Under the pieces are notes generated by a model that was not told the DNA's origin, did no database searches, and saw only the letters and a program-made list of their open reading frames with translations. Of a stretch of 64,000 nucleotides of DNA, positions 1 through 64,000 are shown in pieces; the stretch's first letter is position 1; each line of letters opens with the position of its first letter. Source of the stretch: Mediterranea sp. An20 (GTDB lineage Bacteria > Bacteroidota > Bacteroidia > Bacteroidales > Bacteroidaceae); assembly GCF_002160055.1 (NCBI RefSeq), contig NZ_NFJV01000003.1, positions 1 to 64,000 of the forward strand, given 5' to 3'. The translations under genes and the position numbers were made by a program.

Positions 1-463
1 AAAAGAGGTTCCGCTCTTGTACTACTTGTTCTGTTTATGTAAACCTTTCAAGGATCTCTCTTTTACGCATCCGTCAGGAAGCGAAAGCGGCTGCAAAGTT
101 AAGGACTTTTTCGCATATCTTCCAAATTTTCCGGAAGTTTTTTTTTCTGAAAAAACAACCGCGGAAAACGGAATACTGAAACTGACCTTTCAAACAGCGA
201 CGCTCCCTTGCCGAAAGCGGGTGCAAAAGTACACCTTATTCCCACAAACACCAAATATACACAAAGGTTTTTTCCGGGAATTATAAAAATATTTTATAAA
301 TGCGCTGATAACAAGTTAGTTATAAGAACAAGGAAACTGGCGGGGAAACGGGAAGGGGGAAAGATGGACACATTATTATATAATATATAAGGGAGAAAGA
401 CAGAAGAAAGGAAAGGAAAAAATTCGAAAAACAGGGAAATGCAGACTACCACCCAAGCAAAAA

Positions 464-490
464 AGAAATAAAAAGGGGCACAACGCCCCT
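464..490 (-). terminator. Rho-independent terminator, minus strand
   Basis: On the minus strand a 6-bp GC stem (AGGGGC/GCCCCT at 485-490 and 474-479, 5-base loop) is followed directly by a T-rich run. It is placed to end transcription coming from the DUF2200 gene or from a promoter near 811-818. Confidence 0.65.
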
Positions 491-810
491 CATTATTATT
501 CAAGTCTTGCACCTATTCAAACGGAATTTTGCTTTGCGTGAAATAAATTATGCATTGCTTGCATCTAAAATGCCAAGCCGCCGAACCATAGAGTCTTTTC
601 CGTTGACAGTGAAGATAAAAGAGGCACCTGTTGTGGCGCATAGAGGAAAATAGGGAAGGAAGCATTTTTTCCCATTCTCCAGTTGCTCCTATCCACAGAC
701 TGATGGGACCAACAACAAGACTCTACCATTCAGCGACTCAGCATCTCGAACAAACACAAACAATACTAAGAATCTATATTTGCAATATGCTTACAAGAAA
801 CAGCCTATTG

Positions 811-818
811 CAAACATA
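811..818 (-). promoter_or_regulatory. Minus-strand -7 box (TATGTTTG)
   Basis: TATGTTTG matches the Bacteroides -7 consensus TAnnTTTG. No clear -33 TTTG is seen at the usual distance. It lies just downstream of the DUF2200 gene and about 320 bases upstream of the terminator at 464-490, so it could drive a small RNA. Confidence 0.3.
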
Positions 819-836
819 GGGATTAAAAATAGTTTC

Positions 837-1193
837 TCATACACTGCGCGGAATAATCTTCTCCATAGCCTTGCCTTTGGCCAAATCGTCAATCAGCTTA
901 TCCAGACACCTGATTCTACGCATCAAAGGGTCTTCTATGGTTTCCACGCGCACACCACAGACGCTGCCTTTGATGCTCTCCACCTGCCGGTCGATACAAG
1001 GAGCCTGCCCGAAGAAAGTCCGGCAATCCACCTCATCCCGCAACAACCGCGCCAGAGACTCCCCGTCATATCCCGTAAGCCAACAAATGATTTGATCCAC
1101 TTCGGCTTTCGTCCGTTTTTTCCTTTCCGCCTTATTGACCAGCAGAGGATACACTTGGGAGAATTTCATCGAAAAGACTTTTTCATTATCCAT
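837..1193 (-). CDS. DUF2200 family protein
   Basis: A 118-residue protein of the DUF2200 family, recognised from the core VYPLLVNKAERK followed by RTKAEVDQIICWLTGY; the function of this family is unknown. I chose the ATG at 1193 because it is preceded by an AGGTGGGG ribosome site, and the family begins close to this residue; the frame is open 75 bases further upstream but adds an atypical basic, glycine-rich leader. The gene lies 22 bases downstream of the DUF418 gene on the same strand, so they are probably co-transcribed. The protein looks small, soluble and slightly basic, with no signal peptide. Confidence 0.85.
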   Translation of the reverse strand: MDNEKVFSMKFSQVYPLLVNKAERKKRTKAEVDQIICWLTGYDGESLARLLRDEVDCRTFFGQAPCIDRQVESIKGSVCGVRVETIEDPLMRRIRCLDKLIDDLAKGKAMEKIIPRSV

Positions 1194-1215
1194 CGCCCCA
1201 CCTTTCTTCCTGCAG

Positions 1216-2403
1216 TTAGTTCTTTTTCGTTTTATCCGTCCCCCACCAAGTCCACCGGTGCCAGACATACTCCAGCGGTCCTTGCTTATGACGCGCCAAC
1301 CACCATTTGCTGAACCGCACCTGAAGCAAGAAAGTACAGATGCCGATGCACAAGCTCACCGTATATCCGCAATAAGGAGCCAGATACAACCCAAACGGGA
1401 AATAAATGATAGCACCTATAATAGACTGCGTCACATAGTTGGTCAGACTCATCTTGCCGTAAAAACGCAGGTTATTCACCCGTCTGCTGAAGTTTTTGCC
1501 GGAATAAAGAAGCACGAACGAGGCAACCAGCACAAAGGTGAACGCCAGCTTCTGCCACATGTCAAAGGCCGTCCCCACCGTCTGCTGCACCAAAGCGTCA
1601 TTCTTCACCACCAATTCTTTCAGCGTATATAACGGAGCAAATGAAATGGCAGCCACAATCAGCACCTTGCCCCAAAAGCGGTAATTGCTCTCAGAAGGAA
1701 TGAAAAAGCGCCTTCGACCTATATAAAAGCCCAAGAGGAACAGACCGGCCGTCTGCACGAAACGCCCGGCATTGACTGCCCACAACAGACTGGCTTTCTG
1801 CCCCAGCGTGACATTACACCCCAGAAATGTCCAGAAGTCGCCCGACTTGGTAGATTCGGCCACCTCGGCATACATCTCGCCCACTTTCAAATCGGGCAAC
1901 TGATGGGCCGGATTGACCAGGCTGGCCACATAATGATACCACTCCACCGGCTGCAAGAGGAAGAACACGGCAGTCACCAACAAAGCTTTATCGCTCCAGT
2001 TACGGGTCAGGAACAGCACCAGCCCCACCACCACAAAGAGCAGCAGTACATCGCCGGCTGGGAAAAAGGCCGCATTCAGCGTGGCAAATCCTGCTAACAA
2101 GACCAGCCTCCACAAGAAGCGATAACCAAAGTCCTTGCCCTGCCTCTTCTGGTTATTGGTCTGAATATAGAATGTGAAACCAAACAACAAGGCAAATATG
2201 GCATACGCCTTCCCGGCAAACAGGCTGAAGACCCCATTGAACACTCCCTGATCCAACACGTTCAGCCAGCCAGGAGAATGAGCCGGATAGACCGGGAAAA
2301 TAAAATGTTCCAGGTTATGCACCAGAATGATGGCCATAACAGCCAACCCGCGCAAAGCATCTACCACCTCAATGCGAGGATTACTACCAATACGTTGTTC
2401 CAT
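1216..2403 (-). CDS. DUF418 family membrane protein (YeiB-like)
   Basis: A 395-residue polytopic inner-membrane protein. The N-terminus (RIEVVDALRGLAVMAIILVH) is typical of DUF418/YeiB and the related heparan-alpha-glucosaminide acetyltransferase-like fold, in which an early transmembrane helix carries a conserved DALRG motif and a membrane His. About ten hydrophobic helices follow, and the C-terminal part (YGKMSLTNYVTQS, then FSKWWLARHKQGPLEYVWR-like end) is the DUF418 signature. These proteins are thought to be membrane transporters or acyltransferases, but the substrate is unknown. A -7 box at 2469-2476 lies 66 bases upstream. Length matches the family. Confidence 0.85.
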   Translation of the reverse strand: MEQRIGSNPRIEVVDALRGLAVMAIILVHNLEHFIFPVYPAHSPGWLNVLDQGVFNGVFSLFAGKAYAIFALLFGFTFYIQTNNQKRQGKDFGYRFLWRLVLLAGFATLNAAFFPAGDVLLLFVVVGLVLFLTRNWSDKALLVTAVFFLLQPVEWYHYVASLVNPAHQLPDLKVGEMYAEVAESTKSGDFWTFLGCNVTLGQKASLLWAVNAGRFVQTAGLFLLGFYIGRRRFFIPSESNYRFWGKVLIVAAISFAPLYTLKELVVKNDALVQQTVGTAFDMWQKLAFTFVLVASFVLLYSGKNFSRRVNNLRFYGKMSLTNYVTQSIIGAIIYFPFGLYLAPYCGYTVSLCIGICTFLLQVRFSKWWLARHKQGPLEYVWHRWTWWGTDKTKKN

Positions 2404-2468
2404 TACCGTACATCTAATAAGGCAGCCCGAAAACGGTTGCTGCCGGATAAAATAGGTTTGTTGGGACG

Positions 2469-2476
2469 CAAAGATA
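2469..2476 (-). promoter_or_regulatory. -7 box for DUF418 operon
   Basis: On the minus strand TATCTTTG matches TAnnTTTG, 66 bases upstream of the DUF418 start. The 22-bp repeat array at 2514-2601 begins shortly upstream of where the -33 element would be. Confidence 0.5.
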
Positions 2477-2513
2477 AAAAAGATAATTCATATATACGCC
2501 TTATAAGACCCAA

Positions 2514-2601
2514 AAAGCAGTCCGATTCTTATATATTAGGACTCCGCTTCTTATATATGAGCACCCCACTTCCTAGCGCTTTGGCATTTGCTTCTTATAT
2601 A
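2514..2601 (-). repeat. 22-bp tandem repeat array A (4 units)
   Basis: Four head-to-tail 22-bp units, read on the minus strand, at 2580-2601, 2558-2579, 2536-2557 and 2514-2535. Three begin TATATAAGAA and one begins GCGCTAGGAAG. A fifth, poorer unit may lie at 2492-2513. The same phase and core (ATAAG at unit positions 4-8, AG at 10-11) recur in arrays at 9661, 23224, 33260 and 39910. This 363-base stretch between divergent genes contains no gene. Confidence 0.75.
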
Positions 2602-2718
2602 TAAGAGATTTGTTCACGCTCCACGTCCATTTCTTTTTCGCTCCTTGTCTGGTGTATTTCTGTAAAATAGGTTAGATATTCTGTAGTTTGTATAGATGAC
2701 ACATTGCTAAAGTTTTCT

Positions 2719-2726
2719 TACCTTTG
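2719..2726 (+). promoter_or_regulatory. -7 box for iron-sulphur operon
   Basis: TACCTTTG, 40 bases upstream of the ATG at 2767. A TTTG lies at 2687-2690, but the spacing (28) is longer than the usual 18-20, so only the -7 element is convincing. Confidence 0.5.
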
Positions 2727-2766
2727 CAACCGATAGGATTCATATACAGCTTAAACACTAACTATT

Positions 2767-4272
2767 ATGTTACGCAAATTAAGACTAACGCTGGCCATTT
2801 TATTTTTTACCTACATCACACTGCTGTTTCTCGACTTCACGGGAAGCGCGCATCTGTGGTTCGGCTGGATGGCCAAGATTCAATTTCTGCCTGCCGTTCT
2901 GGCACTGAATGCAGGCATCATTGTCCTGTTGGTAATACTGACCTTAGTATTGGGTCGTGTGTATTGTTCGGTCATCTGCCCGCTGGGTGTGTTTCAGGAC
3001 ATAGTCTCATGGATAAACGGACGGCGCAAGAAGAAAAAATACCGTTTTTCTTATTCGCCTGCCTTGTCATGGCTCCGCTACGGGGTGTTGGGCGTGTTTG
3101 TTGTCGCCCTGCTGGCAGGCATCGGTTCGCTGGTAGCCCTGCTGGCCCCATACAGTTCCTACGGCCGTATTGCCGCCAACCTGTTCGCACCGGTGTACCG
3201 TTGGGGCAACAACCTGTTGGCTTACTTCGCCGAACGCGCCGACAGCTACGCCTTTTACTCCACAGACGTATGGCTGAAAAGCTTGCCCACATTCTTCATT
3301 GCCCTGGCAACGGTGATGATACTTATCGTGCTTGCCTGGCGCAACGGACGCACCTACTGCAACACCATCTGTCCGGTGGGCACGGTATTGGGGTTCCTCT
3401 CCCGGTTTGCCTTGTTCCGCATCACAATTGATACAGCCAAATGCAACTCGTGCACCCTCTGCTCACGCCATTGCAAGGCTGCCTGCATCAACTCTAAAGC
3501 GCATCAGATAGACTATAGCCGCTGCGTGGCCTGCATGGACTGCATAGACACATGCAAACACGGAGCCATCAGCTATCGTTATGCTTATGGCAAGCACAAG
3601 CCGGCTGTGGCTCCCAGCCCCGAGCAACCCAGCAACGAAGGCGGGAACTCACGACGTAGCTTCCTGACTGCCACTGCATTGGTAGCTGCCACTGCATTGG
3701 TCAAGGCACAAGAAAAGAAGGTAGACGGAGGACTGGCCGCCATAGAAGATAAAAAGATTCCCGACCGCCAGACTCCCATCCTGCCCCCAGGAGCACAAAG
3801 CGCCCGCCATTTTGCCCAACATTGCACGGGGTGCCAACTCTGCGTGTCGGCCTGCCCCAACGGCGTGCTGCGCCCGTCCACCAATCTGATGAAACTGATG
3901 CAGCCCGAAATGTCTTACGAACGCGGTTACTGCCGCCCCGAATGCAAACGCTGCTCCGAAGTATGTCCCACGGGCGCCATACACCTGACTGACTTGGCAG
4001 AAAAGGTATCTACACAGGTAGGACATGCCGTATGGGTAAAAGAAAACTGTGTGCCCCTGACCGACGGCGTAGACTGCGGCAACTGTGCCCGCCACTGTCC
4101 GTCGGGAGCCATACAGATGATTCCCTCCGACCCGTCCGATCCGGACTCGCCGAAAATTCCCGCCATCAACGTGGAGAGGTGCATCGGCTGTGGAGCCTGC
4201 GAGAACCTGTGCCCTGCCCGCCCCTTCAGCGCCATCTATGTAGAAGGACACGAAGTGCAACACATTGTATAA
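2767..4272 (+). CDS. NapH/NapG-like fused 4Fe-4S membrane protein
   Basis: A 501-residue iron-sulphur electron-transfer protein. Residues 1-210 are membrane-embedded, with helices near 7-24, 44-66, 103-127 and 175-191 and two CxxxCP motifs (CSVICPLG at 67-74, CNTICPVG at 198-205) as in NapH-type quinol oxidases. Residues 226-266 hold two 4Fe-4S motifs (CNSCTLCSRHC and CVACMDC...C). An internal SRRSFL twin-arginine motif followed by a hydrophobic alanine-rich stretch (295-314) precedes a second, NapG-like ferredoxin part with four more clusters (about 353-482, e.g. CTGCQLCVSAC, CGNCARHC, CIGCGACENLC). This looks like NapH joined to NapG. It lies 30 bases upstream of a ferredoxin-type aldo/keto reductase, which it may supply with electrons or accept them from. 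The substrate is unknown. Confidence 0.8.
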   Translation: MLRKLRLTLAILFFTYITLLFLDFTGSAHLWFGWMAKIQFLPAVLALNAGIIVLLVILTLVLGRVYCSVICPLGVFQDIVSWINGRRKKKKYRFSYSPALSWLRYGVLGVFVVALLAGIGSLVALLAPYSSYGRIAANLFAPVYRWGNNLLAYFAERADSYAFYSTDVWLKSLPTFFIALATVMILIVLAWRNGRTYCNTICPVGTVLGFLSRFALFRITIDTAKCNSCTLCSRHCKAACINSKAHQIDYSRCVACMDCIDTCKHGAISYRYAYGKHKPAVAPSPEQPSNEGGNSRRSFLTATALVAATALVKAQEKKVDGGLAAIEDKKIPDRQTPILPPGAQSARHFAQHCTGCQLCVSACPNGVLRPSTNLMKLMQPEMSYERGYCRPECKRCSEVCPTGAIHLTDLAEKVSTQVGHAVWVKENCVPLTDGVDCGNCARHCPSGAIQMIPSDPSDPDSPKIPAINVERCIGCGACENLCPARPFSAIYVEGHEVQHIV

Positions 4273-4302
4273 ACCCGGATACCAAACATAACGCTCAAGA
4301 CA

Positions 4303-5751
4303 ATGGACAAAAAGCAAAACAAGGCAATCAGCCGCCGCGACTTTCTGAAAACAGCCGGAGCTGCCGGACTGGCTTCAGCTGGATTATATGCCTGCCACAA
4401 CGCCTCCAACCCTGCCGGCAAGAACAAGGCAGATACGGCCATCACCGGAGAAATGACTTACCGGACAAACCCGAAAACGGGCGACCGGGTATCGCTATTG
4501 GGTTTCGGCATGATGAGACTGCCGTCGGTAGGTGGAAGAAGCGCCCGCGAAGGTAACGAAGAAATTGACCAGGAAACCGTGAACCAACTGGTAGACTATG
4601 CACTGGAACATGGTGTGAACTACTTCGATACCTCCCCCGCTTATTGCCGCGGAGGCTCGGAACGCGCCACAGGTATCGCACTAAGCCGACATCCCAGAGA
4701 CAAATACTTCATTGCCACCAAACTGAGTAACTTCGCGCCATCTACATGGAGCCGCGAAGCCTCTATCGCCATGTACCAGAACTCGCTGAAACAACTGCAG
4801 ACTGACTACATAGACTACCTGCTTCTGCATGGCATAGGCATGGGGAGAGATGGCATGAAGGAATTTGAAGCACGCTATATAGACAATGGTGTATTGGACT
4901 ACTTGATGGAAGAACGACGTGCCGGACGTATCCGCAACCTCGGCTTCTCTTACCACGGCGACATCCGCGTGTTCGACCATCTGCTTGCCGAACACGACCG
5001 CTACCAATGGGACTTCGTACAGATACAACTGAACTACCTGGACTGGAAGTATGCCAAGCAAATCAACCCGACAAACACAAATGCCGAATATCTGTACAAC
5101 GAACTTGCTAAACGACACATACCCGCCGTCATCATGGAGCCGCTGTTGGGGGGACGGTTAAGCAATGTGCCCGACCGCATTGTGGCAAGACTGAAACAAC
5201 GCGAACCAGAACGCAGCATAGCCTCATGGGCTTTCCGCTTTGCAGGAAGTTTTCCCGACGTGCTGACCGTACTAAGCGGTATGACACGCATGGAGCACCT
5301 GCAAGACAACCTCTCTACCTACTCGCCCCTGAAAGCGCTGACCGACGATGAGTTCGACTTCCTGCAACAGACCGCCACCCAGATGATGCAGTTTGACACT
5401 ATCCCCTGCAACGACTGCAAATACTGTATGCCCTGCCCTTATGGAATTGATATTCCTGCATTGCTGCTGCACTATAATAAGTGCCTCAACGAGGGAAACA
5501 TCATCGCCGACCCGCAAGACGAAGACTACCAGCGTGCCCGCCGTGCTTACCTCATAGGCTACGACCGCAGCGTGCCTAAATTGAGACAGGCCGACCATTG
5601 CATCGGATGTAATCAATGCAGCCCGCACTGCCCGCAAGGCATCAACATCCCACACGAATTGCACCGCATCGCGCACTATGTGGACAATCTGAAGCAGGAA
5701 AAAACGGGAGGCAAAAGACAACAGCATCGCCGGCGTAGAGGCTGGCAATAG
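4303..5751 (+). CDS. Tat-signal aldo/keto reductase with 4Fe-4S domain
   Basis: A 482-residue oxidoreductase. The N-terminus carries a twin-arginine signal (SRRDFLKTAGAAG, residues 10-22) ending in LYAC, so export by Tat and possibly lipidation at Cys31 are likely. Residues 60-370 form an aldo/keto reductase barrel: FDTSPAY with Asp109 and Tyr114, Lys140 in FIATK, and a His in the DYLLLHG strand, matching the catalytic Asp/Tyr/Lys/His set. The C-terminus has two 4Fe-4S motifs, CNDCKYCMPCPYGI and CIGCNQCSPHCPQGI. This domain order is typical of clostridial and Bacteroidales ferredoxin-linked reductases. It is transcribed with the NapH/NapG-like gene 30 bases upstream. The natural substrate is not evident. 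Confidence 0.85.
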   Translation: MDKKQNKAISRRDFLKTAGAAGLASAGLYACHNASNPAGKNKADTAITGEMTYRTNPKTGDRVSLLGFGMMRLPSVGGRSAREGNEEIDQETVNQLVDYALEHGVNYFDTSPAYCRGGSERATGIALSRHPRDKYFIATKLSNFAPSTWSREASIAMYQNSLKQLQTDYIDYLLLHGIGMGRDGMKEFEARYIDNGVLDYLMEERRAGRIRNLGFSYHGDIRVFDHLLAEHDRYQWDFVQIQLNYLDWKYAKQINPTNTNAEYLYNELAKRHIPAVIMEPLLGGRLSNVPDRIVARLKQREPERSIASWAFRFAGSFPDVLTVLSGMTRMEHLQDNLSTYSPLKALTDDEFDFLQQTATQMMQFDTIPCNDCKYCMPCPYGIDIPALLLHYNKCLNEGNIIADPQDEDYQRARRAYLIGYDRSVPKLRQADHCIGCNQCSPHCPQGINIPHELHRIAHYVDNLKQEKTGGKRQQHRRRRGWQ

Positions 5752-5762
5752 CCGTCCTCACC

Positions 5763-7277
5763 TCAGAATTGGAAGTAGATGAATGGCTGGATGTCTGCAC
5801 TCTTCATCTGAATAACCACATAAATCAAAGCAATCAGCAACAGCGCCTTTCCCAACAGGGGGAGGCGCGTTACTGTTTTTACCCCTGCTTCTTCCCAACT
5901 GTCGGGCAGGAAATGCAACACAAAGCCTAAAGCCATCAATGCGAATACAGCCGGATAACCAGCCAGAAGCTGCGGCAAAAGTTCGGGATGGAAGGCCGTA
6001 CCTATCTGCTGAATCATAGACATGGCATCAGTAAAGGAGGCATGGCGGAAGAATATCCAGCAGAAACACACGAAATGAAACGTTACAACCACGCCCAATA
6101 CCCGACGGATTCCCCGGCTTTGCCAACCCTTAGGACGACCCATAAACTGCATCCAGGCTTTATGCAAAGCCAGAGCCACACCGTGCAGCATGCCCCACAA
6201 GACGAAATTCCACGAGGCTCCATGCCACAGACCACCCAAAAACATAGTGATGATAAGGTTGACATACTGCCTCAATTTACCCTTGCGGTTACCCCCCAGC
6301 GATATATAGAGATAATCGCGCAGCCACGACGAGAGTGAGATGTGCCATCTACGCCAGAATTCCGTAACCGAAGCCGACTTGTAGGGCGAACGGAAGTTGA
6401 TATTGAAATGAAAACCCAGTAGCAGTGCCAAACCGATAGCCATGTCGCTATAACCCGAGAAGTCGCAATATATCTGCAAGGCATAACCATAGACTCCCAG
6501 TAAATTCTCCACGCCCGAATAGAGCGTAGGATTATCGAAGATACGTTCTACAAAGTTCACACTGATGTAGTCCGAGATAACTGCCTTCTTGAACAAACCG
6601 CTAAAAATGAGGAAAACGCCCCGACCGAACATCTCGGGCGAAACATTGAGCGGGCGGCGTATCTGAGGCAGGAAGTCGCGGGCACGCACAATAGGCCCCG
6701 CCACCAACTGCGGAAAGAAGGATACATAAAAAGCGTAGTCCAGCAGATTGGTAAGAGGTCTGATTTCTTTCCGGTAAACGTCGATGGTATAGCTGAGCGA
6801 CTGAAAGGTGAAGAACGAGATACCCACAGGCAGAAAGATATCCAATGCCGTAAATGTCCCGCCCGTCAGCGAAGCCCAGACCTCACCCAGAAAGTTGGTG
6901 TACTTGAAGTAGGCCAACAGCCCCAGATTGACCGTCAGACTCAGCACCACCCAGGCCTTACGCTGCCACTGTACCGATGCGCGTTCCATCAGCCGGGCAA
7001 TGCAGAAATCGCTCACCGTAACCACGGCCAGCAGGAAGAAATACATGCCGCTGCTCTTATAATAGAAGTAATAAGAGAAAGCTGTAACGAAAAGCAGGCG
7101 GGCCGTCATACGCCGCTGCAACAGCAGATAGACTACCGCAAAGGCGGCAAACAACCAGACAAAAAGTCCGCTGCTGAAGATGAGGGGAGCGTGCGGGTCG
7201 TATAGGAAGACATCACGCAGGCGGGCCAGGTCAATATCGAGTCCGGCAAGGAGTTCATTCAGATTCCACATAATCAT
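5763..7277 (-). CDS. MBOAT family O-acyltransferase (AlgI/PatA-like)
   Basis: A 504-residue polytopic membrane protein of the membrane-bound O-acyltransferase family, close in layout to AlgI, DltB and PatA. Visible hallmarks are the SYTIDVYRKEI segment, the FFPQLVAGPIVRA segment, the WHISLSSWLRDYLYISLGG block and the catalytic-His region FLGGLWHGASWNFVLWG. Such proteins carry acetyl groups across the inner membrane to an exported polymer. The gene overlaps the end of the upstream SGNH gene by 23 bases, so translation is probably coupled. Two ATGs (7277 and 7271) are possible starts. The three-gene arrangement suggests an exopolysaccharide or peptidoglycan O-acetylation machine; the polymer is not shown by the sequence. 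Confidence 0.9.
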   Translation of the reverse strand: MIMWNLNELLAGLDIDLARLRDVFLYDPHAPLIFSSGLFVWLFAAFAVVYLLLQRRMTARLLFVTAFSYYFYYKSSGMYFFLLAVVTVSDFCIARLMERASVQWQRKAWVVLSLTVNLGLLAYFKYTNFLGEVWASLTGGTFTALDIFLPVGISFFTFQSLSYTIDVYRKEIRPLTNLLDYAFYVSFFPQLVAGPIVRARDFLPQIRRPLNVSPEMFGRGVFLIFSGLFKKAVISDYISVNFVERIFDNPTLYSGVENLLGVYGYALQIYCDFSGYSDMAIGLALLLGFHFNINFRSPYKSASVTEFWRRWHISLSSWLRDYLYISLGGNRKGKLRQYVNLIITMFLGGLWHGASWNFVLWGMLHGVALALHKAWMQFMGRPKGWQSRGIRRVLGVVVTFHFVCFCWIFFRHASFTDAMSMIQQIGTAFHPELLPQLLAGYPAVFALMALGFVLHFLPDSWEEAGVKTVTRLPLLGKALLLIALIYVVIQMKSADIQPFIYFQF

Positions 7278-8160
7278 TATAGGCTTTTAAAAGAGCATGA
7301 AACAACAATCGCCCTTGCAGGTCGTAGCCTTCGGGCAAGAAATGAATATGGTCGGGACGCATCAGACCGGCTTCCCACCAGTTGCGGCAGGCACGTCTCG
7401 CGCCGCCTCCTATTTCGTACAGGTTCCATAGAGCCAGACCGTTGTCGTCGGCAAAGCGGCGCATGGTCTGCACGGCAACCTGGGTACGCGGATTGATGCG
7501 GTAGACTCGGCGACGAACCCGCTCATAGGCACCAGGCGGGGTGGTCAGCAACATCGGCACATGAGGCAAAGCCTGCTGCAACAGCCGTACCAGCTGCGCC
7601 ATTTGTCTATAGTGCAGACTGGAAAGGTAACGGCGGTTGTGTGCTTCGTTGGTGCCGAAAGACAAAATCAGCAGGTCGGGATGCAAGGCCGCCACTGCTT
7701 CCACACGTTCAGGGCGGGTAAAGCTGCGGCAGGTGGCACCGTTGATGCCCATATCGATATAAGTAAGAGCACCGAACACCTGCTGCAACAGCGTCCCCGT
7801 GGTTTGCGGAAAGATATGTCCGCGCACATGGCTGTCGCCGATATGGACAATGCAGATTGTATCGTCCGAAGCACCGGCATGCAGCAGACGCAATTTCTCC
7901 CAAAATGGATTGAGCAGACCGACACTGTCCGTCAGATAGTTATCTGTCGTTTGAAGGAAAGCGGAGGGGAACGCCAGCGGAGGCACAGCCACCGTGTCTG
8001 TCCGTGCCGAATAAAGGGGCAGCGTATCGCACACCGCCATGACTGCCGGAACGGCCGGGAGGGGAGGCAGAGCGTCCTGCGCCCACAGCTTTCCGCAAAC
8101 AGAAAGAACCAGGCAAACCAGCAGTGCTCTCATACGGCACCTGCACTTACTCTGCTTCAT
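7255..8160 (-). CDS. Secreted SGNH/GDSL-type hydrolase
   Basis: A 301-residue exported protein. After a short basic N-terminus, a hydrophobic signal (MRALLVCLVLSVCGKLWAQ) is followed by an SGNH fold: block I HIGDSHVRG, a Gly-containing block near GINGATC, block III SFGTNEAHN and block V DHIHFLPEG. These supply the Ser, Gly, Asn and Asp/His catalytic set. The start at 8160 was chosen because its ATG overlaps the stop of the upstream gene (14-base overlap); an upstream in-frame start adds 11 atypical residues. Between an SGNH gene and an MBOAT gene, the likely role is moving or removing acetyl groups on an extracytoplasmic polymer, like AlgX/AlgJ or PatB. Confidence 0.85.
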   Translation of the reverse strand: MKQSKCRCRMRALLVCLVLSVCGKLWAQDALPPLPAVPAVMAVCDTLPLYSARTDTVAVPPLAFPSAFLQTTDNYLTDSVGLLNPFWEKLRLLHAGASDDTICIVHIGDSHVRGHIFPQTTGTLLQQVFGALTYIDMGINGATCRSFTRPERVEAVAALHPDLLILSFGTNEAHNRRYLSSLHYRQMAQLVRLLQQALPHVPMLLTTPPGAYERVRRRVYRINPRTQVAVQTMRRFADDNGLALWNLYEIGGGARRACRNWWEAGLMRPDHIHFLPEGYDLQGRLLFHALLKAYNDYVESE

Positions 8161-9514
8161 AAGCACGCCTCCTGTCGTATTCCTTCTTGCCATGCACCAA
8201 TGCTTCGTAGAGCAACCCGGCTAAGTGCTCGCCTCCGCGAAAGTTGATGTGTGTATAATCTTTGTTGGCCATAGGGGGCTGCGCCTCTACCAGTCCGGCC
8301 ATGCTCAGGTTGCCCCCCATCGCTTCAAAGAGATTCCAGAAGGCGATGCCATTGTCGGCCGCCAGATTCTGTTGGTAGCGCACTAAGTTGCGTATGCCCG
8401 GCATGGTGCGCAGGTTACCGTCTTCATCCTTGTAGTCGCGGTCACCCACCCCCACCAGCAGGATAGAGGCTTGGGGAAAAGCTGCTTTCAGATGTCCGAT
8501 TGTGGTATTCATGCCGGCGGCGTAGCGGTCGTAGTTTTTGCCGCGCTCGGTAGCGATGTTCAGGCCATATTGCAGCACGATAAGGTCGTAGGGCCGCAGG
8601 CGGTTGAAGTCGCTCAGACGTTCTTGAGGAATGCTGCGGATGGAGAGTCCCGTTGAGCCGCGCAGAGAGAGGTTGTCCAGCACGATACCCTGGTCGCCGT
8701 CCATGCTGAGTCCGTAGAATACGGCAGAATCGGCCTGCTGCACCGTCCAGCGCACTTGCCCGATGCGTCCCTCCACGCGAGCCGTCTGCACGTGTGCCGA
8801 AGGGGCGAAGGTCTGTGTCTGTGCCGCTCCCCGGTTCCGGCTTACAGCCAGCTCCACCGTTTGGGAACTGAGGAAGAAGAGGGTTGCCTCCCGACAGGTA
8901 TCCAAATGGGCAGCGTAGTCTTTCTGTCCGCGCAGTTCGACGTAAGCACCCGGTCGGGGCAGGAAGTAACGCCCCGCCATGCCCTGAAGCTTGGCGTCAA
9001 AGCCCAGACTGTCTGTCCAGGCATGGCTCTGCCAGCCGTCGAAAGCATGGCGCACGGTAGGACGGAAACCGTAGGTCTGCGAGGTAATGTCTACATAGCC
9101 CACGCCGCAGCCACCGTAACGCTCCTGCAACAAGTGGCGCAGGTCGGCCGTGAAAATATCTCCTTCGATAAACGAATCGCCGAAGTAGGCAATGCGCACG
9201 GGCCGGCTGCCTGCCTCGTCCAGGGCACGGTAGAAGGCTTCCATACCCCGGTGCGTGCTGTCGCCATAGTCTTCAATGCAGGTCATGCCCGGCGGACAGG
9301 AGTCCACAAAGGCAGGCTTCACCTTGGGTGGCGGGGGCAACAACGAGTCGGGGTCGTCTACGGGTGGGGCAAGGCGGCGCACATCCGACAGCAAGTCCAC
9401 GCGCCTCATCCGATGTCCGCCCACCTCCAGCGCGGGCAGAAGGTGCATCAGCAGCAGGGCAGCCAGCACCAGGCAGGCCAGCAGGGCGGTATTTCGCAAA
9501 ACGTTCTTTTTCAT
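8147..9514 (-). CDS. Membrane-anchored SGNH hydrolase-like protein
   Basis: A 455-residue protein with one N-terminal membrane anchor (about residues 8-28) and a proline-rich linker (LLPPPPKVKP), then an extracytoplasmic SGNH domain: AYFGDSFIEGD (block I), LQYGLNIAT (block III) and DYTHINFRGG (block V). A beta-rich insert between blocks I and III (about 150-290) probably binds carbohydrate. It is the first gene of the acetylation operon, overlapping the next SGNH gene by 14 bases. A -7 box lies at 9549-9556. Together with the MBOAT protein it resembles alginate- or peptidoglycan-O-acetylation systems that use two SGNH partners. Which of the two is the active transferase cannot be told. Confidence 0.85.
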   Translation of the reverse strand: MKKNVLRNTALLACLVLAALLLMHLLPALEVGGHRMRRVDLLSDVRRLAPPVDDPDSLLPPPPKVKPAFVDSCPPGMTCIEDYGDSTHRGMEAFYRALDEAGSRPVRIAYFGDSFIEGDIFTADLRHLLQERYGGCGVGYVDITSQTYGFRPTVRHAFDGWQSHAWTDSLGFDAKLQGMAGRYFLPRPGAYVELRGQKDYAAHLDTCREATLFFLSSQTVELAVSRNRGAAQTQTFAPSAHVQTARVEGRIGQVRWTVQQADSAVFYGLSMDGDQGIVLDNLSLRGSTGLSIRSIPQERLSDFNRLRPYDLIVLQYGLNIATERGKNYDRYAAGMNTTIGHLKAAFPQASILLVGVGDRDYKDEDGNLRTMPGIRNLVRYQQNLAADNGIAFWNLFEAMGGNLSMAGLVEAQPPMANKDYTHINFRGGEHLAGLLYEALVHGKKEYDRRRAYEAE

Positions 9515-9548
9515 ATATTCATTCCTAACGCTTATTTCTATCAGACCG

Positions 9549-9556
9549 CAAAGATA
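9549..9556 (-). promoter_or_regulatory. -7 box for SGNH/MBOAT operon
   Basis: Minus-strand TATCTTTG, 35 bases upstream of the ATG at 9514. It is the only promoter-like signal for the three-gene acetylation operon. Confidence 0.55.
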
Positions 9557-9660
9557 TAACTATAGACGGAATTAGTATGCAGACAGGAGGAAGAAACTTG
9601 CAGAAAGAGCTGGGAAGAAAGGAGCTGGAAAAGAAGAAAGACATTCCCTTCTGCTGCAAA

Positions 9661-9726
9661 GCGATAAGCACCGCGCTGCAAAGCAATAGGCACCGCGCTG
9701 CAAAGCGATAAGCAGTACGCTACTTA
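9661..9726 (+). repeat. 22-bp tandem repeat array B (3 units)
   Basis: Three 22-bp units at 9661-9682, 9683-9704 and 9705-9726. The first two are nearly identical (GCGATAAGCACCGCGCTGCA then AA; GCAATAGGCACC in the second). The third keeps GCGATAAGCAG. The array lies in the 349-base gap between the divergent SGNH operon and the gene at 9864, which otherwise holds only promoter-like sequence. Confidence 0.8.
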
Positions 9727-9863
9727 GCCTATAAGGCCGGAACGCTGTTGCATACGGGCACAATCCTGCCCTGACTGAAAAAAAATGTGCCCTTTCCACT
9801 GGCATGACTGCAAAATAATGATTTACTTTGCAACAGAATAACCTGCGGAAAATACCATAACCT

Positions 9864-10508
9864 ATGAAATACTTTTTCTGCCTCTTCGTCTTCGTATTCG
9901 GCCTGCCCGCCACCGCCCAGCAAATCATCTACGCCAACATCGATGAACTGCGCGAAGAACGTGGCGACACCGTCAGCACCCTGCGCGTGGAACGCCGCAC
10001 CAAGAACCAGCTCTACCTGATGGGAGGCGGCGACTACCGCATAGAAGCACACGATAACCACGGCCTCTGCCGCTACTTGCGCAAACGGTGCTATGCCGTA
10101 CGCATTGATACGGCCCTCTACGTCAACTGCCGCAAGATGCGCTACAAACGCTACCGGCTGGGCGGCTGGTATGCCCCTGCCCTGGAAATTGAGAGACACA
10201 TATTCTACACGGCACAACCCGTAGGACAGGCAGCCACCGAAACACTGACACCGGCAGATGCACAGAAACTGCGCGGCGAAGTGGGCGATGCCATCCAGGC
10301 TTCGGGCTTGATAGACCAGCGCGTCTACTACGAACTGGACTTGGAGACGGGACGTTCGTCTTTTGTAGACAAAGAGCGCATGCTGCAACTGCTGACAGAA
10401 TATCCGGAGTGGCAGAAGGAGTTTGAGAAAGAAACAAGCGAAGCGGCAGAGGTTACGGGCAGGTATCTACAAAGATTACGCGATGCTAAGAAAGAGGAGG
10501 AAAAGTAG
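9864..10508 (+). CDS. Secreted Bacteroidales protein, unknown function
   Basis: A 214-residue protein with a signal peptide (MKYFFCLFVFVFGLPATAQQ). I do not recognise a catalytic motif. The mature part begins IIYANIDELREERGDTVSTL, has a compact mixed alpha/beta composition with many charged residues, a YVNCRKMRYKRYRLGG segment and a C-terminal amphipathic helix (about residues 170-214). The repeated mention of residues such as DYRIEAHDNHG suggests a small envelope protein. It is a single gene, divergent from the acetylation operon; the weakly conserved TTACTTTG at about 40 bases upstream may be its promoter. Confidence 0.75.
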   Translation: MKYFFCLFVFVFGLPATAQQIIYANIDELREERGDTVSTLRVERRTKNQLYLMGGGDYRIEAHDNHGLCRYLRKRCYAVRIDTALYVNCRKMRYKRYRLGGWYAPALEIERHIFYTAQPVGQAATETLTPADAQKLRGEVGDAIQASGLIDQRVYYELDLETGRSSFVDKERMLQLLTEYPEWQKEFEKETSEAAEVTGRYLQRLRDAKKEEEK

Positions 10509-10655
10509 AGGAACCTTCTGTAAGGAAATCAAAGTGTGGCGGGATACATGGGACAGCGATATTGTAGTTGAAGGGGGCAGATAGCGGTGTACCGATAGAA
10601 GGAGGAGAGAATAATACAACCAAAGCCAAAAAGATTTTTGAAAACAGAAACATTG

Positions 10656-11273
10656 ATGAAAACCATTTTTACTTTTCTTTTTCTGTCGCTGTGCTGCAAC
10701 TGCATCCACTTGACAGCACAAACCAACTATTATCCCGAGACCAAGACATTCCACGAGAACGGCTACACTTACCAGTGCGATGTGAACAAGGCATCTATGG
10801 TCAGTCTCTACAACGCCGAGTGTACGTATTACAAAACAGAGCAAATTGACATGACCACAGGAAAAAGGTATGAATTCACTCCGGGAAAACCGCCGCTTGC
10901 CAGGGAACCATATACAAAACCACAATGTTTCGCCATCGTCAACAAAGCTTTTCCCCCGGAAATTAAGGCCCGAATCAACGGGAGAGAACTAACAATAGTG
11001 TTATATATTGAATCTGCTACGGGAAAAATTGCAGATGTAGTTTTCAATTTCACTACGGGAAAATTGGCAGAGATATATACCCAAGTTCCAGTCTCTGTAT
11101 ACCGGGAAATAGAAGTAGAGCTAAAAAAGAACGTCCGGTTCACACCGTCTGCCGTTGGTAAAAAACTGAACTATATCTTCATGTTTTGGACGCAAGACCC
11201 CAACGTCACCATCAAAAGTACTCCACTGACACCCGGAGGGCAGGTAGACCCGGACTCGACAAAAGATAAATAA
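10656..11273 (+). CDS. Secreted protein, DUF5043-like
   Basis: A 205-residue exported protein. The ATG at 10656 starts a clean signal peptide (MKTIFTFLFLSLCCNCIHLTAQ); a TTG 18 bases earlier is less likely. The mature N-terminus TNYYPETKTFHENGYTYQCD resembles a Bacteroides family of unknown function that I believe is DUF5043 (not verified). The C-terminal half (KARINGRELTIVLYIESATG, then VSVYREIEVELKKNVRF) has the look of a TonB C-terminal-like beta-alpha-beta fold, which appears in several Bacteroidales periplasmic proteins. It lies 150 bases after the previous secreted protein and the two may share a transcript. Confidence 0.75.
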   Translation: MKTIFTFLFLSLCCNCIHLTAQTNYYPETKTFHENGYTYQCDVNKASMVSLYNAECTYYKTEQIDMTTGKRYEFTPGKPPLAREPYTKPQCFAIVNKAFPPEIKARINGRELTIVLYIESATGKIADVVFNFTTGKLAEIYTQVPVSVYREIEVELKKNVRFTPSAVGKKLNYIFMFWTQDPNVTIKSTPLTPGGQVDPDSTKDK

Positions 11274-11390
11274 AAAGGTAGAAGATATCTTTTTGCCAAG
11301 AAATCCCAATACATATTTGCAAATATCGGGATTAATTCATAACTTGCGGCTCATTAACCAATGTCTCCGTGACAAAATGAAACCCGAACC

Positions 11391-13397
11391 ATGAAGATAA
11401 CCCTCAGCAACCAACTGCCCCCCTACCCGGCCTTCATCGAAGGTATCCGGCGGGCACCCGACCGTGGCTATACCCTCACCCCCGCGCAGACCGCCACGGC
11501 TCTGAAGAACGCCCTGCGCTACATTCCCAAAGAACTGCACGAACAACTGGCACCCGAATTCCTTGAAGAGCTACGCACCCGGGGCCGCATCTACGGATAC
11601 CGCTACCGCCCCGAAGGAGACCTCAAGGCCAAACCCATCAACCAGTATAAAGGCAAGTGCATCGAAGGCAAGGCTTTCCAGGTGATGATAGACAATAACC
11701 TCGCCTTCGATGTCGCACTCTATCCCTACGAGCTGGTGACTTACGGCGAAACGGGCCAGGTCTGCCAGAACTGGATGCAGTACCGCCTCATCAAGATGTA
11801 CCTCGAAGAACTGACGCAGGACCAGACACTGGTCGTGGAGAGTGGACACCCGTTGGGCCTGTTCCGTTCAAACCCCGACGCACCGCGCGTCATCATCACC
11901 AATGCCCTGATGGTAGGACTCTATGACAACCAGGAAGACTGGCACACAGCCATGCAGCTGGGTGTGGCCAACTATGGGCAGATGACTGCCGGAGGCTGGA
12001 TGTATATCGGCCCGCAAGGCATCGTCCATGGTACATTCAATACGCTGCTTAATGCCGGACGCCTGAAGCTGGGCATCCCGCAGGACGGGAACCTGAGCGG
12101 GCGGCTGTTCGTTTCCTCCGGACTGGGAGGCATGAGCGGTGCACAACCCAAAGCGGCGGAAATGGCAGGTGCGGCAGCTATCATCGCCGAGGTAGACAGT
12201 TCTCGCATCGAGACACGTCTCCGACAGGGTTGGGTAGGCAGTGTGACGGACAGTATGACCGAAGCTTTCGACCGGGCACAAGAAGCCAAGTGCCAGGGAA
12301 AACCTATGTCTATCGCCTATCATGGCAATATCGTGGACTTGCTGGAATATGCAGTAAAAGAAAACATATTCATCGACTTGCTGTCCGACCAGACATCGTG
12401 CCACGCCGTGTACGATGGAGGCTATTGTCCCGCAGGACTGACCTTCGACGAGCGTACCGCCATGCTGCACACAGACCATGAAGGCTTCCGCACACGGGTG
12501 GACGAAACATTGCGCCGCCATTTCCATGCCATCCGCACGTTGGTAGAACGCGGTACGTATTTCTTCGACTACGGCAATTCCTTCATGAAGGCCGTCTACG
12601 ATGCCGGCAATCCGGACATCGCCCGCAACGGTGATGACAAGCAGGGCTTCATCTTCCCCAGCTACGTAGAGGACATCATGGGCCCCGAACTTTTCGACTA
12701 TGGCTACGGGCCTTTCCGTTGGGTATGCCTCAGCGGACGGCACGAAGACTTGGTGAAGACCGACCACGCCGCCATGAGTTGCATCGACCCTGCCCGACGG
12801 GCACAGGACCGCGACAATTACAACTGGATTCGCGACGCGGAGCAAAACAACCTCGTAGTCGGCACACAGGCACGCATTCTCTACCAGGATGCCGAAGGAC
12901 GGCTGCGCATCGCGCTGAAGTTCAACGACATGGTACGCCGCGGCGAGGTAGGACCTATCATGCTGGGACGCGACCACCACGACGTGAGCGGCACCGACTC
13001 TCCCTTCCGCGAAACGGCCAATATCAAGGACGGAAGCAACATCATGGCCGATATGGCCGTGCAGTGCTTCGCCGGCAATTGTGCCCGTGGCATGAGCCTC
13101 GTCGCCCTGCACAACGGCGGCGGCGTGGGTATCGGCAAGGCTATCAACGGTGGCTTTGGCATGGTGTGCGACGGCTCGGAACGGGTGGACCGCATACTCC
13201 GCTCGGCCATGCTGTGGGACGTGATGGGCGGTGTGGCACGACGTTCGTGGGCACGCAACCCGCATGCCATGGAGACAGCCGACGAATTTAACCATACGCA
13301 TGCCGATGGCTATTGCATCACCATGCCCTACGTGGCCGACGATGCATTGATTGAGAAATGTATAAGCCCCCTCAACTCCCCCCGTGAGGGAGCTTAA
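11391..13397 (+). CDS. hutU: Urocanate hydratase
   Basis: A 668-residue urocanase, which adds water to urocanate to give 4-imidazolone-5-propionate, the second step of histidine breakdown; it is cytoplasmic and uses NAD+ as an electrophile. Family hallmarks are MTAGGWMYIGPQG (about residues 198-210), the NAD-binding glycine loop SGLGGMSGAQ (about 243-252) and the RWVCLSGRHED segment (about 443-453). The protein is longer than the 550-residue proteobacterial enzyme and matches the long form seen in Bacteroidetes and animals. It is the first gene of the hut operon. The last residues (ISPLNSPREGA) are encoded by a palindromic intergenic-type repeat, so the C-terminus may have been extended by it. 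Confidence 0.95.
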   Translation: MKITLSNQLPPYPAFIEGIRRAPDRGYTLTPAQTATALKNALRYIPKELHEQLAPEFLEELRTRGRIYGYRYRPEGDLKAKPINQYKGKCIEGKAFQVMIDNNLAFDVALYPYELVTYGETGQVCQNWMQYRLIKMYLEELTQDQTLVVESGHPLGLFRSNPDAPRVIITNALMVGLYDNQEDWHTAMQLGVANYGQMTAGGWMYIGPQGIVHGTFNTLLNAGRLKLGIPQDGNLSGRLFVSSGLGGMSGAQPKAAEMAGAAAIIAEVDSSRIETRLRQGWVGSVTDSMTEAFDRAQEAKCQGKPMSIAYHGNIVDLLEYAVKENIFIDLLSDQTSCHAVYDGGYCPAGLTFDERTAMLHTDHEGFRTRVDETLRRHFHAIRTLVERGTYFFDYGNSFMKAVYDAGNPDIARNGDDKQGFIFPSYVEDIMGPELFDYGYGPFRWVCLSGRHEDLVKTDHAAMSCIDPARRAQDRDNYNWIRDAEQNNLVVGTQARILYQDAEGRLRIALKFNDMVRRGEVGPIMLGRDHHDVSGTDSPFRETANIKDGSNIMADMAVQCFAGNCARGMSLVALHNGGGVGIGKAINGGFGMVCDGSERVDRILRSAMLWDVMGGVARRSWARNPHAMETADEFNHTHADGYCITMPYVADDALIEKCISPLNSPREGA

Positions 13398-13464
13398 GAT
13401 ACAGCATGTGAAGATCTCCCATTGTATCAGAAGCCTCCCCACGGAGGAGGTTGGTGGGGCTTCT
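13364..13464. repeat. Two GC-rich palindromes between hutU and ftcD
   Basis: The first palindrome (13364-13395) has arms AAGCCCCCTCA and TGAGGGAGCTT and includes the hutU stop region. The second (13429-13464) has arms AGAAGCCTCCCCAC and GTGGGGCTTCT with an inner CCTCC/GGAGG. Neither has a T-run, so they look more like mobile palindromic repeats or RNA-stabilising hairpins than terminators inside this operon. Confidence 0.6.
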
Positions 13465-13491
13465 ATGTCAAACCCTTAAAACCTATTCTAT

Positions 13492-14397
13492 ATGAACCGA
13501 ATCATGGAATGTGTCCCCAACTTCAGCGAGGGACGCGACTTGCAGAAAATAGACCAAATCGTGGCTCCTTTCCGTGGAAAGAAAGGCGTAAAACTGCTGG
13601 ACTACAACAACGATGAAGACCACAACCGCCTCGTGGTAACCGTAGTGGGCGAACCCGAACCGTTGCGCGATGTCGTGCTCGAAGCCATCGGTGTAGCTGT
13701 CAGCGTAATAGACCTCAACCAACACACGGGTCAACATCCGCGTATGGGTGCTGCCGATGTAGTTCCCTTCATTCCCATCCGCGGCGTGACAATGGATGAT
13801 GCCATCGCCTTATCTAAAGAAGTAGGCCAAGCCGTGGCCGACCGCTACGGCGTGCCCGTCTTCCTGTATGAGAAATCGGCAACGGCTCCCCACCGCGAAA
13901 ACCTGGCTGCCATCCGCAAGGGCGAGTTCGAAGGTATGGCCGAAAAGATACACCAGCCCGAATGGAAGCCCGACTTCGGACCCGCCGAGCGACATCCCAC
14001 CGCCGGCACCGTAGCTATCGGCGCGCGTATGCCGCTCGTGGCTTACAACATCAACCTTTCCACTCCCAGCTTGGAGATAGCCCACGGCATCGCCAAGAAA
14101 ATCCGTTTCATTGGCGGTGGTCTGCGCTACTGCAAGGCAATGGGTGTCGAACTGAAAGACCGTGGCATCACACAGGTGTCCATCAACATGACGGACTACA
14201 CCCGCACGGCCCTCTACCGCGCCTTCGAACTGGTGCGTATCGAAGCCCGCCGCTACGGTGTCAGCATCGTAGGTAGCGAAATTATCGGACTTGTACCCAT
14301 GGAGGCACTCATCGACACAGCTTCTTATTACTTAGGACTGGAAAACTTCTCCATGCAGCAGGTACTGGAGGCAAGGTTGTTGGAAAATGAAGAATGA
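13492..14397 (+). CDS. ftcD: Glutamate formimidoyltransferase
   Basis: A 301-residue single-domain formiminotransferase. It moves the formimino group of N-formimino-L-glutamate to tetrahydrofolate, releasing glutamate, which is the final carbon step of this version of histidine breakdown. Signature segments are MECVPNFSEGRD at the N-terminus, LLDYNNDEDHNRLVVTVVG and TGQHPRMGAADVVPFIPI (His-containing active-site strand). The cyclodeaminase domain found fused in the mammalian enzyme is absent and is supplied instead by the fchA gene downstream. The ATG at 13492 gives the exact family start. It lies 94 bases after hutU. Confidence 0.95.
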   Translation: MNRIMECVPNFSEGRDLQKIDQIVAPFRGKKGVKLLDYNNDEDHNRLVVTVVGEPEPLRDVVLEAIGVAVSVIDLNQHTGQHPRMGAADVVPFIPIRGVTMDDAIALSKEVGQAVADRYGVPVFLYEKSATAPHRENLAAIRKGEFEGMAEKIHQPEWKPDFGPAERHPTAGTVAIGARMPLVAYNINLSTPSLEIAHGIAKKIRFIGGGLRYCKAMGVELKDRGITQVSINMTDYTRTALYRAFELVRIEARRYGVSIVGSEIIGLVPMEALIDTASYYLGLENFSMQQVLEARLLENEE

Positions 14398-14505
14398 TGA
14401 CCGAAGAATCTGCCGAGCAAAAACAGCGCGTACCCATTCTTCATTTATCACTCTTCATTCTTCAACCTATTATTCATTCTTAATCCTTCATTCTTCATTT
14501 AAAAG

Positions 14506-15756
14506 ATGACTGAGAACCTGATTATCTTCAACGCCCGCCTTGTCACCCCCACTGGCTTCACAGCCCGTCGTGGTAAGGAAATGGGCAAACTGCTGGTGTT
14601 GGACGATGCCACCATCGAAGTGACCGATGGTCTCATTACCTATGTCGGCCCTAACCGTGGCGAAAAACGCGACGGTTACTACCAGCACTACTGGCACTAT
14701 AACGCCCGCGGCCGCTGTGTGTTGCCCGGTTTCGTAGACTCACACACGCATCTGGTGTTCGACGGCGAACGAGCCGAAGAATTCGGCCGACGTCTGCGGG
14801 GCGAAAGCTACATGAGCATCATGCAGAGCGGTGGAGGCATCGTCAGCACAGTAAAAGCGACCCGCACCAGCAGTCACATCCGCCTGCGCAACCGGGCCGA
14901 AGACTTACTGAAACAGATGTCGCAGATGGGGGTCACCACCGTAGAGGCCAAGAGTGGCTATGGGCTGGACAAAGAGACGGAGCTACTGCAACTTAAGGTG
15001 ATACGTTGCTTAGACAACGACGAACGTAAACGGGTAGACATCATTCCCACCTTCCTCGGTGCGCACGCAGTGCCCGAGGAGTATCGGGGACGTACGGACG
15101 ACTACGTAGACTTCCTCATCCGCGAAGTCATGCCTGCTGTCCGCGCCCAGCACCTCGCTGAGTTTTGTGACGTGTTCTGCGAAGAAGGTGTCTTCTCCAT
15201 CGAACAGTCGCGCCGCCTGCTCACCGCCGCCCGCGACATGGGTTTCCGCCTGAAGCTGCATGCCGACGAGATAGTGTCCTTTGGCGGAGCGGAACTGGCA
15301 GCCGAACTGGGTGCCGTCTCTGCCGACCACCTGCTGCATGCCTCCGACGAAGGCATACGCCGCATGGCCGAGTCCGACGTGGTAGCCACCCTCCTGCCTC
15401 TTACAGCCTTTGCCTTGCACGAACCCTATGCCCCTGCCCGACAGATGATAGATGCCGGATGTGCCGTAGCCTTAGCCACCGACCTCAATCCCGGCAGTTG
15501 CTTCTCCGGTTCCATCCCGCTTACCTTCGCCCTGGCCTGCATCTACATGCATCTCAGTATCGAAGAGGCCATCACGGCGCTGACGCTGAACGGAGCCGCC
15601 GCCTTGGGACGTGCCGACCGCATTGGCAGCATCGAACCGGGTAAACAAGGTGACTTGGTGGTGTTGAATACAAACAACTACCACTTCCTCACCTATTATA
15701 TAGGTATGAACTGCGTACAGGCCACGATCAAGGGAGGAATCATACATCCGAATTAG
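14506..15756 (+). CDS. hutI: Imidazolonepropionase
   Basis: A 416-residue metal-dependent amidohydrolase that opens the imidazolone ring of imidazolonepropionate to give N-formimino-L-glutamate. The metal site is visible: DSHTHLVF (HxH, about residues 77-84), LKLHADE (about 250), and ATDLNPGS (Asp, about 325). The EAKSGYGLD strand and QSGGGIVST substrate loop are also family features. It sits between ftcD and fchA; the 108-base gap before it is filled with short TTCATTCTTCA-type repeats that are partly complementary to GAAGAATGA just after ftcD. Length is normal. Confidence 0.95.
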   Translation: MTENLIIFNARLVTPTGFTARRGKEMGKLLVLDDATIEVTDGLITYVGPNRGEKRDGYYQHYWHYNARGRCVLPGFVDSHTHLVFDGERAEEFGRRLRGESYMSIMQSGGGIVSTVKATRTSSHIRLRNRAEDLLKQMSQMGVTTVEAKSGYGLDKETELLQLKVIRCLDNDERKRVDIIPTFLGAHAVPEEYRGRTDDYVDFLIREVMPAVRAQHLAEFCDVFCEEGVFSIEQSRRLLTAARDMGFRLKLHADEIVSFGGAELAAELGAVSADHLLHASDEGIRRMAESDVVATLLPLTAFALHEPYAPARQMIDAGCAVALATDLNPGSCFSGSIPLTFALACIYMHLSIEEAITALTLNGAAALGRADRIGSIEPGKQGDLVVLNTNNYHFLTYYIGMNCVQATIKGGIIHPN

Positions 15757-15770
15757 CGGCCCTGGCCCGC

Positions 15771-15882
15771 AGCTATAGGCTACGAGCTACAAGCTACGAG
15801 CTACAAGCTACGGGTTACGAGTTACGAGTAGCCACACACTAAGAACTAAAGTCACTATACTTGTAGCTCGTAGCTCATAGCT
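15771..15882. repeat. Tandem 14-bp repeat and inverted repeat, hutI-fchA gap
   Basis: A run of near-identical 14-bp units (GCTACGAGCTACAA) occupies about 15779-15832. A 23-base arm at 15771-15793 is matched, with two mismatches, by its complement at 15860-15882, so the transcript can fold into a long hairpin. It lies inside the hut operon between two genes. Confidence 0.75.
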
Positions 15883-15910
15883 AAATAATTATCATTTAAC
15901 ACCAAACATT

Positions 15911-16540
15911 ATGCTTACCGAACTAACCGTAAAAGATTTCCTGAACAAAGTGGCAGGCAGCGACCCCGTTCCCGGTGGAGGGAGCATCGCCGCCCTGAAC
16001 GGCGCCTTGGCCTCAGCTTTAGCCGCCATGGTTGCTAACCTGACGATTGGCAAAAAGAAATACGCCGAAGTGCAAGAAGACATGCAGGCCATCGCCCAAG
16101 AAGCCGAAGAGTTGATGACTGCTTTCACCGCCGACATCGACCGCGACTCCGATGCCTACGACCGCGTGTTTGCCTGCTTCAAGATGCCGAAAGACACCGA
16201 TGAAGAAAAAGTCGCCCGCAGCACTGCCATCCAAGAAGCTACGAAATACGCCGCTCAGGTGCCTCTGGAGGTGGCCCGACGTGCCTGCACCCTGATGCCC
16301 CGCATAGCCGAAGTGGCTCTGAAAGGCAACCAGAATGCCGTGACCGACGCTTGCGTAGCCATGATGTCTGCCCGCAACGCCGTACTGGCCGCTGTACTGA
16401 ATGTGCGCATCAACCTGACCTCACTGAAAGATGCGGAATTGGTGGCACGCTTGCAAGCTGAAGCAGACGGGCTGGAACAACAGGCCTGCAACCAAGAACA
16501 GGAGCTATTGGCTAAAATCAAGGCCTTGCTCAATGCCTGA
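15911..16540 (+). CDS. fchA: Formimino-tetrahydrofolate cyclodeaminase
   Basis: A 209-residue protein of the FTCD_C (cyclodeaminase/cyclohydrolase) family. It converts 5-formimino-tetrahydrofolate to 5,10-methenyl-tetrahydrofolate plus ammonia. The characteristic N-terminus DPVPGGGSIAALNGALA (about residues 18-34) carries the folate-binding glycine motif, followed by the all-helical region with DIDRDSDAYDRV. Together with monofunctional FtcD it recreates the bifunctional mammalian FTCD as two proteins. It lies 28 bases upstream of hutH, so the two are co-transcribed. Length agrees with stand-alone FchA proteins. Confidence 0.93.
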   Translation: MLTELTVKDFLNKVAGSDPVPGGGSIAALNGALASALAAMVANLTIGKKKYAEVQEDMQAIAQEAEELMTAFTADIDRDSDAYDRVFACFKMPKDTDEEKVARSTAIQEATKYAAQVPLEVARRACTLMPRIAEVALKGNQNAVTDACVAMMSARNAVLAAVLNVRINLTSLKDAELVARLQAEADGLEQQACNQEQELLAKIKALLNA

Positions 16541-16568
16541 TTCTTCATTCTCAGAACCTCAATTCTTC

Positions 16569-18074
16569 ATGGATAATATGAATAATGTATATTACATCGG
16601 TTCAGGCAACCTGTCTTTCGAGCTCATCGAACGCATCCTGACCGAGAACCTGAAGCTGGAGCTGGCTCCTGAAGCAAAAGTACGCATACAGCGGTGCCGC
16701 GACTACCTGGACCAGAAGATTGCCCAATCTGACGAGCCGCTCTATGGCATCACCACGGGATTCGGCTCGTTGTGCAACAAAAGTATATCTGCCGACGAAC
16801 TGGGCACGCTGCAAGAAAACCTCATCAAGAGCCACGCGTGCAGCGTAGGCGAAGAGATACGCCCCGTCATCGTCAAACTGATGATGTTGCTCAAGGCCCA
16901 TGCCTTGTCGCTGGGGCACAGCGGTGTGCAGGTCATCACCGTGCAGCGCATCCTGGACTTCTTCAACAACGACGTCCTGCCCATCGTCTACGACCGCGGT
17001 TCGCTGGGCGCATCGGGCGACCTGGCCCCGCTGGCCAACCTCTTCCTACCGCTCATCGGCGTGGGCGACGTTTACTATAAAGGGAAAAAACGCGAGGCTA
17101 TCAGCGTGCTCGACGAGTTTGGCTGGGAACCCGTCCGACTGATGAGCAAGGAGGGGCTGGCCCTGCTGAACGGTACGCAATTCATGTCGGCCAACGGTGT
17201 CTTTGCCATCCTCAAGGCCCAACGCCTCTCACGCCGCGCCGACCTCATCGCCGCCCTGTCGCTCGAAGCCTTCGACGGACGCATCGACCCGTTCATGGAC
17301 TGCATCCAGCGCATCCGTCCGCACCAGGGGCAGATTGAGACAGGCGAGAACTTCCGCCGCCTGCTGGAAGGCAGCGAACTCATTGCCCGGCCCAAGCAAC
17401 ACGTGCAAGACCCCTACTCCTTCCGCTGCGTGCCGCAGGTGCACGGTGCCACCAAAGATGCCATCCGCCACACGGCCTCGGTGCTGCTGACGGAAATCAA
17501 CTCGGTGACAGACAATCCTACCATCTTCCCCGACGAAGACCTCATCATCTCCGGCGGAAACTTCCACGGACAACCCTTGGCACTGGTCTACGACTACTTA
17601 GGCATCGCCTTAGCCGAACTGGGCAACATCTCCGAACGGCGCGTGGCACAACTCATCATGGGGCTACGCGGTCTGCCCGAATTCCTGGTGGCCAACCCCG
17701 GACTGAACTCCGGCTTCATGATTCCACAATACGCCGCTGCGTCGATGGTGAGCCAGAACAAGATGTACTGCTACGCCGCATCCTCCGACTCCATCGTGTC
17801 CAGCAACGGACAGGAAGACCACGTCAGCATGGGTGCCAACGCCGCCACCAAGCTGTTCCGCATCATGGACAACCTGGACCACATCCTTGCCATCGAACTG
17901 ATGAACGCCGCCCAAGGCATCGAATTCCACCGCCCGCTCAAGACATCGCCCCTGCTGGAACGCTTCCTCAAGGAGTACCGCAAGGAGGTGCCCTTCGTGC
18001 AGGACGATATCGTGATGTATAAGGAAATACACAAGACCGTAGCCTTCCTAAACCGCACGAAATTCGACTTTTAG
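16569..18074 (+). CDS. hutH: Histidine ammonia-lyase
   Basis: A 501-residue ammonia-lyase that removes ammonia from histidine to give trans-urocanate, the entry step of the pathway. The ASGDLAPLAN motif near residue 148 cyclises to the MIO electrophile, and TGFGSLCNK, NGTQFMSANG and QEDHVSMGANAA are further family segments. I chose the ATG at 16569 because it falls just after fchA and gives the normal N-terminus; an ORF extending back into fchA is out of place, and the ATG at 16578 is an alternative. Having the first enzyme as the last gene is unusual order. The stop codon TAG uses the first base of the hairpin element at 18074, so that element shapes the C-terminus. Confidence 0.95.
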   Translation: MDNMNNVYYIGSGNLSFELIERILTENLKLELAPEAKVRIQRCRDYLDQKIAQSDEPLYGITTGFGSLCNKSISADELGTLQENLIKSHACSVGEEIRPVIVKLMMLLKAHALSLGHSGVQVITVQRILDFFNNDVLPIVYDRGSLGASGDLAPLANLFLPLIGVGDVYYKGKKREAISVLDEFGWEPVRLMSKEGLALLNGTQFMSANGVFAILKAQRLSRRADLIAALSLEAFDGRIDPFMDCIQRIRPHQGQIETGENFRRLLEGSELIARPKQHVQDPYSFRCVPQVHGATKDAIRHTASVLLTEINSVTDNPTIFPDEDLIISGGNFHGQPLALVYDYLGIALAELGNISERRVAQLIMGLRGLPEFLVANPGLNSGFMIPQYAAASMVSQNKMYCYAASSDSIVSSNGQEDHVSMGANAATKLFRIMDNLDHILAIELMNAAQGIEFHRPLKTSPLLERFLKEYRKEVPFVQDDIVMYKEIHKTVAFLNRTKFDF

Positions 18075-18246
18075 AGCCCGTTTGAATTTTGCTCAGCTTT
18101 ATTTTGAGTGCTGTTTCCGAGGATATTTTTCCGGTGTACGGAGGAACGTAGCGGACTACGTGACGAAGTATACCGGGAAAAAAGACCGGAAAGAGGCTCA
18201 AAGAAAGCTGAATATAATCTTAAAAGAGGAAAATTCAAATAGGCTC
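18074..18246. mobile_element. MITE-like 173-bp hairpin element flanked by TTA
   Basis: An imperfect palindrome along its whole length. The ends are inverted repeats (GAGCCCGTTTGAATTTT at 18074-18090, complement of AAAATTCAAATAGGCTC at the right end). Inner arms around TCAGCTTT and AAAGCTGA also pair, as does the centre ACGTAG-CGGA-CTACGT. The triplet TTA flanks both ends (18071-18073 and 18247-18249), consistent with a 3-bp target duplication. It has no coding capacity. Similar text is, from memory, common between Bacteroides genes. Confidence 0.65.
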
Positions 18247-18297
18247 TTAACTCCCTCCGACACACTTTGCAAAAGAAATATGGCTGTCATGAATAAA

Positions 18298-18337
18298 AAA
18301 AGGAAACTCAACTTGGCTGTTGGGTTTTCTTTTTTTA
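18298..18337 (+). terminator. Rho-independent terminator upstream of tetR
   Basis: A stem of GGAAACTCAAC pairing with GTTGGGTTTTC (one G-U pair and a bulge, 6-base loop) is followed by seven T residues. It would end transcripts from the hut operon before the tetR promoter box that begins at its last base. Confidence 0.6.
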
Positions 18338-18343
18338 TCTTTG
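18336..18343 (+). promoter_or_regulatory. -7 box for tetR
   Basis: TATCTTTG, 60 bases upstream of the tetR ATG and starting at the end of the terminator T-run. Confidence 0.5.
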
Positions 18344-18403
18344 TTTCGATTTTAAACAAACCCGAATTGCCAAGCATTCCAACTTCAAAAGAATAAATGC
18401 GTT

Positions 18404-19039
18404 ATGAACGAACATGCCAGACATACAGCAGGCCGTCAAGAGCTGAAAGAAAGAATCATCACATTGGCCAGTGAACTTTTCACCAGACAAGGCATACGCA
18501 GCGTAACCATGGACGAGATAGCCGCTGCATTCGGCATCTCCAAACGAACGCTCTACGAAGTCTTTTCCGACAAAGAGACCCTGCTGCTGGAGTGCATCCG
18601 GCACGGTGTGGCGCAGGAAGAAGCCTACATACGCGAGCATCTCTCGTCTACGGACAACGTCATGGAAGTGCTGCTGAAACGCTACCAGCGCAGCATCGAA
18701 CACTTTCATGCCACCAACAAGAAGTTCTTTGAAGACATCCAGAAATATCCGCGCGCCTGCGAATTTCTGAAGAAAGGCAACAACCGCACGACGGAAGAAG
18801 CCATCCGGTTCTTTAAAGAAGGCGTGAAACAGGGCTACTTCCGCGAAGACATCAACTTCGCTATCGTCAACCAGCTGGTGCAGGCGCAATTGGATATCCT
18901 CATGGAGAGCGACATCTGCAAGACCTATCCTTTTCTGGAAGTATATGAGTCCATCATGTTCACCTTCCTGCGCGGCATCTCTACCCCCAAAGGAGCAGCC
19001 GAACTGGAAAACTTCATCCGGACACACCGCAACTCCTGA
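18404..19039 (+). CDS. TetR/AcrR family transcriptional regulator
   Basis: A 211-residue dimeric repressor-type protein. The N-terminal DNA-binding domain (about residues 15-62) shows the TetR pattern: ITLASELFTRQGIRSVTMDE then IAAAFGISKRTLYEVFSDKE, where the second helix-turn-helix helix is ISKRTLYEVF. The C-terminal ligand-binding and dimerisation part is helical and unrecognised. Both sides of the gene are hairpin elements flanked by TTA, and no obvious target gene is next to it, so the regulated function cannot be inferred. It could act on its own promoter, on hut upstream or on a distant locus. Confidence 0.9.
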   Translation: MNEHARHTAGRQELKERIITLASELFTRQGIRSVTMDEIAAAFGISKRTLYEVFSDKETLLLECIRHGVAQEEAYIREHLSSTDNVMEVLLKRYQRSIEHFHATNKKFFEDIQKYPRACEFLKKGNNRTTEEAIRFFKEGVKQGYFREDINFAIVNQLVQAQLDILMESDICKTYPFLEVYESIMFTFLRGISTPKGAAELENFIRTHRNS

Positions 19040-19075
19040 CCCGCACAGTCATCCCCTTTGCACGCTTGCTCCTTA

Positions 19076-19283
19076 TACCTTAAAGAGAGTGTATCAAAAT
19101 AGAGATTACCTATCATTCTGTCATTCCGTAGCCGAGGAATCTCAAGATTGGTTAAGTGAGATGTTTCGACTTCGCTTCGCTCCGCTCAACATGATAGACT
19201 ATACCTTAATGAAATAGTCAAAAGAGGTTTTGAGCGAAGCTAATGATAGCTGTTTGTCATTATGATACATCCTCTTTAAGGTA
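19076..19283. mobile_element. MITE-like 208-bp inverted-repeat element flanked by TTA
   Basis: The ends are inverted repeats of about 27 bases: TACCTTAAAGAGAGTGTATC on the left and the complement of GATACATCCTCTTTAAGGTA on the right. TTA flanks both ends (19073-19075 and 19284-19286). The interior includes a CGACTTCGCTTCGCTCCGCT run and has no coding frame. The right end lies in the presumed -33 region of the mutS-like gene, so the insertion may have changed its promoter. Confidence 0.6.
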
Positions 19284-19296
19284 TTAGAAAAAATCT

Positions 19297-19304
19297 TATC
19301 TTTG
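19297..19304 (+). promoter_or_regulatory. -7 box for mutS-like gene
   Basis: TATCTTTG, 25 bases upstream of the ATG at 19329. The region where a -33 element would be is inside the end of the element at 19076-19283. Confidence 0.55.
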
Positions 19305-19328
19305 CACCCCAAACAATCTGAAAAGACA

Positions 19329-21137
19329 ATGCAAACCATAGAATCCATAGCGACCGATTACCGTCGACGGGCAGAACAGGCCGAAGCGAACCTGAAACAA
19401 GTGCAGCGACAGATTTACCGCATCAGCCTGCTACGCGTGGTGCTGTTTGTGGGTGGCATTGCTACCGCCATCTGCCTGCGCCACGACGGTTGGATGGCAT
19501 GGGGCGGCGCACTGGCCGTCACGATGCTGCCCTTTCTCGCCTTGGTGAAATACCACAACCGCCTGTTTCAACGCAAAGATTACGCAGAGAAAGAAGCCGA
19601 AGTGAACCACCAAGAACTGGCTGCCTTAGACTACGACACTTCGGCCTTCGCCGACGGAAACGAATACAACGACCCGGCACATCTCTATGCCTTCGACCTC
19701 GATGTCTACGGCCCGCACTCACTCTTCCAATACCTCAACCGCACCTGCACACAACCCGGCAAGACACGCCTCGCCGCCTGGCTGGGACAACACCTGGAGG
19801 ATAAAGCTGCGATAGAAAAACGCCAGGAAGCCGTGCGCGAACTCTGTGCGATGATCGACTTCCGGCAGCAGTTCCGCATCCTGGGCCTGCTGCACAAAGG
19901 AAAGAGTGCCGACGAAGGCGAACTGCTCGAATGGGCAGCCTCGCCATCCGTGTTCCGTCCACGCCCGCTGCTCCGGCTGATGCCCTACGTGGTGGGAGGC
20001 ACCAACCTGCTCTGCCTCATACTGGTGGCGACCGGCATATTGTCTGGCACTGCCTGGGGGCTGCTGTGGATGTGTTTCGCCCTGTTGAGCTTCGTCTTCA
20101 CGGGACAGGTAACACGCGTGCAAAACGTCTACGGCAAAAAGCTCCAGATATTGGGCACCTACGCCCGGCTGCTCCAACTGATGGACCGACAGCCGCTGCA
20201 AGCCGCCCTGCTGCATGACATCAAGGAAGAGAGCGGCCGCGCCTCGAACGCCATCCTGCGACTGAACAGACTGATGAACGAACTGGACCAACGAAACAAC
20301 TACCTGATGTACACCGTACTGAACGGCACTTTCTTTTGGGAGTTGTGGCAGATGATGCGCATTGAGCGTTGGAAAGAACAGCATGCCGCCTCGCTGCCCG
20401 GCTGGTTAGATGCCATCGGACGGACAGATGCCCTGATGTCTCTCGCCACCTTTGCCTACAACCACCCGGACTACACCTACCCCACGCTGACAGATGCCAC
20501 GGAGCAATCGTTCACCTTCCGCGCCACGGCCTTGGGACACCCGCTGATGCGCCGCGACCGCTGTGTGCGCAACGACTTCCGCATGGAACAACGCCCGGAG
20601 TTCATCATCATCACCGGAGCCAATATGGCCGGCAAGAGCACCTACCTGCGCACGGTGGGCATCAACTTCCTGCTGGCCTGCCTCGGTGCCCCCGTCTGTG
20701 CCACCGACATGACCCTGACACCCGTGCGGCTCCTTACCAGCCTGCGCACCAGCGACTCGCTGAGCGACAACGAATCTTACTTCTTCGCCGAGCTGAAGCG
20801 CCTGAAACTCATCATCGACAAGCTTCAGGAGGGCGAACGCCTCTTCATCATCCTCGACGAGATTCTGAAAGGCACCAACTCTACCGACAAACAGAAAGGC
20901 TCGCTCGCCCTCATCCGTCAGTTCATGTCGCTACAGGCCAACGGCATCATTGCCACGCATGACCTCGCCCTCGGTACCTTGGCAGACGCCTTCCCCGACC
21001 GCATCCGCAACTACCGCTTCGAGGCAGACATCACGGGCGACACGCTGACCTTCAGCTACCGCCTGCGGCCGGGCGTGGCGCAAAACATGAATGCCTGCTT
21101 CCTGATGCAGAAGATGGGGATTGCGGTGACAGAATGA
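19329..21137 (+). CDS. MutS-family ATPase with membrane segments
   Basis: A 602-residue protein whose C-terminal third is a MutS ATPase (domain V): Walker A TGANMAGKST near residues 428-437, the LRTSDSLSDNESYFFAELKR loop, Walker B RLFIILDEILKGTNS near 503-517, and ATHDLALGTL. The N-terminal mismatch-recognition domain of true MutS and the Smr domain of MutS2 are missing. Instead there are two hydrophobic pairs, about residues 34-75 and 214-262, that look like membrane helices. The start at 19329 was chosen because the preceding frame is inside the promoter region. This family is common in Bacteroidetes, but its role is not established; mismatch repair is not assured. Confidence 0.85.
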   Translation: MQTIESIATDYRRRAEQAEANLKQVQRQIYRISLLRVVLFVGGIATAICLRHDGWMAWGGALAVTMLPFLALVKYHNRLFQRKDYAEKEAEVNHQELAALDYDTSAFADGNEYNDPAHLYAFDLDVYGPHSLFQYLNRTCTQPGKTRLAAWLGQHLEDKAAIEKRQEAVRELCAMIDFRQQFRILGLLHKGKSADEGELLEWAASPSVFRPRPLLRLMPYVVGGTNLLCLILVATGILSGTAWGLLWMCFALLSFVFTGQVTRVQNVYGKKLQILGTYARLLQLMDRQPLQAALLHDIKEESGRASNAILRLNRLMNELDQRNNYLMYTVLNGTFFWELWQMMRIERWKEQHAASLPGWLDAIGRTDALMSLATFAYNHPDYTYPTLTDATEQSFTFRATALGHPLMRRDRCVRNDFRMEQRPEFIIITGANMAGKSTYLRTVGINFLLACLGAPVCATDMTLTPVRLLTSLRTSDSLSDNESYFFAELKRLKLIIDKLQEGERLFIILDEILKGTNSTDKQKGSLALIRQFMSLQANGIIATHDLALGTLADAFPDRIRNYRFEADITGDTLTFSYRLRPGVAQNMNACFLMQKMGIAVTE

Positions 21138-21215
21138 TTTAGCCAGACAGGCCGCCATATCGAAAGCGACGAAACGTACTTTGACTTACATTTTGGGCAG
21201 GGGCAATACGCCGAG

Positions 21216-21605
21216 CTAGCCCAAGAGCGAAAACAGGTCGGGCAATCCGTGTTCGCGAATAATTTTGCCATCGCGTAGTTCATAAATGTTCATCGCCGTG
21301 ACGCGGATGGATTTTCCGGTGGCGGGGATTCCCATAAGGGGGTGTGTCTGCGTGCCGCTCATGGTGAATCGAATCATCACCTTGTCGCCTTCCGCAATTG
21401 TTTCCTCCACCGTCCAATGTACATCAGGCATTGCACCACGCATCATATTCAGCACGGCGGCATATCCCTCCAGCCCCGTCATCGGTTCGGGCGATGTGGG
21501 AGCGTAAAAAATTACATTAGGAGCGATGATTTCCCGTCCGATTTCCATATTGCCTGTGTTGATAAACTCCACGAAGCGTTCCATTACTTTTTTGTTCTGT
21601 TCCAT
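21216..21605 (-). CDS. SnoaL-like ester cyclase family protein
   Basis: A 129-residue cone-shaped alpha+beta barrel protein of the SnoaL/NTF2 superfamily. Family pattern: MERFVEFINTGNMEIGREII, then APNVIFYAPTSPEPMTGLEG and TMSGTQTHPLMGIPATGKSI, as in proteins annotated as ester cyclases. Such proteins bind small hydrophobic molecules, and some catalyse ring closure or hydrolysis; the substrate is unknown. It lies 200 bases downstream of another NTF2-like gene on the same strand, next to a HxlR regulator, so all three may respond to the same reactive small molecule. No signal peptide. Confidence 0.8.
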   Translation of the reverse strand: MEQNKKVMERFVEFINTGNMEIGREIIAPNVIFYAPTSPEPMTGLEGYAAVLNMMRGAMPDVHWTVEETIAEGDKVMIRFTMSGTQTHPLMGIPATGKSIRVTAMNIYELRDGKIIREHGLPDLFSLLG

Positions 21606-21806
21606 TTGATTTGAATTTTAATTAGTTGATATTGAATGCAAATATAGAGTAGATTAAATTTATGGACAAGAGGTAACTAAAAAGTAAGGTAGTTACCGGA
21701 AGATTAGTTTTGCTGAATATGAGCGAGAAGATTTCTAAAAAAATCCCCCACCGCACGCCAGCGGCAGGGAGATTGCTTATCATAAAAGAGAATAGCATCC
21801 GTCCTT

Positions 21807-22190
21807 TTACTTCTGAATGGTATCCGAATTCTGATTATATGCCTTCGCCACGCACCGCCACTCGCCGTCCATTTTCATCAGCAGCAGGTAGTCGGTGAAG
21901 TCGATGCGACCTCCCCATTTCTCCTCCAGCACGCGCACCACGGCGAGGGTTTCCTCCACGTCCACCACGTCGATGCGTGCCTTGAAGTCATCGCCTGCGC
22001 CTACGGTGTCCACATTGCGGTAGAACTGCTCGATGCTGCCGTGCTCCAGCTTCCCGTCCAAGTAACCGAACAGGACGGCTTCGTCAATAAACAACTCGCG
22101 GGCGTACTTGCTGTTGCCTTCTGCCACGCATTTCACAAACTTCAAGGCAGCGGCTTCCACTGCCTTGTACTCTTCGATACTTGCTCTCAT
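21807..22190 (-). CDS. NTF2-like (lumazine-binding-like) protein
   Basis: A 127-residue NTF2-fold protein. The pattern EEYKAVEAAALKFVKCVAEG...YARELFIDEAVLFGYLDG, followed by RIDVVDVEETLAVVRVLEEK, resembles the putative lumazine-binding family (Lumazine_bd_2) of small ligand-binding or stress proteins. I chose the ATG at 22190; an earlier start would run back through the promoter. It is divergent from the HxlR regulator gene and its promoter region contains the tandem operator-like repeats at 22260-22297, so it is probably the regulated gene. Confidence 0.75.
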   Translation of the reverse strand: MRASIEEYKAVEAAALKFVKCVAEGNSKYARELFIDEAVLFGYLDGKLEHGSIEQFYRNVDTVGAGDDFKARIDVVDVEETLAVVRVLEEKWGGRIDFTDYLLLMKMDGEWRCVAKAYNQNSDTIQK

Positions 22191-22228
22191 GATGTCTTGT
22201 AGTTTAATTGGTTTATCATTAACGGTTG

Positions 22229-22332
22229 CAAAGATAGGGGATGCCACATATCCTTACAAGTACCGAAAAATTATTCGGGTACTGAAAAATTATTCGGTAT
22301 ATTCTGCCGGTGGAAGATTATCCTTACCTTTG
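22229..22332. promoter_or_regulatory. Divergent promoters with tandem 19-bp operators
   Basis: A minus-strand -7 box TATCTTTG (22229-22236) serves the NTF2-like gene and a plus-strand -7 box TACCTTTG (22325-22332) serves the HxlR gene. Between them are two head-to-tail 19-bp units, 22260-22278 and 22279-22297, differing at one base (GTAC[C/T]GAAAAATTATTCGG). Each contains an inverted repeat, CCGAA-N6-TTCGG in the first unit. This is what an HxlR dimer binding site is expected to look like. Confidence 0.75.
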
Positions 22333-22360
22333 CGGCATAACATTCAAGAACGACAGAACC

Positions 22361-22720
22361 ATGTACGAAAGAAAGATACCCGTCGATTTGGATTGCCCCC
22401 TGCGGCTGACCATGAGCCTGATTGATTCGAAATGGAAATCGTGCATCCTGGACGAACTGCGCCACCGTGCCCTGCGCCCGAGCGAACTGCACAAGATATT
22501 CCCCGAAGCCACGCCTCGTGTGCTTGATATGCAACTGAAGGAATTGGTGGAGGACGGGCTGGTGGCGAAAACTATTTTCCCCGAATTGCCTCCGCGCTCG
22601 GAATATGCCATCACACCGCTGGGCATGACGCTGATTCCCATTATTGACGCCATGATTGCATGGGGAGAGAAGAATACGGAATTATTTGAAAGGAAGTATG
22701 GTATGCAAGCAAATCCTTAA
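22361..22720 (+). CDS. HxlR-family transcriptional regulator
   Basis: A 119-residue winged-helix regulator. The HxlR pattern is complete: CPLRLTMSLIDSKWKSCILD, LRPSELHKIFPEATPRVLDM, QLKELVEDGLVAKTIFPELP and RSEYAITPLGMTLIPIIDAM. HxlR proteins usually sense formaldehyde, quinones or disulphide stress and control a neighbouring detoxification gene. This one lacks the early lone sensing Cys pattern of YodB, but has Cys near residue 11 and in KSCILD. It is divergent from an NTF2-like gene across the tandem repeats at 22260-22297, and probably regulates both. Confidence 0.9.
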   Translation: MYERKIPVDLDCPLRLTMSLIDSKWKSCILDELRHRALRPSELHKIFPEATPRVLDMQLKELVEDGLVAKTIFPELPPRSEYAITPLGMTLIPIIDAMIAWGEKNTELFERKYGMQANP

Positions 22721-22872
22721 TCGGTCTATGCCCAAGATACTGAAAATAAAGAATGCCAACGGCCACAGCCAGTATGTGGGCAGGAAGACAAGCATCCACC
22801 GGTCAGCATGGTAGGACATGCGAAGGTGTCGCCCGTCAGGAGCAGTCCGTTCACTCAATCAGTCTAAAGTGC

Positions 22873-22956
22873 CACTTTACGCCGCTGAAATGGCACTTTA
22901 CGCCGCTAAAATGCAGGTTTAGCCGCATAACTCTAAGGTTTACGCTACGCAGCCAT
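22873..22956 (+). repeat. 21-bp tandem repeat (4 units, 2 strong)
   Basis: CACTTTACGCCGCTGAAATG at 22873 and CACTTTACGCCGCTAAAATG at 22894 repeat with a 21-base period, followed by two weaker units (AGGTTTAGCCGCATAACTCT and AGGTTTACGCTACGCAGCCA). The sequence differs from the 22-bp arrays. It starts the 1.4-kb gene-free stretch 22721-24110. Confidence 0.65.
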
Positions 22957-23223
22957 GACGGGTTGACAAAACAGTGACACTTTCATTTTTTGCCGGTGCT
23001 TCAGATGCCCGTTTGCAGTGTATGATGCTGTGGTTATGCCTTTGCATCCGATGTTTCACACCCCTCTATATAAGTTTTTCCGTTCCTTCCCTTCACGCTT
23101 TCACCGCCATCTAATTCAGTAGTTGTCAGCATATTGATGTGAAACATCGTGCTCTCACGCATCTTTCACAGCCTTCCGCTTGTGATTTTCTTGTGTTGTC
23201 CTGATAAACCGGTCAGCTTTCAG

Positions 23224-23289
23224 GCGCTTGGAAGCTTCCTTCCGGGATATAAGAAGTTTGCTTTCAAAGTATAAGCAGTTTTTCCCCAA
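23224..23289 (+). repeat. 22-bp tandem repeat array C (3 units)
   Basis: Units at 23224-23245 (GCGCTTGGAAG...), 23246-23267 (GATATAAGAAG...) and 23268-23289 (AGTATAAGCAG...). Phase and core match arrays A, B, D and E. It lies in the gap between the HxlR gene and the beta-helix gene. Confidence 0.65.
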
Positions 23290-23712
23290 TAAACGAGTCA
23301 ACCTAAATTAGGAAACCACAACGCAAATCCGTGAATGATGCGTGAAGGAAGTATCTTTCACCATATTTACCTTTCAATAAATGAATTAAAATACGGGTGA
23401 AGGTTTGAAGGATTTCCGGAGGAATTTGTTCGTACGTTTTTTCCTGCGAAATAAGCCGGGAATATATCCGTTTTCCATTTACAAAAAATCGTTCTTGAAA
23501 AATTATCACTCATCTGTATATGAATAGAATACGGTGAAAGATACGCTGAAAGCATTTATAAAAAATGCGATTTTCACCTCTTTTTCAAAAGAGAGCGACA
23601 AACTGTAAGCAGGGCATGAAATATCCGGGAAAATCCTGCACACTTACTTATATCCATAGACAGCTTCTACTTTTCTTCCTATATAAGTAAATGTGCAAAA
23701 TTAAATGATAGG

Positions 23713-23866
23713 AAACACAGAGGCACGGAGACACAGAGTTTTTGTTTTCTTGCCCATAGCTCACAGAGTTAATTTTCCTTCTCTCGTATGCGGCGAAGCC
23801 GCGAACTCTGTGCACTCCCGGCATTTTTTCCGACAGATAATTACAGAACTTTGTGTCTCTGTGTTT
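23713..23866. repeat. Nested inverted repeats of CACAGAG type
   Basis: The outer arms are AAACACAGAGGCACGGAGAC... (23713-23740) and AACTTTGTGTCTCTGTGTTT (23847-23866). An inner pair, CACAGAGTT (23762-23770) and AACTCTGTG (23804-23812), encloses a GCGGC/GCCGC hairpin. No coding frame is seen. The rest of 22721-24110 shows no gene or other clear feature apart from arrays at 22873 and 23224 and the promoter box at 24073. Confidence 0.55.
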
Positions 23867-24072
23867 GATATAAACTAATTCTTCCTGATTTCTTTCTTGC
23901 AGATTCATTATCTTTTTTATAACTTGCCCCCTGTTTTCTGTCAGATCGGTTGGATGCGGTGTCATAACTTTCTCGTTTGATACTTTTAAGATACAACATG
24001 CATCCAACGGACCTGCTGATTTTGGATGTTCCGGAGGGCCATAACCTCAGGCTTTGGTTCATTCCAAACAGT

Positions 24073-24080
24073 TAGATTTG
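24073..24080 (+). promoter_or_regulatory. -7 box for beta-helix gene
   Basis: TAGATTTG, 30 bases upstream of the ATG at 24111, with TTTG at 24053-24056 (16-base spacer), a plausible Bacteroides promoter. Confidence 0.5.
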
Positions 24081-24110
24081 CACCATCATGAACAACCAAT
24101 ACATACTGAA

Positions 24111-26180
24111 ATGAAAAAGACAACATTCTGGATATGCCTGTGCCTGCTTTGCTGCTGCTATTCATACGGCAAGGAGACCACCTGCTTCGTTGACGCATCT
24201 TCCACTTCAGCGCGGGAGGACGGAAGCCGGAAACATCCTTTCAAAACTTTCGAAGCGGCAATCAGAGCCGTTGCACTCCAAGGCGACAAGCAGCACACCC
24301 GCATCATCATACGCCAGGGGACCTACTATTTCCAACAGGGCATCTCCATCGGCGAGTCACTTTCCGGCCTGACCATCTCGGCCTATCCGGGAGAAGAGGT
24401 CGTCTTCTCGGGAGGGGTTCCCATCCCGCCACGGCTGGTGAAAAAACAGACCATAGGAAACTGTGAGGTCGCGTCAGTCAACCTGAAAGAGGCAGGAATC
24501 ACCGACTGGGGAGAAATCCATAGTGCGGGCTTTTCGCGTCCGTCGCAACCCTCGTGGGGAGAACTGTTTGTCAACGGACTCCCCATGCGACTTTCCAGAT
24601 GGCCCAACGGGGGGATGATTCGCATGGGAAAAGTCATAGATCCCGGCTCCGTGCCGCGGAACGGAGAGATGGACAACCGGGGAGCCATCATGGAATATGA
24701 CTCGCTGCGCATCTCGTCATGGCACTTTACAGACAATATCTGGATAGGAGGTTATTTCAACTATGGCTACGCGGACGACTGGCTACGGGTGGCCAAACTG
24801 GACAAAAAGGAAAAGACCATCCACACCGACGGAGCCACGCTCTACGGGTTCCGCTCAGGTAACGATTGGAACAAATGGTATGCCTTCAACATCAAGGAAG
24901 AGACAGACGAGGCCGGCGAATACTATCTGGACCGGGAAGAGGGAACGCTGTATTTCATTCCTCCCGCACAGGAAATAAAGTCATTGTGCTTCTCGATGCT
25001 CGAAGAGCCCTTCCTGGACTTGTGGAAAGCGCATGATGTCACCATCAAGCATATCACCTTCGAATGCAGCCGCGGACTGATGCTCTCGCTTGTGGAAACG
25101 GAAAATGTATGTATCGAGCACTGCACGTTCCGGAACGCAGGAAACTGGGCCATCTCCGTGGGTCTGGGAATAGAGCCGTTCGAGGAATACCTGCACGAAG
25201 GCACAGGAAAGCCTGTACGGGGCAAGATAGGCAGCCTGCAACAACACCTGTATGCCAACCAGACATTCAACCGGAAAGGAGGAAGCCGGAACCGGATATC
25301 GCATTGCACATTCTATAACCTGGGAGCAGGAGGTGTCTCGCTGGGAGGAGGAGACCGGATGAGCCTGCAGCCCGGAGAGAACGAGGTAAGCGGATGCCTT
25401 TTCCACGACAACAACCGCATAGAGCGTTCATACCGCCCGGCCATCCACATCACCGGCGCGGGAAACTGCATACGCAATTGCGAGATATACAACACACCCA
25501 GCATGGCCATCCTGCTCCACGGAAACAACCACCTGATTGAAAACAACTACATCCACGACGTGTGCCTGGAAATAGAAGACCAGGGAGCCGTCTATTACGG
25601 ACGCAACCCCTCTGAGTGCGGGACTGTCCTGCGGAACAACTTATTTGCATGTATTCCCGGGAAATACACCACCTGCGCCGTCTATCACGACGACGGTGCA
25701 TGCGGCATGCTGGTGGAAGGCAACATCTTCTACCACGCAGGGAAATATGCAGCACTGATCGGAGGAGGGTCCGACAATTGCTACCGGAACAACCTGTTCA
25801 TAAACGGGCAGTTTGCCATACATGCCGACAACCGGCTTCAAAACTGGAATAAGGCCCTGATTGCCCCCGGAGGACTTTTTGAACACCGCCTGAACGAGGT
25901 CCATTATACAGACGAACCCTACCGAACGGCCTATCCCTTCATGGCCGACTATCTTCCCAGCGACAGTCTTCCGAAGAGAAACGTGGTGGAAAACAATCTC
26001 TTCATCGGGATTGAAAAACTCTCCGACAACCCGCAATGGCTTATCTTCAGAAACAACAAGTCGGACGATGCCCTAACAGAAATCCGGCCGTTTGACAAAG
26101 AAAGACTGTTTCAAATCATCCGAGAGAAAAAATACTTCCCAGAGGAGTGTCTGAAGCGAATCGGAATCTGCGATGAATAA
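24111..26180 (+). CDS. Secreted parallel beta-helix protein (GH141-like?)
   Basis: A 689-residue exported protein. A signal peptide with a Cys-rich end (MKKTTFWICLCLLCCCYSYG) makes lipidation possible. The start DASSTSAREDGSRKHPF then KTFEAAIRAV, and GTYYFQQG with SAYPGEEVVFSGG, is the opening of a carbohydrate-active right-handed beta-helix; later repeated NxIxxNxI-type rungs (ENNYIHDV, VLRNNLFAC, VEGNIFYHAG, CYRNNLFING) form the solenoid. The layout resembles GH141 or related fucosidase/xylanase-type beta-helix enzymes, but I cannot assign the family or substrate. It faces the SusD/SusC genes and probably belongs to the same glycan-use locus. Confidence 0.8.
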   Translation: MKKTTFWICLCLLCCCYSYGKETTCFVDASSTSAREDGSRKHPFKTFEAAIRAVALQGDKQHTRIIIRQGTYYFQQGISIGESLSGLTISAYPGEEVVFSGGVPIPPRLVKKQTIGNCEVASVNLKEAGITDWGEIHSAGFSRPSQPSWGELFVNGLPMRLSRWPNGGMIRMGKVIDPGSVPRNGEMDNRGAIMEYDSLRISSWHFTDNIWIGGYFNYGYADDWLRVAKLDKKEKTIHTDGATLYGFRSGNDWNKWYAFNIKEETDEAGEYYLDREEGTLYFIPPAQEIKSLCFSMLEEPFLDLWKAHDVTIKHITFECSRGLMLSLVETENVCIEHCTFRNAGNWAISVGLGIEPFEEYLHEGTGKPVRGKIGSLQQHLYANQTFNRKGGSRNRISHCTFYNLGAGGVSLGGGDRMSLQPGENEVSGCLFHDNNRIERSYRPAIHITGAGNCIRNCEIYNTPSMAILLHGNNHLIENNYIHDVCLEIEDQGAVYYGRNPSECGTVLRNNLFACIPGKYTTCAVYHDDGACGMLVEGNIFYHAGKYAALIGGGSDNCYRNNLFINGQFAIHADNRLQNWNKALIAPGGLFEHRLNEVHYTDEPYRTAYPFMADYLPSDSLPKRNVVENNLFIGIEKLSDNPQWLIFRNNKSDDALTEIRPFDKERLFQIIREKKYFPEECLKRIGICDE

Positions 26181-26271
26181 AGAGGTATGGCAACCGCCCC
26201 TTTTCTCTCCCCCGACATTCCGAACCTTTTCACCAGATTCCCCACGGCCTGCATCCACATTCCTAACAAGC

Positions 26272-26303
26272 AGCCGGGACGAACCTCACGATCCGCCCCG
26301 GCT
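26272..26303 (+). terminator. Rho-independent terminator after beta-helix gene
   Basis: AGCCGGGAC pairs with GCCCCGGCT across a 14-base loop with one mismatch and is followed by TTTATTCATTTTAATT. It lies 90 bases after the stop of the gene at 24111. Confidence 0.6.
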
Positions 26304-26439
26304 TTATTCATTTTAATTATGCTAAAAGAGTAAAAAATAGCGAAGGCAACCAGTCTCCCGACTCATTCACCTCCTTACCAAGAATTTTAAATAAACAAAA
26401 TATCGAATATCTTATTTCTTATGTATTCCGGAAGATGAG

Positions 26440-26546
26440 GTGATTTAAACTTTCCGCACCGCCATGCCACAACCGCACATACCGGCTATTCCGGCAAGCT
26501 CTCCGCAGGAAGTTGCCAGGCGATAAGCAGCCAAAGTTTAAATCAC
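26440..26546. repeat. Perfect 14-bp inverted repeat, 107-bp span
   Basis: GTGATTTAAACTTT (26440-26453) and its exact complement (26533-26546) flank 79 bases that include a single 22-bp-array-type unit GCGATAAGCAGC (26520). Extra pairing continues outward (AAGATGA/TCATCTT). It fills the gap between convergent genes at 24111-26180 and 26596-28617. No gene is seen in 26181-26595. Confidence 0.65.
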
Positions 26547-26595
26547 ACTCTGTCATCTTACCATTACCCTAAACAATAATACCTGTGAAAACTGT

Positions 26596-28617
26596 TTATT
26601 CTTCGGCAGGCAAGTTAGCCTCTGTAGGCCATCCCCACGTCTGATACAGAACCGAAGTATCCACACTCTCGTCGGGCGACAAAAGCTCTATCTCACGAAT
26701 GGGAAGAGGCGAATTGTAGTGTGCATTCATCCACGTGTAACCGTCATACAGCGTATTCGAGCTGCTGATGCGGTACGGACGGATGTAGACACTCTCTTCG
26801 CTGGAAGAAATGTTGGCGTCGCTCGCCGTAGGACCTTCCACGAATGAAGAAGCCGCATGGTTCTCGTTAGTGGTAGCTGTCTGGTACATGCTGGTCCAGA
26901 AGTTACAGCCTTCGGGAATGTAGTTCTGCGTCTTCAACTGGTCCATGGAGCGCCAGCGCACCAGGTCGTTCCAGCGCATGCCTTCGCCAATGAACTCACA
27001 GCGGCGTTCGCGGCGGATGTTGTACAGCGTAGCATCCACAAGCTCTCCGCCCGAATAAGCCCCCCAGTCGCCTTCGGCCTCTATGCTCATGTCCGTAGCA
27101 GCTATGGTAGCCGTATAGTCCGGGTCGACCGCTGCCCGTTCACGGATAGCCCTCCAATAAGAAGCGGAAGTGGAATTGATACTACCGTCCAGCATATACT
27201 GCGCTTCTATGTAATTCAGATAAGCCTCCACACCCCGGAAGACAATCTGCCCCGTCGTGCCCTCAGCCTTACCATAAGTGTTGTTCTCCACATCGAAACT
27301 TTCTCCCTTACGCAAGCGGTATCCGGTCTGGTCGCCCATCTCACCGGTACGTGCCGGAGCCAGCACCGGCGAGAAATTGAACACTGTATCCGAGAATTGG
27401 TCGTTGAACGGCAGATAATTGCTCTCACTAAAGAGGAAGAGTTGCAGACGTCCGTCGCGGTCGGCCTTTACGTCATCCAAGGTTTCATCCCCCTGATAGC
27501 CCGACCCGTTGGCGTAGATAGGCAACCCGTTGGCCATAAGGAAACTCTCCACATAGCCTTTCAGCAAGCCGTTCCAACCGCCGGTCACGATGTAAGCGCA
27601 CACACCATGCGTAGCGTTGGTCGTGCTGATAGTGCCATAGTCGCGCCACATCAGCACTTCGTCGATGCCAGAGAGGTCATCGCTGGCATACATCTCAAAG
27701 TAAGGGTTCCAACCGGTGGTATAGGTTTCGGGATGCTGGTCCAGCACCATGGTATTCTCTGTCAGCGTTGTGTTGTCGGCCACTTCCTTGGCTGCCTCCA
27801 TCGACACTTCAAGCAGACTGTCGACGTGCGCTTCTACATCGAAGCTATAATTCGGATGCACCCGATAGCCCGGCCAGTCTTCGTCACCCGGCACGCGTCC
27901 GGTGCCCTGATGGTATCTTTCATACGAAGCTTCGTAGAGAGCCACACGCGATTTCACCAGTTGGGCCACCTGTTTGTTAATACGGTTGTTGGCCTCGAAG
28001 CCCTTATCCTGCAGCAAGCCGATGGCCTTGTCCAAATCGGAAAGTATAAAGTTGGCCACCTCGTTGCGGGGCATGCGGGTGCCGTGTGCGATAAGGTCTT
28101 CTGAATTGTCCTCCAAGACTTCCGTCACAATGGGATAATCGCCATAAGTCTTCAGGCGCGAGAAATACACCCAGGCGCGGATGAAATACATTTCTCCAAT
28201 GTAGTGGTCGACTTCAGCATTGCCTTCACCGTAGAATCCTTCGTCATAGCGGGGCAGTACGGTTTCAAAAAAGTAATTGCAATAGCGGATAAGACTGAAT
28301 CCCAGGTCTCCGCTATGCGAAGTCTGCCACAAGTTTGTCGTATAAAGGTCGGTATCTCCATCGCCGTTCACCATGTTGTCCGTGTTGGCATCTCCGTTCA
28401 GGATACCACCCTGACTCCAGCCCGAAGGCGTAGTAAACAAATCCGTATAATAAGCGATGGAATATGCCGCCAACTGGTCGGCGTTTTGGAAGTAACTCTC
28501 AGGAGTTACCTGGTCCAGCGGCTCCAAATCCAGAAAATCATTGCAGGCAGTAAACGTCAGCGCAGATGCTGCCCACAGCGCGGTTGCCATTATCTTTTTA
28601 GTTATATGAGTTCTCAT
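26596..28617 (-). CDS. SusD/RagB family nutrient-binding lipoprotein
   Basis: A 673-residue surface lipoprotein. The lipobox LTFTAC (Cys25) is followed by NDFLDLEPLDQVTPESYFQN, the SusD N-terminus. The TPR-bearing core (FYGEGNAEVDHYIGEMYFIR, then AWVYFSRLKTYGDYPIVTEV) and the C-terminal RRERRCEFIGEGMRWNDLVR block are all present. SusD captures a glycan at the cell surface and lids its SusC partner. The gene starts 12 bases after the SusC stop, so they form one operon. It is longer than SusD itself (551), which is usual for family members with inserted loops. Confidence 0.95.
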   Translation of the reverse strand: MRTHITKKIMATALWAASALTFTACNDFLDLEPLDQVTPESYFQNADQLAAYSIAYYTDLFTTPSGWSQGGILNGDANTDNMVNGDGDTDLYTTNLWQTSHSGDLGFSLIRYCNYFFETVLPRYDEGFYGEGNAEVDHYIGEMYFIRAWVYFSRLKTYGDYPIVTEVLEDNSEDLIAHGTRMPRNEVANFILSDLDKAIGLLQDKGFEANNRINKQVAQLVKSRVALYEASYERYHQGTGRVPGDEDWPGYRVHPNYSFDVEAHVDSLLEVSMEAAKEVADNTTLTENTMVLDQHPETYTTGWNPYFEMYASDDLSGIDEVLMWRDYGTISTTNATHGVCAYIVTGGWNGLLKGYVESFLMANGLPIYANGSGYQGDETLDDVKADRDGRLQLFLFSESNYLPFNDQFSDTVFNFSPVLAPARTGEMGDQTGYRLRKGESFDVENNTYGKAEGTTGQIVFRGVEAYLNYIEAQYMLDGSINSTSASYWRAIRERAAVDPDYTATIAATDMSIEAEGDWGAYSGGELVDATLYNIRRERRCEFIGEGMRWNDLVRWRSMDQLKTQNYIPEGCNFWTSMYQTATTNENHAASSFVEGPTASDANISSSEESVYIRPYRISSSNTLYDGYTWMNAHYNSPLPIREIELLSPDESVDTSVLYQTWGWPTEANLPAEE

Positions 28618-28629
28618 GTCATTCCAGTT

Positions 28630-31600
28630 TTAGAAATTAATATTTACTCCAAGAGAGAAAGTTCTTTGCAACGGATAAAGTTGTCCGGATGATCCATAGG
28701 CAGACCCGGTTCCTTCGGGGTCGTATGTTTTCACCAGTTTGGTAAATGTCAGCAGGTTGTCACCCGAGAAATACACACGGAGGTTGTCGATGCCAATCTT
28801 GTTGGTCCAGACTTTCGGGAACGTGTAACCGAAGGTCAGGTTCTTCAAACGGCAGTAAGCTCCATTCTGCAGGTAGCGGGTCTGTGTGTATTGGTTGCGG
28901 CCGCTGAACGACGGACGTGCATAGTATGCGTCAGTATTGTCTTCCGTCCAATAATCCAGGTGTTCTTCAAACACATTGGATTGCCACATGCCGCCGCTGT
29001 TCGTACCCCAGAAATACATGCCGCCCAGTGCCAGGTCGCGCTTGGCTACTCCCTGGAAGAAAAGCCGGAGGTCAAAGCCTTTCCAGGCGCCATCCAATGT
29101 GAGTCCGTAGCGGAAGCGCGGTGTAGAATTGCCAATGACACTGATATCGCCGGCATCATCGGCCGTGTACGAACCGGTGCTGATGCGTCCGTCTCCATCG
29201 AGGTCGGCATACATAATATCTCCTGCCGACCAGTTGGAACCCAGCGAACTTTGGTCAACTTGTGCCAAATGCGCATCCATCTCTTCCTGGCTTTGGGCTA
29301 TCCCGACGGTAGTATATCCCCAGATTTCACCCAGTTTCATGCCCGGATAATAAGAACTGCTCAACGACTTGGTATCGTTGGGATATTCCGTTACCACCTG
29401 TTGCGCATCAGAGAGATTGAAGCTCACCCCATAGGAGAAGTCACCCACTTTGTCACGCCAGCCCAACTCCAGTTCGAAGCCGTAGGACTTCAAGTCGCAG
29501 TTGTTGGCATCGGGCACATCTGCTCCCAGGATGGAAGACAATTCGGGAGCCGGGCCTACCATATCAAGCGTCCTGCGCACAAAGTAATCGAAAGTACCGG
29601 TCAGGCGATTGTCCAGCAAGGCAAAATCAAAGCCTACATCCCATGAGCGCACGGTTTCCCACGTCAACGAAGAACTGGTGATGCCGGGCGTGGTGGCGTA
29701 GTTAGGAGAAGAACCGTTGACAAACCAGGACCCGTTGTATCCCAAAGGCATGCTTTGGTAGAAGGGATACCAGTTATCCGTGTTCGTATTACCAAGTTCA
29801 CCCCACGAGCCTCTCAGCTTCAGGGTAGTGATGGTGGTCTTCTCTGCCAGGTCCTGGAAGAATTCTTCACGGGCAATGTTCCAGCCAGCAGAGAACGAGG
29901 GGAAGAAGCCCCAGCGTTTGTCGCCGACGAAACGGGACGAACCGTCGTAACGCCCGTTCACCTCAAGCATGTAACGGTCTTTGTAGGCATAGTTGATACG
30001 ACCGAAGAAGCCTGCCACGGCCATGTGGTCATAACCGCCACTCACATAATCGTCAGAAAGTCCCGTGTCCAAGGTAGGCACGTTGGGGGTAATCAGGTCG
30101 TCACGCTGGGCAGTGATGTCGCGTGTAGCATATTTCTCGGCATTGAAACCGGCGAGCACCTTAAAATAATGGCCGCTGTCAAATGTCTTCGAGTAGTCCG
30201 TATAGAGATTGACCGTATAGTAGTTCTCGTGATAAGAATACTCCGTCACCCGGCTGGTACCGGCAGGATAACTCGAACCGCCCATATCCCAGGCCATTTC
30301 CACTTCGTTGCCATCCACATCATGATAATACACGGGCAACACTTCGGAATGCACATAATTGGTATAAGTGCGTAGACTTCCTTCCAAGTTGATGTGCCAG
30401 TCTTTGATAGGCTCGAACACGACAGCCAGTTGGTTGGTATAGGTATCCGTATTGCTGCGGCGTTGTCCGCCTTCTTCCATCTGCTGTATTTCGCTCTCGT
30501 TCATGGCGTAGCCGTTGGGGTCGTAAGCCGGCTGGATGGGCCACTTGCGCGATACGTTGTGATAGAAAAGACTGGTCAGGTAAGTAGGACGCTCATAATC
30601 CTCCCGCGTCCACTTGGTCGAATAGGTGAACCGTACCCAGTCGGCCAGTTGCGCCGTAATCTTTCCGTTCAGCGTGTAGCGGTAGAAGTCTTCGCTGCCA
30701 TGCTGTATCAGACCGTCCTGGTCGAGGAAGCTGCCGCTGAACAGATACTGTATCTTGTCACTGCCGCCGCTCACACTGAGGTTGTGCTCCTGCGACACCG
30801 CATTGCCGCCGTAAAACTCCTGAATCCAGTCAATGTTGTCGTAGGCGCCCTCGTTCCACTTAGCCCACGAACTTCCGCTGGCAATGGTCGACTGCTCCAG
30901 ATTGCCGTTCATATAATCCAGGATGTTCTGCATATAGGTATCGTCGAAGATAACACTGCCGCCGTCGTTGGTATTGGCGAGGTTGAACATGGTGGCAAAG
31001 TCATACGAGTTAGCCATCTTGGGCATATTTATGCCCTGGCTGATACGCACGTTGCCCGAATAGTTGACCCGCGGTTTGCCGCTTGCCCCACTTTTCGTAG
31101 TAATCAGAATCACGCCGAAAGCAGCGCGCGCACCATAGATAGATGCCGACGAAGCGTCTTTCAGCACAGATACACTCTCAATATCGTTGGGATTCAACGC
31201 ATCCAAATCCCCCTCAATGCCGTCTATCAAGACTAAGGGTGAGGCACTGGACCCCTCGCCAATCGTGCCCGTGCCACGGATGTTGATACTCATGGAGGCA
31301 TCCAAGGCACCTCCATAATTGCCCACACTCAGATTCAGGCCGGGAATTTGGCCCTGCAGAGCCTGTGAAACATTTTGCACCGGACGCGACTCGAAGACAT
31401 CCGACTCGACCATCGAAACCGACCCGGTGACATTAACCTTCTTCTGGACACCATAACCTACCACCACCACTTCATCCAACAACTCCGAATCTTCTTTCAG
31501 CGTGATAGTGAGCGGCTCGCCCTTCCATTCCACCGAAAAAGGCTGATAACCTACATACGTCACTTCCAGGACGGCACCCAACGGCACATTATTCAGTTCG

Positions 31601-31830
31601 AACTTTCCGTCCAAATCGGTAATGACACCATTATTCGTGTCCTTTACCCGGACAGATGCCCCGATAATCGTTTCTCCCGAAGCATCTTTCACAACACCAC
31701 TACACTTGCCGGTCTGCTGCACGCCATGCGCATCGGCCGATGTGTCTGCAACAGGAAATGCACGGACTGTGCCTGCACCCAATGTCGCGCAAAGCAACAA
31801 CATCCAAATTGGTTTCATCTGCTTTCTCAT
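28630..31830 (-). CDS. SusC/RagA family TonB-dependent outer-membrane transporter
   Basis: A 1066-residue TonB-dependent transporter. After the signal peptide comes a carboxypeptidase-regulatory-like domain (GVVKDASGETIIGASVRVKD, about residues 44-63), then a TonB box-like DEVVVVGYGVQKK (about 118-130), a plug domain (VSQALQGQIPGLNL, SVLKDASSASIYGARAAFG) and a C-terminal 22-strand barrel ending in FSLGVNINF. It imports oligosaccharides captured by SusD, driven by TonB/ExbBD. A -7 box lies at 31933-31940. It is divergent from an AraC gene 394 bases away, which may regulate it. Substrate cannot be told. Confidence 0.97.
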   Translation of the reverse strand: MRKQMKPIWMLLLCATLGAGTVRAFPVADTSADAHGVQQTGKCSGVVKDASGETIIGASVRVKDTNNGVITDLDGKFELNNVPLGAVLEVTYVGYQPFSVEWKGEPLTITLKEDSELLDEVVVVGYGVQKKVNVTGSVSMVESDVFESRPVQNVSQALQGQIPGLNLSVGNYGGALDASMSINIRGTGTIGEGSSASPLVLIDGIEGDLDALNPNDIESVSVLKDASSASIYGARAAFGVILITTKSGASGKPRVNYSGNVRISQGINMPKMANSYDFATMFNLANTNDGGSVIFDDTYMQNILDYMNGNLEQSTIASGSSWAKWNEGAYDNIDWIQEFYGGNAVSQEHNLSVSGGSDKIQYLFSGSFLDQDGLIQHGSEDFYRYTLNGKITAQLADWVRFTYSTKWTREDYERPTYLTSLFYHNVSRKWPIQPAYDPNGYAMNESEIQQMEEGGQRRSNTDTYTNQLAVVFEPIKDWHINLEGSLRTYTNYVHSEVLPVYYHDVDGNEVEMAWDMGGSSYPAGTSRVTEYSYHENYYTVNLYTDYSKTFDSGHYFKVLAGFNAEKYATRDITAQRDDLITPNVPTLDTGLSDDYVSGGYDHMAVAGFFGRINYAYKDRYMLEVNGRYDGSSRFVGDKRWGFFPSFSAGWNIAREEFFQDLAEKTTITTLKLRGSWGELGNTNTDNWYPFYQSMPLGYNGSWFVNGSSPNYATTPGITSSSLTWETVRSWDVGFDFALLDNRLTGTFDYFVRRTLDMVGPAPELSSILGADVPDANNCDLKSYGFELELGWRDKVGDFSYGVSFNLSDAQQVVTEYPNDTKSLSSSYYPGMKLGEIWGYTTVGIAQSQEEMDAHLAQVDQSSLGSNWSAGDIMYADLDGDGRISTGSYTADDAGDISVIGNSTPRFRYGLTLDGAWKGFDLRLFFQGVAKRDLALGGMYFWGTNSGGMWQSNVFEEHLDYWTEDNTDAYYARPSFSGRNQYTQTRYLQNGAYCRLKNLTFGYTFPKVWTNKIGIDNLRVYFSGDNLLTFTKLVKTYDPEGTGSAYGSSGQLYPLQRTFSLGVNINF

Positions 31831-31932
31831 CCTATCATGATTTTAAAGTGAAACAAAAAAACAACTCCAGATGCTGCCCTCACTACAGCTATTAAAGCCT
31901 ACAATAAGGAAACAGAAACATCTGAACGGATG

Positions 31933-31940
31933 CAAAATTA
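31933..31940 (-). promoter_or_regulatory. -7 box for susCD-like operon
   Basis: Minus-strand TAATTTTG, about 100 bases upstream of the SusC start. No matching -33 is clear. The 394-base gap 31831-32224 otherwise holds AT-rich sequence and the AraC promoter. Confidence 0.45.
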
Positions 31941-32166
31941 AAGACATCTTAATAAACCTAATTGCCATAAACGACCTGCTTTTTTCCTATTGAGAAACAG
32001 CCGAAGTTTTTTTATTCATTCGGAAACAAGTCTTGTTTATTTAGAAATAAACTACTATTATTCAAATAGTTATAAACATAGTAAAAGAAAACAGGGAAGA
32101 CTTGCCGAAGAAGTATTCCGTAAACAGAGTTTTGTCGATTAAAACAAGCCGTTTATCTATTTTGCA

Positions 32167-32196
32167 TTTGATATACTTACAAAAAATCTACATTTG
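32167..32196 (+). promoter_or_regulatory. Full promoter for AraC gene
   Basis: TTTG (32167-32170), 18-base spacer, TACATTTG (32189-32196), a close match to the Bacteroides -33/-7 consensus, 28 bases upstream of the AraC ATG. Confidence 0.7.
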
Positions 32197-32224
32197 CGTC
32201 CATAACGCATAACTTACATTAACT

Positions 32225-33103
32225 ATGAGAACAGAAATGCAAGACATCACAGCTGACATGGCTCCGGACATGAAAAACAACAATCCGGGAATTCAATTCC
32301 GCGAAATCGGAACGAGTTACATATATAATAGTATGGACATCTCAACGGACTACCGAAATGCCCAGCTATTTGTCGTAGATGGGAACATACAGGCCTTCAT
32401 TGGCAATAAGAAATACGACTTGCAGCGCGGAGACTTTGCCGACATCATCAAACAGACGTTCAGGCTGAGCCACATCTCCTCTGATGCCCGTGCATTCTTA
32501 CTGTTGCAGACCGACGACTTCATGCAGAACCTATTCACCCAGAAGCCGCCTTTCTCGCCTGCCTATATGCTGCACACGTTCAACTATCCGGTCAAGCAAC
32601 TCAAGCCGCAAGACTATGCCATAGTCATACGGGGAATGGAAGACCTGCACCAGACCATCACGCAACGAGTCAGCCGATTCACCCAAGACATCATCAGGCA
32701 CAAGACACAGATATTCTTCCTGGAAATGGCTAACCTGCTGGACAAAGAAGAGGCAAGAAACATGCCTGAATGTTCGAACAAACAAAAAAAGCAGTTTGCC
32801 GACTTCATCAACCTGCTGGAAACTGACATCTGCCACAACCACACTGTCAGTTATTACGCCAAATGCCTCCACATTTCTCCGCAGTACCTGCGCCGCATTG
32901 TCAAAGAAGTTTCCGGAGACAACGCCTACCAGCTTATCAGCAAATTCCTGCTGAAAGAAATCTGCCATCTGCTGCGGGGCACCCATCTGTCCATACAGGA
33001 AATTGCCGACCGCCTGCACTTCTCCGACCAGGCTGTGATGAGCAAATTCTTCAAGCGCAACAAGGGGATACCCCCGCTGAAATACCGCAACGAACAACGG
33101 TGA
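32225..33103 (+). CDS. AraC-family regulator next to susCD
   Basis: A 292-residue regulator. The N-terminal part (residues 1-180) is a cupin-like ligand domain as in short AraC proteins (QLFVVDGNIQAFIGNKKYDL). The C-terminus has two helix-turn-helix motifs: HNHTVSYYAKCLHISPQYLR and LSIQEIADRLHFSDQAVMSK, ending in FFKRNKGIPPLKYRNE. It is soluble, unlike the hybrid two-component or membrane-spanning regulators usual beside susCD. Its position, divergent from susC, makes it the likely regulator of the glycan locus. Its ligand is unknown. Confidence 0.9.
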   Translation: MRTEMQDITADMAPDMKNNNPGIQFREIGTSYIYNSMDISTDYRNAQLFVVDGNIQAFIGNKKYDLQRGDFADIIKQTFRLSHISSDARAFLLLQTDDFMQNLFTQKPPFSPAYMLHTFNYPVKQLKPQDYAIVIRGMEDLHQTITQRVSRFTQDIIRHKTQIFFLEMANLLDKEEARNMPECSNKQKKQFADFINLLETDICHNHTVSYYAKCLHISPQYLRRIVKEVSGDNAYQLISKFLLKEICHLLRGTHLSIQEIADRLHFSDQAVMSKFFKRNKGIPPLKYRNEQR

Positions 33104-33259
33104 AGATGTCACCAGACCGGAACGTCCGTTACGCCAACCGCCCTCCCACAGGCCAAGCCCGACCGTTTGAGGCTCGTCTGTTTTCGTTTCCTCAAAATAT
33201 TTTATCCGGCACAAAGGGCGTAAGGGACGTTCCGGCCTCTCTTCCTGAAAAACAGCCGG

Positions 33260-33347
33260 GCTATAAGCAGCCTGCTTCTAAGCGATAAGCACCGAACTCC
33301 CAGGATATAAGCAGCACGCTTGTTATATATACGAAGCAGTGCGCTGA
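33260..33347 (+). repeat. 22-bp tandem repeat array D (4 units)
   Basis: Units at 33260-33281 (GCTATAAGCAGC...), 33282-33303 (GCGATAAGCACC...), 33304-33325 (GATATAAGCAGC...) and 33326-33347 (TATATACGAAGC...); a fifth weak unit follows. It lies in the 470-base gap 33104-33573 between the AraC gene and the TPR/kinase-like gene, and nothing else stands out there. Confidence 0.8.
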
Positions 33348-33573
33348 CTATCAGGAAGATAAAATCCAATCTATTCCTTGAAAGAAAAGTCTAAACCGGC
33401 GTTCCCTATCAGACTGGCCACATGCCTCCACGGCCTTCCCCCGGCGCCGTCTGCACCTCCAGACTGTCGGGCAGGGTTCTCTACAAATTATTTTTCTGAA
33501 AGAAAAAAACAAGCAAGCGCACAAACTATGAAAGAATATCGTAACTTTACGGGCAAACAAAACGAAAAACCTT

Positions 33574-35082
33574 ATGAGAAAAGTTATCAATTACCTAATT
33601 TTTATAGCTTTATGCTATTGCTGCCCGTCTGTTACAGCCCAAGGGAAAGGCGATGAACTCATGAAACAAGCCCATGAAAGTCTGACACAACAAGACTATA
33701 TCCGAGCGCGATATATGTATCTTCAGGCTTACAATGCCTATGCAGGAGACAACCTGTACGAGAAAGCCGTGCGCTGCGGGGTAGAAGCCGCCGCCCTTTA
33801 CCACCGCGAGAACTATTACAAAGAAGCTTTCCAGCTGCTTTTCAACATAGAACAGGCCCTCATCGCCGGCGAACAGAAGACCGGCCAGTCCATGCCCGCC
33901 CTGCGCTACCCCGTGACGCGCGAACGTCTGCGCATGTACATCAAACTGCGCAACACAGCCCGCGCCAAAGAACAACTGGACAAATTGGAGGGATGGGCAC
34001 AGGCCGCACAAGTAGACTCTCTCAACACCAACCTGCTCTACACGCAAGCCAACTATTATTATACCTTCGGACAAAACACGCAGGGCGACAAAGCATTCAA
34101 CAAACTGGTGGCTCTCTACTCCCAACAAAAGGATTACGACAAGGCCGAAGCATGCTACAAAGAAATGATTGACATGGGCAGGCGGGCAGGCAACACTGCC
34201 ATGCTGGCACGTGCCTACGAACGATACATGGCATGGAACGACTCGACTGCCGCCCTCATGGCACAAGACAAGTACAACGAACTCAAAGCGCAATACGATG
34301 GCAGCCTGCAAACCATCGAGGAAAAGGACCACTCACTGGCCACACGCCAATATACCATCATCGGATTGTGCATACTGGCTGTCATCCTGGCTGCCGCGCT
34401 GGTACTGGGAGGCATCGTGCTGATGCGATTCATCCTGCTGACACGCAAACAGAAGAAAATCATAGAAACCGTCAACGAACACAACGCGCAGAAGACGAAG
34501 TTCATCCGCAATATCTCCACCCAGATGCAACCCACGCTGGACACGCTGGATGCCCGCCAGCCGGGTGTGCAGGCACTGAAAGACTTTACCGCCCACATTG
34601 AAGAACTTTCGGCCCTGGAAGACTCGCTGGACTCTCCATACGAAATGGAAGAAACCAACGTGTCGACGTTCTGTGAAGGTCTGATGGACCGGATTCGCGA
34701 AGAGGTGAAACCGAATGTGACACTGACCGTCAACGCCCCCAAACTGATGGTGCGCCTCAACAAGGAACATACTGCCAAAATCCTGCTCCACCTCCTGCAA
34801 AACGCTGCCGGACATACGCCTGCCGAAGGCAAAATCTGGCTGGACTTCAAGAAACGTGGCGCGCACACCCATCAGTTCGTGGTGACCGATACGGGAAACG
34901 GCATTTCGGAGACTGCCCGCGAGAATCTCTTCAAACCTTTCAGCGAAGTGAAAGACCTGACGCAGGGCGACGGACTGGGGTTGCCCATCTGCGCGCTGGA
35001 AGCCACGAAGATGAACGGTAGCCTGTCGCTGGACACAGACTATACCAAGGGGGCACGCTTCGTGCTGGAACTGCATGCATAA
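33574..35082 (+). CDS. TPR sensor protein with kinase-type ATPase domain lacking the phospho-His
   Basis: A 502-residue protein with a signal peptide (residues 1-22), a periplasmic TPR solenoid (about 25-250, e.g. YIRARYMYLQAYNAYAGDNL), one membrane helix (about 263-290) and a cytoplasmic part. The DHp-type helix is at 309-321 (FIRNISTQMQPTL), where histidine kinases have His after IS; here it is Thr, so phosphotransfer is unlikely. The HATPase_c domain is intact: LLHLLQNAAGHT (N box), VTDTGNGIS (G1), GDGLGLPIC (G2). Downstream 38 bases is a TlpA-like lipoprotein, a linkage that suggests a redox- or peptide-sensing pair. It may act through protein contacts rather than phosphorylation. Confidence 0.8.
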   Translation: MRKVINYLIFIALCYCCPSVTAQGKGDELMKQAHESLTQQDYIRARYMYLQAYNAYAGDNLYEKAVRCGVEAAALYHRENYYKEAFQLLFNIEQALIAGEQKTGQSMPALRYPVTRERLRMYIKLRNTARAKEQLDKLEGWAQAAQVDSLNTNLLYTQANYYYTFGQNTQGDKAFNKLVALYSQQKDYDKAEACYKEMIDMGRRAGNTAMLARAYERYMAWNDSTAALMAQDKYNELKAQYDGSLQTIEEKDHSLATRQYTIIGLCILAVILAAALVLGGIVLMRFILLTRKQKKIIETVNEHNAQKTKFIRNISTQMQPTLDTLDARQPGVQALKDFTAHIEELSALEDSLDSPYEMEETNVSTFCEGLMDRIREEVKPNVTLTVNAPKLMVRLNKEHTAKILLHLLQNAAGHTPAEGKIWLDFKKRGAHTHQFVVTDTGNGISETARENLFKPFSEVKDLTQGDGLGLPICALEATKMNGSLSLDTDYTKGARFVLELHA

Positions 35083-35120
35083 GTAATCTCTAATCATATC
35101 ATTTAAAAAAACTCAGGAAC

Positions 35121-37010
35121 ATGAAAATCAGAACTTTGCTTTCCACATGGGCTCTCCCGGCCCTGATGCTGGGCGCCTGCCAAAGCGGTCCCCGCGTGGT
35201 AGAGAACCCGCTGATTGAAACATCCAACACCATGACCCTCGACATTACTCGGGTGGAACTGACGGACACGGCAACGATCCTGCAGGTCGATGCCTACTTT
35301 ACGCCACACTATTGGATAAGAATCTCCTCAGACACTTATCTTAATGCCGGAGGAAAAAAGTATGCCCTGACCAAAGCTACCGGCATCACACCCGACTCGC
35401 TCTTCTGGATGCCGGAATCCGGCGAAGCTTCTTTCCAACTGACTTTCCAACCGCTGCCGCTACGTACCCGGTCGTTCGACTTCATTGAATCCGACTGCGA
35501 TGACTGCTTCAAGCTGTTCGGTATCGACCTGACCGGAAAGAAAACATACGACGCTCCGGAAGACATCCCGGCCGAAGCCATGCAGGTGGATGGCAATGCT
35601 GCCATGCCCGCCCCCATCTTCAAAAGTGGGGAAACAACCGTAGAAGTACACCTGCTTCATTACCGGCCGGAACTGGGCAAGGAAATAGCACTCTACCTCA
35701 ACACCCTGAGCGGCAATCAGGAAGAGCACACCGCCAACATCGACCCGGAAACAGGTATCGCAACCTTCCGCTTTAAACAATATGGACCTGCACAGGCTCT
35801 GATTTCCACACCGGCACACTGGGGCTGCACGGCAAGGATTGCCCCCGGCGAACAGCTCTCCATCTATATCGACATGCGACATAGCGGACAACGCATCGTA
35901 AGCCGACGCACAGAAGGAGCAGCGCCTCTCTCACGTTTCTGCTACGCCACCGGCACGTATGCCAACCTCAACAACCTGTACTTTGCACTCAGCGGCTCCC
36001 ATGTCCCCCTACGCACCATGAACCTCTATAACGGCGAGTTTGCAGACTATAAGATGAGTGCCAAGGACTATGTAGCACACGTGGCAGACAAATACAAAGC
36101 CTTGTCGGACAGCATAGCCGCCGACACTGTGCCGCCGCTCATGAAAGAATCGATGCTGCTGTCGCTCAAAGAAGAAGCCGTCACTGCCATGCTGCGGGGC
36201 GATTTCTTCCGCGAACACAACTACCGGGCTCTGAACAATGACTGGGAGAACCCGGTGAAAGGCATCGACAGGATGACTCCTGAAGAGAAAGCCGAGGTGT
36301 GCAAACTGTTTGATATTAACGACCCCATGCTGTTGATGAGCGATTATGCCGACGATTACCTGCGCGCTGTCATGTATGCCGACGATGCCTGGCTGAAAGC
36401 CACCGGCATCCAGACCGGATTGATTCCTTCGCTACGCAAATATGCCCGCCTCGCCCCTAAAGTGCAAAATGGCACACTGACCGACGACGACCTGAATATA
36501 TTCGGAACAAACGACGACCCATTCTATGCCGACGCCCTCCGGCAAATGCAGGCAGAGACCGTCGCCAAACTGGAAGCCGTGAAAGACAAGGCCATCATCG
36601 AGCAGACCCCCGATGTACCGGTGGAGAAACTGTTTGACACACTCATTGCTCCCTACAAGGGCAAGGTGGTGTTCGTTGACTTCTGGAACACTTGGTGCGG
36701 TCCCTGCCGCGCTTCCATCAAGGCCAACGAACCGCTGAAGGCAACGGAACTGAAGAGTGAAAACTTGGTATGGCTCTACATAGCCAACGAGACATCGCCC
36801 CTTGTGCAATACAAGACCATGATTCCCGGCATTCAGGGCAAACACTTCCGCCTGAACGAGCAGCAATGGAGGTATCTCTGCGACAAATTCCAGATAGACG
36901 GCATCCCGTCGTATGTGCTGGTGAAGAAAGACGGAACGTACGAGCTGCGCAACGACCTGCGCGACCATGACCTGTTGCAGAAGACCCTGAAAGAAGAGAT
37001 TGCCCGATAA
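35121..37010 (+). CDS. TlpA-like thioredoxin-domain lipoprotein
   Basis: A 629-residue lipoprotein with a lipobox (LMLGAC, Cys20). The N-terminal 500 residues are a large, unrecognised beta-rich region with some helices. The C-terminal thioredoxin fold begins near residue 510: VFVDFWNTWCGPCRAS carries the CxxC active site at about 525-528, and IDGIPSYVLVKKDG has the cis-proline. Such proteins reduce disulphides in the periplasm. It lies 38 bases after a TPR/HATPase gene and is probably co-transcribed. The role of the large N-terminal part is unknown, perhaps substrate binding. A strong hairpin (37033-37098) follows. Confidence 0.85.
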   Translation: MKIRTLLSTWALPALMLGACQSGPRVVENPLIETSNTMTLDITRVELTDTATILQVDAYFTPHYWIRISSDTYLNAGGKKYALTKATGITPDSLFWMPESGEASFQLTFQPLPLRTRSFDFIESDCDDCFKLFGIDLTGKKTYDAPEDIPAEAMQVDGNAAMPAPIFKSGETTVEVHLLHYRPELGKEIALYLNTLSGNQEEHTANIDPETGIATFRFKQYGPAQALISTPAHWGCTARIAPGEQLSIYIDMRHSGQRIVSRRTEGAAPLSRFCYATGTYANLNNLYFALSGSHVPLRTMNLYNGEFADYKMSAKDYVAHVADKYKALSDSIAADTVPPLMKESMLLSLKEEAVTAMLRGDFFREHNYRALNNDWENPVKGIDRMTPEEKAEVCKLFDINDPMLLMSDYADDYLRAVMYADDAWLKATGIQTGLIPSLRKYARLAPKVQNGTLTDDDLNIFGTNDDPFYADALRQMQAETVAKLEAVKDKAIIEQTPDVPVEKLFDTLIAPYKGKVVFVDFWNTWCGPCRASIKANEPLKATELKSENLVWLYIANETSPLVQYKTMIPGIQGKHFRLNEQQWRYLCDKFQIDGIPSYVLVKKDGTYELRNDLRDHDLLQKTLKEEIAR

Positions 37011-37032
37011 AGGCAGTTTTTTCCTATATAAC

Positions 37033-37098
37033 CAGGCGCGGACGGCACCGCATTTTACAGAAAAACAAAATCCGCAGAATGCGCGCCGTCCGCGCCTG
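37033..37098. terminator. 14-bp perfect stem between convergent genes
   Basis: CAGGCGCGGACGGC (37033-37046) and its exact complement (37085-37098) enclose a 38-base AT-rich loop. It sits between the convergent genes ending at 37010 and 37116. There is no T-run, so it may be a barrier or an mRNA 3'-end hairpin rather than a classical terminator. Confidence 0.5.
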
Positions 37099-37115
37099 AA
37101 TGTTGTTACTGCCCC

Positions 37116-38321
37116 CTACTTCTTATACTTCATCAGCATCAGCACCGGGTTGTCCTCCGCATCCAAACGGGAGGCGAGATCTTTCAGCGGACCGTCGTTC
37201 AGCTTACCGTCTTCATAGGCAGCGACCAGTCGGTGAGCCATCATGGGAAGAAAGGCCGCCACGTCGCCACTGTTTACAGGGAAAGCACACAAATCCACAA
37301 GATCATCTTCTCCGCGGACAAAGTCGGCATTACGCACAAGCGAAGTATAGCACCGCCCTTCCCGACGGTCATACACCAGGTTGGATACCTGGAAAATGTC
37401 TGAGATACTAACCGCCGTGCTTCCCTGTTCCATTTCTTTCGTGATAACCCGCTCCATAAACCAATAACGGTCGGCCATCACCCCTATCCCCAACATCCGG
37501 TCGAAGTCTTCGGTGGTCTTCCTCAACAAAAAAGGCTCCATGCGTTGCCCATCTGTCAGGTAATTATAGACAGTGTCCGACGAGGTTTCCACCAGCAGCC
37601 AGTTTCCCCGGTTGGGTACAATAGCCGGCAAATGGGAAACCAACATCGACACCATCCTTCCGTTCTCCCGTCGCAGCGAAACCGGTGCATGTATTTCATC
37701 GAAAGATACAGGCAGGGGGCGAACGACCTTACCGTCTGTTTTCGAAATAAGGAAGTGATAATAAGGTTTGTCGCGCGGTTCGCCGTCTTTCAGGTAAATG
37801 GACTTGTCATAGACCATCAGATGCTGCTCGTCATAATTGTCCACGAAGCCATAGTCGGCCTCAGCCGCATAAGGAAGGCTACGCCTGAAACTGCCGTCAC
37901 GCATGCTATACACCTGTATCTTCCGTCCGGCACTGTCTATCACAAACAGTTCGTCGTTGGCATCGTCCGGGATAACGTCATCAGCACAGGAGTAATCTTC
38001 CGGTCCTTTCCCCAACTGATTCATCTTCAGCAATCCTTTACCCGTTCTCCGGTCAAACAAGATTATACTTCCCACTTCGTGCATCGGGTCGACGGTCACG
38101 ATGTAATGCCCGCTCACGGCTAACACGAATCCACCTACCAAAAACTCATCGTTCGTCTCCAGTGGCACATACTCCACATCGAAGAGGTCCTGCGCCACAA
38201 ATTCTTTCTCAGGATAGTCTTTGCTCAAGTCAATGACGGGCAATGCCTCTGGCGCTCCCGCCTGCCGGCAACCCGCAAGAACCAACAGCGCCATGATACC
38301 TAACCACTTTCTCTTTCTCAT
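37116..38321 (-). CDS. 6-bladed beta-propeller lipoprotein
   Basis: A 401-residue lipoprotein (LLVLAGC, lipidated Cys18). The order PVIDLSKDYPEKEFVAQDLF, DVEYVPLETNDEFL and GHYIVTVDPMHEVGSIILFD, then NQLGKGPEDYSCADDVIPDD and DELFVIDSAGRKIQVYSMRD, is the Bacteroidales 6-bladed beta-propeller family (DUF4934-type). These proteins sit in the periplasm or outer membrane; their ligand is generally unknown. The gene is transcribed alone, towards the TlpA-like gene. Confidence 0.85.
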   Translation of the reverse strand: MRKRKWLGIMALLVLAGCRQAGAPEALPVIDLSKDYPEKEFVAQDLFDVEYVPLETNDEFLVGGFVLAVSGHYIVTVDPMHEVGSIILFDRRTGKGLLKMNQLGKGPEDYSCADDVIPDDANDELFVIDSAGRKIQVYSMRDGSFRRSLPYAAEADYGFVDNYDEQHLMVYDKSIYLKDGEPRDKPYYHFLISKTDGKVVRPLPVSFDEIHAPVSLRRENGRMVSMLVSHLPAIVPNRGNWLLVETSSDTVYNYLTDGQRMEPFLLRKTTEDFDRMLGIGVMADRYWFMERVITKEMEQGSTAVSISDIFQVSNLVYDRREGRCYTSLVRNADFVRGEDDLVDLCAFPVNSGDVAAFLPMMAHRLVAAYEDGKLNDGPLKDLASRLDAEDNPVLMLMKYKK

Positions 38322-38418
38322 AAAAGACTTATTGTTTATGGGGAAAATGTTGAGACGTCACCTGATGGCGTCCCAACTCCACCCGATGGTTATTTTCATT
38401 GATGGTATGGTAGCATCT

Positions 38419-39792
38419 CTACCGCATCGCTTCCACTTCGTCCGGCGTCAACGGAATCTTCTTGCCCAGGCGGCGGGCACCGGTCTCGGTGATGAGGTAG
38501 TCTTCTTCGTTGCGGATGCCGCCGAAGTGACGGTATTCCTCCACCTTATCGTAATTGATGAAGTCCGTAAACTTGCCCTGACCGCGCCACAGGTCGATGA
38601 GTTCGGGGATGAAGTAGATGCCCGGCTCCACGGTGTGCACAAAGCCCGGTTGCAGGGGGATGGCCAGCCGCTGGCTCTTGCGGCCGAACTGCGTGCTCTT
38701 GGGCTGGCCGTCGTAGCCCACCCAGATTTCGCCCAGGTTCTCCATGTCGTGCACATCCAGTCCCATCATATGACCCAGTCCGTGGGGATAGAACAGCGCG
38801 TGGGCGCCTTCGCGCACGGCATCTTCGGCATTGCCCTTCATCAGGCCCAGTTCCTTCAGTCCCTCCACCATGACGCGGGCCGAAAGGTCATAGACATCCA
38901 TATAGGGAATGCCGGGTCGCAGAGCCTTGACGCTCTCCAAGTGCATGGCGTTCTGGATTTCGTAGACCGCACGCTGGCGCGGGGTGAACGTTTTCGAAAC
39001 GGGGATGGTAGACGACATGTCTCCGCAATAGCCCGACGGCAATTCGGCACCGGCGTCGATAAGGAAGAGCTGTCCCTCTTCGATGCGGTTGCCGTGGTAA
39101 TGATTGTGCAGGGTCTGTCCGTTGATGGAGGCAATGGTGGCGAAAGACAATTCGCAGTTATGGCTTTCGGCCACGTGGTTCATTTCGGCCACCACCTCAT
39201 ACTCGTACATCCCCGGCCGGATGCAGCGCGTAGCGGCGATGTGCATGTCGGCAGTGATGTCGCAGGCGCGTTCTATCTCGGCAATCTCCTCTGCGGTCTT
39301 CACGTTACGCTGTGCCACGATGGCGCGGATGAAGGGCACGGAGCCTTCCTGATGCGAAGGAGGCACACCCAGCCAGTCCATCAGTTTCAATTTGTGTTCG
39401 GCGCGGTAGGGCGGCAGGTAGTGTATGGTACGCCCCTGCTGCACGGCACGGTGCAGGTAGTCCGCCAGTTGGACAGAAGGCAGTGTCTCCGTAATGCCCA
39501 CGGCAGAAGCCTTCTCACGCAGAGTGGGCTGGGTACCCATCCAGACAATGTAGTCAATGGAAAGCTCATCGCCGAAGATGATTTCCCGGTTCTCATCAAT
39601 GTCGATAACGGCGTTCAGTCCGGCAAAGGAAAGCCCGAAATAGTAAAGGAACGAGGAGTCCTGACGGTAACGGAACGTGTTGTCCTCGTAATTCAAACCC
39701 TGTTCATCGTTGCCCAGAAACAGCAACACGCCGCTGCCCACGGCTTTTTTCAGCACATCGCGGCGCTGCACGTAAGTGTCTTTTGAAAACAT
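38419..39792 (-). CDS. pepP: Xaa-Pro aminopeptidase (aminopeptidase P)
   Basis: A 457-residue metallopeptidase of the M24B family that removes N-terminal residues preceding proline. The pita-bread metal site is complete: LIDAGAEL and YCGDMSSTIPV (two Asp), HGLGHMMGLDVHD (His), VHTVEPGIYF (Glu) and FGGIRNEEDYLIT (Glu). The N-terminal creatinase-like domain is residues 1-190. Two Mn(II) or Zn ions are expected. The gene is monocistronic; upstream lie array E (39910-39997) and a long gene-free stretch that borders the accessory region. The symbol is inferred from family. Confidence 0.93.
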   Translation of the reverse strand: MFSKDTYVQRRDVLKKAVGSGVLLFLGNDEQGLNYEDNTFRYRQDSSFLYYFGLSFAGLNAVIDIDENREIIFGDELSIDYIVWMGTQPTLREKASAVGITETLPSVQLADYLHRAVQQGRTIHYLPPYRAEHKLKLMDWLGVPPSHQEGSVPFIRAIVAQRNVKTAEEIAEIERACDITADMHIAATRCIRPGMYEYEVVAEMNHVAESHNCELSFATIASINGQTLHNHYHGNRIEEGQLFLIDAGAELPSGYCGDMSSTIPVSKTFTPRQRAVYEIQNAMHLESVKALRPGIPYMDVYDLSARVMVEGLKELGLMKGNAEDAVREGAHALFYPHGLGHMMGLDVHDMENLGEIWVGYDGQPKSTQFGRKSQRLAIPLQPGFVHTVEPGIYFIPELIDLWRGQGKFTDFINYDKVEEYRHFGGIRNEEDYLITETGARRLGKKIPLTPDEVEAMR

Positions 39793-39909
39793 AATATTTA
39801 TCTCTTATTATAAAAATAAACAATAAAACTCTGTCTATCTATCTTTCGCTCAGGCGGTTAAACCATTCTCCGTGCAAAGAGGCGGTACAAGTATCTATTC
39901 GTCTGGCAT

Positions 39910-39997
39910 TCAGATGCTTGCTTCTTATATACATCCAGTCTGGTGCTTATCCCTCAGAAGCAGGCTGCTTATCGCTTGGAAGCAGGCCTCATACAGC
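39910..39997 (-). repeat. 22-bp tandem repeat array E (4 units)
   Basis: On the minus strand, units at 39910-39931 (TATATAAGAAGC...), 39932-39953 (GGGATAAGCACC...), 39954-39975 (GCGATAAGCAGC...) and 39976-39997 (weaker). It lies 118 bases upstream of pepP. Confidence 0.8.
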
Positions 39998-40907
39998 CCG
40001 GAAAATACCTCCTGCAAACCGCCCCCTACAACTAAGCTGTCCTGCCCCTGTGTCACACAGCCTCCCGTTCTCATCTCTTTGCCGGACCCCACGGGGCACC
40101 GGAGAAATATCTCCCGCTTATCCAGCCCAAAGTTAAGAAGAAAAAGAAAAAGCAGCAAAATATGTCTGAGAAATCTGGTAAATTTCTATATATCCGTTGT
40201 AACACATTAAAAATCAATATTATATAAAATTCATGTTGCTTTTAAGAAACAAATTAGAAACAAAACTGTCTTTTTTGATAATTCTGTGTTTTTTTCTTTT
40301 CATTTGATTTCATTCTTTGCACTTGGTAACATTTGAGTGTCTTGACAAGCAGACTTCCGACTCAAACATCCCCTTGCAAAATCGTCTGACTTTCCCAATA
40401 TCTATTTTTGCAGCCAAAAGAAAAAAACACATTATATGGTTCAATGGCGACAGGATAATGCAAAGATACAACTTTCCATCAATAGGCAGTCATATTTTCC
40501 TGCCTAAATACAGTTTAGTTTAATTTAGCCTATATATAGAGCTAATAAACCAAACTAAACTGGATTTCGATGCCTCAATCAAACCACCGAAGAACTCTCT
40601 TATCCCTTTTTATTTTTTCGCTGCACCCCTCTTTTATACGGGAAGCATTTCCGATACTCCGCACACCGACTTTCGGCCTTCCTGATAAGAATTATGTCGC
40701 GAAGGTATATGTCATGCCACATTGTTCACAAGGTCAAGTCTGCCGATTCTTACCAAAATCTCCACCTCGGTTTCACTGAGGTTGTATTTTGCTGCGAAAC
40801 CTTGCCGGAATGTTCCATGACACCTTTTGTTGCGCCAAAATTTTATCAAGCCCGAAAGTAGCGGATGCTACCAGAGGGAAGAAAAAAAAACTTAAAATAT
40901 TGAGATT
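39998..40907. other. Gene-free boundary between core and accessory DNA
   Basis: No convincing gene. Contents: AT-rich sequence, a 52-base inverted repeat at 40511-40562 and, on the minus strand near 40730-40815, a short frame (SETEVEILVRIGRLDLVNNV) that may be the tail of a broken regulator or a tiny gene. The leader just before 40908 (AGAGGGAAGAAAA then ACTTAAAAT) is shared with the one before 45037. The left end of the accessory element probably lies in here, but I cannot place it. Confidence 0.4.
40511..40562. repeat. Inverted repeat at the element's left side
   Basis: CAGTTTAGTTT (40511-40521) and AAACTAAACTG (40552-40562) flank a second, shorter pair TTAGC/GCTAA and a TATATATA centre. 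A candidate regulatory palindrome or end-proximal site of the accessory element. Confidence 0.5.
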
Positions 40908-41201
40908 ATGGCAAATTACGCAACAAACAATTTCTTCGCACAGACGGAGAACGAAAAAGACCTTATTACGATTGAACAGTTCATAAAAGAGAATTTCTGT
41001 GATTACTACATTGCGAGACACGGACAATGTGTCGAGAGTGAGTTTTACTCCAAATGGGAGTGCCCGGAAAAAGAGATGAATGAACTTATTTCTTTATTGG
41101 AAGCTCCAAAGCAAATTTACATTAGCATACATTCTTATGAACTCTCAAATGAGTATGTGAGTTTTAGGACGTTTTCAAACGGTGAGTGGAAAATCAAGTA
41201 A
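40908..41201 (+). CDS. Small accessory-element protein, unknown
   Basis: A 97-residue acidic soluble protein (MANYATNNFFAQTENEKDLI...). No recognised domain. The start matches a clear leader (AGAGGGAAG, then an A-run, ACTTAAAAT, then ATG) that recurs before the gene at 45037, so translation or transcription signals are conserved across this region. It opens a five-gene plus-strand run (40908-42304) of short genes with 6-16 base gaps, a pattern typical of Bacteroides conjugative-element accessory modules. AT-richer than the core genes. Confidence 0.7.
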   Translation: MANYATNNFFAQTENEKDLITIEQFIKENFCDYYIARHGQCVESEFYSKWECPEKEMNELISLLEAPKQIYISIHSYELSNEYVSFRTFSNGEWKIK

Positions 41202-41211
41202 AGACAGGCTT

Positions 41212-41391
41212 ATGTACGAGAATAATGAAGAACAGTCCGACATCATAGGTAAGAGCTGTACCTTGCTTAACCCGTACAAGGGTTATACGGAGGGAACTGT
41301 TGTCGGCGATTATGGTGATAGAATCATTGTCTCCCTGACCAGCGGCAAAGAAATATCCGAGTACCGGGATGAAGTAATCATTTATGAATAA
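41212..41391 (+). CDS. 59-residue protein, possible KOW/SH3-like fold
   Basis: Starts at the ATG 41212, 10 bases after the previous stop. The pattern DIIGKSCTLLNPYKGYTEGT, then VVGDYGDRIIVSLTSGKEIS, is like a small beta-barrel (KOW/SH3-type) with a G-x-V-G-x-Y-G turn; this is inference from pattern only. Part of the plus-strand run from 40908. Function unknown. Confidence 0.6.
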   Translation: MYENNEEQSDIIGKSCTLLNPYKGYTEGTVVGDYGDRIIVSLTSGKEISEYRDEVIIYE

Positions 41392-41406
41392 CCTAAAAAT
41401 ATACTT

Positions 41407-41736
41407 ATGACACCGATAGCAAAAAAATTTGTCCAGTGGGAAGTGCCTGCACTGGAGACATTGCAGAACAGTCGTGCGTACAAACTTCGTGAGAGCCTCA
41501 ATAATGGCGGCAAGTTGAGCCGTGAAGATAAGAATTGGATTACACGAGAAGTGAGAAATGGAACCTATTTCAATAGAGGTATCGCATTAAGGGGTTATTA
41601 TTTTGACTTCTCTGATGTGCTCAAACGATATTTCGTCAAACAATACGGCCATATTTTCGAGTGTTATGCCGTCGATAAAACAGCTTTGCGCTCAGCTCTT
41701 TACGGCAGAATTGAAACTATTGTAGAATTAAAATAA
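41407..41736 (+). CDS. Accessory-element protein, unknown (109 aa)
   Basis: A 109-residue basic protein (MTPIAKKFVQWEVPALETLQ...) with mostly helical prediction by eye, including LRESLNNGGKLSREDKNWIT and a conserved-looking RYFVKQYGHIFECYAVDKTA segment. I do not recognise a family. It follows the previous gene by 15 bases and is probably translated from the same transcript. Confidence 0.65.
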   Translation: MTPIAKKFVQWEVPALETLQNSRAYKLRESLNNGGKLSREDKNWITREVRNGTYFNRGIALRGYYFDFSDVLKRYFVKQYGHIFECYAVDKTALRSALYGRIETIVELK

Positions 41737-41746
41737 GACAGGAATA

Positions 41747-42031
41747 ATGGGAAAATATCAATTTTATCAAGACCGTAAGGTTACAAGCTGGGAACGTGAT
41801 TATTTCACGGTGGAAGCGGAAAGCTACAAAGATGCGGAAGCCATTGTCCGTTCATGGAAGTGTGAGGATGTTTCTAATATCATTGACAGCCGTTTGTGCA
41901 ATGATGAATGGTGTGCGCTACCCTACACATCGGAAAGTATGTTACCGGACGAAAACAGCGGCCGTCCGACAATCGAGGTATTTAATTCTAAAGGAAAAGC
42001 TATTATAAACAATGCTCCTGAAAAGTCTTAA
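41747..42031 (+). CDS. Accessory-element protein, unknown (94 aa)
   Basis: A 94-residue protein. The N-terminal MGKYQFYQDRKVTSWERDYF and FTVEAESYKDAEAIVRSWKC segments look like a small alpha/beta fold of the type found in antirestriction-like or element-maintenance proteins, but that is only an impression. Ten bases after the previous gene. Confidence 0.6.
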   Translation: MGKYQFYQDRKVTSWERDYFTVEAESYKDAEAIVRSWKCEDVSNIIDSRLCNDEWCALPYTSESMLPDENSGRPTIEVFNSKGKAIINNAPEKS

Positions 42032-42046
42032 TCAAAATAAATAGCC

Positions 42047-42304
42047 ATGAATATAACGATAGAACATATCTTCTGCCCCTACTGCGACGAAGTGATAAAC
42101 TTGTATTTTATAATTATGAACACGATTCTCTTTTCGTGTAATGAAGCTGAACTTCGCACAAGTATGGAACGTCTAAAGAAAAAGACCAGGTTTGACGAGT
42201 ATTTCACATACGGCTTTGGGGCACATCATCTTTGGATATGCCAGAGGAAACCGAGCGATAAAAACAAGGTCTTCGAGCATCGCATCATGATTGCCCATTT
42301 CTGA
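42047..42304 (+). CDS. Small protein, unknown (85 aa)
   Basis: An 85-residue protein beginning MNITIEHIFCPYCDEVINLY. A CPYC pair near residues 10-13 could bind a metal, but no second pair is seen. The C-terminal half (AELRTSMERLKKKTRFDEYF) is basic. Last gene of the run that starts at 40908, followed by a 734-base gene-free stretch. Confidence 0.55.
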   Translation: MNITIEHIFCPYCDEVINLYFIIMNTILFSCNEAELRTSMERLKKKTRFDEYFTYGFGAHHLWICQRKPSDKNKVFEHRIMIAHF

Positions 42305-42359
42305 CCTTGCTGTATATGTATAGGTAAGGATGGATTGCATTTTCTGGATTATTCAAGGT

Positions 42360-42390
42360 CATATTCTCAATACGGCGTATTGAGAATATG
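42360..42390. repeat. Perfect 14-bp palindrome
   Basis: CATATTCTCAATAC, GGC, then its exact complement GTATTGAGAATATG, extended by AAGGT/ACCTT with one extra base. No T-run follows. It may be a protein-binding or processing site, or the end of the preceding transcript. Confidence 0.65.
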
Positions 42391-43038
42391 TACCTTCGAT
42401 ACTTTTTATCATGGCTATTTTCCGGGGGCAGGGATTCCTTTTTTATTTTCTTTTGGCTGCACCACACCCTTTTATAGCACATTCCATTCGCTGCGGAGCG
42501 ACCCTCATGCTTTTGCCCGCAGGGGGTATTTCTGCCCGCTTTCCTGCCTGCCTCCTGCTTCCCATTGCAGCCGGGACAGACGCCTGCCGGATGCTTTGCT
42601 CGAAACCGGCTGTCTAACTTCCGGTCATGACCCTCCACGCAGGGCTTTTTGGCCCGCCATTGGCTCCTTTTTGCCGCTTCAATGTCAAGCGGGTGTGGCT
42701 GGCCTGCCGACTTCATGCCGGCACTGTGGGGAACGTATGCCTGCTTGCGCCTTGCGGACACGTCCTTCCGAAGCCCGTCGCTTCGTGTTCTACTTTTTCA
42801 CTACTGCTTTTGGCCGAAGTCACAATCATTTTCCGCCGCAAAGATAGTGTGCGGTCGGGAGCGGCTTGACAAGCCTTGACCAATGCACAGCTGTACAAAT
42901 CTTCCTTTATCGGGCCTGCGGTTTTGGGGGACCAAAAATAAAGAGTATTTACTGGCAGTCCTTGGTGCATCCCTTTGCGGCACCTACTTTTTTGGGCATC
43001 GTAAAATTGATTTGTTTAACTTCTAAAAGCATTTAGTC
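42391..43038. other. GC-rich non-coding stretch upstream of ssb
   Basis: About 650 bases with no convincing gene. It is GC-richer than the small genes on both sides. Its ORFs (for instance minus strand 42285-42761 and plus strand 42335-42847) have atypical composition and use the same sequence in several frames. Possibly regulatory or an origin-related region of the element. Confidence 0.4.
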
Positions 43039-43419
43039 ATGAAAAAGATTGAGAACACATTCACAGTGACAGGTTTCGTAACAAAGGACGCTGAAATCCG
43101 CAGTTTCACCAGCGCAAGTGTAGCACTTTTCTCCCTGGCCGTAGGCCGTCAGGAGAAGTCCGGTGATCAGACCAGCCGGATATCCGCTTTCCTGAATTTT
43201 GAAGCGTGGCGCAAAAACGAGAACAAAGGGTCTTTCGACTACCTGGCCAAAGGCACCCTGCTTACCGTGGAGGGCTATTTCAAACCCGAAAGATGGACAG
43301 ACAAAGACGGCATCGAGCATAACAGCATCACGATGGTAGCCGTCAAGTTCTACCCGGCAGCGGAAAAGGAGGAAGCTCCTGCGGAGCCGGCAGCAAAGCC
43401 GAAACGGGGCAAGAAATAA
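43039..43419 (+). CDS. ssb: Single-stranded DNA-binding protein
   Basis: A 126-residue SSB of the short kind carried by Bacteroides conjugative elements. The OB-fold starts MKKIENTFTVTGFVTKDAEI, then SFTSASVALFSLAVGRQEKS, RISAFLNFEAWRK and GTLLTVEGYFKPERW; the acidic/Pro-Ala-rich C-tail ends in basic KPKRGKK instead of the DDDIPF tip used by chromosomal SSB, so partner recruitment may differ. It binds single-stranded DNA during transfer or replication of the element. An intrinsic terminator follows at once. Confidence 0.9.
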   Translation: MKKIENTFTVTGFVTKDAEIRSFTSASVALFSLAVGRQEKSGDQTSRISAFLNFEAWRKNENKGSFDYLAKGTLLTVEGYFKPERWTDKDGIEHNSITMVAVKFYPAAEKEEAPAEPAAKPKRGKK

Positions 43420-43436
43420 CCTCCTGCCATCCGGTC

Positions 43437-43462
43437 AAAAGCGGCCTTCGGGTCGCTTTTTT
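43437..43462 (+). terminator. Rho-independent terminator after ssb
   Basis: AGCGGCC, TTCG tetraloop, GGTCGCT, then TTTTTT. It is 17 bases after the ssb stop. Confidence 0.8.
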
Positions 43463-43775
43463 ATGCTCATTGCAGTCCTCTGCGAGCTGTTCCCTTTATA
43501 CTTTATCCATGCCGGTCCCGCCGTCCATTGATTTTCCTGTGCAAAGTTAAGCCGGGCGGGAACCGTCAAGGCGCGGCTACATTTGTGGTTAACAACCATC
43601 AACTCGCAGGCTCGTCAATACTTCTTGAACACAAATGCAATCGTCATGGACTGTCCGCTTCCTCCTTGCCTTGTTCCCTCCTTTCCGGCTTGTGTCCTGC
43701 ACATAAAATCAAATCCCGTCGGACGAGGTGAAACCTCCGAAGAAAGGGAAAAATAAACAATTAAAATCATATCAA
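43463..43775. other. Gene-free 313-base stretch
   Basis: No gene seen. It ends in a purine-rich leader (GAAAGGGAAAAATAAAC, then TTAAAAT) that resembles the leaders before 40908 and 45037, so a promoter for the gene at 43776 is likely here. Confidence 0.4.
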
Positions 43776-44090
43776 ATGGAAACAGTTTATAGCCTTAAAG
43801 GATGGGTAAAAGCAATCATCGACAATGAAAATGCAGAAGTTCTGTATCAGTTGGAAGAAAATGGGGTCGGCAATCTTGGAAAAGAGACACTGGTTGAGAT
43901 GGCGAAAGTGCAATTTAAATTTTGGAAAGAGTTTTGCCAACTGCTTGACACAGATAACTGGATAGCGGTGCATGTCTGTGTATATGCTAACAGCATTCTA
44001 CCCAACGGTCTGCTTTGTCGGAAAGAGTGCGAATATGCCTATAGGGATTTCGTTAAAATTGAGCCACATAGAAAGAATATTTACTTATAA
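43776..44090 (+). CDS. Accessory-element protein, unknown (104 aa)
   Basis: A 104-residue protein starting at ATG 43776 (METVYSLKGWVKAIIDNENA), after a purine-rich leader; an in-frame start further upstream adds lysine-rich residues that look non-coding. The protein looks alpha-helical with a conserved-looking LVEMAKVQFKFWKEFCQLLD helix. Similar proteins are, to my memory, frequent in Bacteroides conjugative elements but have no known role. The next gene starts 11 bases later. Confidence 0.65.
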   Translation: METVYSLKGWVKAIIDNENAEVLYQLEENGVGNLGKETLVEMAKVQFKFWKEFCQLLDTDNWIAVHVCVYANSILPNGLLCRKECEYAYRDFVKIEPHRKNIYL

Positions 44091-44101
44091 AATTAAAGGA
44101 C

Positions 44102-44623
44102 ATGAAACAGATTATTTGGTCAAGTGAGGACAGGCTGGACGATGATGCAAGAGAAAGCTACCAGGAATTTCAACGGGAGATGCAGGATGACGACACTTAC
44201 ATCGTCAGTGATGAAGAATGGGCGGACGAGGTGTACAGCTATTTGGATGACGAACGACAGAACTTGAACAATCACATTGACGGCGTTATTATGGCCTTTG
44301 CCGATTTGGGACTGTGGTATGGTCGGAGGCAGGGCTATCAAATACTTGGCAGCAACATCGCCGACATATTGCAATCCCAATGCGATGAAGCCGAGTGGTA
44401 CGGTGATGGCTACAACATTCGGGGACGCATGATTCACCATGACGGGACGAACCATGTTTTGTACCGTATCGCCAAAGACAGGGACGATGCAGACCGCATT
44501 GCCGCCAAAATCTACAGTGGGGAAATTGACGAGGAAGGTTTTCGCCGGAGAACACGTTCACTTTATCCGTATGTCGCCGATGTTTACGGCTGGAAGACCA
44601 GAAGACGTAAAAAGCCCGCGTGA
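44102..44623 (+). CDS. Accessory-element protein, unknown (173 aa)
   Basis: A 173-residue, strongly acidic N-terminal protein (MKQIIWSSEDRLDDDARESY...) with a conserved-looking core GVIMAFADLGLWYGRRQGYQ and a middle GYNIRGRMIHHDGTNHVLYR that suggests a small enzyme-like alpha/beta fold. The C-terminus is basic (KTRRRKKPA). Family not assigned. Proteins with the same pattern accompany ssb in Bacteroides elements, as I recall. Transcribed with the previous gene. Confidence 0.65.
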   Translation: MKQIIWSSEDRLDDDARESYQEFQREMQDDDTYIVSDEEWADEVYSYLDDERQNLNNHIDGVIMAFADLGLWYGRRQGYQILGSNIADILQSQCDEAEWYGDGYNIRGRMIHHDGTNHVLYRIAKDRDDADRIAAKIYSGEIDEEGFRRRTRSLYPYVADVYGWKTRRRKKPA

Positions 44624-45036
44624 GAATGACGAAAGGCATTGGATGTCGCAACCGTCTATGGGATGTGTTGCGGCATCTTTCATTCATTCTGCAGAAAGCC
44701 GCTTTTACAAACCGGGCAACCTGTTCTAACTCGTCCGGACTAATCTTTTATAAATACTTCTTTCCCTTTTTCTATTATTCTCTCCACACCTCTATAATCC
44801 GGACCGTAAGCCGTTTATTGTTTCTGCAAATTTCGATTGCCGCCTGTCAGTCCGCTCAAGGACCTCCTTGCTTGCTCGCGGAAAATCTTCCTCACCGGCT
44901 TCGCTGGCGAGCGTATTTTTCGCAGCATCCTTGTTCTTGGACTGGCCGCCAATCTTCGGGCAGAAAAATAAACAGCCTTCCGGTACAGGATTGTATCAGA
45001 GGGAAAATAAAAAATCAAACTTAAAATTGAAACATT
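44624..45036. other. Gene-free 413-base stretch
   Basis: No gene seen. The end holds the leader AGAGGGAAAATAAAAAATC then ACTTAAAATTG before the ATG at 45037, closely similar to the leader before 40908. The remainder is compositionally like the stretch at 42391-43038. Confidence 0.4.
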
Positions 45037-45351
45037 ATGGCATTCAAAGAATTTATGAGCGAGAACGGTTACGAGGTACAGACAACATTTTGGGAAGATT
45101 TCACGATAGCAGATGCTTTTGGATTGGCAGCGATTCAAGATACTTTCAACCGAGCTTTCAGGGAGTGGAAAGAGGATTACGAATATCTGACGGAGCTTGT
45201 TTTAGTCCTCAATCACAAGATTTGGCAGCATCACAAGAGCCGTCCCGAAGTCGCAGCACTTTACAATGACCTATGGAAGCAGGCAGACCTATACGCGGTC
45301 GAAAATCTGAAAGATGACGAGTTGAGTTATTTCCTTGAAGTAACGGATTAA
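45037..45351 (+). CDS. Accessory-element protein, unknown (104 aa)
   Basis: A 104-residue acidic protein (MAFKEFMSENGYEVQTTFWE...) that looks all-helical, including AFREWKEDYEYLTELVLVLN and a Trp/Tyr-rich centre. No enzyme motif. It begins after the shared leader and is followed after 23 bases by another small gene. It is typical of uncharacterised proteins in Bacteroides mobile elements. Confidence 0.65.
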   Translation: MAFKEFMSENGYEVQTTFWEDFTIADAFGLAAIQDTFNRAFREWKEDYEYLTELVLVLNHKIWQHHKSRPEVAALYNDLWKQADLYAVENLKDDELSYFLEVTD

Positions 45352-45374
45352 ATGGACTTCAAAATAGAAAAGAT

Positions 45375-45629
45375 ATGACGAAAGAAGAAGTTCTACAGTA
45401 TGACAAGAAATTCCGCTATATGCTTTTGTCCCGAATGCAGTCAGATTGCGAGTACTATCTGAACTATGGCAACAGGAATCCAAAACGCCTGTGGGCTGGC
45501 GATGAACAGCGACAAATCGAGTACATGCTACTGTTGTACGACAGTTTCAAGGAGGACGAGAAACCGCAATGGCTGACAATGGATGAAATTCTCGACTATC
45601 AAATGAGAATGCTTGAGCCTGCCGCCTGA
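45375..45629 (+). CDS. LPD11-like small protein
   Basis: An 84-residue protein whose core LQYDKKFRYMLLSRMQSDCE, GNRNPKRLWAGDEQRQIEYM and EKPQWLTMDEILDYQMRM resembles LPD11, a domain found on large polyvalent proteins of mobile elements and here standing alone. I recall this family rather than having searched. Its role is unknown, perhaps a DNA-transfer or defence accessory. It is the last plus-strand gene before a convergent terminator. Confidence 0.6.
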   Translation: MTKEEVLQYDKKFRYMLLSRMQSDCEYYLNYGNRNPKRLWAGDEQRQIEYMLLLYDSFKEDEKPQWLTMDEILDYQMRMLEPAA

Positions 45630-45637
45630 TGTGAAAG

Positions 45638-45671
45638 ATGCTGCAGCCGTCCCGATGACGGTTGCGGCATT
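45638..45671. terminator. Bidirectional terminator hairpin
   Basis: ATGCTGCAGCCGTC pairs with GACGGTTGCGGCAT (G-U pairs allowed) over a 5-base loop, between convergent genes ending at 45629 and 45701. A short T-run follows on the plus strand. Confidence 0.65.
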
Positions 45672-45700
45672 TGCTGTACAACAAGGCTTCCCTAAAAAGC

Positions 45701-46117
45701 TTATTCTTCAAAACAGTCTCCTTTTATATCCCTGATATGGCGGATGGGTATCAGTGAACCATCATCCATTTCAAGCGTTCCGGCCAGAGGGTTGGACTCT
45801 TTTATAAAACCGGCCTTTGTCCGGTATGAGCCGCCAGCCTTTTTACCGTCCGGCTCAAAATATACAATCTCTACAAGGATGTAATCCTTTATATGTTGCA
45901 GGATAAACGCCAGCTTCCTGTTCAGCACTTCAGCATCACTTTCGGACAGTTCCTGTTCCGTCTCCGTCAGCCTTGCGGCCTCTGTGATGGCTGCATTGTG
46001 CCCGGTCAGGGCGGCAAAGGGGGCAAACTGGGCGGCACGGTTGTACATGGACATCTGCGGATGGCTTTTGGAAACGTGGTGCGGCAGGTCAATAATGTCG
46101 TCGTATGGATGCTTCAT
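45701..46117 (-). CDS. YolD-like protein
   Basis: A 138-residue protein. The N-terminus HPYDDIIDLPHHVSKSHPQM, followed by YNRAAQFAPFAALTGHNAAI, is the YolD-like motif, and the C-terminal part has the beta-strand pattern of the family (TKAGFIKESNPLAGTLEMDD). In Firmicutes YolD proteins are the small partners of Y-family polymerases on plasmids and prophages. Its ATG overlaps the stop of the polymerase gene (ATGA at 46114-46117), so the two are translationally coupled, exactly as in those systems. Its biochemical role is not known. Confidence 0.8.
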   Translation of the reverse strand: MKHPYDDIIDLPHHVSKSHPQMSMYNRAAQFAPFAALTGHNAAITEAARLTETEQELSESDAEVLNRKLAFILQHIKDYILVEIVYFEPDGKKAGGSYRTKAGFIKESNPLAGTLEMDDGSLIPIRHIRDIKGDCFEE

Positions 46118-47625
46118 GCCTTGTGTCCTCCTATCTGTTCATTGCGTTCCTTGGCGGTGGCGCCCTCTTCATAATTCAGTCCTTTCAGAATGGCGTTCTT
46201 GCCGAACTGTTTCTTGATGTTTAGAATGGCCGTCTGTATTTGGCGCTCCTTGGCAAGCCTTTCCTTTTCTTCCCTCTGTTTCCTTTCCAGCGCTTCATAG
46301 TCTGTGAACAGGTCATACTGCACCGGAGCCGGATTCTTGGCTGCCGTTTCTTCATCGACGACATGGTTCGTGGTCAGGTTGATGCGTCTCACCAGCAGGT
46401 CGGGATTGACAATCCGGTCGAAAAGTTCCATGACAGCCTCGGATATGAGCCGTGCGGATGATGTCGGGCTTTCCAGATTGGCAGTGCCGTGTGCGTGCTT
46501 CGGAATTTTCCGCCCGTAATAGTCGGTCGTTATCTCACCTTTATAGGTTGTTTGTACATCCCCATTGGACAGACTGGCTGTATCATAACCGATGGTCAGC
46601 ACGAGCTGGTCTGTAACCATCCTTTTGTCAAGCAGGTCGAGAGCGGCGCTTTCCGCCATTTCCCGGACTACCACGCGGGCTTTCCGTACCGTGTATGGCT
46701 CCTGGAGCACCTGCCCGCTGCTGAACGAGTTCGTTGCCGGTTTATAGGCTTTTATAAATTCCATCGTGCAAGGCTCCCATCCCCAGGCATGGTCTATCAG
46801 CAGTTCCGCATTGACGCCGAACAACTGGTACAGCAGCTCCTCGTTCCTGACGGACTGCCTTGCGATGTCTCCCATCGTGTAGATGCCGTATTGCTCCAGT
46901 TTGCTGGCTATGCCTTTTCCCACACGCCAGAAATCCGTCAGCGGTCGGTGCGTCCACAGCTTCCTGCGGTATGTCATCTCATCCAGTTCCGCTATGCGCA
47001 CACCGTCCTTGTCCGCCGGGATATGCTTGGCCTCGATGTCCATTGCTACTTTACAGAGGTACAGATTGGTGCCAATCCCCGCTGTCGCTGTGATGCCAGT
47101 CTGCCGCAGTACATCGCCGATCATCCTTCTTGCCAATTCGTGTGCCATGACTCCGTAGGTGGACAGATAATCCGTTACGTCCATGAACACTTCGTCTATT
47201 GAATATACATGGATGTCCTCCGGGGCAATATAGTTGAGATATATCTTGTAGATGCGCGTGCTGTGCTCAATGTAATAAGCCATGCGGGGCGTAGCGGCGA
47301 TATAGTCCACCTCCCAGTCCGGATGAGCTTTCAGATCAATGTCCGACGCAGATTTTCCTGTCAGCCTGTATCCGCTTGAGTTCCTTCTGCGCCCGGCATT
47401 GACTTCCCTTAGTTTCTGCTCGACCTCGAACAGCCGGGCACGGCCTGGAATACCGTATGCTTTCAGCGAAGGACTGACGGCAAGGCAGATGGTCTTTTCC
47501 GTCCGGCTCCTGTCGGCCACGACGAGATTGGTCGTGAGCGGGTCAAGCCCACGTTCCACGCATTCGACCGAGGCGTAGAACGACTTAAGGTCAATAGCTA
47601 TGTATGTCCTGCATGTGTCCTGCAT
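46114..47625 (-). CDS. Y-family DNA polymerase (UmuC/UvrX-like)
   Basis: A 503-residue translesion DNA polymerase. The palm catalytic sites are clear: IAIDLKSFYASVE (Asp12 region) and YSIDEVFMDVT (Asp-Glu pair). The thumb/helix-hairpin-helix part and the little-finger domain follow (TGITATAGIGTNLYLCKVAM, DFWRVGKGIASKLEQYGIYT). The C-terminal 100 residues hold a basic coil (ERKQREEKERLAKERQIQTA). It copies damaged DNA with low fidelity. It is coupled to a YolD-like gene downstream and lies in a run behind parA. Mobile-element Y polymerases of this type are usually part of SOS-like functions; no repressor is seen here. Confidence 0.93.
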   Translation of the reverse strand: MQDTCRTYIAIDLKSFYASVECVERGLDPLTTNLVVADRSRTEKTICLAVSPSLKAYGIPGRARLFEVEQKLREVNAGRRRNSSGYRLTGKSASDIDLKAHPDWEVDYIAATPRMAYYIEHSTRIYKIYLNYIAPEDIHVYSIDEVFMDVTDYLSTYGVMAHELARRMIGDVLRQTGITATAGIGTNLYLCKVAMDIEAKHIPADKDGVRIAELDEMTYRRKLWTHRPLTDFWRVGKGIASKLEQYGIYTMGDIARQSVRNEELLYQLFGVNAELLIDHAWGWEPCTMEFIKAYKPATNSFSSGQVLQEPYTVRKARVVVREMAESAALDLLDKRMVTDQLVLTIGYDTASLSNGDVQTTYKGEITTDYYGRKIPKHAHGTANLESPTSSARLISEAVMELFDRIVNPDLLVRRINLTTNHVVDEETAAKNPAPVQYDLFTDYEALERKQREEKERLAKERQIQTAILNIKKQFGKNAILKGLNYEEGATAKERNEQIGGHKA

Positions 47626-47643
47626 GTCTGTCTTGCCAACGGG

Positions 47644-47745
47644 CTATCGGTCTCTCCGGTAATCAGACTTCCTGAATCCTCCCCACAGCCCTTTAAGGAT
47701 TTTGCCTACTACCCAGAACACGGCTATAATCACCAGAATTTCCAT
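47644..47745 (-). CDS. 33-residue small membrane protein
   Basis: ATG at 47745 to TAG at 47644. The predicted product, MEILVIIAVFWVVGKILKGL and then WGGFRKSDYRRDR, has one hydrophobic helix followed by a basic tail. It is 18 bases upstream of the polymerase start and has no similarity I can name. A purine-rich sequence (AAGAAAAGAG) precedes the start, a weak ribosome site. Similar short hydrophobic-basic proteins are common in mobile elements but rarely annotated. Confidence 0.5.
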   Translation of the reverse strand: MEILVIIAVFWVVGKILKGLWGGFRKSDYRRDR

Positions 47746-47756
47746 ACTCTTTTCTT

Positions 47757-47829
47757 TTTATATAACCATATAATTATGCACTTATATAATTATGATTTTA
47801 TATAATTATATATTATAATAATATCAATT
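47757..47829. repeat. AT-rich TATAATTATG repeats
   Basis: Several near-copies of TATATAATTATG in a 73-base, almost pure AT block between the 33-residue gene and the parA-partner gene. Related sequence recurs at 48930-49110 on the other side of parA. Confidence 0.55.
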
Positions 47830-48192
47830 CTATAACTCATTGAGGTTCTCCTCATTTTCTTCAATGTAAGTCATTATTATTGCGGCTGCAAGCGACCTCA
47901 AAGGGATATTACGGTGCGCATTGAGGCGGATTAGTTCAAGCCGTTTCTTTACCTCTTTGGGAAGCCAAATGGCAAATCCCTGCTCGCTTATGCCGGTATA
48001 TTTTGCGAGGTTTTCCTCAAAGGCTTTCTTGCCTCTCTTGCGGCGTTTTGTCTCCTTTTCTGCGGCAGGGCCGCCGTTCGCATCCACGACGGGTTCTTTA
48101 TCCTTGCCTGGTGTCGTTATACCCCGCACGATGTCGTCCAGTCCCATGTTCGCAAGCGGGTTGTCTATTTCCGGTCTGCTGTTCTTTGCCAT
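47830..48192 (-). CDS. Basic ParA-partner-like protein
   Basis: A 120-residue protein, encoded 5 bases after parA. The N-terminal half is disordered with KRRKRGKK (about residues 51-57). The C-terminal half, GFAIWLPKEVKKRLELIRLN, then AHRNIPLRSLAAAIIMTYIE, has the look of a ribbon-helix-helix or short helical DNA-binding domain. In plasmid partition systems the gene after a ParA-type ATPase is usually the DNA-binding adaptor, so this is the probable centromere-binding protein. The AT-rich repeats on both sides are candidate sites. Not a ParB homologue by sequence. Confidence 0.6.
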   Translation of the reverse strand: MAKNSRPEIDNPLANMGLDDIVRGITTPGKDKEPVVDANGGPAAEKETKRRKRGKKAFEENLAKYTGISEQGFAIWLPKEVKKRLELIRLNAHRNIPLRSLAAAIIMTYIEENEENLNEL

Positions 48193-48197
48193 AGCCT

Positions 48198-48854
48198 TTA
48201 TTTTTTAAGATCAAGTTCCTCTATGATTTTATTGAAAGCCGGTTCAAGCAGTTCCGACTGATTTTTCTCCAACGGGTACAGCGTGGAATATCTCTTTATG
48301 GCTACGCTCTGCTTCACCATCGGTGTAACGGTGCCGACCAGCCCGAGATACCCGATTGTCTGTTCCCGTTGCCGTATCTCTTCCGCTTTCCTCTCAGCCG
48401 CGTTGATTCGGTTGGGGATGAAAATCAGGCCGGCTGATGACACAGACTTCAAAGCCTTGACGAATATGCCTGTGGCGTCCACAGTGTCCGCGTCAAATGA
48501 TATGGGTATTATTGCCGTGTCCGCCGATTGGTAGATGTATGCCAGGTTGCGGTCGTTCAGGTTTCCCGGACAGTCTATCAGTACGATGCCCGGCACTTCT
48601 TTCAGTTTGCCCATTACCTGCACGAGCCGCTTATGGTCGGACGTGTCAAGCATATCCACGTTCCACGGAATCTGCGCGTCCGGTGCGGCGTCCTTTTCAC
48701 GTTGGCGGTGACGGAACAGCGATGCCTGAAGGTCCGCATCTATCACAAATGAGGGGAAGCCATGCTCTATAAGATGATTTGCGAACAAGGCACAGAGGGT
48801 CGTCTTGCCAACGCCTCCTTTGATGTTGCTGAATATGACAATCTTGTTTTTCAT
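48198..48854 (-). CDS. parA: ParA-family partition ATPase
   Basis: A 218-residue deviant-Walker ATPase. KGGVGKTT (residues 11-18) is the P-loop; VIDADLQASL and VLIDCPGNLND are the A' and B motifs; GLVGTVTPMVKQS is the later switch region. It lacks an N-terminal DNA-binding domain, so it is of the short type Ib class that works with a small adaptor. It would position and segregate a plasmid or the circular form of an element. A full promoter (TTTG-N18-TATCTTTG, 48888-48917) drives it. It is followed by the adaptor, a 33-residue gene and the polymerase. Confidence 0.93.
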   Translation of the reverse strand: MKNKIVIFSNIKGGVGKTTLCALFANHLIEHGFPSFVIDADLQASLFRHRQREKDAAPDAQIPWNVDMLDTSDHKRLVQVMGKLKEVPGIVLIDCPGNLNDRNLAYIYQSADTAIIPISFDADTVDATGIFVKALKSVSSAGLIFIPNRINAAERKAEEIRQREQTIGYLGLVGTVTPMVKQSVAIKRYSTLYPLEKNQSELLEPAFNKIIEELDLKK

Positions 48855-48887
48855 GTCCGTGCGAATTTATGCTATATAATTCTCCTA

Positions 48888-48917
48888 CAAAGATACAAAA
48901 TTATCGGCTCACAACAA
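48888..48917 (-). promoter_or_regulatory. Full promoter for parA operon
   Basis: On the minus strand, TTTG (48914-48917), 18-base spacer, TATCTTTG (48888-48895), 34 bases upstream of the parA start. Close to the Bacteroides consensus. Confidence 0.7.
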
Positions 48918-48929
48918 AGGAAGGACAGT

Positions 48930-49110
48930 TAATAATTATATATTTATGATTTTATATATTTATATAATTATATAGTTACATCTATTTCGTATCTATTTGT
49001 ATATCAAATATGAAGAATGTCATATAGTGAAATTGTACAAGAATGAATATAAGGTGATTGAATTCATTTTATATACGATTATATAACTATATAATTATAT
49101 AATCACACGA
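48930..49110. repeat. AT-rich iteron-like region upstream of parA
   Basis: About 180 bases, with many copies of TATAATTATA/TATATAATTAT and related words. Together with the block at 47757-47829 it flanks the parA pair. It could be the partition centromere or an origin; no replication initiator gene is nearby. Confidence 0.5.
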
Positions 49111-49163
49111 TAAAAGTCATTTCCGTCTGAAGGCTTTTCAACAAGGTTGTAGTAATTCAGCTC

Positions 49164-49802
49164 CTACTTACCACCTTGCATTTGAAGCAATCCGTTCACA
49201 TCACCATTCCCGATATAAGCCAAGCATCGCCGTATCTTCTCGACAGACCAGTTCCACCATTGCAGCGTTTCAAGTTCCTGTATCACTTCTTCATCGAAAC
49301 GCTTCCTTATCGGCCGGGCAGGAACACCGCCGACTATCGTATAAGGTGACACGTCCTTCGTAACAACGGCACGGGCGGCTATGATTGCCCCGTTGCCGAT
49401 GTGAACGCCGGCCATAATCACCGCTTCGTAACCTATCCACACATCGTTGCCTATCACGATGTCGCCTTTGTTGTCCCAAGCCGTTGTGACATCTGATTTT
49501 TCCAAGTCCCAATCCTCATAAAAGAGCGGGAAGGTGTAAGTGGATAGAGATTTTAAGGTATGGTTGGCACAGTTGAACAGAAACTTCGCACCGCAGGCAA
49601 TAGAGCAGAACTTGCCGATTATCAGCCGTTCGTGATTGATGGGATAATGATATAGCACATTGTTCCGCTCGAAAAGCAACGGGTCGGACACAAAATCATT
49701 GTAGATGGTATAGTCGCCCACTTCGATAGACGGGCCTTTCACGACCGCGTTCAGGTACACGGTCTGCGTGTCGCCTGTGCGCGGATATATCTTTTTCATC
49801 AT
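49164..49802 (-). CDS. Vat/CatB-type xenobiotic acetyltransferase
   Basis: A 212-residue left-handed beta-helix (hexapeptide) O-acetyltransferase. The arrangement [40 protein letters not shown] and [20 protein letters not shown] matches CatB/Vat enzymes, with the active-site His in CANHTLKS. Members acetylate streptogramin A or chloramphenicol; others act on unknown substrates, so resistance is possible but not shown. It follows a MATE exporter by 21 bases, forming an efflux-plus-modification pair. Confidence 0.8.
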
Positions 49803-49823
49803 AATATTCAGTTTTAATAGCGT

Positions 49824-51113
49824 TTAATAGCGTTTATATTTCAGATAAATGACAGACAACAAGCCAAGTAATATCACATACAGATATTCTGCCGTCCAAT
49901 AAACGGACAATGACGTACTGAAACCGCTGATGCCCCACAAATAAATCTGATAGGCCACGATGGTTATCAACTGGAAAATGAATGTCATGCGTGTTGCCCC
50001 CGTACCTGTAACGGCATTCATATAGACATAGCCGGGCAAGGCAAAGACGTAGTTCAGCAGCATGACCACAAACGGCAGACGGGCTATCTGCATCAGAACC
50101 GGGCTTTCCGTATAAATACCAATAATCGGACGATAGAAAATCACAGCAAGAATGACCAACGGAAAGCCGATGGCATATCCCAAACGGACAACCCGGTTGC
50201 ATAGCTGGATGACCTGTTCCTTTTGTCCGGCTCCCAACACATTGCTTATCAACGAACCGGTAGTGGCCGCCAGTGAATTGACGATAACAAAGAACACCGT
50301 CGAGACACTGCGTATGACATTGGTAGCCGCCAGTTCCATTTCTCCCAAATGCTCGACAGCCACGAAGAAGGCAAGCCACGAGGCTACTCCGATGAATGAA
50401 TGGAACATGCTCCATACAGACACACGGCAAACATGATGTAACAAACCTTTATCTAAGTTCCAATACAAACCATAAAGCCGTCTGTCCATTTTCCGTAAGA
50501 CATGAATTGTCAGCACCGCCAATGAACACGCTTCGGCAAAAGACGACGCGATGGCTACGCCCGCTATCCCCATGTCCCAATGAAATATGAACAGCCAGTT
50601 ACCCGGAATGTTCACCAACACAGCTGTCAGAGCCGCCATATTCAAGGCTTTTGTACGGGTAATGCCGACCAGGAACGAGCGTAAGGCAAGGAACGGAAAG
50701 GAGAAAAGCAGTCCCCAGATTCGTCCGTCCAAATAATCAATCACGGCATGATAGACTTCCACAGAAGTTATCAGCCTACTTAGAATCATCGGGGAAAACA
50801 GTTTGGAGAACAGACACAAAAGGACAGCAAGTCCCGACAGGAAAAACAATCCTTGAAAGAACGTCTTCCCTGTTTCGGAATAGTGTTGTTCGCCGTTGCG
50901 CCGTGCGATAACGACCTGCAAGCCCAGACTGAAACCGAAGCCGAGCATATAGATAGCTAGATACCAAATCCCGGCAAGGGCGGATGCGCCCAATTCTATT
51001 TCTCCCACATGCCCCAAGAAAATGGCATCGGTGATATTGATAAGTTGTTCGATAAGGATGCTCATCATTACGGGAAAGTTGATGAGCCAGATATTCTTAT
51101 ATGTATAGTTCAT
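49824..51113 (-). CDS. MATE-family efflux transporter
   Basis: A 429-residue, 12-helix exporter of the MATE family. The first half begins INFPVMMSILIEQLINITDA, then IFLGHVGEIELGASALAG, the conserved MATE motif; the second half has SVSTVFFVIVNSLAATTGSL. It would pump cationic or drug-like compounds out using a sodium or proton gradient. It is co-transcribed with the acetyltransferase gene that follows. The leader between the promoter-type palindrome at 51326 and the start is about 210 bases long. Confidence 0.92.
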   Translation of the reverse strand: MNYTYKNIWLINFPVMMSILIEQLINITDAIFLGHVGEIELGASALAGIWYLAIYMLGFGFSLGLQVVIARRNGEQHYSETGKTFFQGLFFLSGLAVLLCLFSKLFSPMILSRLITSVEVYHAVIDYLDGRIWGLLFSFPFLALRSFLVGITRTKALNMAALTAVLVNIPGNWLFIFHWDMGIAGVAIASSFAEACSLAVLTIHVLRKMDRRLYGLYWNLDKGLLHHVCRVSVWSMFHSFIGVASWLAFFVAVEHLGEMELAATNVIRSVSTVFFVIVNSLAATTGSLISNVLGAGQKEQVIQLCNRVVRLGYAIGFPLVILAVIFYRPIIGIYTESPVLMQIARLPFVVMLLNYVFALPGYVYMNAVTGTGATRMTFIFQLITIVAYQIYLWGISGFSTSLSVYWTAEYLYVILLGLLSVIYLKYKRY

Positions 51114-51325
51114 TGTTCAACTTGATAGGATGCGACAAGTCCTGCTGCATAAGGCGGCATGACACATCGCATGATTATAAATTTGGAATAATGGCAAAAC
51201 AAGAAAGGACAAACCTGTCATAAGCCTGTCCGTTGCTGAATAGCTTGACTAAAATGCTATTCGTTAAGCGCAGCTATATGCACACTTGCCATTTCATACG
51301 GGTTGAACAATTCTATTTTTTCTGT

Positions 51326-51341
51326 TACCTTTGCAAAGGTA
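51326..51341. promoter_or_regulatory. Palindromic double -7 box
   Basis: TACCTTTGCAAAGGTA is a perfect palindrome that contains a -7 box on each strand. On the minus strand it would serve the MATE operon 213 bases away; on the plus strand there is no evident gene. The 336-base stretch 51114-51449 otherwise contains only a small ORF. Confidence 0.45.
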
Positions 51342-51355
51342 GCATTTGTTCTTGA

Positions 51356-51466
51356 TTATACCTCCAAGTTTCCAGTTTCTTTTTGTAGGATTTCCAACAT
51401 TTCCCTCAAATTGACTTCGCTTTTTGGGGGATATGCACATTCCGGATATTCACATCTTGTTTTCAA
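51356..51466 (-). CDS. Possible 36-residue Cys-containing peptide
   Basis: Frame from TTG at 51466 (overlapping the last codons of the HXXEE gene by 17 bases) to TAA at 51356. The product MKTRCEYPECAYPPKSEVNL then REMLEILQKETGNLEV has a CxxxxC pair and a helix-like tail with good codon use. It could be a real small gene, the tail of a lost regulator, or chance. The start is TTG, so confidence is low. Confidence 0.25.
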   Translation of the reverse strand: MKTRCEYPECAYPPKSEVNLREMLEILQKETGNLEV

Positions 51467-51956
51467 TCCACTTATAAATTCTGGGTGTTACGATTTGCAT
51501 CAGGCAAAGATTGGCTATACAAATAATCAGGCTTAAAACACCTAACAAAACGTTTTCCACATTGGAATATTGCTCATGACCTGCACTTATTGCCATGACG
51601 CAATAAGGCAGACATAACACGGTGCTGACAATGGCAGGAATATATTTGCGAATGATAAAGAATTGTATAATGTGGGCAACGAAATGCAAGCTGAAAGCCA
51701 GTAAACAAATATACCAGAACAACATGTTTCCTGTAATGATTGTAGCCATAGTACAAGTACTTACAATAACAAACTCCTCACACACGGCAATGCCGAATGC
51801 AGGACTTTGTAGAAAAAACAATTTTGATCGTAATGCGGGAAGCCTCCGGGATAATTCTTTTTCATTCTTTTCAATCCATGCAGGCAGCATAACCATTTCC
51901 TCAAACTCATGGAGCATAAACAGGATAGGAAGCAAATATATCAATATTAAAGTCAT
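51450..51956 (-). CDS. HXXEE-domain membrane protein
   Basis: A 168-residue protein with four or five membrane helices. The motif HEFEE (residues 16-20) sits at the end of the first helix and gives the family its name; a second conserved-looking motif is CEEFVIVS and a His in LHFVAHIIQ. HXXEE proteins are of unknown function, with a possible metal site in the membrane. It is the last gene of a three-gene run (52920 to 51450). Confidence 0.85.
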   Translation of the reverse strand: MTLILIYLLPILFMLHEFEEMVMLPAWIEKNEKELSRRLPALRSKLFFLQSPAFGIAVCEEFVIVSTCTMATIITGNMLFWYICLLAFSLHFVAHIIQFFIIRKYIPAIVSTVLCLPYCVMAISAGHEQYSNVENVLLGVLSLIICIANLCLMQIVTPRIYKWIENKM

Positions 51957-51962
51957 TCCATT

Positions 51963-52424
51963 CTATATTTTCGTTTCAAATTCAGCAAAATCAGTGTTGC
52001 TCGCTTCAATCCGCATCCTGCAATGCAGGCTTCCTCGTAGAATGGATTCACAAATGGTTACTTGGAATGTCCTGTCTTTCCATAACGACTGCAGGACGTA
52101 AAGAATACTTTGTCTGGAGCATTCACAGAGCAGAGGGATAGAAACATAGCCTTGTTTATGAAGCCCGCAGGTACATTCCAGGAAATACAGATTATAAACA
52201 GAATCTTTCTTTATCGTTTCGCACCTTACTCCGGGCAATTCATTAGCTTTGGCGAAAAACAGATCAAGGTCTCCATTGGTCTGTTCATACAAGTCTTTAT
52301 AAATTTGAAGCGTACCACATTGAACGCAGTTCTTGCCGCACTCATGGAAGAATGTTTCCCTCTGTGCTTCCGTCAGTTTGACAATGCCTTTCTCAAAGCC
52401 TTTGAACCAATCAGACAATTCCAT
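51963..52424 (-). CDS. Cys-rich protein, unknown function
   Basis: A 153-residue soluble protein with many cysteines placed as CGKNCVQCG (about residues 29-37), VRCETIKKD, LECTCGLHKQGYVSIPLLCE and CSRQSILYV, ending SILRGSLHCRMRIEASNTDF. The GxxxCRxRI end resembles small-ligand-binding folds of the V4R/ATC-hydrolase type, but I do not trust that assignment. The Cys pattern suggests a metal or disulphide centre. It is translated 7 bases before the HXXEE gene and 2 bases after the membrane protein gene. Confidence 0.65.
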   Translation of the reverse strand: MELSDWFKGFEKGIVKLTEAQRETFFHECGKNCVQCGTLQIYKDLYEQTNGDLDLFFAKANELPGVRCETIKKDSVYNLYFLECTCGLHKQGYVSIPLLCECSRQSILYVLQSLWKDRTFQVTICESILRGSLHCRMRIEASNTDFAEFETKI

Positions 52425-52425
52425 A

Positions 52426-52920
52426 TTATTGGATAGTGTTATGCATGTGTTTTACTATAATTGGAGACAACAACGTAGCCGCCAGAACCAGTAACCACAG
52501 ATTACCGTCCAACGGATTGTAAGTGGCGAGGAGTTTCACGACGGTATTGCCGCCTGCCAGTCCCACGGAAAACTCAAAAGCGATTGTCAACAACATCCAG
52601 TTTATCCCTATCAACCAACTTTCTTTGGAGGTAATGGCTTTTATCATTCGAGGCAATAACATCCAAGTTATCAGGAAAATACACACGCTTAATATCATCC
52701 CACTGACAGGCAAAGCCCATTCTTCTCCGATAACCTTAACCAATATGTATTCCCGCAGACCTCCATTGAGAATGGCTACGGGAAGGAAGCAAAGCCAAAT
52801 TATGAGGGATTTCTGTAAATCTGTATAGGGAATATACCTCTTTGAAATCAAGAGAGTTAGAAGAATTACCTCGTTTTGGGGTAATGAGTTGGCAACCGTT
52901 CTAATTGCCGTGGTCTGCAT
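52426..52920 (-). CDS. Small membrane protein, unknown function
   Basis: A 164-residue protein with four predicted membrane helices (near residues 38-53, 74-92, 103-124 and 139-156). I do not recognise it. It is the first gene of the run 52920-51450, with a -7 box at 52953-52960. It is translated almost head-to-tail with a Cys-rich protein and an HXXEE protein, so the three may form one membrane module. Confidence 0.65.
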   Translation of the reverse strand: MQTTAIRTVANSLPQNEVILLTLLISKRYIPYTDLQKSLIIWLCFLPVAILNGGLREYILVKVIGEEWALPVSGMILSVCIFLITWMLLPRMIKAITSKESWLIGINWMLLTIAFEFSVGLAGGNTVVKLLATYNPLDGNLWLLVLAATLLSPIIVKHMHNTIQ

Positions 52921-52952
52921 CGCTTTGCTTGTTTAGGCAACTCTTATGGATG

Positions 52953-52960
52953 CAAAGATA
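52953..52960 (-). promoter_or_regulatory. -7 box for the 52920-51450 operon
   Basis: Minus-strand TATCTTTG, 33 bases upstream of the start at 52920. The upstream SDR gene ends at 53051, so this promoter separates the two operons. Confidence 0.55.
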
Positions 52961-53050
52961 ATGCTTTCTCTAACAATATAAGAATGATGCTGATAAAAAT
53001 CCAATATAAATTTTAGCCAGCATCATTCTTATTACATCAATCCTATTACA

Positions 53051-53866
53051 TCAATCTCCATAGAAATAATCCGCCGTAGCTCCGCCATCCACCAGAAAAT
53101 CCGTACCTGTGATAAATGCTCCCCGATTGCTCATTAGCAGTTCGGCAACATTCGCCACCTCATCTGCCGTACCGGGACGACCTGCCGGGCATTTGGTGAA
53201 CATGTCCTTATAAAATCTTCCACGTGGCCCGTTGAACTCGTCAATAGCGAGCGGAGTAACAATGATTCCGGGTGAAATGGAATTGATACGTGCGCCGCGC
53301 TTGCCCCATTTGACAGCCTCTGCCATTACCCGCTTTACATTGCAACGCTTCGCCAATTGGTAAGCGTGAAGTGTATCACGGATGTTGGACGGTTGGAGGA
53401 AGTCCAATTGCAGCAGTTCCTCGGTAGGTGTGCAGGCAAGCTGCTTGTCTTCGTCCGGAGTAAGCGCAGGCAGGCGATGTCCCGACTGGCTGGCAATCGT
53501 CACGCCCACACCGCCCGGCTTGATGACTTTTCCCACTTCTTCCAACAGGACAGCTGTACCGTATAAGTCTACTTTCAGTATGGTTTCGATGGAAGCCTGC
53601 GAGGGCGAAACTCCGGCGGCATTGACGAGCATTGCAATCTCTCCGTATTGCCGTGCCGTATCTATCAGACTGCAGATAGAACTCCGATTGGACAAATCCA
53701 TTTCCATTGGGACAACATCGAACCCGGCCTTGTTCATCGTATCGGCAACCGCCTCCGCATTTTCCAACCGTTTATCACCGATGACAATCTTCATTCCATA
53801 TCCCATGCGCCGGGCAATCGCCATTCCGATTTGTCCGGCGCCGGTGAGTATCATTACGTCTTTCAT
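53051..53866 (-). CDS. Short-chain dehydrogenase/reductase
   Basis: A 271-residue SDR oxidoreductase. TGAGQIGMAIA (residues 8-18) is the dinucleotide-binding loop; NAAGVSPS is the stabilising NAAG; the YQLAKRC motif (about 169-175) supplies the YxxxK pair with Ser in TIASQSGHR; the C-terminus ends ITGTDFLVDGGA. It uses NAD(P)H to reduce or oxidise a carbonyl or alcohol; the insert ALTPDEDKQLACTPTEELLQ around 135-155 is longer than usual. It is the last gene of the six-gene operon driven from 57031. Confidence 0.9.
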   Translation of the reverse strand: MKDVMILTGAGQIGMAIARRMGYGMKIVIGDKRLENAEAVADTMNKAGFDVVPMEMDLSNRSSICSLIDTARQYGEIAMLVNAAGVSPSQASIETILKVDLYGTAVLLEEVGKVIKPGGVGVTIASQSGHRLPALTPDEDKQLACTPTEELLQLDFLQPSNIRDTLHAYQLAKRCNVKRVMAEAVKWGKRGARINSISPGIIVTPLAIDEFNGPRGRFYKDMFTKCPAGRPGTADEVANVAELLMSNRGAFITGTDFLVDGGATADYFYGD

Positions 53867-53877
53867 CTTCGCATGGT

Positions 53878-54495
53878 TTAATCATCCAATTTGCTCAGCC
53901 AATTCTTCACGCTTTGCCGTGCCTGTTCCTGCTTGTTCTGTGCCGTAGCTCCGCGCACGGCCAGCCCTTTCAGTACCGTAGAGCCTTTGCAGGCGGACTT
54001 CAACTTGCTTTCCGTGGCGGACAATCCGCTGCCCTCGTGGGTGCAGAACGGAATAACAGTCTTGCCCTGCCAATTATGCTTTTCGATGAACGTATATATG
54101 GGCATCGGCATGTCGCCCCACCAGTTGGGATAACCGATGAAGATGATGTCGTAATCCTCCACTGCGGCGTCGCCTTGAATGGCGGGACGGGCATGGGCGT
54201 TCAATTCCCGCTTGGCGACCTCCGTGCATTCCGTGTAGTCATCGGGATAAGGGGTGACGGGCCGGATGTGGAAAAGTTCGCCGCCCGTTTCTGCGGCAAT
54301 CATTTCGGCGATGATGTGGGTATTGCCTTTCTCGATGTGCCCAACGGCGTAGTTCTCTCCGGCACGTGAGAAGAAGGCCACGAGTGTTTTCTTGTTTTCC
54401 ATACGTTGTTCCTTTCTTTGATTAGTTTGTGCGCACGATGTAATTGGCAACATGGCAAGCAACATCGTGAGCAGGGTTGCTATTTTCTGTTTCAT
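53878..54495 (-). CDS. Exported flavodoxin-family lipoprotein
   Basis: A 205-residue protein with a signal peptide and a lipobox-like LPITSCAQ (Cys21), so it may be anchored in the envelope. The flavodoxin fold follows: TLVAFFSRAGENYAVGHIEK (FMN phosphate loop near SRAGEN), DYDIIFIGYPNWWGDMPMPI and VIPFCTHEGSGLSATESKLK. Such proteins reduce quinones or other electrophiles. It is fifth in the six-gene operon with an SDR and a hydrolase, and an in-frame Met further in (ENKKTL) could also start a cytoplasmic form. Confidence 0.85.
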   Translation of the reverse strand: MKQKIATLLTMLLAMLPITSCAQTNQRKEQRMENKKTLVAFFSRAGENYAVGHIEKGNTHIIAEMIAAETGGELFHIRPVTPYPDDYTECTEVAKRELNAHARPAIQGDAAVEDYDIIFIGYPNWWGDMPMPIYTFIEKHNWQGKTVIPFCTHEGSGLSATESKLKSACKGSTVLKGLAVRGATAQNKQEQARQSVKNWLSKLDD

Positions 54496-54502
54496 AAGGA
54501 TG

Positions 54503-55549
54503 TCATTTTAATGTCCGTTTGAAGAACTCCGTCAGTTTCTCTACCGCAGGATTGACGGCTCCGGGTTTGTCATAAAGGTCGATGTGCGAATAGCCCGGCA
54601 TGGTGAATACCTCCTTGTCCTTGCCCGGCAAGGCATGGTAGAAGCGTTCCGTCTGCCATTCGGAATCGGCTTTCTCGCCTACCACAAGCAACACGGGCTG
54701 TGTCAGCAGGTAGATGTTCTCGATGGCGGAGAATGCCATCTTCGTGGCTTGGCTGCGGCGCAGGTAGAAGTTGTCGGCACGGGGATGCCACGCACGGGCG
54801 GTGCGGTAGTATTCATATCCCTCACGGAAGGATGGTGCGGTGTTTTCGTCCGGTTCGGGACACATGTACACTTTCATCAGTTCCGCGCCGCGGGCTTCTC
54901 GGGTACGCTGTTCGGATACGTCTTCCAGCAATCTGATTTGTTCCTCCACACTCCGTCCGCGCAGCCAGCTTTCCCGGTTGGCAGCACCGATGTCGGCGGC
55001 ACTCACTCCGGCAACGGCACGGATGCGCCGTTCGGTCGGAGCAGTGGCAATGACATATCCGCCTCCTGCACACAGGCCCAGCGCACCGATGCGCCGCTCG
55101 TCCACGAAGGGAAGCGTAACCAGATAATCCACGGCATAGCGGATGTCCTCCACCCGTTCGTAGGGAGCCTCCGACCAATGGGGCGTGCCGCCGCTTTCCC
55201 CGGCATAGGTCGCATCGAAAGCAAGGGTGACAAAGCCTTTTTCCGCCAAGCGGTAGGCGTACAGCCCGGCCGACTGTTCCTTGACGCTTCCGGCAGGGTG
55301 GATGCTGAGGATGGCAGGATAGCGTTTCGCCCCGTCAAAATCTTTCGGCAGGAAAAGGTTGCCGACTAACACGATGTTATTACTTCGCAGGAATGAAACC
55401 TTGCGGACGGTCACGCCGCTTGCCGTATCGACCGGTGTCACGACATAGCTTTCCGTTTGCGGCACTCCCGGAAGCCCGTCATTCTGTTGCGCCATTGCTC
55501 CCGATGCGGCGAGCAACAGGGCGAATGTAGATAGGATAATCGTTTTCAT
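54503..55549 (-). CDS. Secreted alpha/beta hydrolase with Cys nucleophile
   Basis: A 348-residue exported hydrolase (signal peptide MKTIILSTFALLLAASGAMA). The nucleophile elbow is GLCAGG with Cys160, as in dienelactone hydrolases, where the usual Ser is replaced. The acid is probably Asp295 (GEKADSEW) and the base His322 (PGYSHIDLYD). The remaining fold is DLH-like: AILSIHPAGSVKEQSAGLYA, LAFDATYAGESGGTPHW. A cyclic ester or reactive acyl substrate is plausible. It is fourth in the operon, next to a flavodoxin and an acetyltransferase. Confidence 0.88.
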   Translation of the reverse strand: MKTIILSTFALLLAASGAMAQQNDGLPGVPQTESYVVTPVDTASGVTVRKVSFLRSNNIVLVGNLFLPKDFDGAKRYPAILSIHPAGSVKEQSAGLYAYRLAEKGFVTLAFDATYAGESGGTPHWSEAPYERVEDIRYAVDYLVTLPFVDERRIGALGLCAGGGYVIATAPTERRIRAVAGVSAADIGAANRESWLRGRSVEEQIRLLEDVSEQRTREARGAELMKVYMCPEPDENTAPSFREGYEYYRTARAWHPRADNFYLRRSQATKMAFSAIENIYLLTQPVLLVVGEKADSEWQTERFYHALPGKDKEVFTMPGYSHIDLYDKPGAVNPAVEKLTEFFKRTLK

Positions 55550-55562
55550 ATCTTCTCGAATT

Positions 55563-56135
55563 TTATTTTATATCAAGTCGTTTTATCACTTTCGCAGGAT
55601 TACCTCCTACGATGGTATTCGGTTCAACATCTTTGGTGACAACCGCACCGCCAGCCACCACTGCATTTTCGCCAACAGTTACACCCGGCAAAATAAGAGA
55701 ACGTCCGCCAATCCATGCTCCTTTCTTGATGACAATTGGCTTATGAAGTACCCATTCACGCTTTGCAAAGTCATGATTGGTTGTTACAAGCATTACATTG
55801 GGGCCAATCTGTACGCCGTCCTCAATGGTAATGCCGCCACACGACATCATGCTGCAATTGTAGTTGATAAAGACATTCTCGCCAACTTCCAATCCGCTTG
55901 CCATGTCGATATGAAACGGCTGTACAATGTTGGACGTTTCAGGTAATTGTATTCCCAACTTTTCTATTATCACATCATGCAGTTCCCAACAAGTACGCGG
56001 GATGCAGTTTATTTCTTCACATTTTTTCCATGTGTCAGCGATTAAAGTTGCAGCCGCTGCATATTCCGGGTCATTCATGCTGACGGGTTCTCCGTTCCGC
56101 ATCATGCTTATTATATCTTTCTTCACCTCATTCAT
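55563..56135 (-). CDS. Maltose-type hexapeptide O-acetyltransferase
   Basis: A 190-residue trimeric left-handed beta-helix enzyme of the maltose/galactoside acetyltransferase group. The N-terminal helix and the repeats follow the family: GLEVGENVFINYNCSMMSCG, GPNVMLVTTNHDFAKREWVL (catalytic His in TTNHDF), KKGAWIGGRSLILPGVTVG and VVTKDVEPNTIVGGNPAKVI. It transfers acetyl from acetyl-CoA to a hydroxyl. In this operon it could detoxify a small molecule rather than a sugar. Third gene. Confidence 0.9.
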   Translation of the reverse strand: MNEVKKDIISMMRNGEPVSMNDPEYAAAATLIADTWKKCEEINCIPRTCWELHDVIIEKLGIQLPETSNIVQPFHIDMASGLEVGENVFINYNCSMMSCGGITIEDGVQIGPNVMLVTTNHDFAKREWVLHKPIVIKKGAWIGGRSLILPGVTVGENAVVAGGAVVTKDVEPNTIVGGNPAKVIKRLDIK

Positions 56136-56153
56136 TGTTCTGATATTACTATT

Positions 56154-56540
56154 TTAATAAACAGAGGCTGTGGCTTTGGTCATCAGCCAACGCCAGTCCT
56201 CCTTTCTAAAATCAATGTCAAGTTGCAGATTCCATGTATGTCGTTTCCCTCCAAACACAGCCGCATTGACTTCGCTTTTGCCTGTGCAGTTGGCTTGCCT
56301 GCCATTGACCTTGATGTCCAGCCGTGTGTCGTTGCACGAATAATAATTCAATGTTCCATTGGCTATGTAGCGTTGAAATTCCTGTTTGGATTGTCTCATG
56401 CCAGTCATGTGTACAAGTACAAAACCATTGTCAAGTAAACGCCCAAGCCCAGTGGTGTCCTTGTCTATCATACAACGGTACAGTTCCCGATAGCATCGGC
56501 TTATTTCAGCCTTGTCGGTTTCCATATTATCCATTGCCAT
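56154..56540 (-). CDS. NTF2-like (SnoaL/DUF4440-type) protein
   Basis: A 128-residue NTF2-fold protein. ISRCYRELYRCMIDKDTTGL, GFVLVHMTGMRQSKQEFQRY and TWNLQLDIDFRKEDWRWLMT are family-like segments. I chose the ATG at 56540 because the preceding in-frame TTG (56621) overlaps the gene upstream by 53 bases; even so, a TTG start giving a hydrophobic N-terminus cannot be excluded. Second gene of the operon. It probably binds a small hydrophobic ligand. Confidence 0.7.
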   Translation of the reverse strand: MAMDNMETDKAEISRCYRELYRCMIDKDTTGLGRLLDNGFVLVHMTGMRQSKQEFQRYIANGTLNYYSCNDTRLDIKVNGRQANCTGKSEVNAAVFGGKRHTWNLQLDIDFRKEDWRWLMTKATASVY

Positions 56541-56568
56541 TGAAAAGGGAATGAACAGGAGGAATGCA

Positions 56569-57003
56569 TTAAGCCAACGGCGGAACGGAAGAATAGACAA
56601 AATGCTGTTCACGTTCTGCAATCCACCAACGCCCGTCCATTTTCACATATTTGTCATAGTAACGGACGGCGTGTAATGTCAGTTTGTCTTTCCCGTTCTC
56701 TTCCGTAACCAGTGTGGCTATCGCATAGCAGATTCCGTTGGCATGGTTTTCGTCCACGAAGTCCACCACTTGCTGCCCATTCTGGTGGAACGAAGCCTTT
56801 GCCGCCCCGAATGCCTTGTACTGCGCAATCATATCTTCCACATTGTTAATGTCCATACCCAGTTTCTCACCGAAATACACTTTCAGTTTTACATCCGGGC
56901 GGAAGATTTCACGATAATAATCTTGGTTGTTCTTGTCCGATTCGGTTGCATAGCGGTCTACTAAATCCTTCAACGCCATGCGGTCTTCTAATTCTTGTTT
57001 CAT
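56569..57003 (-). CDS. SnoaL-like protein
   Basis: A 144-residue SnoaL_4/NTF2-type protein: MALKDLVDRYATESDKNNQD, YREIFRPDVKLKVYFGEKLG, FDENHANGICYAIATLVTEE-like core and LHAVRYYDKYVKMDGRWWIA. The arrangement resembles SnoaL-like polyketide cyclases and bile-acid or phenolic-compound proteins. It is the first gene of the AraC-linked operon and has a -7 box TAACTTTG at 57031-57038. Confidence 0.75.
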   Translation of the reverse strand: MKQELEDRMALKDLVDRYATESDKNNQDYYREIFRPDVKLKVYFGEKLGMDINNVEDMIAQYKAFGAAKASFHQNGQQVVDFVDENHANGICYAIATLVTEENGKDKLTLHAVRYYDKYVKMDGRWWIAEREQHFVYSSVPPLA

Positions 57004-57030
57004 TATATTATCTGTTTATTGTTCACGCTG

Positions 57031-57217
57031 CAAAGTTAGACGGTATCTCCCGATTCACCATTATACAAAACACGGACGGTCTTCACATATCCACTGATTT
57101 TTATTTTAGTTATAATCAGCACTTTGTAAAGGATGATATAAAACACGGATATACTTCACCAAAACACAGATTTTACATCGTTGCGTATGGCAAAGCCGAT
57201 GAAGTTCATTACCTTTG
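57031..57217. promoter_or_regulatory. Divergent promoter with phased AraC-type repeats
   Basis: A minus-strand -7 box TAACTTTG (57031-57038) drives the six-gene operon, and a plus-strand -7 box TACCTTTG (57210-57217) drives the AraC gene. Between them, AAAACACGGA-N4-CTTCAC occurs twice, at 57067-57086 and 57140-57159, and a partial copy AAAACACAGA begins at 57161. Distances (73 and 21 bases) are close to whole helical turns, so the sites face the same side. An inverted pair CTGATT/AATCAG lies near 57093-57119. Confidence 0.75.
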
Positions 57218-57244
57218 TCTCGGCAACCCTCAAATGATGACGAT

Positions 57245-58144
57245 ATGGAAAAGACCTTATTGAATATAGAAACGGTGATGGACTATGACGATATGCTCGG
57301 TGTGGAAACCCTGCATCCGCAGGTGAGCGTGATTGACCTCTCAAAAGCGAAGCCGATGCGGCACATGCGGCATACATTCAGCTTCTACGTGGTGTTTCTG
57401 AAAGATGAGAAGAATTGCGACCTGATTTATGGCCGTCAGCGGTACGATTACCAAAAAGGCTCGGTGGTTTGTCTGGCTCCGGGGCAAGTCATCGGCATTG
57501 AGGACACGGGCGAGGAGTTCCAGCCCCAAGGCTATGCGCTGTGTTTCCATCCCGACCTCATCCGTGGCACGAACCTCGGACGCAACATCAAGGAATACAC
57601 GTTCTTTTCTTACGAAGTCAACGAGGCGTTGCACCTTTCGGAACGGGAGCGCGTCACGTTCATTGATTGCCTGACGAAGATACAGGAAGAACTGCAACAC
57701 TCCATCGACCGTTTGAGCAAACGCCTGATAGCTAACAATATCGAGTTGCTGCTCAACTATTGCCTCCGTTTCTATGAACGCCAGTTCATCACTAGGCAGG
57801 ATGCCAACCGCGACATCCTGACCCGCTTTGAGGCATTGCTTGACAACTATTTCACGGGTGACAATGCCTTGCAGAAAGGATTGCCCACCGTGAAATACTG
57901 CGCTGGCGAACTATGCCTTTCACCCAACTACTTCGGCGACCTGATTAAGAAAGAGACGGGCAAGACCGCCTTGGAGTGCATCCAGAACAAAATCATCTCC
58001 CTTGCCAAAGAGCAACTGTTGCTCCCGACACGTTCCATCAGCCAAATAGCCTACGGTCTTGGTTTTCAATATCCACAGCATTTCACGCGGGTATTCAAGA
58101 AAGCAACGGGAATTACGCCAAATGAGTATAGAGGAAAGAATTAA
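57245..58144 (+). CDS. AraC-family regulator of the cargo operon
   Basis: A 299-residue regulator. The N-terminal cupin-type part (residues 1-180) contains GRQRYDYQKGSVVCLAPGQV and a conserved-looking ALCFHPDLIRGT. The C-terminal domain has TVKYCAGELCLSPNYFGDLI and RSISQIAYGLGFQYPQHFTR, with the signature end KKATGITPNEYRGKN. This architecture is common in Bacteroides regulators of stress and drug-responsive operons. I chose the ATG at 57245. Divergent placement and the direct repeats between the promoters make it the likely activator of the six-gene operon. Confidence 0.9.
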   Translation: MEKTLLNIETVMDYDDMLGVETLHPQVSVIDLSKAKPMRHMRHTFSFYVVFLKDEKNCDLIYGRQRYDYQKGSVVCLAPGQVIGIEDTGEEFQPQGYALCFHPDLIRGTNLGRNIKEYTFFSYEVNEALHLSERERVTFIDCLTKIQEELQHSIDRLSKRLIANNIELLLNYCLRFYERQFITRQDANRDILTRFEALLDNYFTGDNALQKGLPTVKYCAGELCLSPNYFGDLIKKETGKTALECIQNKIISLAKEQLLLPTRSISQIAYGLGFQYPQHFTRVFKKATGITPNEYRGKN

Positions 58145-58162
58145 GATATCATTATCGTTTGA

Positions 58163-58226
58163 CCAACGGGATTCAGCAAGCTGGTTTTGGTCTGCCCAAA
58201 ACACAAACTTGCTACCCTCCCGTTGG
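58163..58226. terminator. Hairpin between AraC and relaxase genes
   Basis: CCAACGGGA pairs with TCCCGTTGG; inner AGCAAG/CTTGC and TTTTGG/CCAAAA arms pair too. It lies between convergent genes ending at 58144 and 58233, and also marks the border between the cargo and the mobilization genes. Confidence 0.55.
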
Positions 58227-58232
58227 CATTGC

Positions 58233-59603
58233 TTACAATCCCAATCCTTTGTCTGTTCTGTGCGGTGCAACCGTCCTCCTAATGGACGAAAACAGTTTGT
58301 CGAATTGCTCCTTGAACCACTCGCCAATCAGTTGCCCATTGATGGCAAGCGCAAGTTTGGACCTGTCTTTCGGGTCTTTCACCACTTGGAATCCCGCCCT
58401 TTCGGTCTTGAACTTCCGCTTGTGTTCCTCCGAATAGAGTTCGCCCTCGTAGAACAGCGGCTTGCCGCTGATGAGCGTGGCGGTCTGCCGCTCATTGAAA
58501 CCGATTTTAAGGCAGAAGCTCTCCATGTACACCAACTCTTGGAACAGCGGAAACCATTTCTTTGCTTTTTTGATAATGGATTTCAGGAATGACACTCCCT
58601 TTTGGTGTTCCGCTTCCTTGTCCGACATCTCCCTGCGGTGCTTGGCTTGCAGTTCCATCAGTTGCCGTTGGTGTTCCTCTTGCTGCCGCTGCATTTGCCG
58701 TTGCAACAGTTCGATGCTTTCGTCACGGGCTGCGACCTCATTTTGCAGGGTGCGGTTGTCGGCTTCAAGCTCTTTCAACTTGCCGCTGCCCAAAAGAGAA
58801 CCGACCTTTGCCACGAGTGCCGCTTTCGCCTCGGTCTTGGCGGCTTCCAGCTTCTCCGACTTGATTTCTTTCCGCACTTCGTCAAGTTGTTGTTCAGCCT
58901 GCCGCTGTTCGGTTTGTAGTTGTTGCACATTGGCTTCAAGCTCTCCAGTCTGCCGTTTCAGGTCACGGTAGTATTGGGCGGTGGTGGTGTGCCGTGCCTC
59001 CGAACCCCGTATGCCACGCTTCAAGCCGTACTTCGCCATTGCTGCGGCGTAGCTGTCGTGGTAGGCGACAAGCCTTTCACGGGTCAAGAGGTCGTCGGCG
59101 CACAAGCGAACGGCGTTGGCTTTCTTGCGGTAGGTGCGTCTGCCGTCCGCTTGCTTCTTCTTGGCTTTCCTGCGCTCGCCCGTCACTATCGGCACGACCG
59201 TGGCATGGATGTGCGGCGTGTGTTCGTCCATGTGCAGCACTGCCGAAACGGTATTCTCCTTTCCGAACGTGCGGTGCAGCCATTGTAGGTTGTCATCACA
59301 CCATTCGTCCAGTCTGCCCTCGTCCTGCACCCTCACCATGTCCTCATGCGTGCCCGAAAGCACAATGCGGATTGCCCGTACTTGGTCGGGCGTTATCTTC
59401 CGCTTGATGCCTGCCGTGCGGATGCGGTGGCTTATCGCCTCGGTGCGGTCTGCCACACCGTCGGGAAACTCCACCAGCTCACGGTTGAGGTGGGTGCGTG
59501 TGGGGTCTGCGTTCTTGGGCATGGTCTTGCGTTCTATGTGATCGGATGCACCCGTGTCAGCCGACCCTTTCGCCTTGTTGATTTGGATGCTGGTATATCC
59601 CAT
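58233..59603 (-). CDS. MobV-family relaxase
   Basis: A 456-residue plasmid mobilisation relaxase of the MobV/Pre family. It starts MGYTSIQINKAKGSADTGAS; the catalytic HUH-type motif is HMDEHTPHIHATVVP (residues 123-137). The middle (about 220-340) is a long coiled coil (TGELEANVQQLQTEQRQAEQ). It nicks DNA at the oriT and moves a single strand into a conjugation pore supplied by a helper element. The ATG at 59603 was chosen over an upstream in-frame start that adds 10 lysine-rich residues. It lies 30 kb into accessory DNA, next to the likely oriT. Confidence 0.93.
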   Translation of the reverse strand: MGYTSIQINKAKGSADTGASDHIERKTMPKNADPTRTHLNRELVEFPDGVADRTEAISHRIRTAGIKRKITPDQVRAIRIVLSGTHEDMVRVQDEGRLDEWCDDNLQWLHRTFGKENTVSAVLHMDEHTPHIHATVVPIVTGERRKAKKKQADGRRTYRKKANAVRLCADDLLTRERLVAYHDSYAAAMAKYGLKRGIRGSEARHTTTAQYYRDLKRQTGELEANVQQLQTEQRQAEQQLDEVRKEIKSEKLEAAKTEAKAALVAKVGSLLGSGKLKELEADNRTLQNEVAARDESIELLQRQMQRQQEEHQRQLMELQAKHRREMSDKEAEHQKGVSFLKSIIKKAKKWFPLFQELVYMESFCLKIGFNERQTATLISGKPLFYEGELYSEEHKRKFKTERAGFQVVKDPKDRSKLALAINGQLIGEWFKEQFDKLFSSIRRTVAPHRTDKGLGL

Positions 59604-60197
59604 GTTCTTTTCTTGTTTTTTTAGGTTGTACAAACTTGTTTGTTGATGTCCGCCTGCCTGCGGTTATAGCCGCACGGAACAAACGGGGGTGTCCAGAGGG
59701 GTGTAACCCCGCTGGCTCATTGGGGTGTTTTTAGCAGGAGCGTCAGCGGTGCGTGAAGAAAACGCCCTAATGAGCTATGGCTTTTTGTTCCCCAAAAGCC
59801 TGCGGTGATGTCGGCGGCTATTGGTCGTCTTTTTCTTTTCGCCAGCAGTATCGGCTTTCCCTTGTCGGTCGGCAGGACGGAAGTCCGTCCGACCAGCCTG
59901 CTGATGGCGGCGTTCACCCCCTGTCGCTTCCCCGGCGGACTTGTTGAGGGGTGAAAAAGCGTTGAATTGTTGATGTTTATAGATAATATATTGATATGCA
60001 ACAAGATAAGTTCTAAACAATCTCTCAACAAAAGTGTATCGCCCAACAAACGGATGTGAAAAGAAAAAGCAAATCCGAAACGGTGTGCCGATGCTTCTTC
60101 TTTTCATCAGCCGTTGTGTGTTGTTGGCGGTTTGTTGAGGTTGTATGTTATTATATACCAATACTTTTCTATCCTTATTCAACAATTCAACAGAATA
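59604..60197. other. Gene-free mobilisation region with candidate oriT
   Basis: A 594-base stretch without a convincing gene. The candidate oriT is at about 59650-59780: an inverted repeat GCGG/CCGC (59660-59673), a GGGGGTGTCCAGAGGGGTGT block with repeats, and ACCCC/GGGGT pairing. A pair of overlapping minus-strand frames (59717-60049, 59775-60185) have unusual, arginine- and threonine-rich composition and probably do not code. The position directly upstream of a relaxase gene is where oriT normally lies. Confidence 0.4.
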
Positions 60198-61385
60198 TCA
60201 AAGCCTTTCCAGCAGTTCTTTCGTGACGGTATAGTACCTGCCCACGCATCTTCGGGTTTGGTAACGGTCTGTGCCGCCGTATTGGTAGGCGGTATAGGTA
60301 AGACCGTTGGGCGCAGGTGTCAGCTTCCAGCACTCCTGCACCACTTTCCGAACCTGCGACTTCTCCACCTTGACTTGCGAGCAGACAAGCAACGGGATGA
60401 TGTCGTTCAGACAAAAGGAAACCGTTTCCACTTCCATCTTCGCCATGATGTCGAGCAGCAGTTCCGCCATCTCTATCTCCAGCCGGTTGCGGTTGCTTCG
60501 GATTATCTTCCGCAGGGCTTCCGTTTCCAGCAGCTTCGGGTTGAACCACATGCGGCTTTCCTTTTCGGTGGATAACTTACGGTTGGCAAGGAAATGCAGG
60601 AAAGCGGGTATCTCCGCTTTCAGCTTTTGCAGGAAGTCGGTATCGTCACTTTGTAACGGCACAATCTTCCGCACCCAATAGCGTGTCTCCCCTGCGTCAA
60701 TGATGACGGGCAGGTGCTCGTTGTTGGAACAAAGCACGAACTTGGCGAAGAAGCCTATCTCGTCACGGTCTTTGCCTTTCGCCTCCACCTTGTAGGAAAG
60801 TGTGGTGCTGAGGTTCTTCAGCCGCTCGCTGTCCTCACGGCGGTTTAATAACACCTCGTCCACCATGATGAGCAGCTTGCCAGCCCAGTCGGAGTTGAAC
60901 TGGCTGCGGAAGTCCTCGTTGGTGTTGAACGTCACGTTGTTCTGGAAAATGGCTTTCAGGAAGTTCAGGAACGTGCTCTTGCCCGTGTTCCTCTCTTCGG
61001 ACACGAGCAGGAGGATGGGTAGTTTCTGAATGGGGTAAAGATACAGCAGTTGTAGGTAGTCCATGCCCAACCCGTACTGTTCTCCGAAGATGTGTTCCAC
61101 CAACGAGCGGATGCAGGGGAAATCCCCCTCCTGCGATCGGTGGCTTATCGGTTCGTAGAGGTTGAGGAACTTGCCGACTACGGGCTTGTAGCCCACATGG
61201 TCGGGTACGGTGCAGAAGCCGTCATACTTGGGGATGCCCGCCATGTAGTCCTTGCCGTAGTCCTGCCGCAGGGTCTCGGAGTTCCATGCGATGCGTTTCC
61301 TCACATAGCCGCCGTCAATACGGGGCTGGTCCACAATCTTGTAGAGCGTGGTGCCTACTCGGATGAATTCTTCTTTTTTCTCCAT
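60198..61385 (-). CDS. SF3-like primase-helicase protein
   Basis: A 395-residue protein. The P-loop SEERNTGKST (residues 129-138), Walker B LLIMVDEV (171-178) and sensor-1 like FVLCSNNEHLPVI are those of superfamily 3 helicases used by mobile elements for replication. The N-terminal part (about 1-115) and the C-terminal winged-helix-like part (KSQVRKVVQECWKLTPAPNG) are unassigned. It could unwind DNA during mobilisation or help replicate the circular form; the primase part is a guess. The ATG at 61385 was chosen because the upstream frame is in the promoter area. The promoter at 61446-61510 is nearly identical to the integrase promoter. Confidence 0.85.
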   Translation of the reverse strand: MEKKEEFIRVGTTLYKIVDQPRIDGGYVRKRIAWNSETLRQDYGKDYMAGIPKYDGFCTVPDHVGYKPVVGKFLNLYEPISHRSQEGDFPCIRSLVEHIFGEQYGLGMDYLQLLYLYPIQKLPILLLVSEERNTGKSTFLNFLKAIFQNNVTFNTNEDFRSQFNSDWAGKLLIMVDEVLLNRREDSERLKNLSTTLSYKVEAKGKDRDEIGFFAKFVLCSNNEHLPVIIDAGETRYWVRKIVPLQSDDTDFLQKLKAEIPAFLHFLANRKLSTEKESRMWFNPKLLETEALRKIIRSNRNRLEIEMAELLLDIMAKMEVETVSFCLNDIIPLLVCSQVKVEKSQVRKVVQECWKLTPAPNGLTYTAYQYGGTDRYQTRRCVGRYYTVTKELLERL

Positions 61386-61445
61386 GTTTCTAATATAATT
61401 TTTGTGCCGCCAACGTATTGTCGGCAAGCGGATTAGACATGGATG

Positions 61446-61510
61446 CAAAGCTACGGCAGGATGGTTAAAACCTTGATACGTAAAACGATGCAGAACGGCG
61501 CAAAAGAAAC
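61446..61510 (-). promoter_or_regulatory. Primase promoter with shared upstream repeat
   Basis: Minus-strand -7 box TAGCTTTG (61446-61453), 61 bases upstream of the start. Immediately upstream is a 45-base stretch (about 61464-61510, including GTTAAAACCTTGATACG and GCAGAACGGCGCAAA) that is about 75 per cent the same as the stretch upstream of the integrase at 63350-63394. Confidence 0.65.
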
Positions 61511-61562
61511 TGACAGACAAGAAAATGCGGCGGAACGGGCAACTTCAACCATCCAAAGGCGA

Positions 61563-61602
61563 AAAGAAAAAGCCCGAAGAAGCAAAATCGCACTTCTTCG
61601 GG
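61563..61602 (-). terminator. Rho-independent terminator, integrase operon
   Basis: On the minus strand the stem CCCGAAGAAG/CTTCTTCGGG (10 bp, 10-base loop) is followed by CTTTTTCTTTTC. It ends the integrase and RhuM-like operon, which lies 111 bases further upstream in that transcript. Confidence 0.75.
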
Positions 61603-61713
61603 TAAATGGGATATCGCAGGTAAATGGATATGCTGGTTTATAGGTTTATTGATGCCATTACATCAGGTTAAACAGCTAATAAACAGGCTGTAAAAGTCAC
61701 CAACGAGTACAAT

Positions 61714-62085
61714 TTAACATCTGCATAAGGGATTACTCCCCATAGAAACCAACAAAACTTGCCTTTCTTTTCGCAAGCACAGCCTTTCCAATAGGGCATT
61801 GCATACCCTTGCGGCATTAGGTGTATTGATACGGAAGGCAAGTGCCACGACCATCGGCATGGCATACGTTACCGCATAATAACCGCTGGGCAGTTTGGTG
61901 TGCCTCTCCGCTTCGTAAGGTTGCAACACTCTGCTCCTGTACACGGCTCGGATGGCGGCACGGAGTGTCTGGGCGATTACACCGAACAGACTTACCAATT
62001 CCATTTCGCTCATCCACACGTTGGCGGCATCGGACGGCACGGCAACCCTGCCGCACCCGTCCATTGTGATTGTTGTCCGTTTCAT
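61714..62085 (-). CDS. RhuM-like regulatory protein
   Basis: A 123-residue protein. The central WMSEMELVSLFGVIAQTLRA followed by AIRAVYRSRVL, and VVALAFRINTPNAARVCNAL, resembles the small RhuM-like or BRO-type domain carried beside integrases of Bacteroides mobilizable elements (pattern-based assignment). The ATG overlaps the integrase stop as ATGA (62082-62085), so it is translated together with the integrase. It probably regulates excision or the primase promoter. Not searched, so the family name is tentative. Confidence 0.6.
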   Translation of the reverse strand: MKRTTITMDGCGRVAVPSDAANVWMSEMELVSLFGVIAQTLRAAIRAVYRSRVLQPYEAERHTKLPSGYYAVTYAMPMVVALAFRINTPNAARVCNALLERLCLRKERQVLLVSMGSNPLCRC

Positions 62086-63311
62086 ATCCCTGCCACTTTG
62101 ATGTTGCCGAATGACTTGCTCAACTTGTCACCCAGCATAGTGAGGTCATTATCCAGCTTCTCCACGGTTATCTTCGCATAGATTTGGGTCGTTTCGATGT
62201 TCGTATGCCCTAAAATGCGGCTTACGCTCTCTATCGGCATACCTTTGCAGAGGGCCAGGGTTGCGAATCCATGTCTTGAGCAATGGAAGCTGATGTCCTT
62301 ATTCACACCGCATTCCCGTATCATCTTCTTCAACGGTTTGCAGATGGACCAATAGTTCAGATTGGGGAACACGAGGTTGTTTTCTTGGAACGGACGGTAA
62401 CGCTCTATTATCTGCAAGGGGATGTCCAGCAGCTTCACTTGGAACGGTACGCCCGTCTTGTGCCGCTTGGAGATAATCCACTTTTCGCCGTTCACTTCCA
62501 CGATGCGGTCGTTGGTCAGTTCCTTGATGTCCACGAAAGAAAGGGCGGTGAAGCTCGCAAACACGAAGAGGTCACGGATATATGCCAGCTTCGGGTCTGT
62601 GAACTCGTGCGTCATCACCGCCTTCAACTCGTCCTCCGTCAGAAATTCACGCTCCTTGACATTCGGGCTGATATGAAACTGCGCAAACGGATTTCTCGGT
62701 ATCAGCCCGTTGAAGTGTGCACGCATCACCACACCTTTCAGCCACATGCACTTCTCCCATATCGTGCCGTTGCGCAATCCCGCCTCCGTGGAAAGATAGA
62801 CCGCAAACTCCTTGATGAAGTCGGGCGTAAGTTCCAGCATAGACATGTCGTTGCGCTTGTAGAACGACTTGATGAATACCGCTACGTAGTTTCTCGCCAC
62901 AACTCGTGAGCGGTAGGTTGCCAGTTTCCTGTCCTTGCCGACACGCTTCTTGAACACCTCGTTTTCACGGTCGAAGGCTTTGAGCAGCGTCTCATACTCG
63001 CCGCCAATGCCCTGATAGGCATTGCGTACCATCTCTGCCGTGACAAACGCCTCACGGTCGGATATGCGCTGGTAGTGCTTGATGATTTGCGCCTTGATGT
63101 TGTCAAGCGCAAGGTTGGTTTCCCTCGCTTCCACGCTCTTGCCTTTGGCACGGTTGCCCTTTGCGTCCCAAAGCTCCTTTGCGATGCTCCGCTTGCAACT
63201 GAACTGCGCCACCGTTCCGTTGATTGTAACCCGTCCCATGATGGGGACAATTCCGTTCTTTTCCTTGCTGCCGTTCGCATAGAACAGCACGCGAAATGTG
63301 CTCCTTGTCAT
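62082..63311 (-). CDS. Tyrosine recombinase (integrase)
   Basis: A 409-residue site-specific integrase. N-terminal arm-type and SAM-like core-binding parts (residues 1-205) precede the catalytic domain. Visible are the box I region FASFTALSFVDIKELT, where the usual first Arg (TGLR) is missing, as reported for the IntDOT family; the conserved Lys in SKRHKTG; HCSRHGFAT (box II, HxxR); and LGHTNIETTQIYAKI with the Tyr nucleophile. It integrates and excises the element. A -7 box TAGTTTTG lies at 63331-63338. Confidence 0.93.
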   Translation of the reverse strand: MTRSTFRVLFYANGSKEKNGIVPIMGRVTINGTVAQFSCKRSIAKELWDAKGNRAKGKSVEARETNLALDNIKAQIIKHYQRISDREAFVTAEMVRNAYQGIGGEYETLLKAFDRENEVFKKRVGKDRKLATYRSRVVARNYVAVFIKSFYKRNDMSMLELTPDFIKEFAVYLSTEAGLRNGTIWEKCMWLKGVVMRAHFNGLIPRNPFAQFHISPNVKEREFLTEDELKAVMTHEFTDPKLAYIRDLFVFASFTALSFVDIKELTNDRIVEVNGEKWIISKRHKTGVPFQVKLLDIPLQIIERYRPFQENNLVFPNLNYWSICKPLKKMIRECGVNKDISFHCSRHGFATLALCKGMPIESVSRILGHTNIETTQIYAKITVEKLDNDLTMLGDKLSKSFGNIKVAGI

Positions 63312-63330
63312 ACTCGTTCTTTTTTGGTTG

Positions 63331-63394
63331 CAAAACTATAAATCAACGAGTTAAACCTTGACAAGCAAACCTACGCAGAACGGCGCAAACGAAG
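63331..63394 (-). promoter_or_regulatory. Integrase promoter with shared upstream repeat
   Basis: Minus-strand -7 box TAGTTTTG (63331-63338), 20 bases upstream of the integrase start. A 45-base stretch upstream (63350-63394, including GTTAAACCTTGACAAG and GCAGAACGGCGCAAA) is shared with the primase promoter, at a matching distance from the -7 box. Confidence 0.65.
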
Positions 63395-63590
63395 CGGCGA
63401 CTGTTAAATCTGCACTTCTGACGGGTAACGATTAGGAAACCGTTCTCTTTCTCCAATCCGCTTTGAAACGCTTTTCAGCCCTCTGCCCAACTTCCGCGAT
63501 TTTCTCCTAACCACCTAATTTACAGATTACATTGCGTTAATCTGCCGAAATTCGGAGGTTTTTCCATAGATTTTCTGTATGTTTCTCATG

Positions 63591-64000
63591 TCAGATGTTC
63601 ATTTGCTTTTCAAAACGGAAATATTCGTCCTGATAATCAAGCCCACCACTGTGTCTGGAAGAGTCCTTGTGATATTTGCAGAAGAACTCCACGATACGGA
63701 AGCCACATTTATTCAAATAGAAATGGATATTCCGTTTCTCGAAATAAGGAGTTACAAGTTCCCACACTGCTGTATTAGGATATAGTTGCTCAATGGCTTG
63801 CCACACCTGTGTCCCAAGCCCACGTCCATGACAGTCAGGATAGATATAAAATAAATCAACAGAATTGCGATGAGATTCTTTGTCATTCCGTAATGTTACA
63901 CCACCTATTTTTTCTCCGTCCGCGAGAATATAGTAAACTTCTGCCTGAGGATGAAATAAAGCTTCGTCTATGTCTTCATCTGGAATCACTTCACCTCGTT
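63591..64000 (-). CDS. GNAT-family N-acetyltransferase (partial)
   Basis: At least 136 residues of a GNAT acetyltransferase, cut by the right window edge; the frame stays open past 64000, so the GTG at 63989 is not the true start. YYILADGEKIGGVTL and DLFYIYPDCHGRGLGTQVWQ carry the acetyl-CoA-binding Q/RxxGxG/A-type signature (here HGRGLG), and NIHFYLNKCGFRIVEFF ends the core. Substrate unknown. It lies 279 bases from the integrase start and could be just outside the mobile element. Confidence 0.85.
   Translation of the reverse strand, partial: RGEVIPDEDIDEALFHPQAEVYYILADGEKIGGVTLRNDKESHRNSVDLFYIYPDCHGRGLGTQVWQAIEQLYPNTAVWELVTPYFEKRNIHFYLNKCGFRIVEFFCKYHKDSSRHSGGLDYQDEYFRFEKQMNI

Follow-up and report, generated by a model that had tools for sequence, protein, structure and literature searches.

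The window, by which we mean the whole stretch of 64,000 nucleotides analysed here, corresponds to bases 1-64000 of contig C23 of the Mediterranea sp. An20 genome (G000; 3.84 Mb in 88 contigs). It carries five arrays and a lone unit of a 22-bp tandem repeat, as the original prediction had stated; all six sites are present, array 3 being weak. The genes near them are ordinary and encode DUF418, ferredoxin-type, DUF6563, beta-helix and SusD proteins, as well as an AraC-type regulator, a histidine-kinase ATPase, an M24 peptidase and a GDSL lipase that scores just under its cut-off. The sites, with units assigned to the types A, B and C described below, are:

2503..2612, minus strand: array 1, about five 22-bp units, mostly of the TATATAAG (B) type
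9650..9715, plus strand: array 2, three A-type units, then one more at 23 bp
23213..23278, plus strand: array 3, two to three degenerate units, weak
26509-26530, plus strand: lone A unit, inside a 113-bp short form of a MITE-like element (26437..26549)
33249..33396, plus strand: array 4, A-A-A, then B and C type units and part of the tail
39858..39991, minus strand: array 5, two A units, then B and C type units

Pairs of ATAAG motifs 22, 23 or 44 bp apart occur on the plus strand at 9664, 9708, 23249, 33263 and 33285, and on the minus strand at 39972, 39950, 2598 and 2554; hence, arrays 1 and 5 were assigned to the minus strand. The motifs of array 1 (2598, 2554 and 2532, minus strand) keep a 22/44-bp register, while arrays 2 and 3 have pairs at 23 and 22 bp, respectively. 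Scores on the unit matrix were 26.8, 18.4 and 26.8 in array 2, 5.8, 7.3 and 14.9 in array 3, 14.7, 30.3 and 13.5 in array 4, 32.0 and 20.7 in array 5, and 23.8 for the lone unit; the best unit of array 3 thereby compares with best scores of 27-32 in arrays 2, 4 and 5. The first HMM of the element described below, whose alignment held two reversed rows, gave a poor match at array 1 (2581-2535, E=0.029) and another at array 5 (39984-39858), the latter also being matched at 39991-39885 by the second of our two element models (R1), which was built from 16 elements in corrected orientation. Further model matches cover 9649-9726 at array 2 (model positions 54-131), and 33237-33293 and 33296-33396 at array 4. 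The 113-bp form around the lone unit has both inverted ends, which depart from GAAGTGATTTAAACTTT at 1 and 3 positions, and its 3-bp flanks differ (GAT/CTG), without a duplication. A search for inverted ends at arrays 4 and 5 found none, and they occur at just one of the six window sites.

The accessory region (40-64 kb) had been predicted to lack arrays, and it indeed contains none of two or more units; a single unit match (score 14.1) at 45113-45134 falls inside an ORF. Together with bases 64001-124000 of the same contig it forms 84 kb devoid of arrays of at least two 22-bp units and, being unlike the rest of the sampled genome in this respect, is possibly a younger or acquired region. Tandem repeats of other kinds are also present in the window. 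1) Heptamer repeats, a class separate from the 22-mers, lie at 14435-14499, 15771-15828 and 15863-15882 (CATTCTT, GCTACGA/AGCTACAAGCTACG and GTAGCTC), and lags of this type (14, 21 and 28) recur in the genus. 2) A second family of G000 with a period of 21 (CTAAAATGGCACTTTACGCCG and similar units, up to 5.7 copies) is represented at 22864-22913 and elsewhere at L050 11480-11598, L120 7897-7988 and L121 13503-13603. 3) AT-rich tandem tracts (ATATAATT and similar, period 8/16) occur in the accessory part at 47758-47824, 48932-49002 and 49078-49103. The TAACTGA heptamer repeats, as described in the available text of their report, are short intergenic direct repeats of patchy distribution, found in some Bacteroidetes and close to start codons in the main genome studied (PMC4679880); their period of 7 sets them apart from the 22-bp family, and the heptamer arrays of the window are a feature separate from the latter.

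Genome-wide, an 18-base core of the unit has 96 matches with up to 3 mismatches, as against none for the reversed pattern, which is an excess above chance. In a 464-kb sample searched at the lowest threshold, same-strand matches to the unit matrix were separated by 22 bp in 25 pairs and by 44 bp in 10, by no other distance up to 100 bp, and the reversed matrix gave no pair at all. This strict spacing supports the proposal of one phased family, and hints at protein binding every two turns of DNA. We recovered 85 arrays or single units comprising 166 units: 32 have one unit, 29 two, 20 three and 4 four, such that 53 have two or more. The proposed distinction from CRISPR arrays also holds, as 19 of the 22 positions are conserved to some degree and three bases are free in each unit, which differs from conserved repeats with unique long spacers.

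The consensus of the 166 units is NNNGCTTCCAAGCGATAAGCAG. The B-type unit has GCT at positions 4-6, ATAAG at 15-19 and TATAT ahead of the latter, the C-type unit carries TGATTATCA, and the usual order in a full element is A-A-B-C. The unit matrix is dyad-symmetric about an axis at 13.5 (p=0.0035 against permuted columns), and the unit can be written as a degenerate dyad of approximately GCTGC-N10-GCAGC, with GCT at positions 4-6 and ATAAG at 15-19. Identity between units is 0.658 within arrays and 0.591 between arrays, and at the three positions outside the matrix it is 0.32/0.37/0.35 within as against 0.32/0.31/0.27 between arrays. Recent local duplication is an unlikely source of the 22-bp units in G000.

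Many arrays are embedded in an element of about 207 bp that is bounded by the 17-bp end GAAGTGATTTAAACTTT and its inverse. An inverted pair of ends was present at 26 of the 34 loci examined, one pair being poor, and 21 tested elements span 197-230 bp, a length in keeping with a short, non-coding MITE. The 3-bp flanks are identical in 6 of these 21 elements, with 0.75 expected (permutation p=5e-5), and 41 of 63 flank bases agree, with 21.6 expected (0 of 20000 permutations); the test was restricted to elements of 197-230 bp, and the 5 paired loci whose length falls outside this range show no exact 3-bp duplication. Such duplications are a mark of transposition. Thus, part of the 22-bp family was dispersed in the manner of a MITE. 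Model R1 has at least 149 matches in the genome at E<=0.01 among 150 candidates scored, some of these being halves of one element. In the 16 aligned elements conserved blocks alternate with variable ones: the ends (0.86 and 0.82), the leader core (0.87), the A units (0.89 and 0.88), B (0.81) and C (0.77) contrast with the spacers (0.69-0.71), the variable leader (0.65) and the tail (0.60). Since ends or units served to locate the elements, the figures for the ends and A units are inflated, and the comparison is free of bias for the leader core, B, C and tail only.

These features could also be accounted for by a purely selfish element, wherein the units are internal parts of a non-autonomous transposon, for instance binding sites for a transposase or accessory protein, and the end-less arrays are decayed copies with no cellular role. 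The inverted ends and 3-bp duplications, the 60 matches to the 17-bp end when as many as 3 mismatches are allowed, as against 13 to the reversed control, and the insertion of 17 copies in all gene arrangements (10 between co-oriented, 5 between divergent and 2 between convergent genes) favor such an element. However, many other arrays lack the 17-bp ends, including all but one of the window sites, and several of these copies, as placed by the first HMM, cover approximately model positions 76-171, which is the phased block alone. Further, other species have the 22-bp period with other units, as shown below, and among the 60 end matches in this fragmented assembly we noted no inverted pair at the distance of an insertion sequence, nor any long element bounded by these ends. 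We consider this account possible but rather improbable.

The original prediction held that the arrays should be present in close relatives. We found no close relative of G000, the best shared gene being 76% identical, and the outcome in the genus is mixed: the G000 unit is nearly absent, but other 22-bp units are present. When up to 2 mismatches were allowed, three of 36 same-genus genomes had a single match to the core, as did one of 24 genomes of other families, where the control also has one. Under stricter filters the element model matched 6 of 59 other same-genus genomes, with 30 weak matches in G004, 3 in G065 and one each in G011, G066 and G081. Phased units are seen at the G004 loci, with palindromes such as TTGCCAAGCCTTTGGCAA, and at one G065 locus; some other weak matches resemble coding sequence. 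A strong copy in G070 (E=1.9e-30) lies at a contig end (L248, contig C49, 27-195) in a genome otherwise devoid of the element, and may have been acquired horizontally or stem from a misplaced contig. A search for two cores in phase retrieved 20 stretches from the GTDB set: 8 from Bacteroides sp. 214, 9 from four Prevotella MAGs and 3 from unrelated bacteria, the last of which may be due to chance. The core GATAAGCA with its 22-bp phase is hence common to G000, Bacteroides sp. 214 and the four Prevotella MAGs. In some arrays of Prevotella and Bacteroides sp. 214 an inverted unit forms a long hairpin with its neighbor (L079 at about 5800-5900, L073 at about 5576-5670 and L081 at about 4812-4900). 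A viral origin was discarded, as none of the viral contigs searched matches the two-core pattern exactly.

The 22-bp period is more general than the motif. We counted runs, defined as at least 13 of 16 bases repeating at a given lag, outside crude ORFs in 19 to 100 kb from each of 25 other species, and found 81 at lag 22 in 18 species, with units mostly differing between species, 24 at lag 21 in 11 species and no more than 10 at any of the remaining lags between 16 and 30; coding controls had 0-1 at lag 22. These species are not independent, because 16 of 19 single stretches and some others surround one orthologous gene; G081 and G097 have one array in common, and G031 and G155 another. The units indicate that lags 14, 21 and 28 are partly heptamer repeats, and copy numbers in other species go up to 8.5, in an array with a 23-bp period. 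In twenty genomes from other families, covered by 261 kb that includes several very short stretches, we counted 3 runs at lag 22, 5 at lag 23 and 8 at lag 46. Thirty period-22 units of other species, which include near-duplicates from sister species, were more palindromic than shuffled units (5.20 against 4.44; 0/1000), the individual palindromes being weak (among 78 arrays with a period of 21-23, 10 attain 7 of 8 pairs). One orthologous promoter region bears 22-bp units that differ between G031/G155 and G102, and lacks such units in G018, G022 and G143, implying that no single array is essential. A clean insertion in G031/G155 was rejected, the region having been replaced instead of simply inserted, and the comparison of G081 with G097 gave no usable empty sites. 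Between the latter two genomes one 22-bp array is 98.9% conserved as against 84.3% in its flanks, another 94.7% as against 96.3%, and a third gave no alignment; orthologous arrays are therefore not generally under constraint.

A class of constant-size non-coding tandem repeats has been described by Subirana and Messeguer, and is reportedly also the subject of their 2020 paper in J Bacteriol. According to the available text of PMC8161180, such repeats are of about 20-23 nt with fixed size and variable sequence, form several families per species without known function, and were proposed to involve a polymerizing protein or small RNAs. The G000 arrays fit within this class, being short, apparently mostly intergenic and constant in size with variable sequence, as illustrated by lag 22 in 18 of 25 species; the runs behind this count lie outside crude ORFs (0-1 in controls), yet in G000 the predicted location between genes is only approximate, as contigs C1 and C23 have 29 arrays or single units, of which 9 overlap a crude ORF (ORFs of at least 270 nt, possibly spurious). 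The authors required at least 4 repeats, more a search setting than a property, whereas G000 arrays mostly have one to four units (4 of 85 reach four), and the available part of their account mentions neither MITE ends nor a dyad. The element resembles BrickBuilt of Porphyromonas gingivalis, a dispersed, species-specific intergenic MITE with a minisatellite between leader and tail and small inverted ends, some copies of which lack leader, tail or both (PMC4596501, available text). As per the same text, the BrickBuilt unit is of 23 nt (AGAYCATARTATCCTCTCRTRTG), its ends are GAGACCTTYGCA-like, similar to those of the IS5 family, and its target duplications are of uneven length; the G000 element shares the arrangement of leader, repeats, tail and inverted ends but has other sequences, a 22-bp period, the ends GAAGTGATTTAAACTTT and 3-bp duplications. 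Neither this published class nor the inverted ends with their duplications figured in the original prediction, and our search of open-access papers recovered no report on 22-bp repeats of Bacteroides.

The constancy of the period alongside variable sequences between species, the enrichment of palindromes and the differing number of units between elements (203-230 bp) would also be expected of ordinary minisatellites that arise at short palindromes through slippage or template switching, with the replication machinery setting the period and no binding partner. We regard this as unlikely: neighboring units of G000 are barely more alike than distant ones, and local slippage alone is insufficient because the consensus is common to arrays throughout the genome.

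The arrays had been placed mostly near promoters, which is not corroborated, as their contexts track intergenic length: 60 arrays comprise 9 between convergent, 20 between divergent and 31 between co-oriented genes, while the respective intergenic DNA amounts to 19.9, 24.7 and 58.0 kb. We accordingly rejected a promoter or terminator element, also in view of the MITE copies in all gene arrangements, and likewise an RNA element, since nothing in the window matches Rfam at gathering scores and the elements share hardly any consensus structure. REP/RAYT systems combine a conserved stem-loop with a companion RAYT gene; as to the stem-loop, the consensus fold is close to empty. That the arrays act as transcribed RNA, either as small RNAs or as promoters or terminators of their neighbors, is very improbable: the available reports describe transcribed satellites in Bacillus coagulans (PMC8625621) and promoter activity of BrickBuilt segments (PMC4596501), but the consensus structure of 17 aligned elements is nearly empty (-2.2 and -3.0 kcal/mol on the two strands, below column shuffles at z -2.8 and -4.3 but tiny), and no gene context is preferred, with 12 same-strand and 19 opposite-strand arrays between co-oriented genes. 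The motif lies on the strand of negative GC skew 36 to 11 times (threshold 20); as column-shuffled matrices at lower thresholds already lean 623 to 454 (58%) towards this strand, we give little weight to a bias with respect to replication.

A periodic protein-binding site is the best explanation of the arrays, and is favored by the dyad symmetry. We put at roughly one half the probability that they constitute a phased row of protein-binding half-sites, dispersed in part by a MITE. Each 22-bp unit is a degenerate dyad-symmetric site; hence, tandem units present half-sites in alternating orientation every 11 bp, or about one helical turn. A dimeric or polymerizing DNA-binding protein would most likely occupy this row, with its geometry fixing the period and the sequence of the arrays drifting with its specificity, and part of the family has been carried to new sites by the MITE-type element of about 207 bp with its 17-bp ends and 3-bp target duplications. 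We prefer half-sites over slippage or RNA because of the fixed period, the dyad, the conservation in blocks and the lack of similarity between neighboring units.

More tentatively, chromosomes of this genus might carry a dispersed lattice of half-sites every 11 bp for a polymerizing protein of fixed geometry and fast-changing sequence preference, which a MITE would have captured in G000 and would be spreading there; the arrays might then organize the chromosome, perhaps with respect to the direction of replication, rather than serve as promoters. The genus offers an entry point to the question of why the size of bacterial satellites stays constant as their sequence changes, in that it combines numerous arrays and a dyad that can be measured with a core motif found across genera and a MITE with target duplications, and with these arrays the idea of a protein ruler becomes directly testable.
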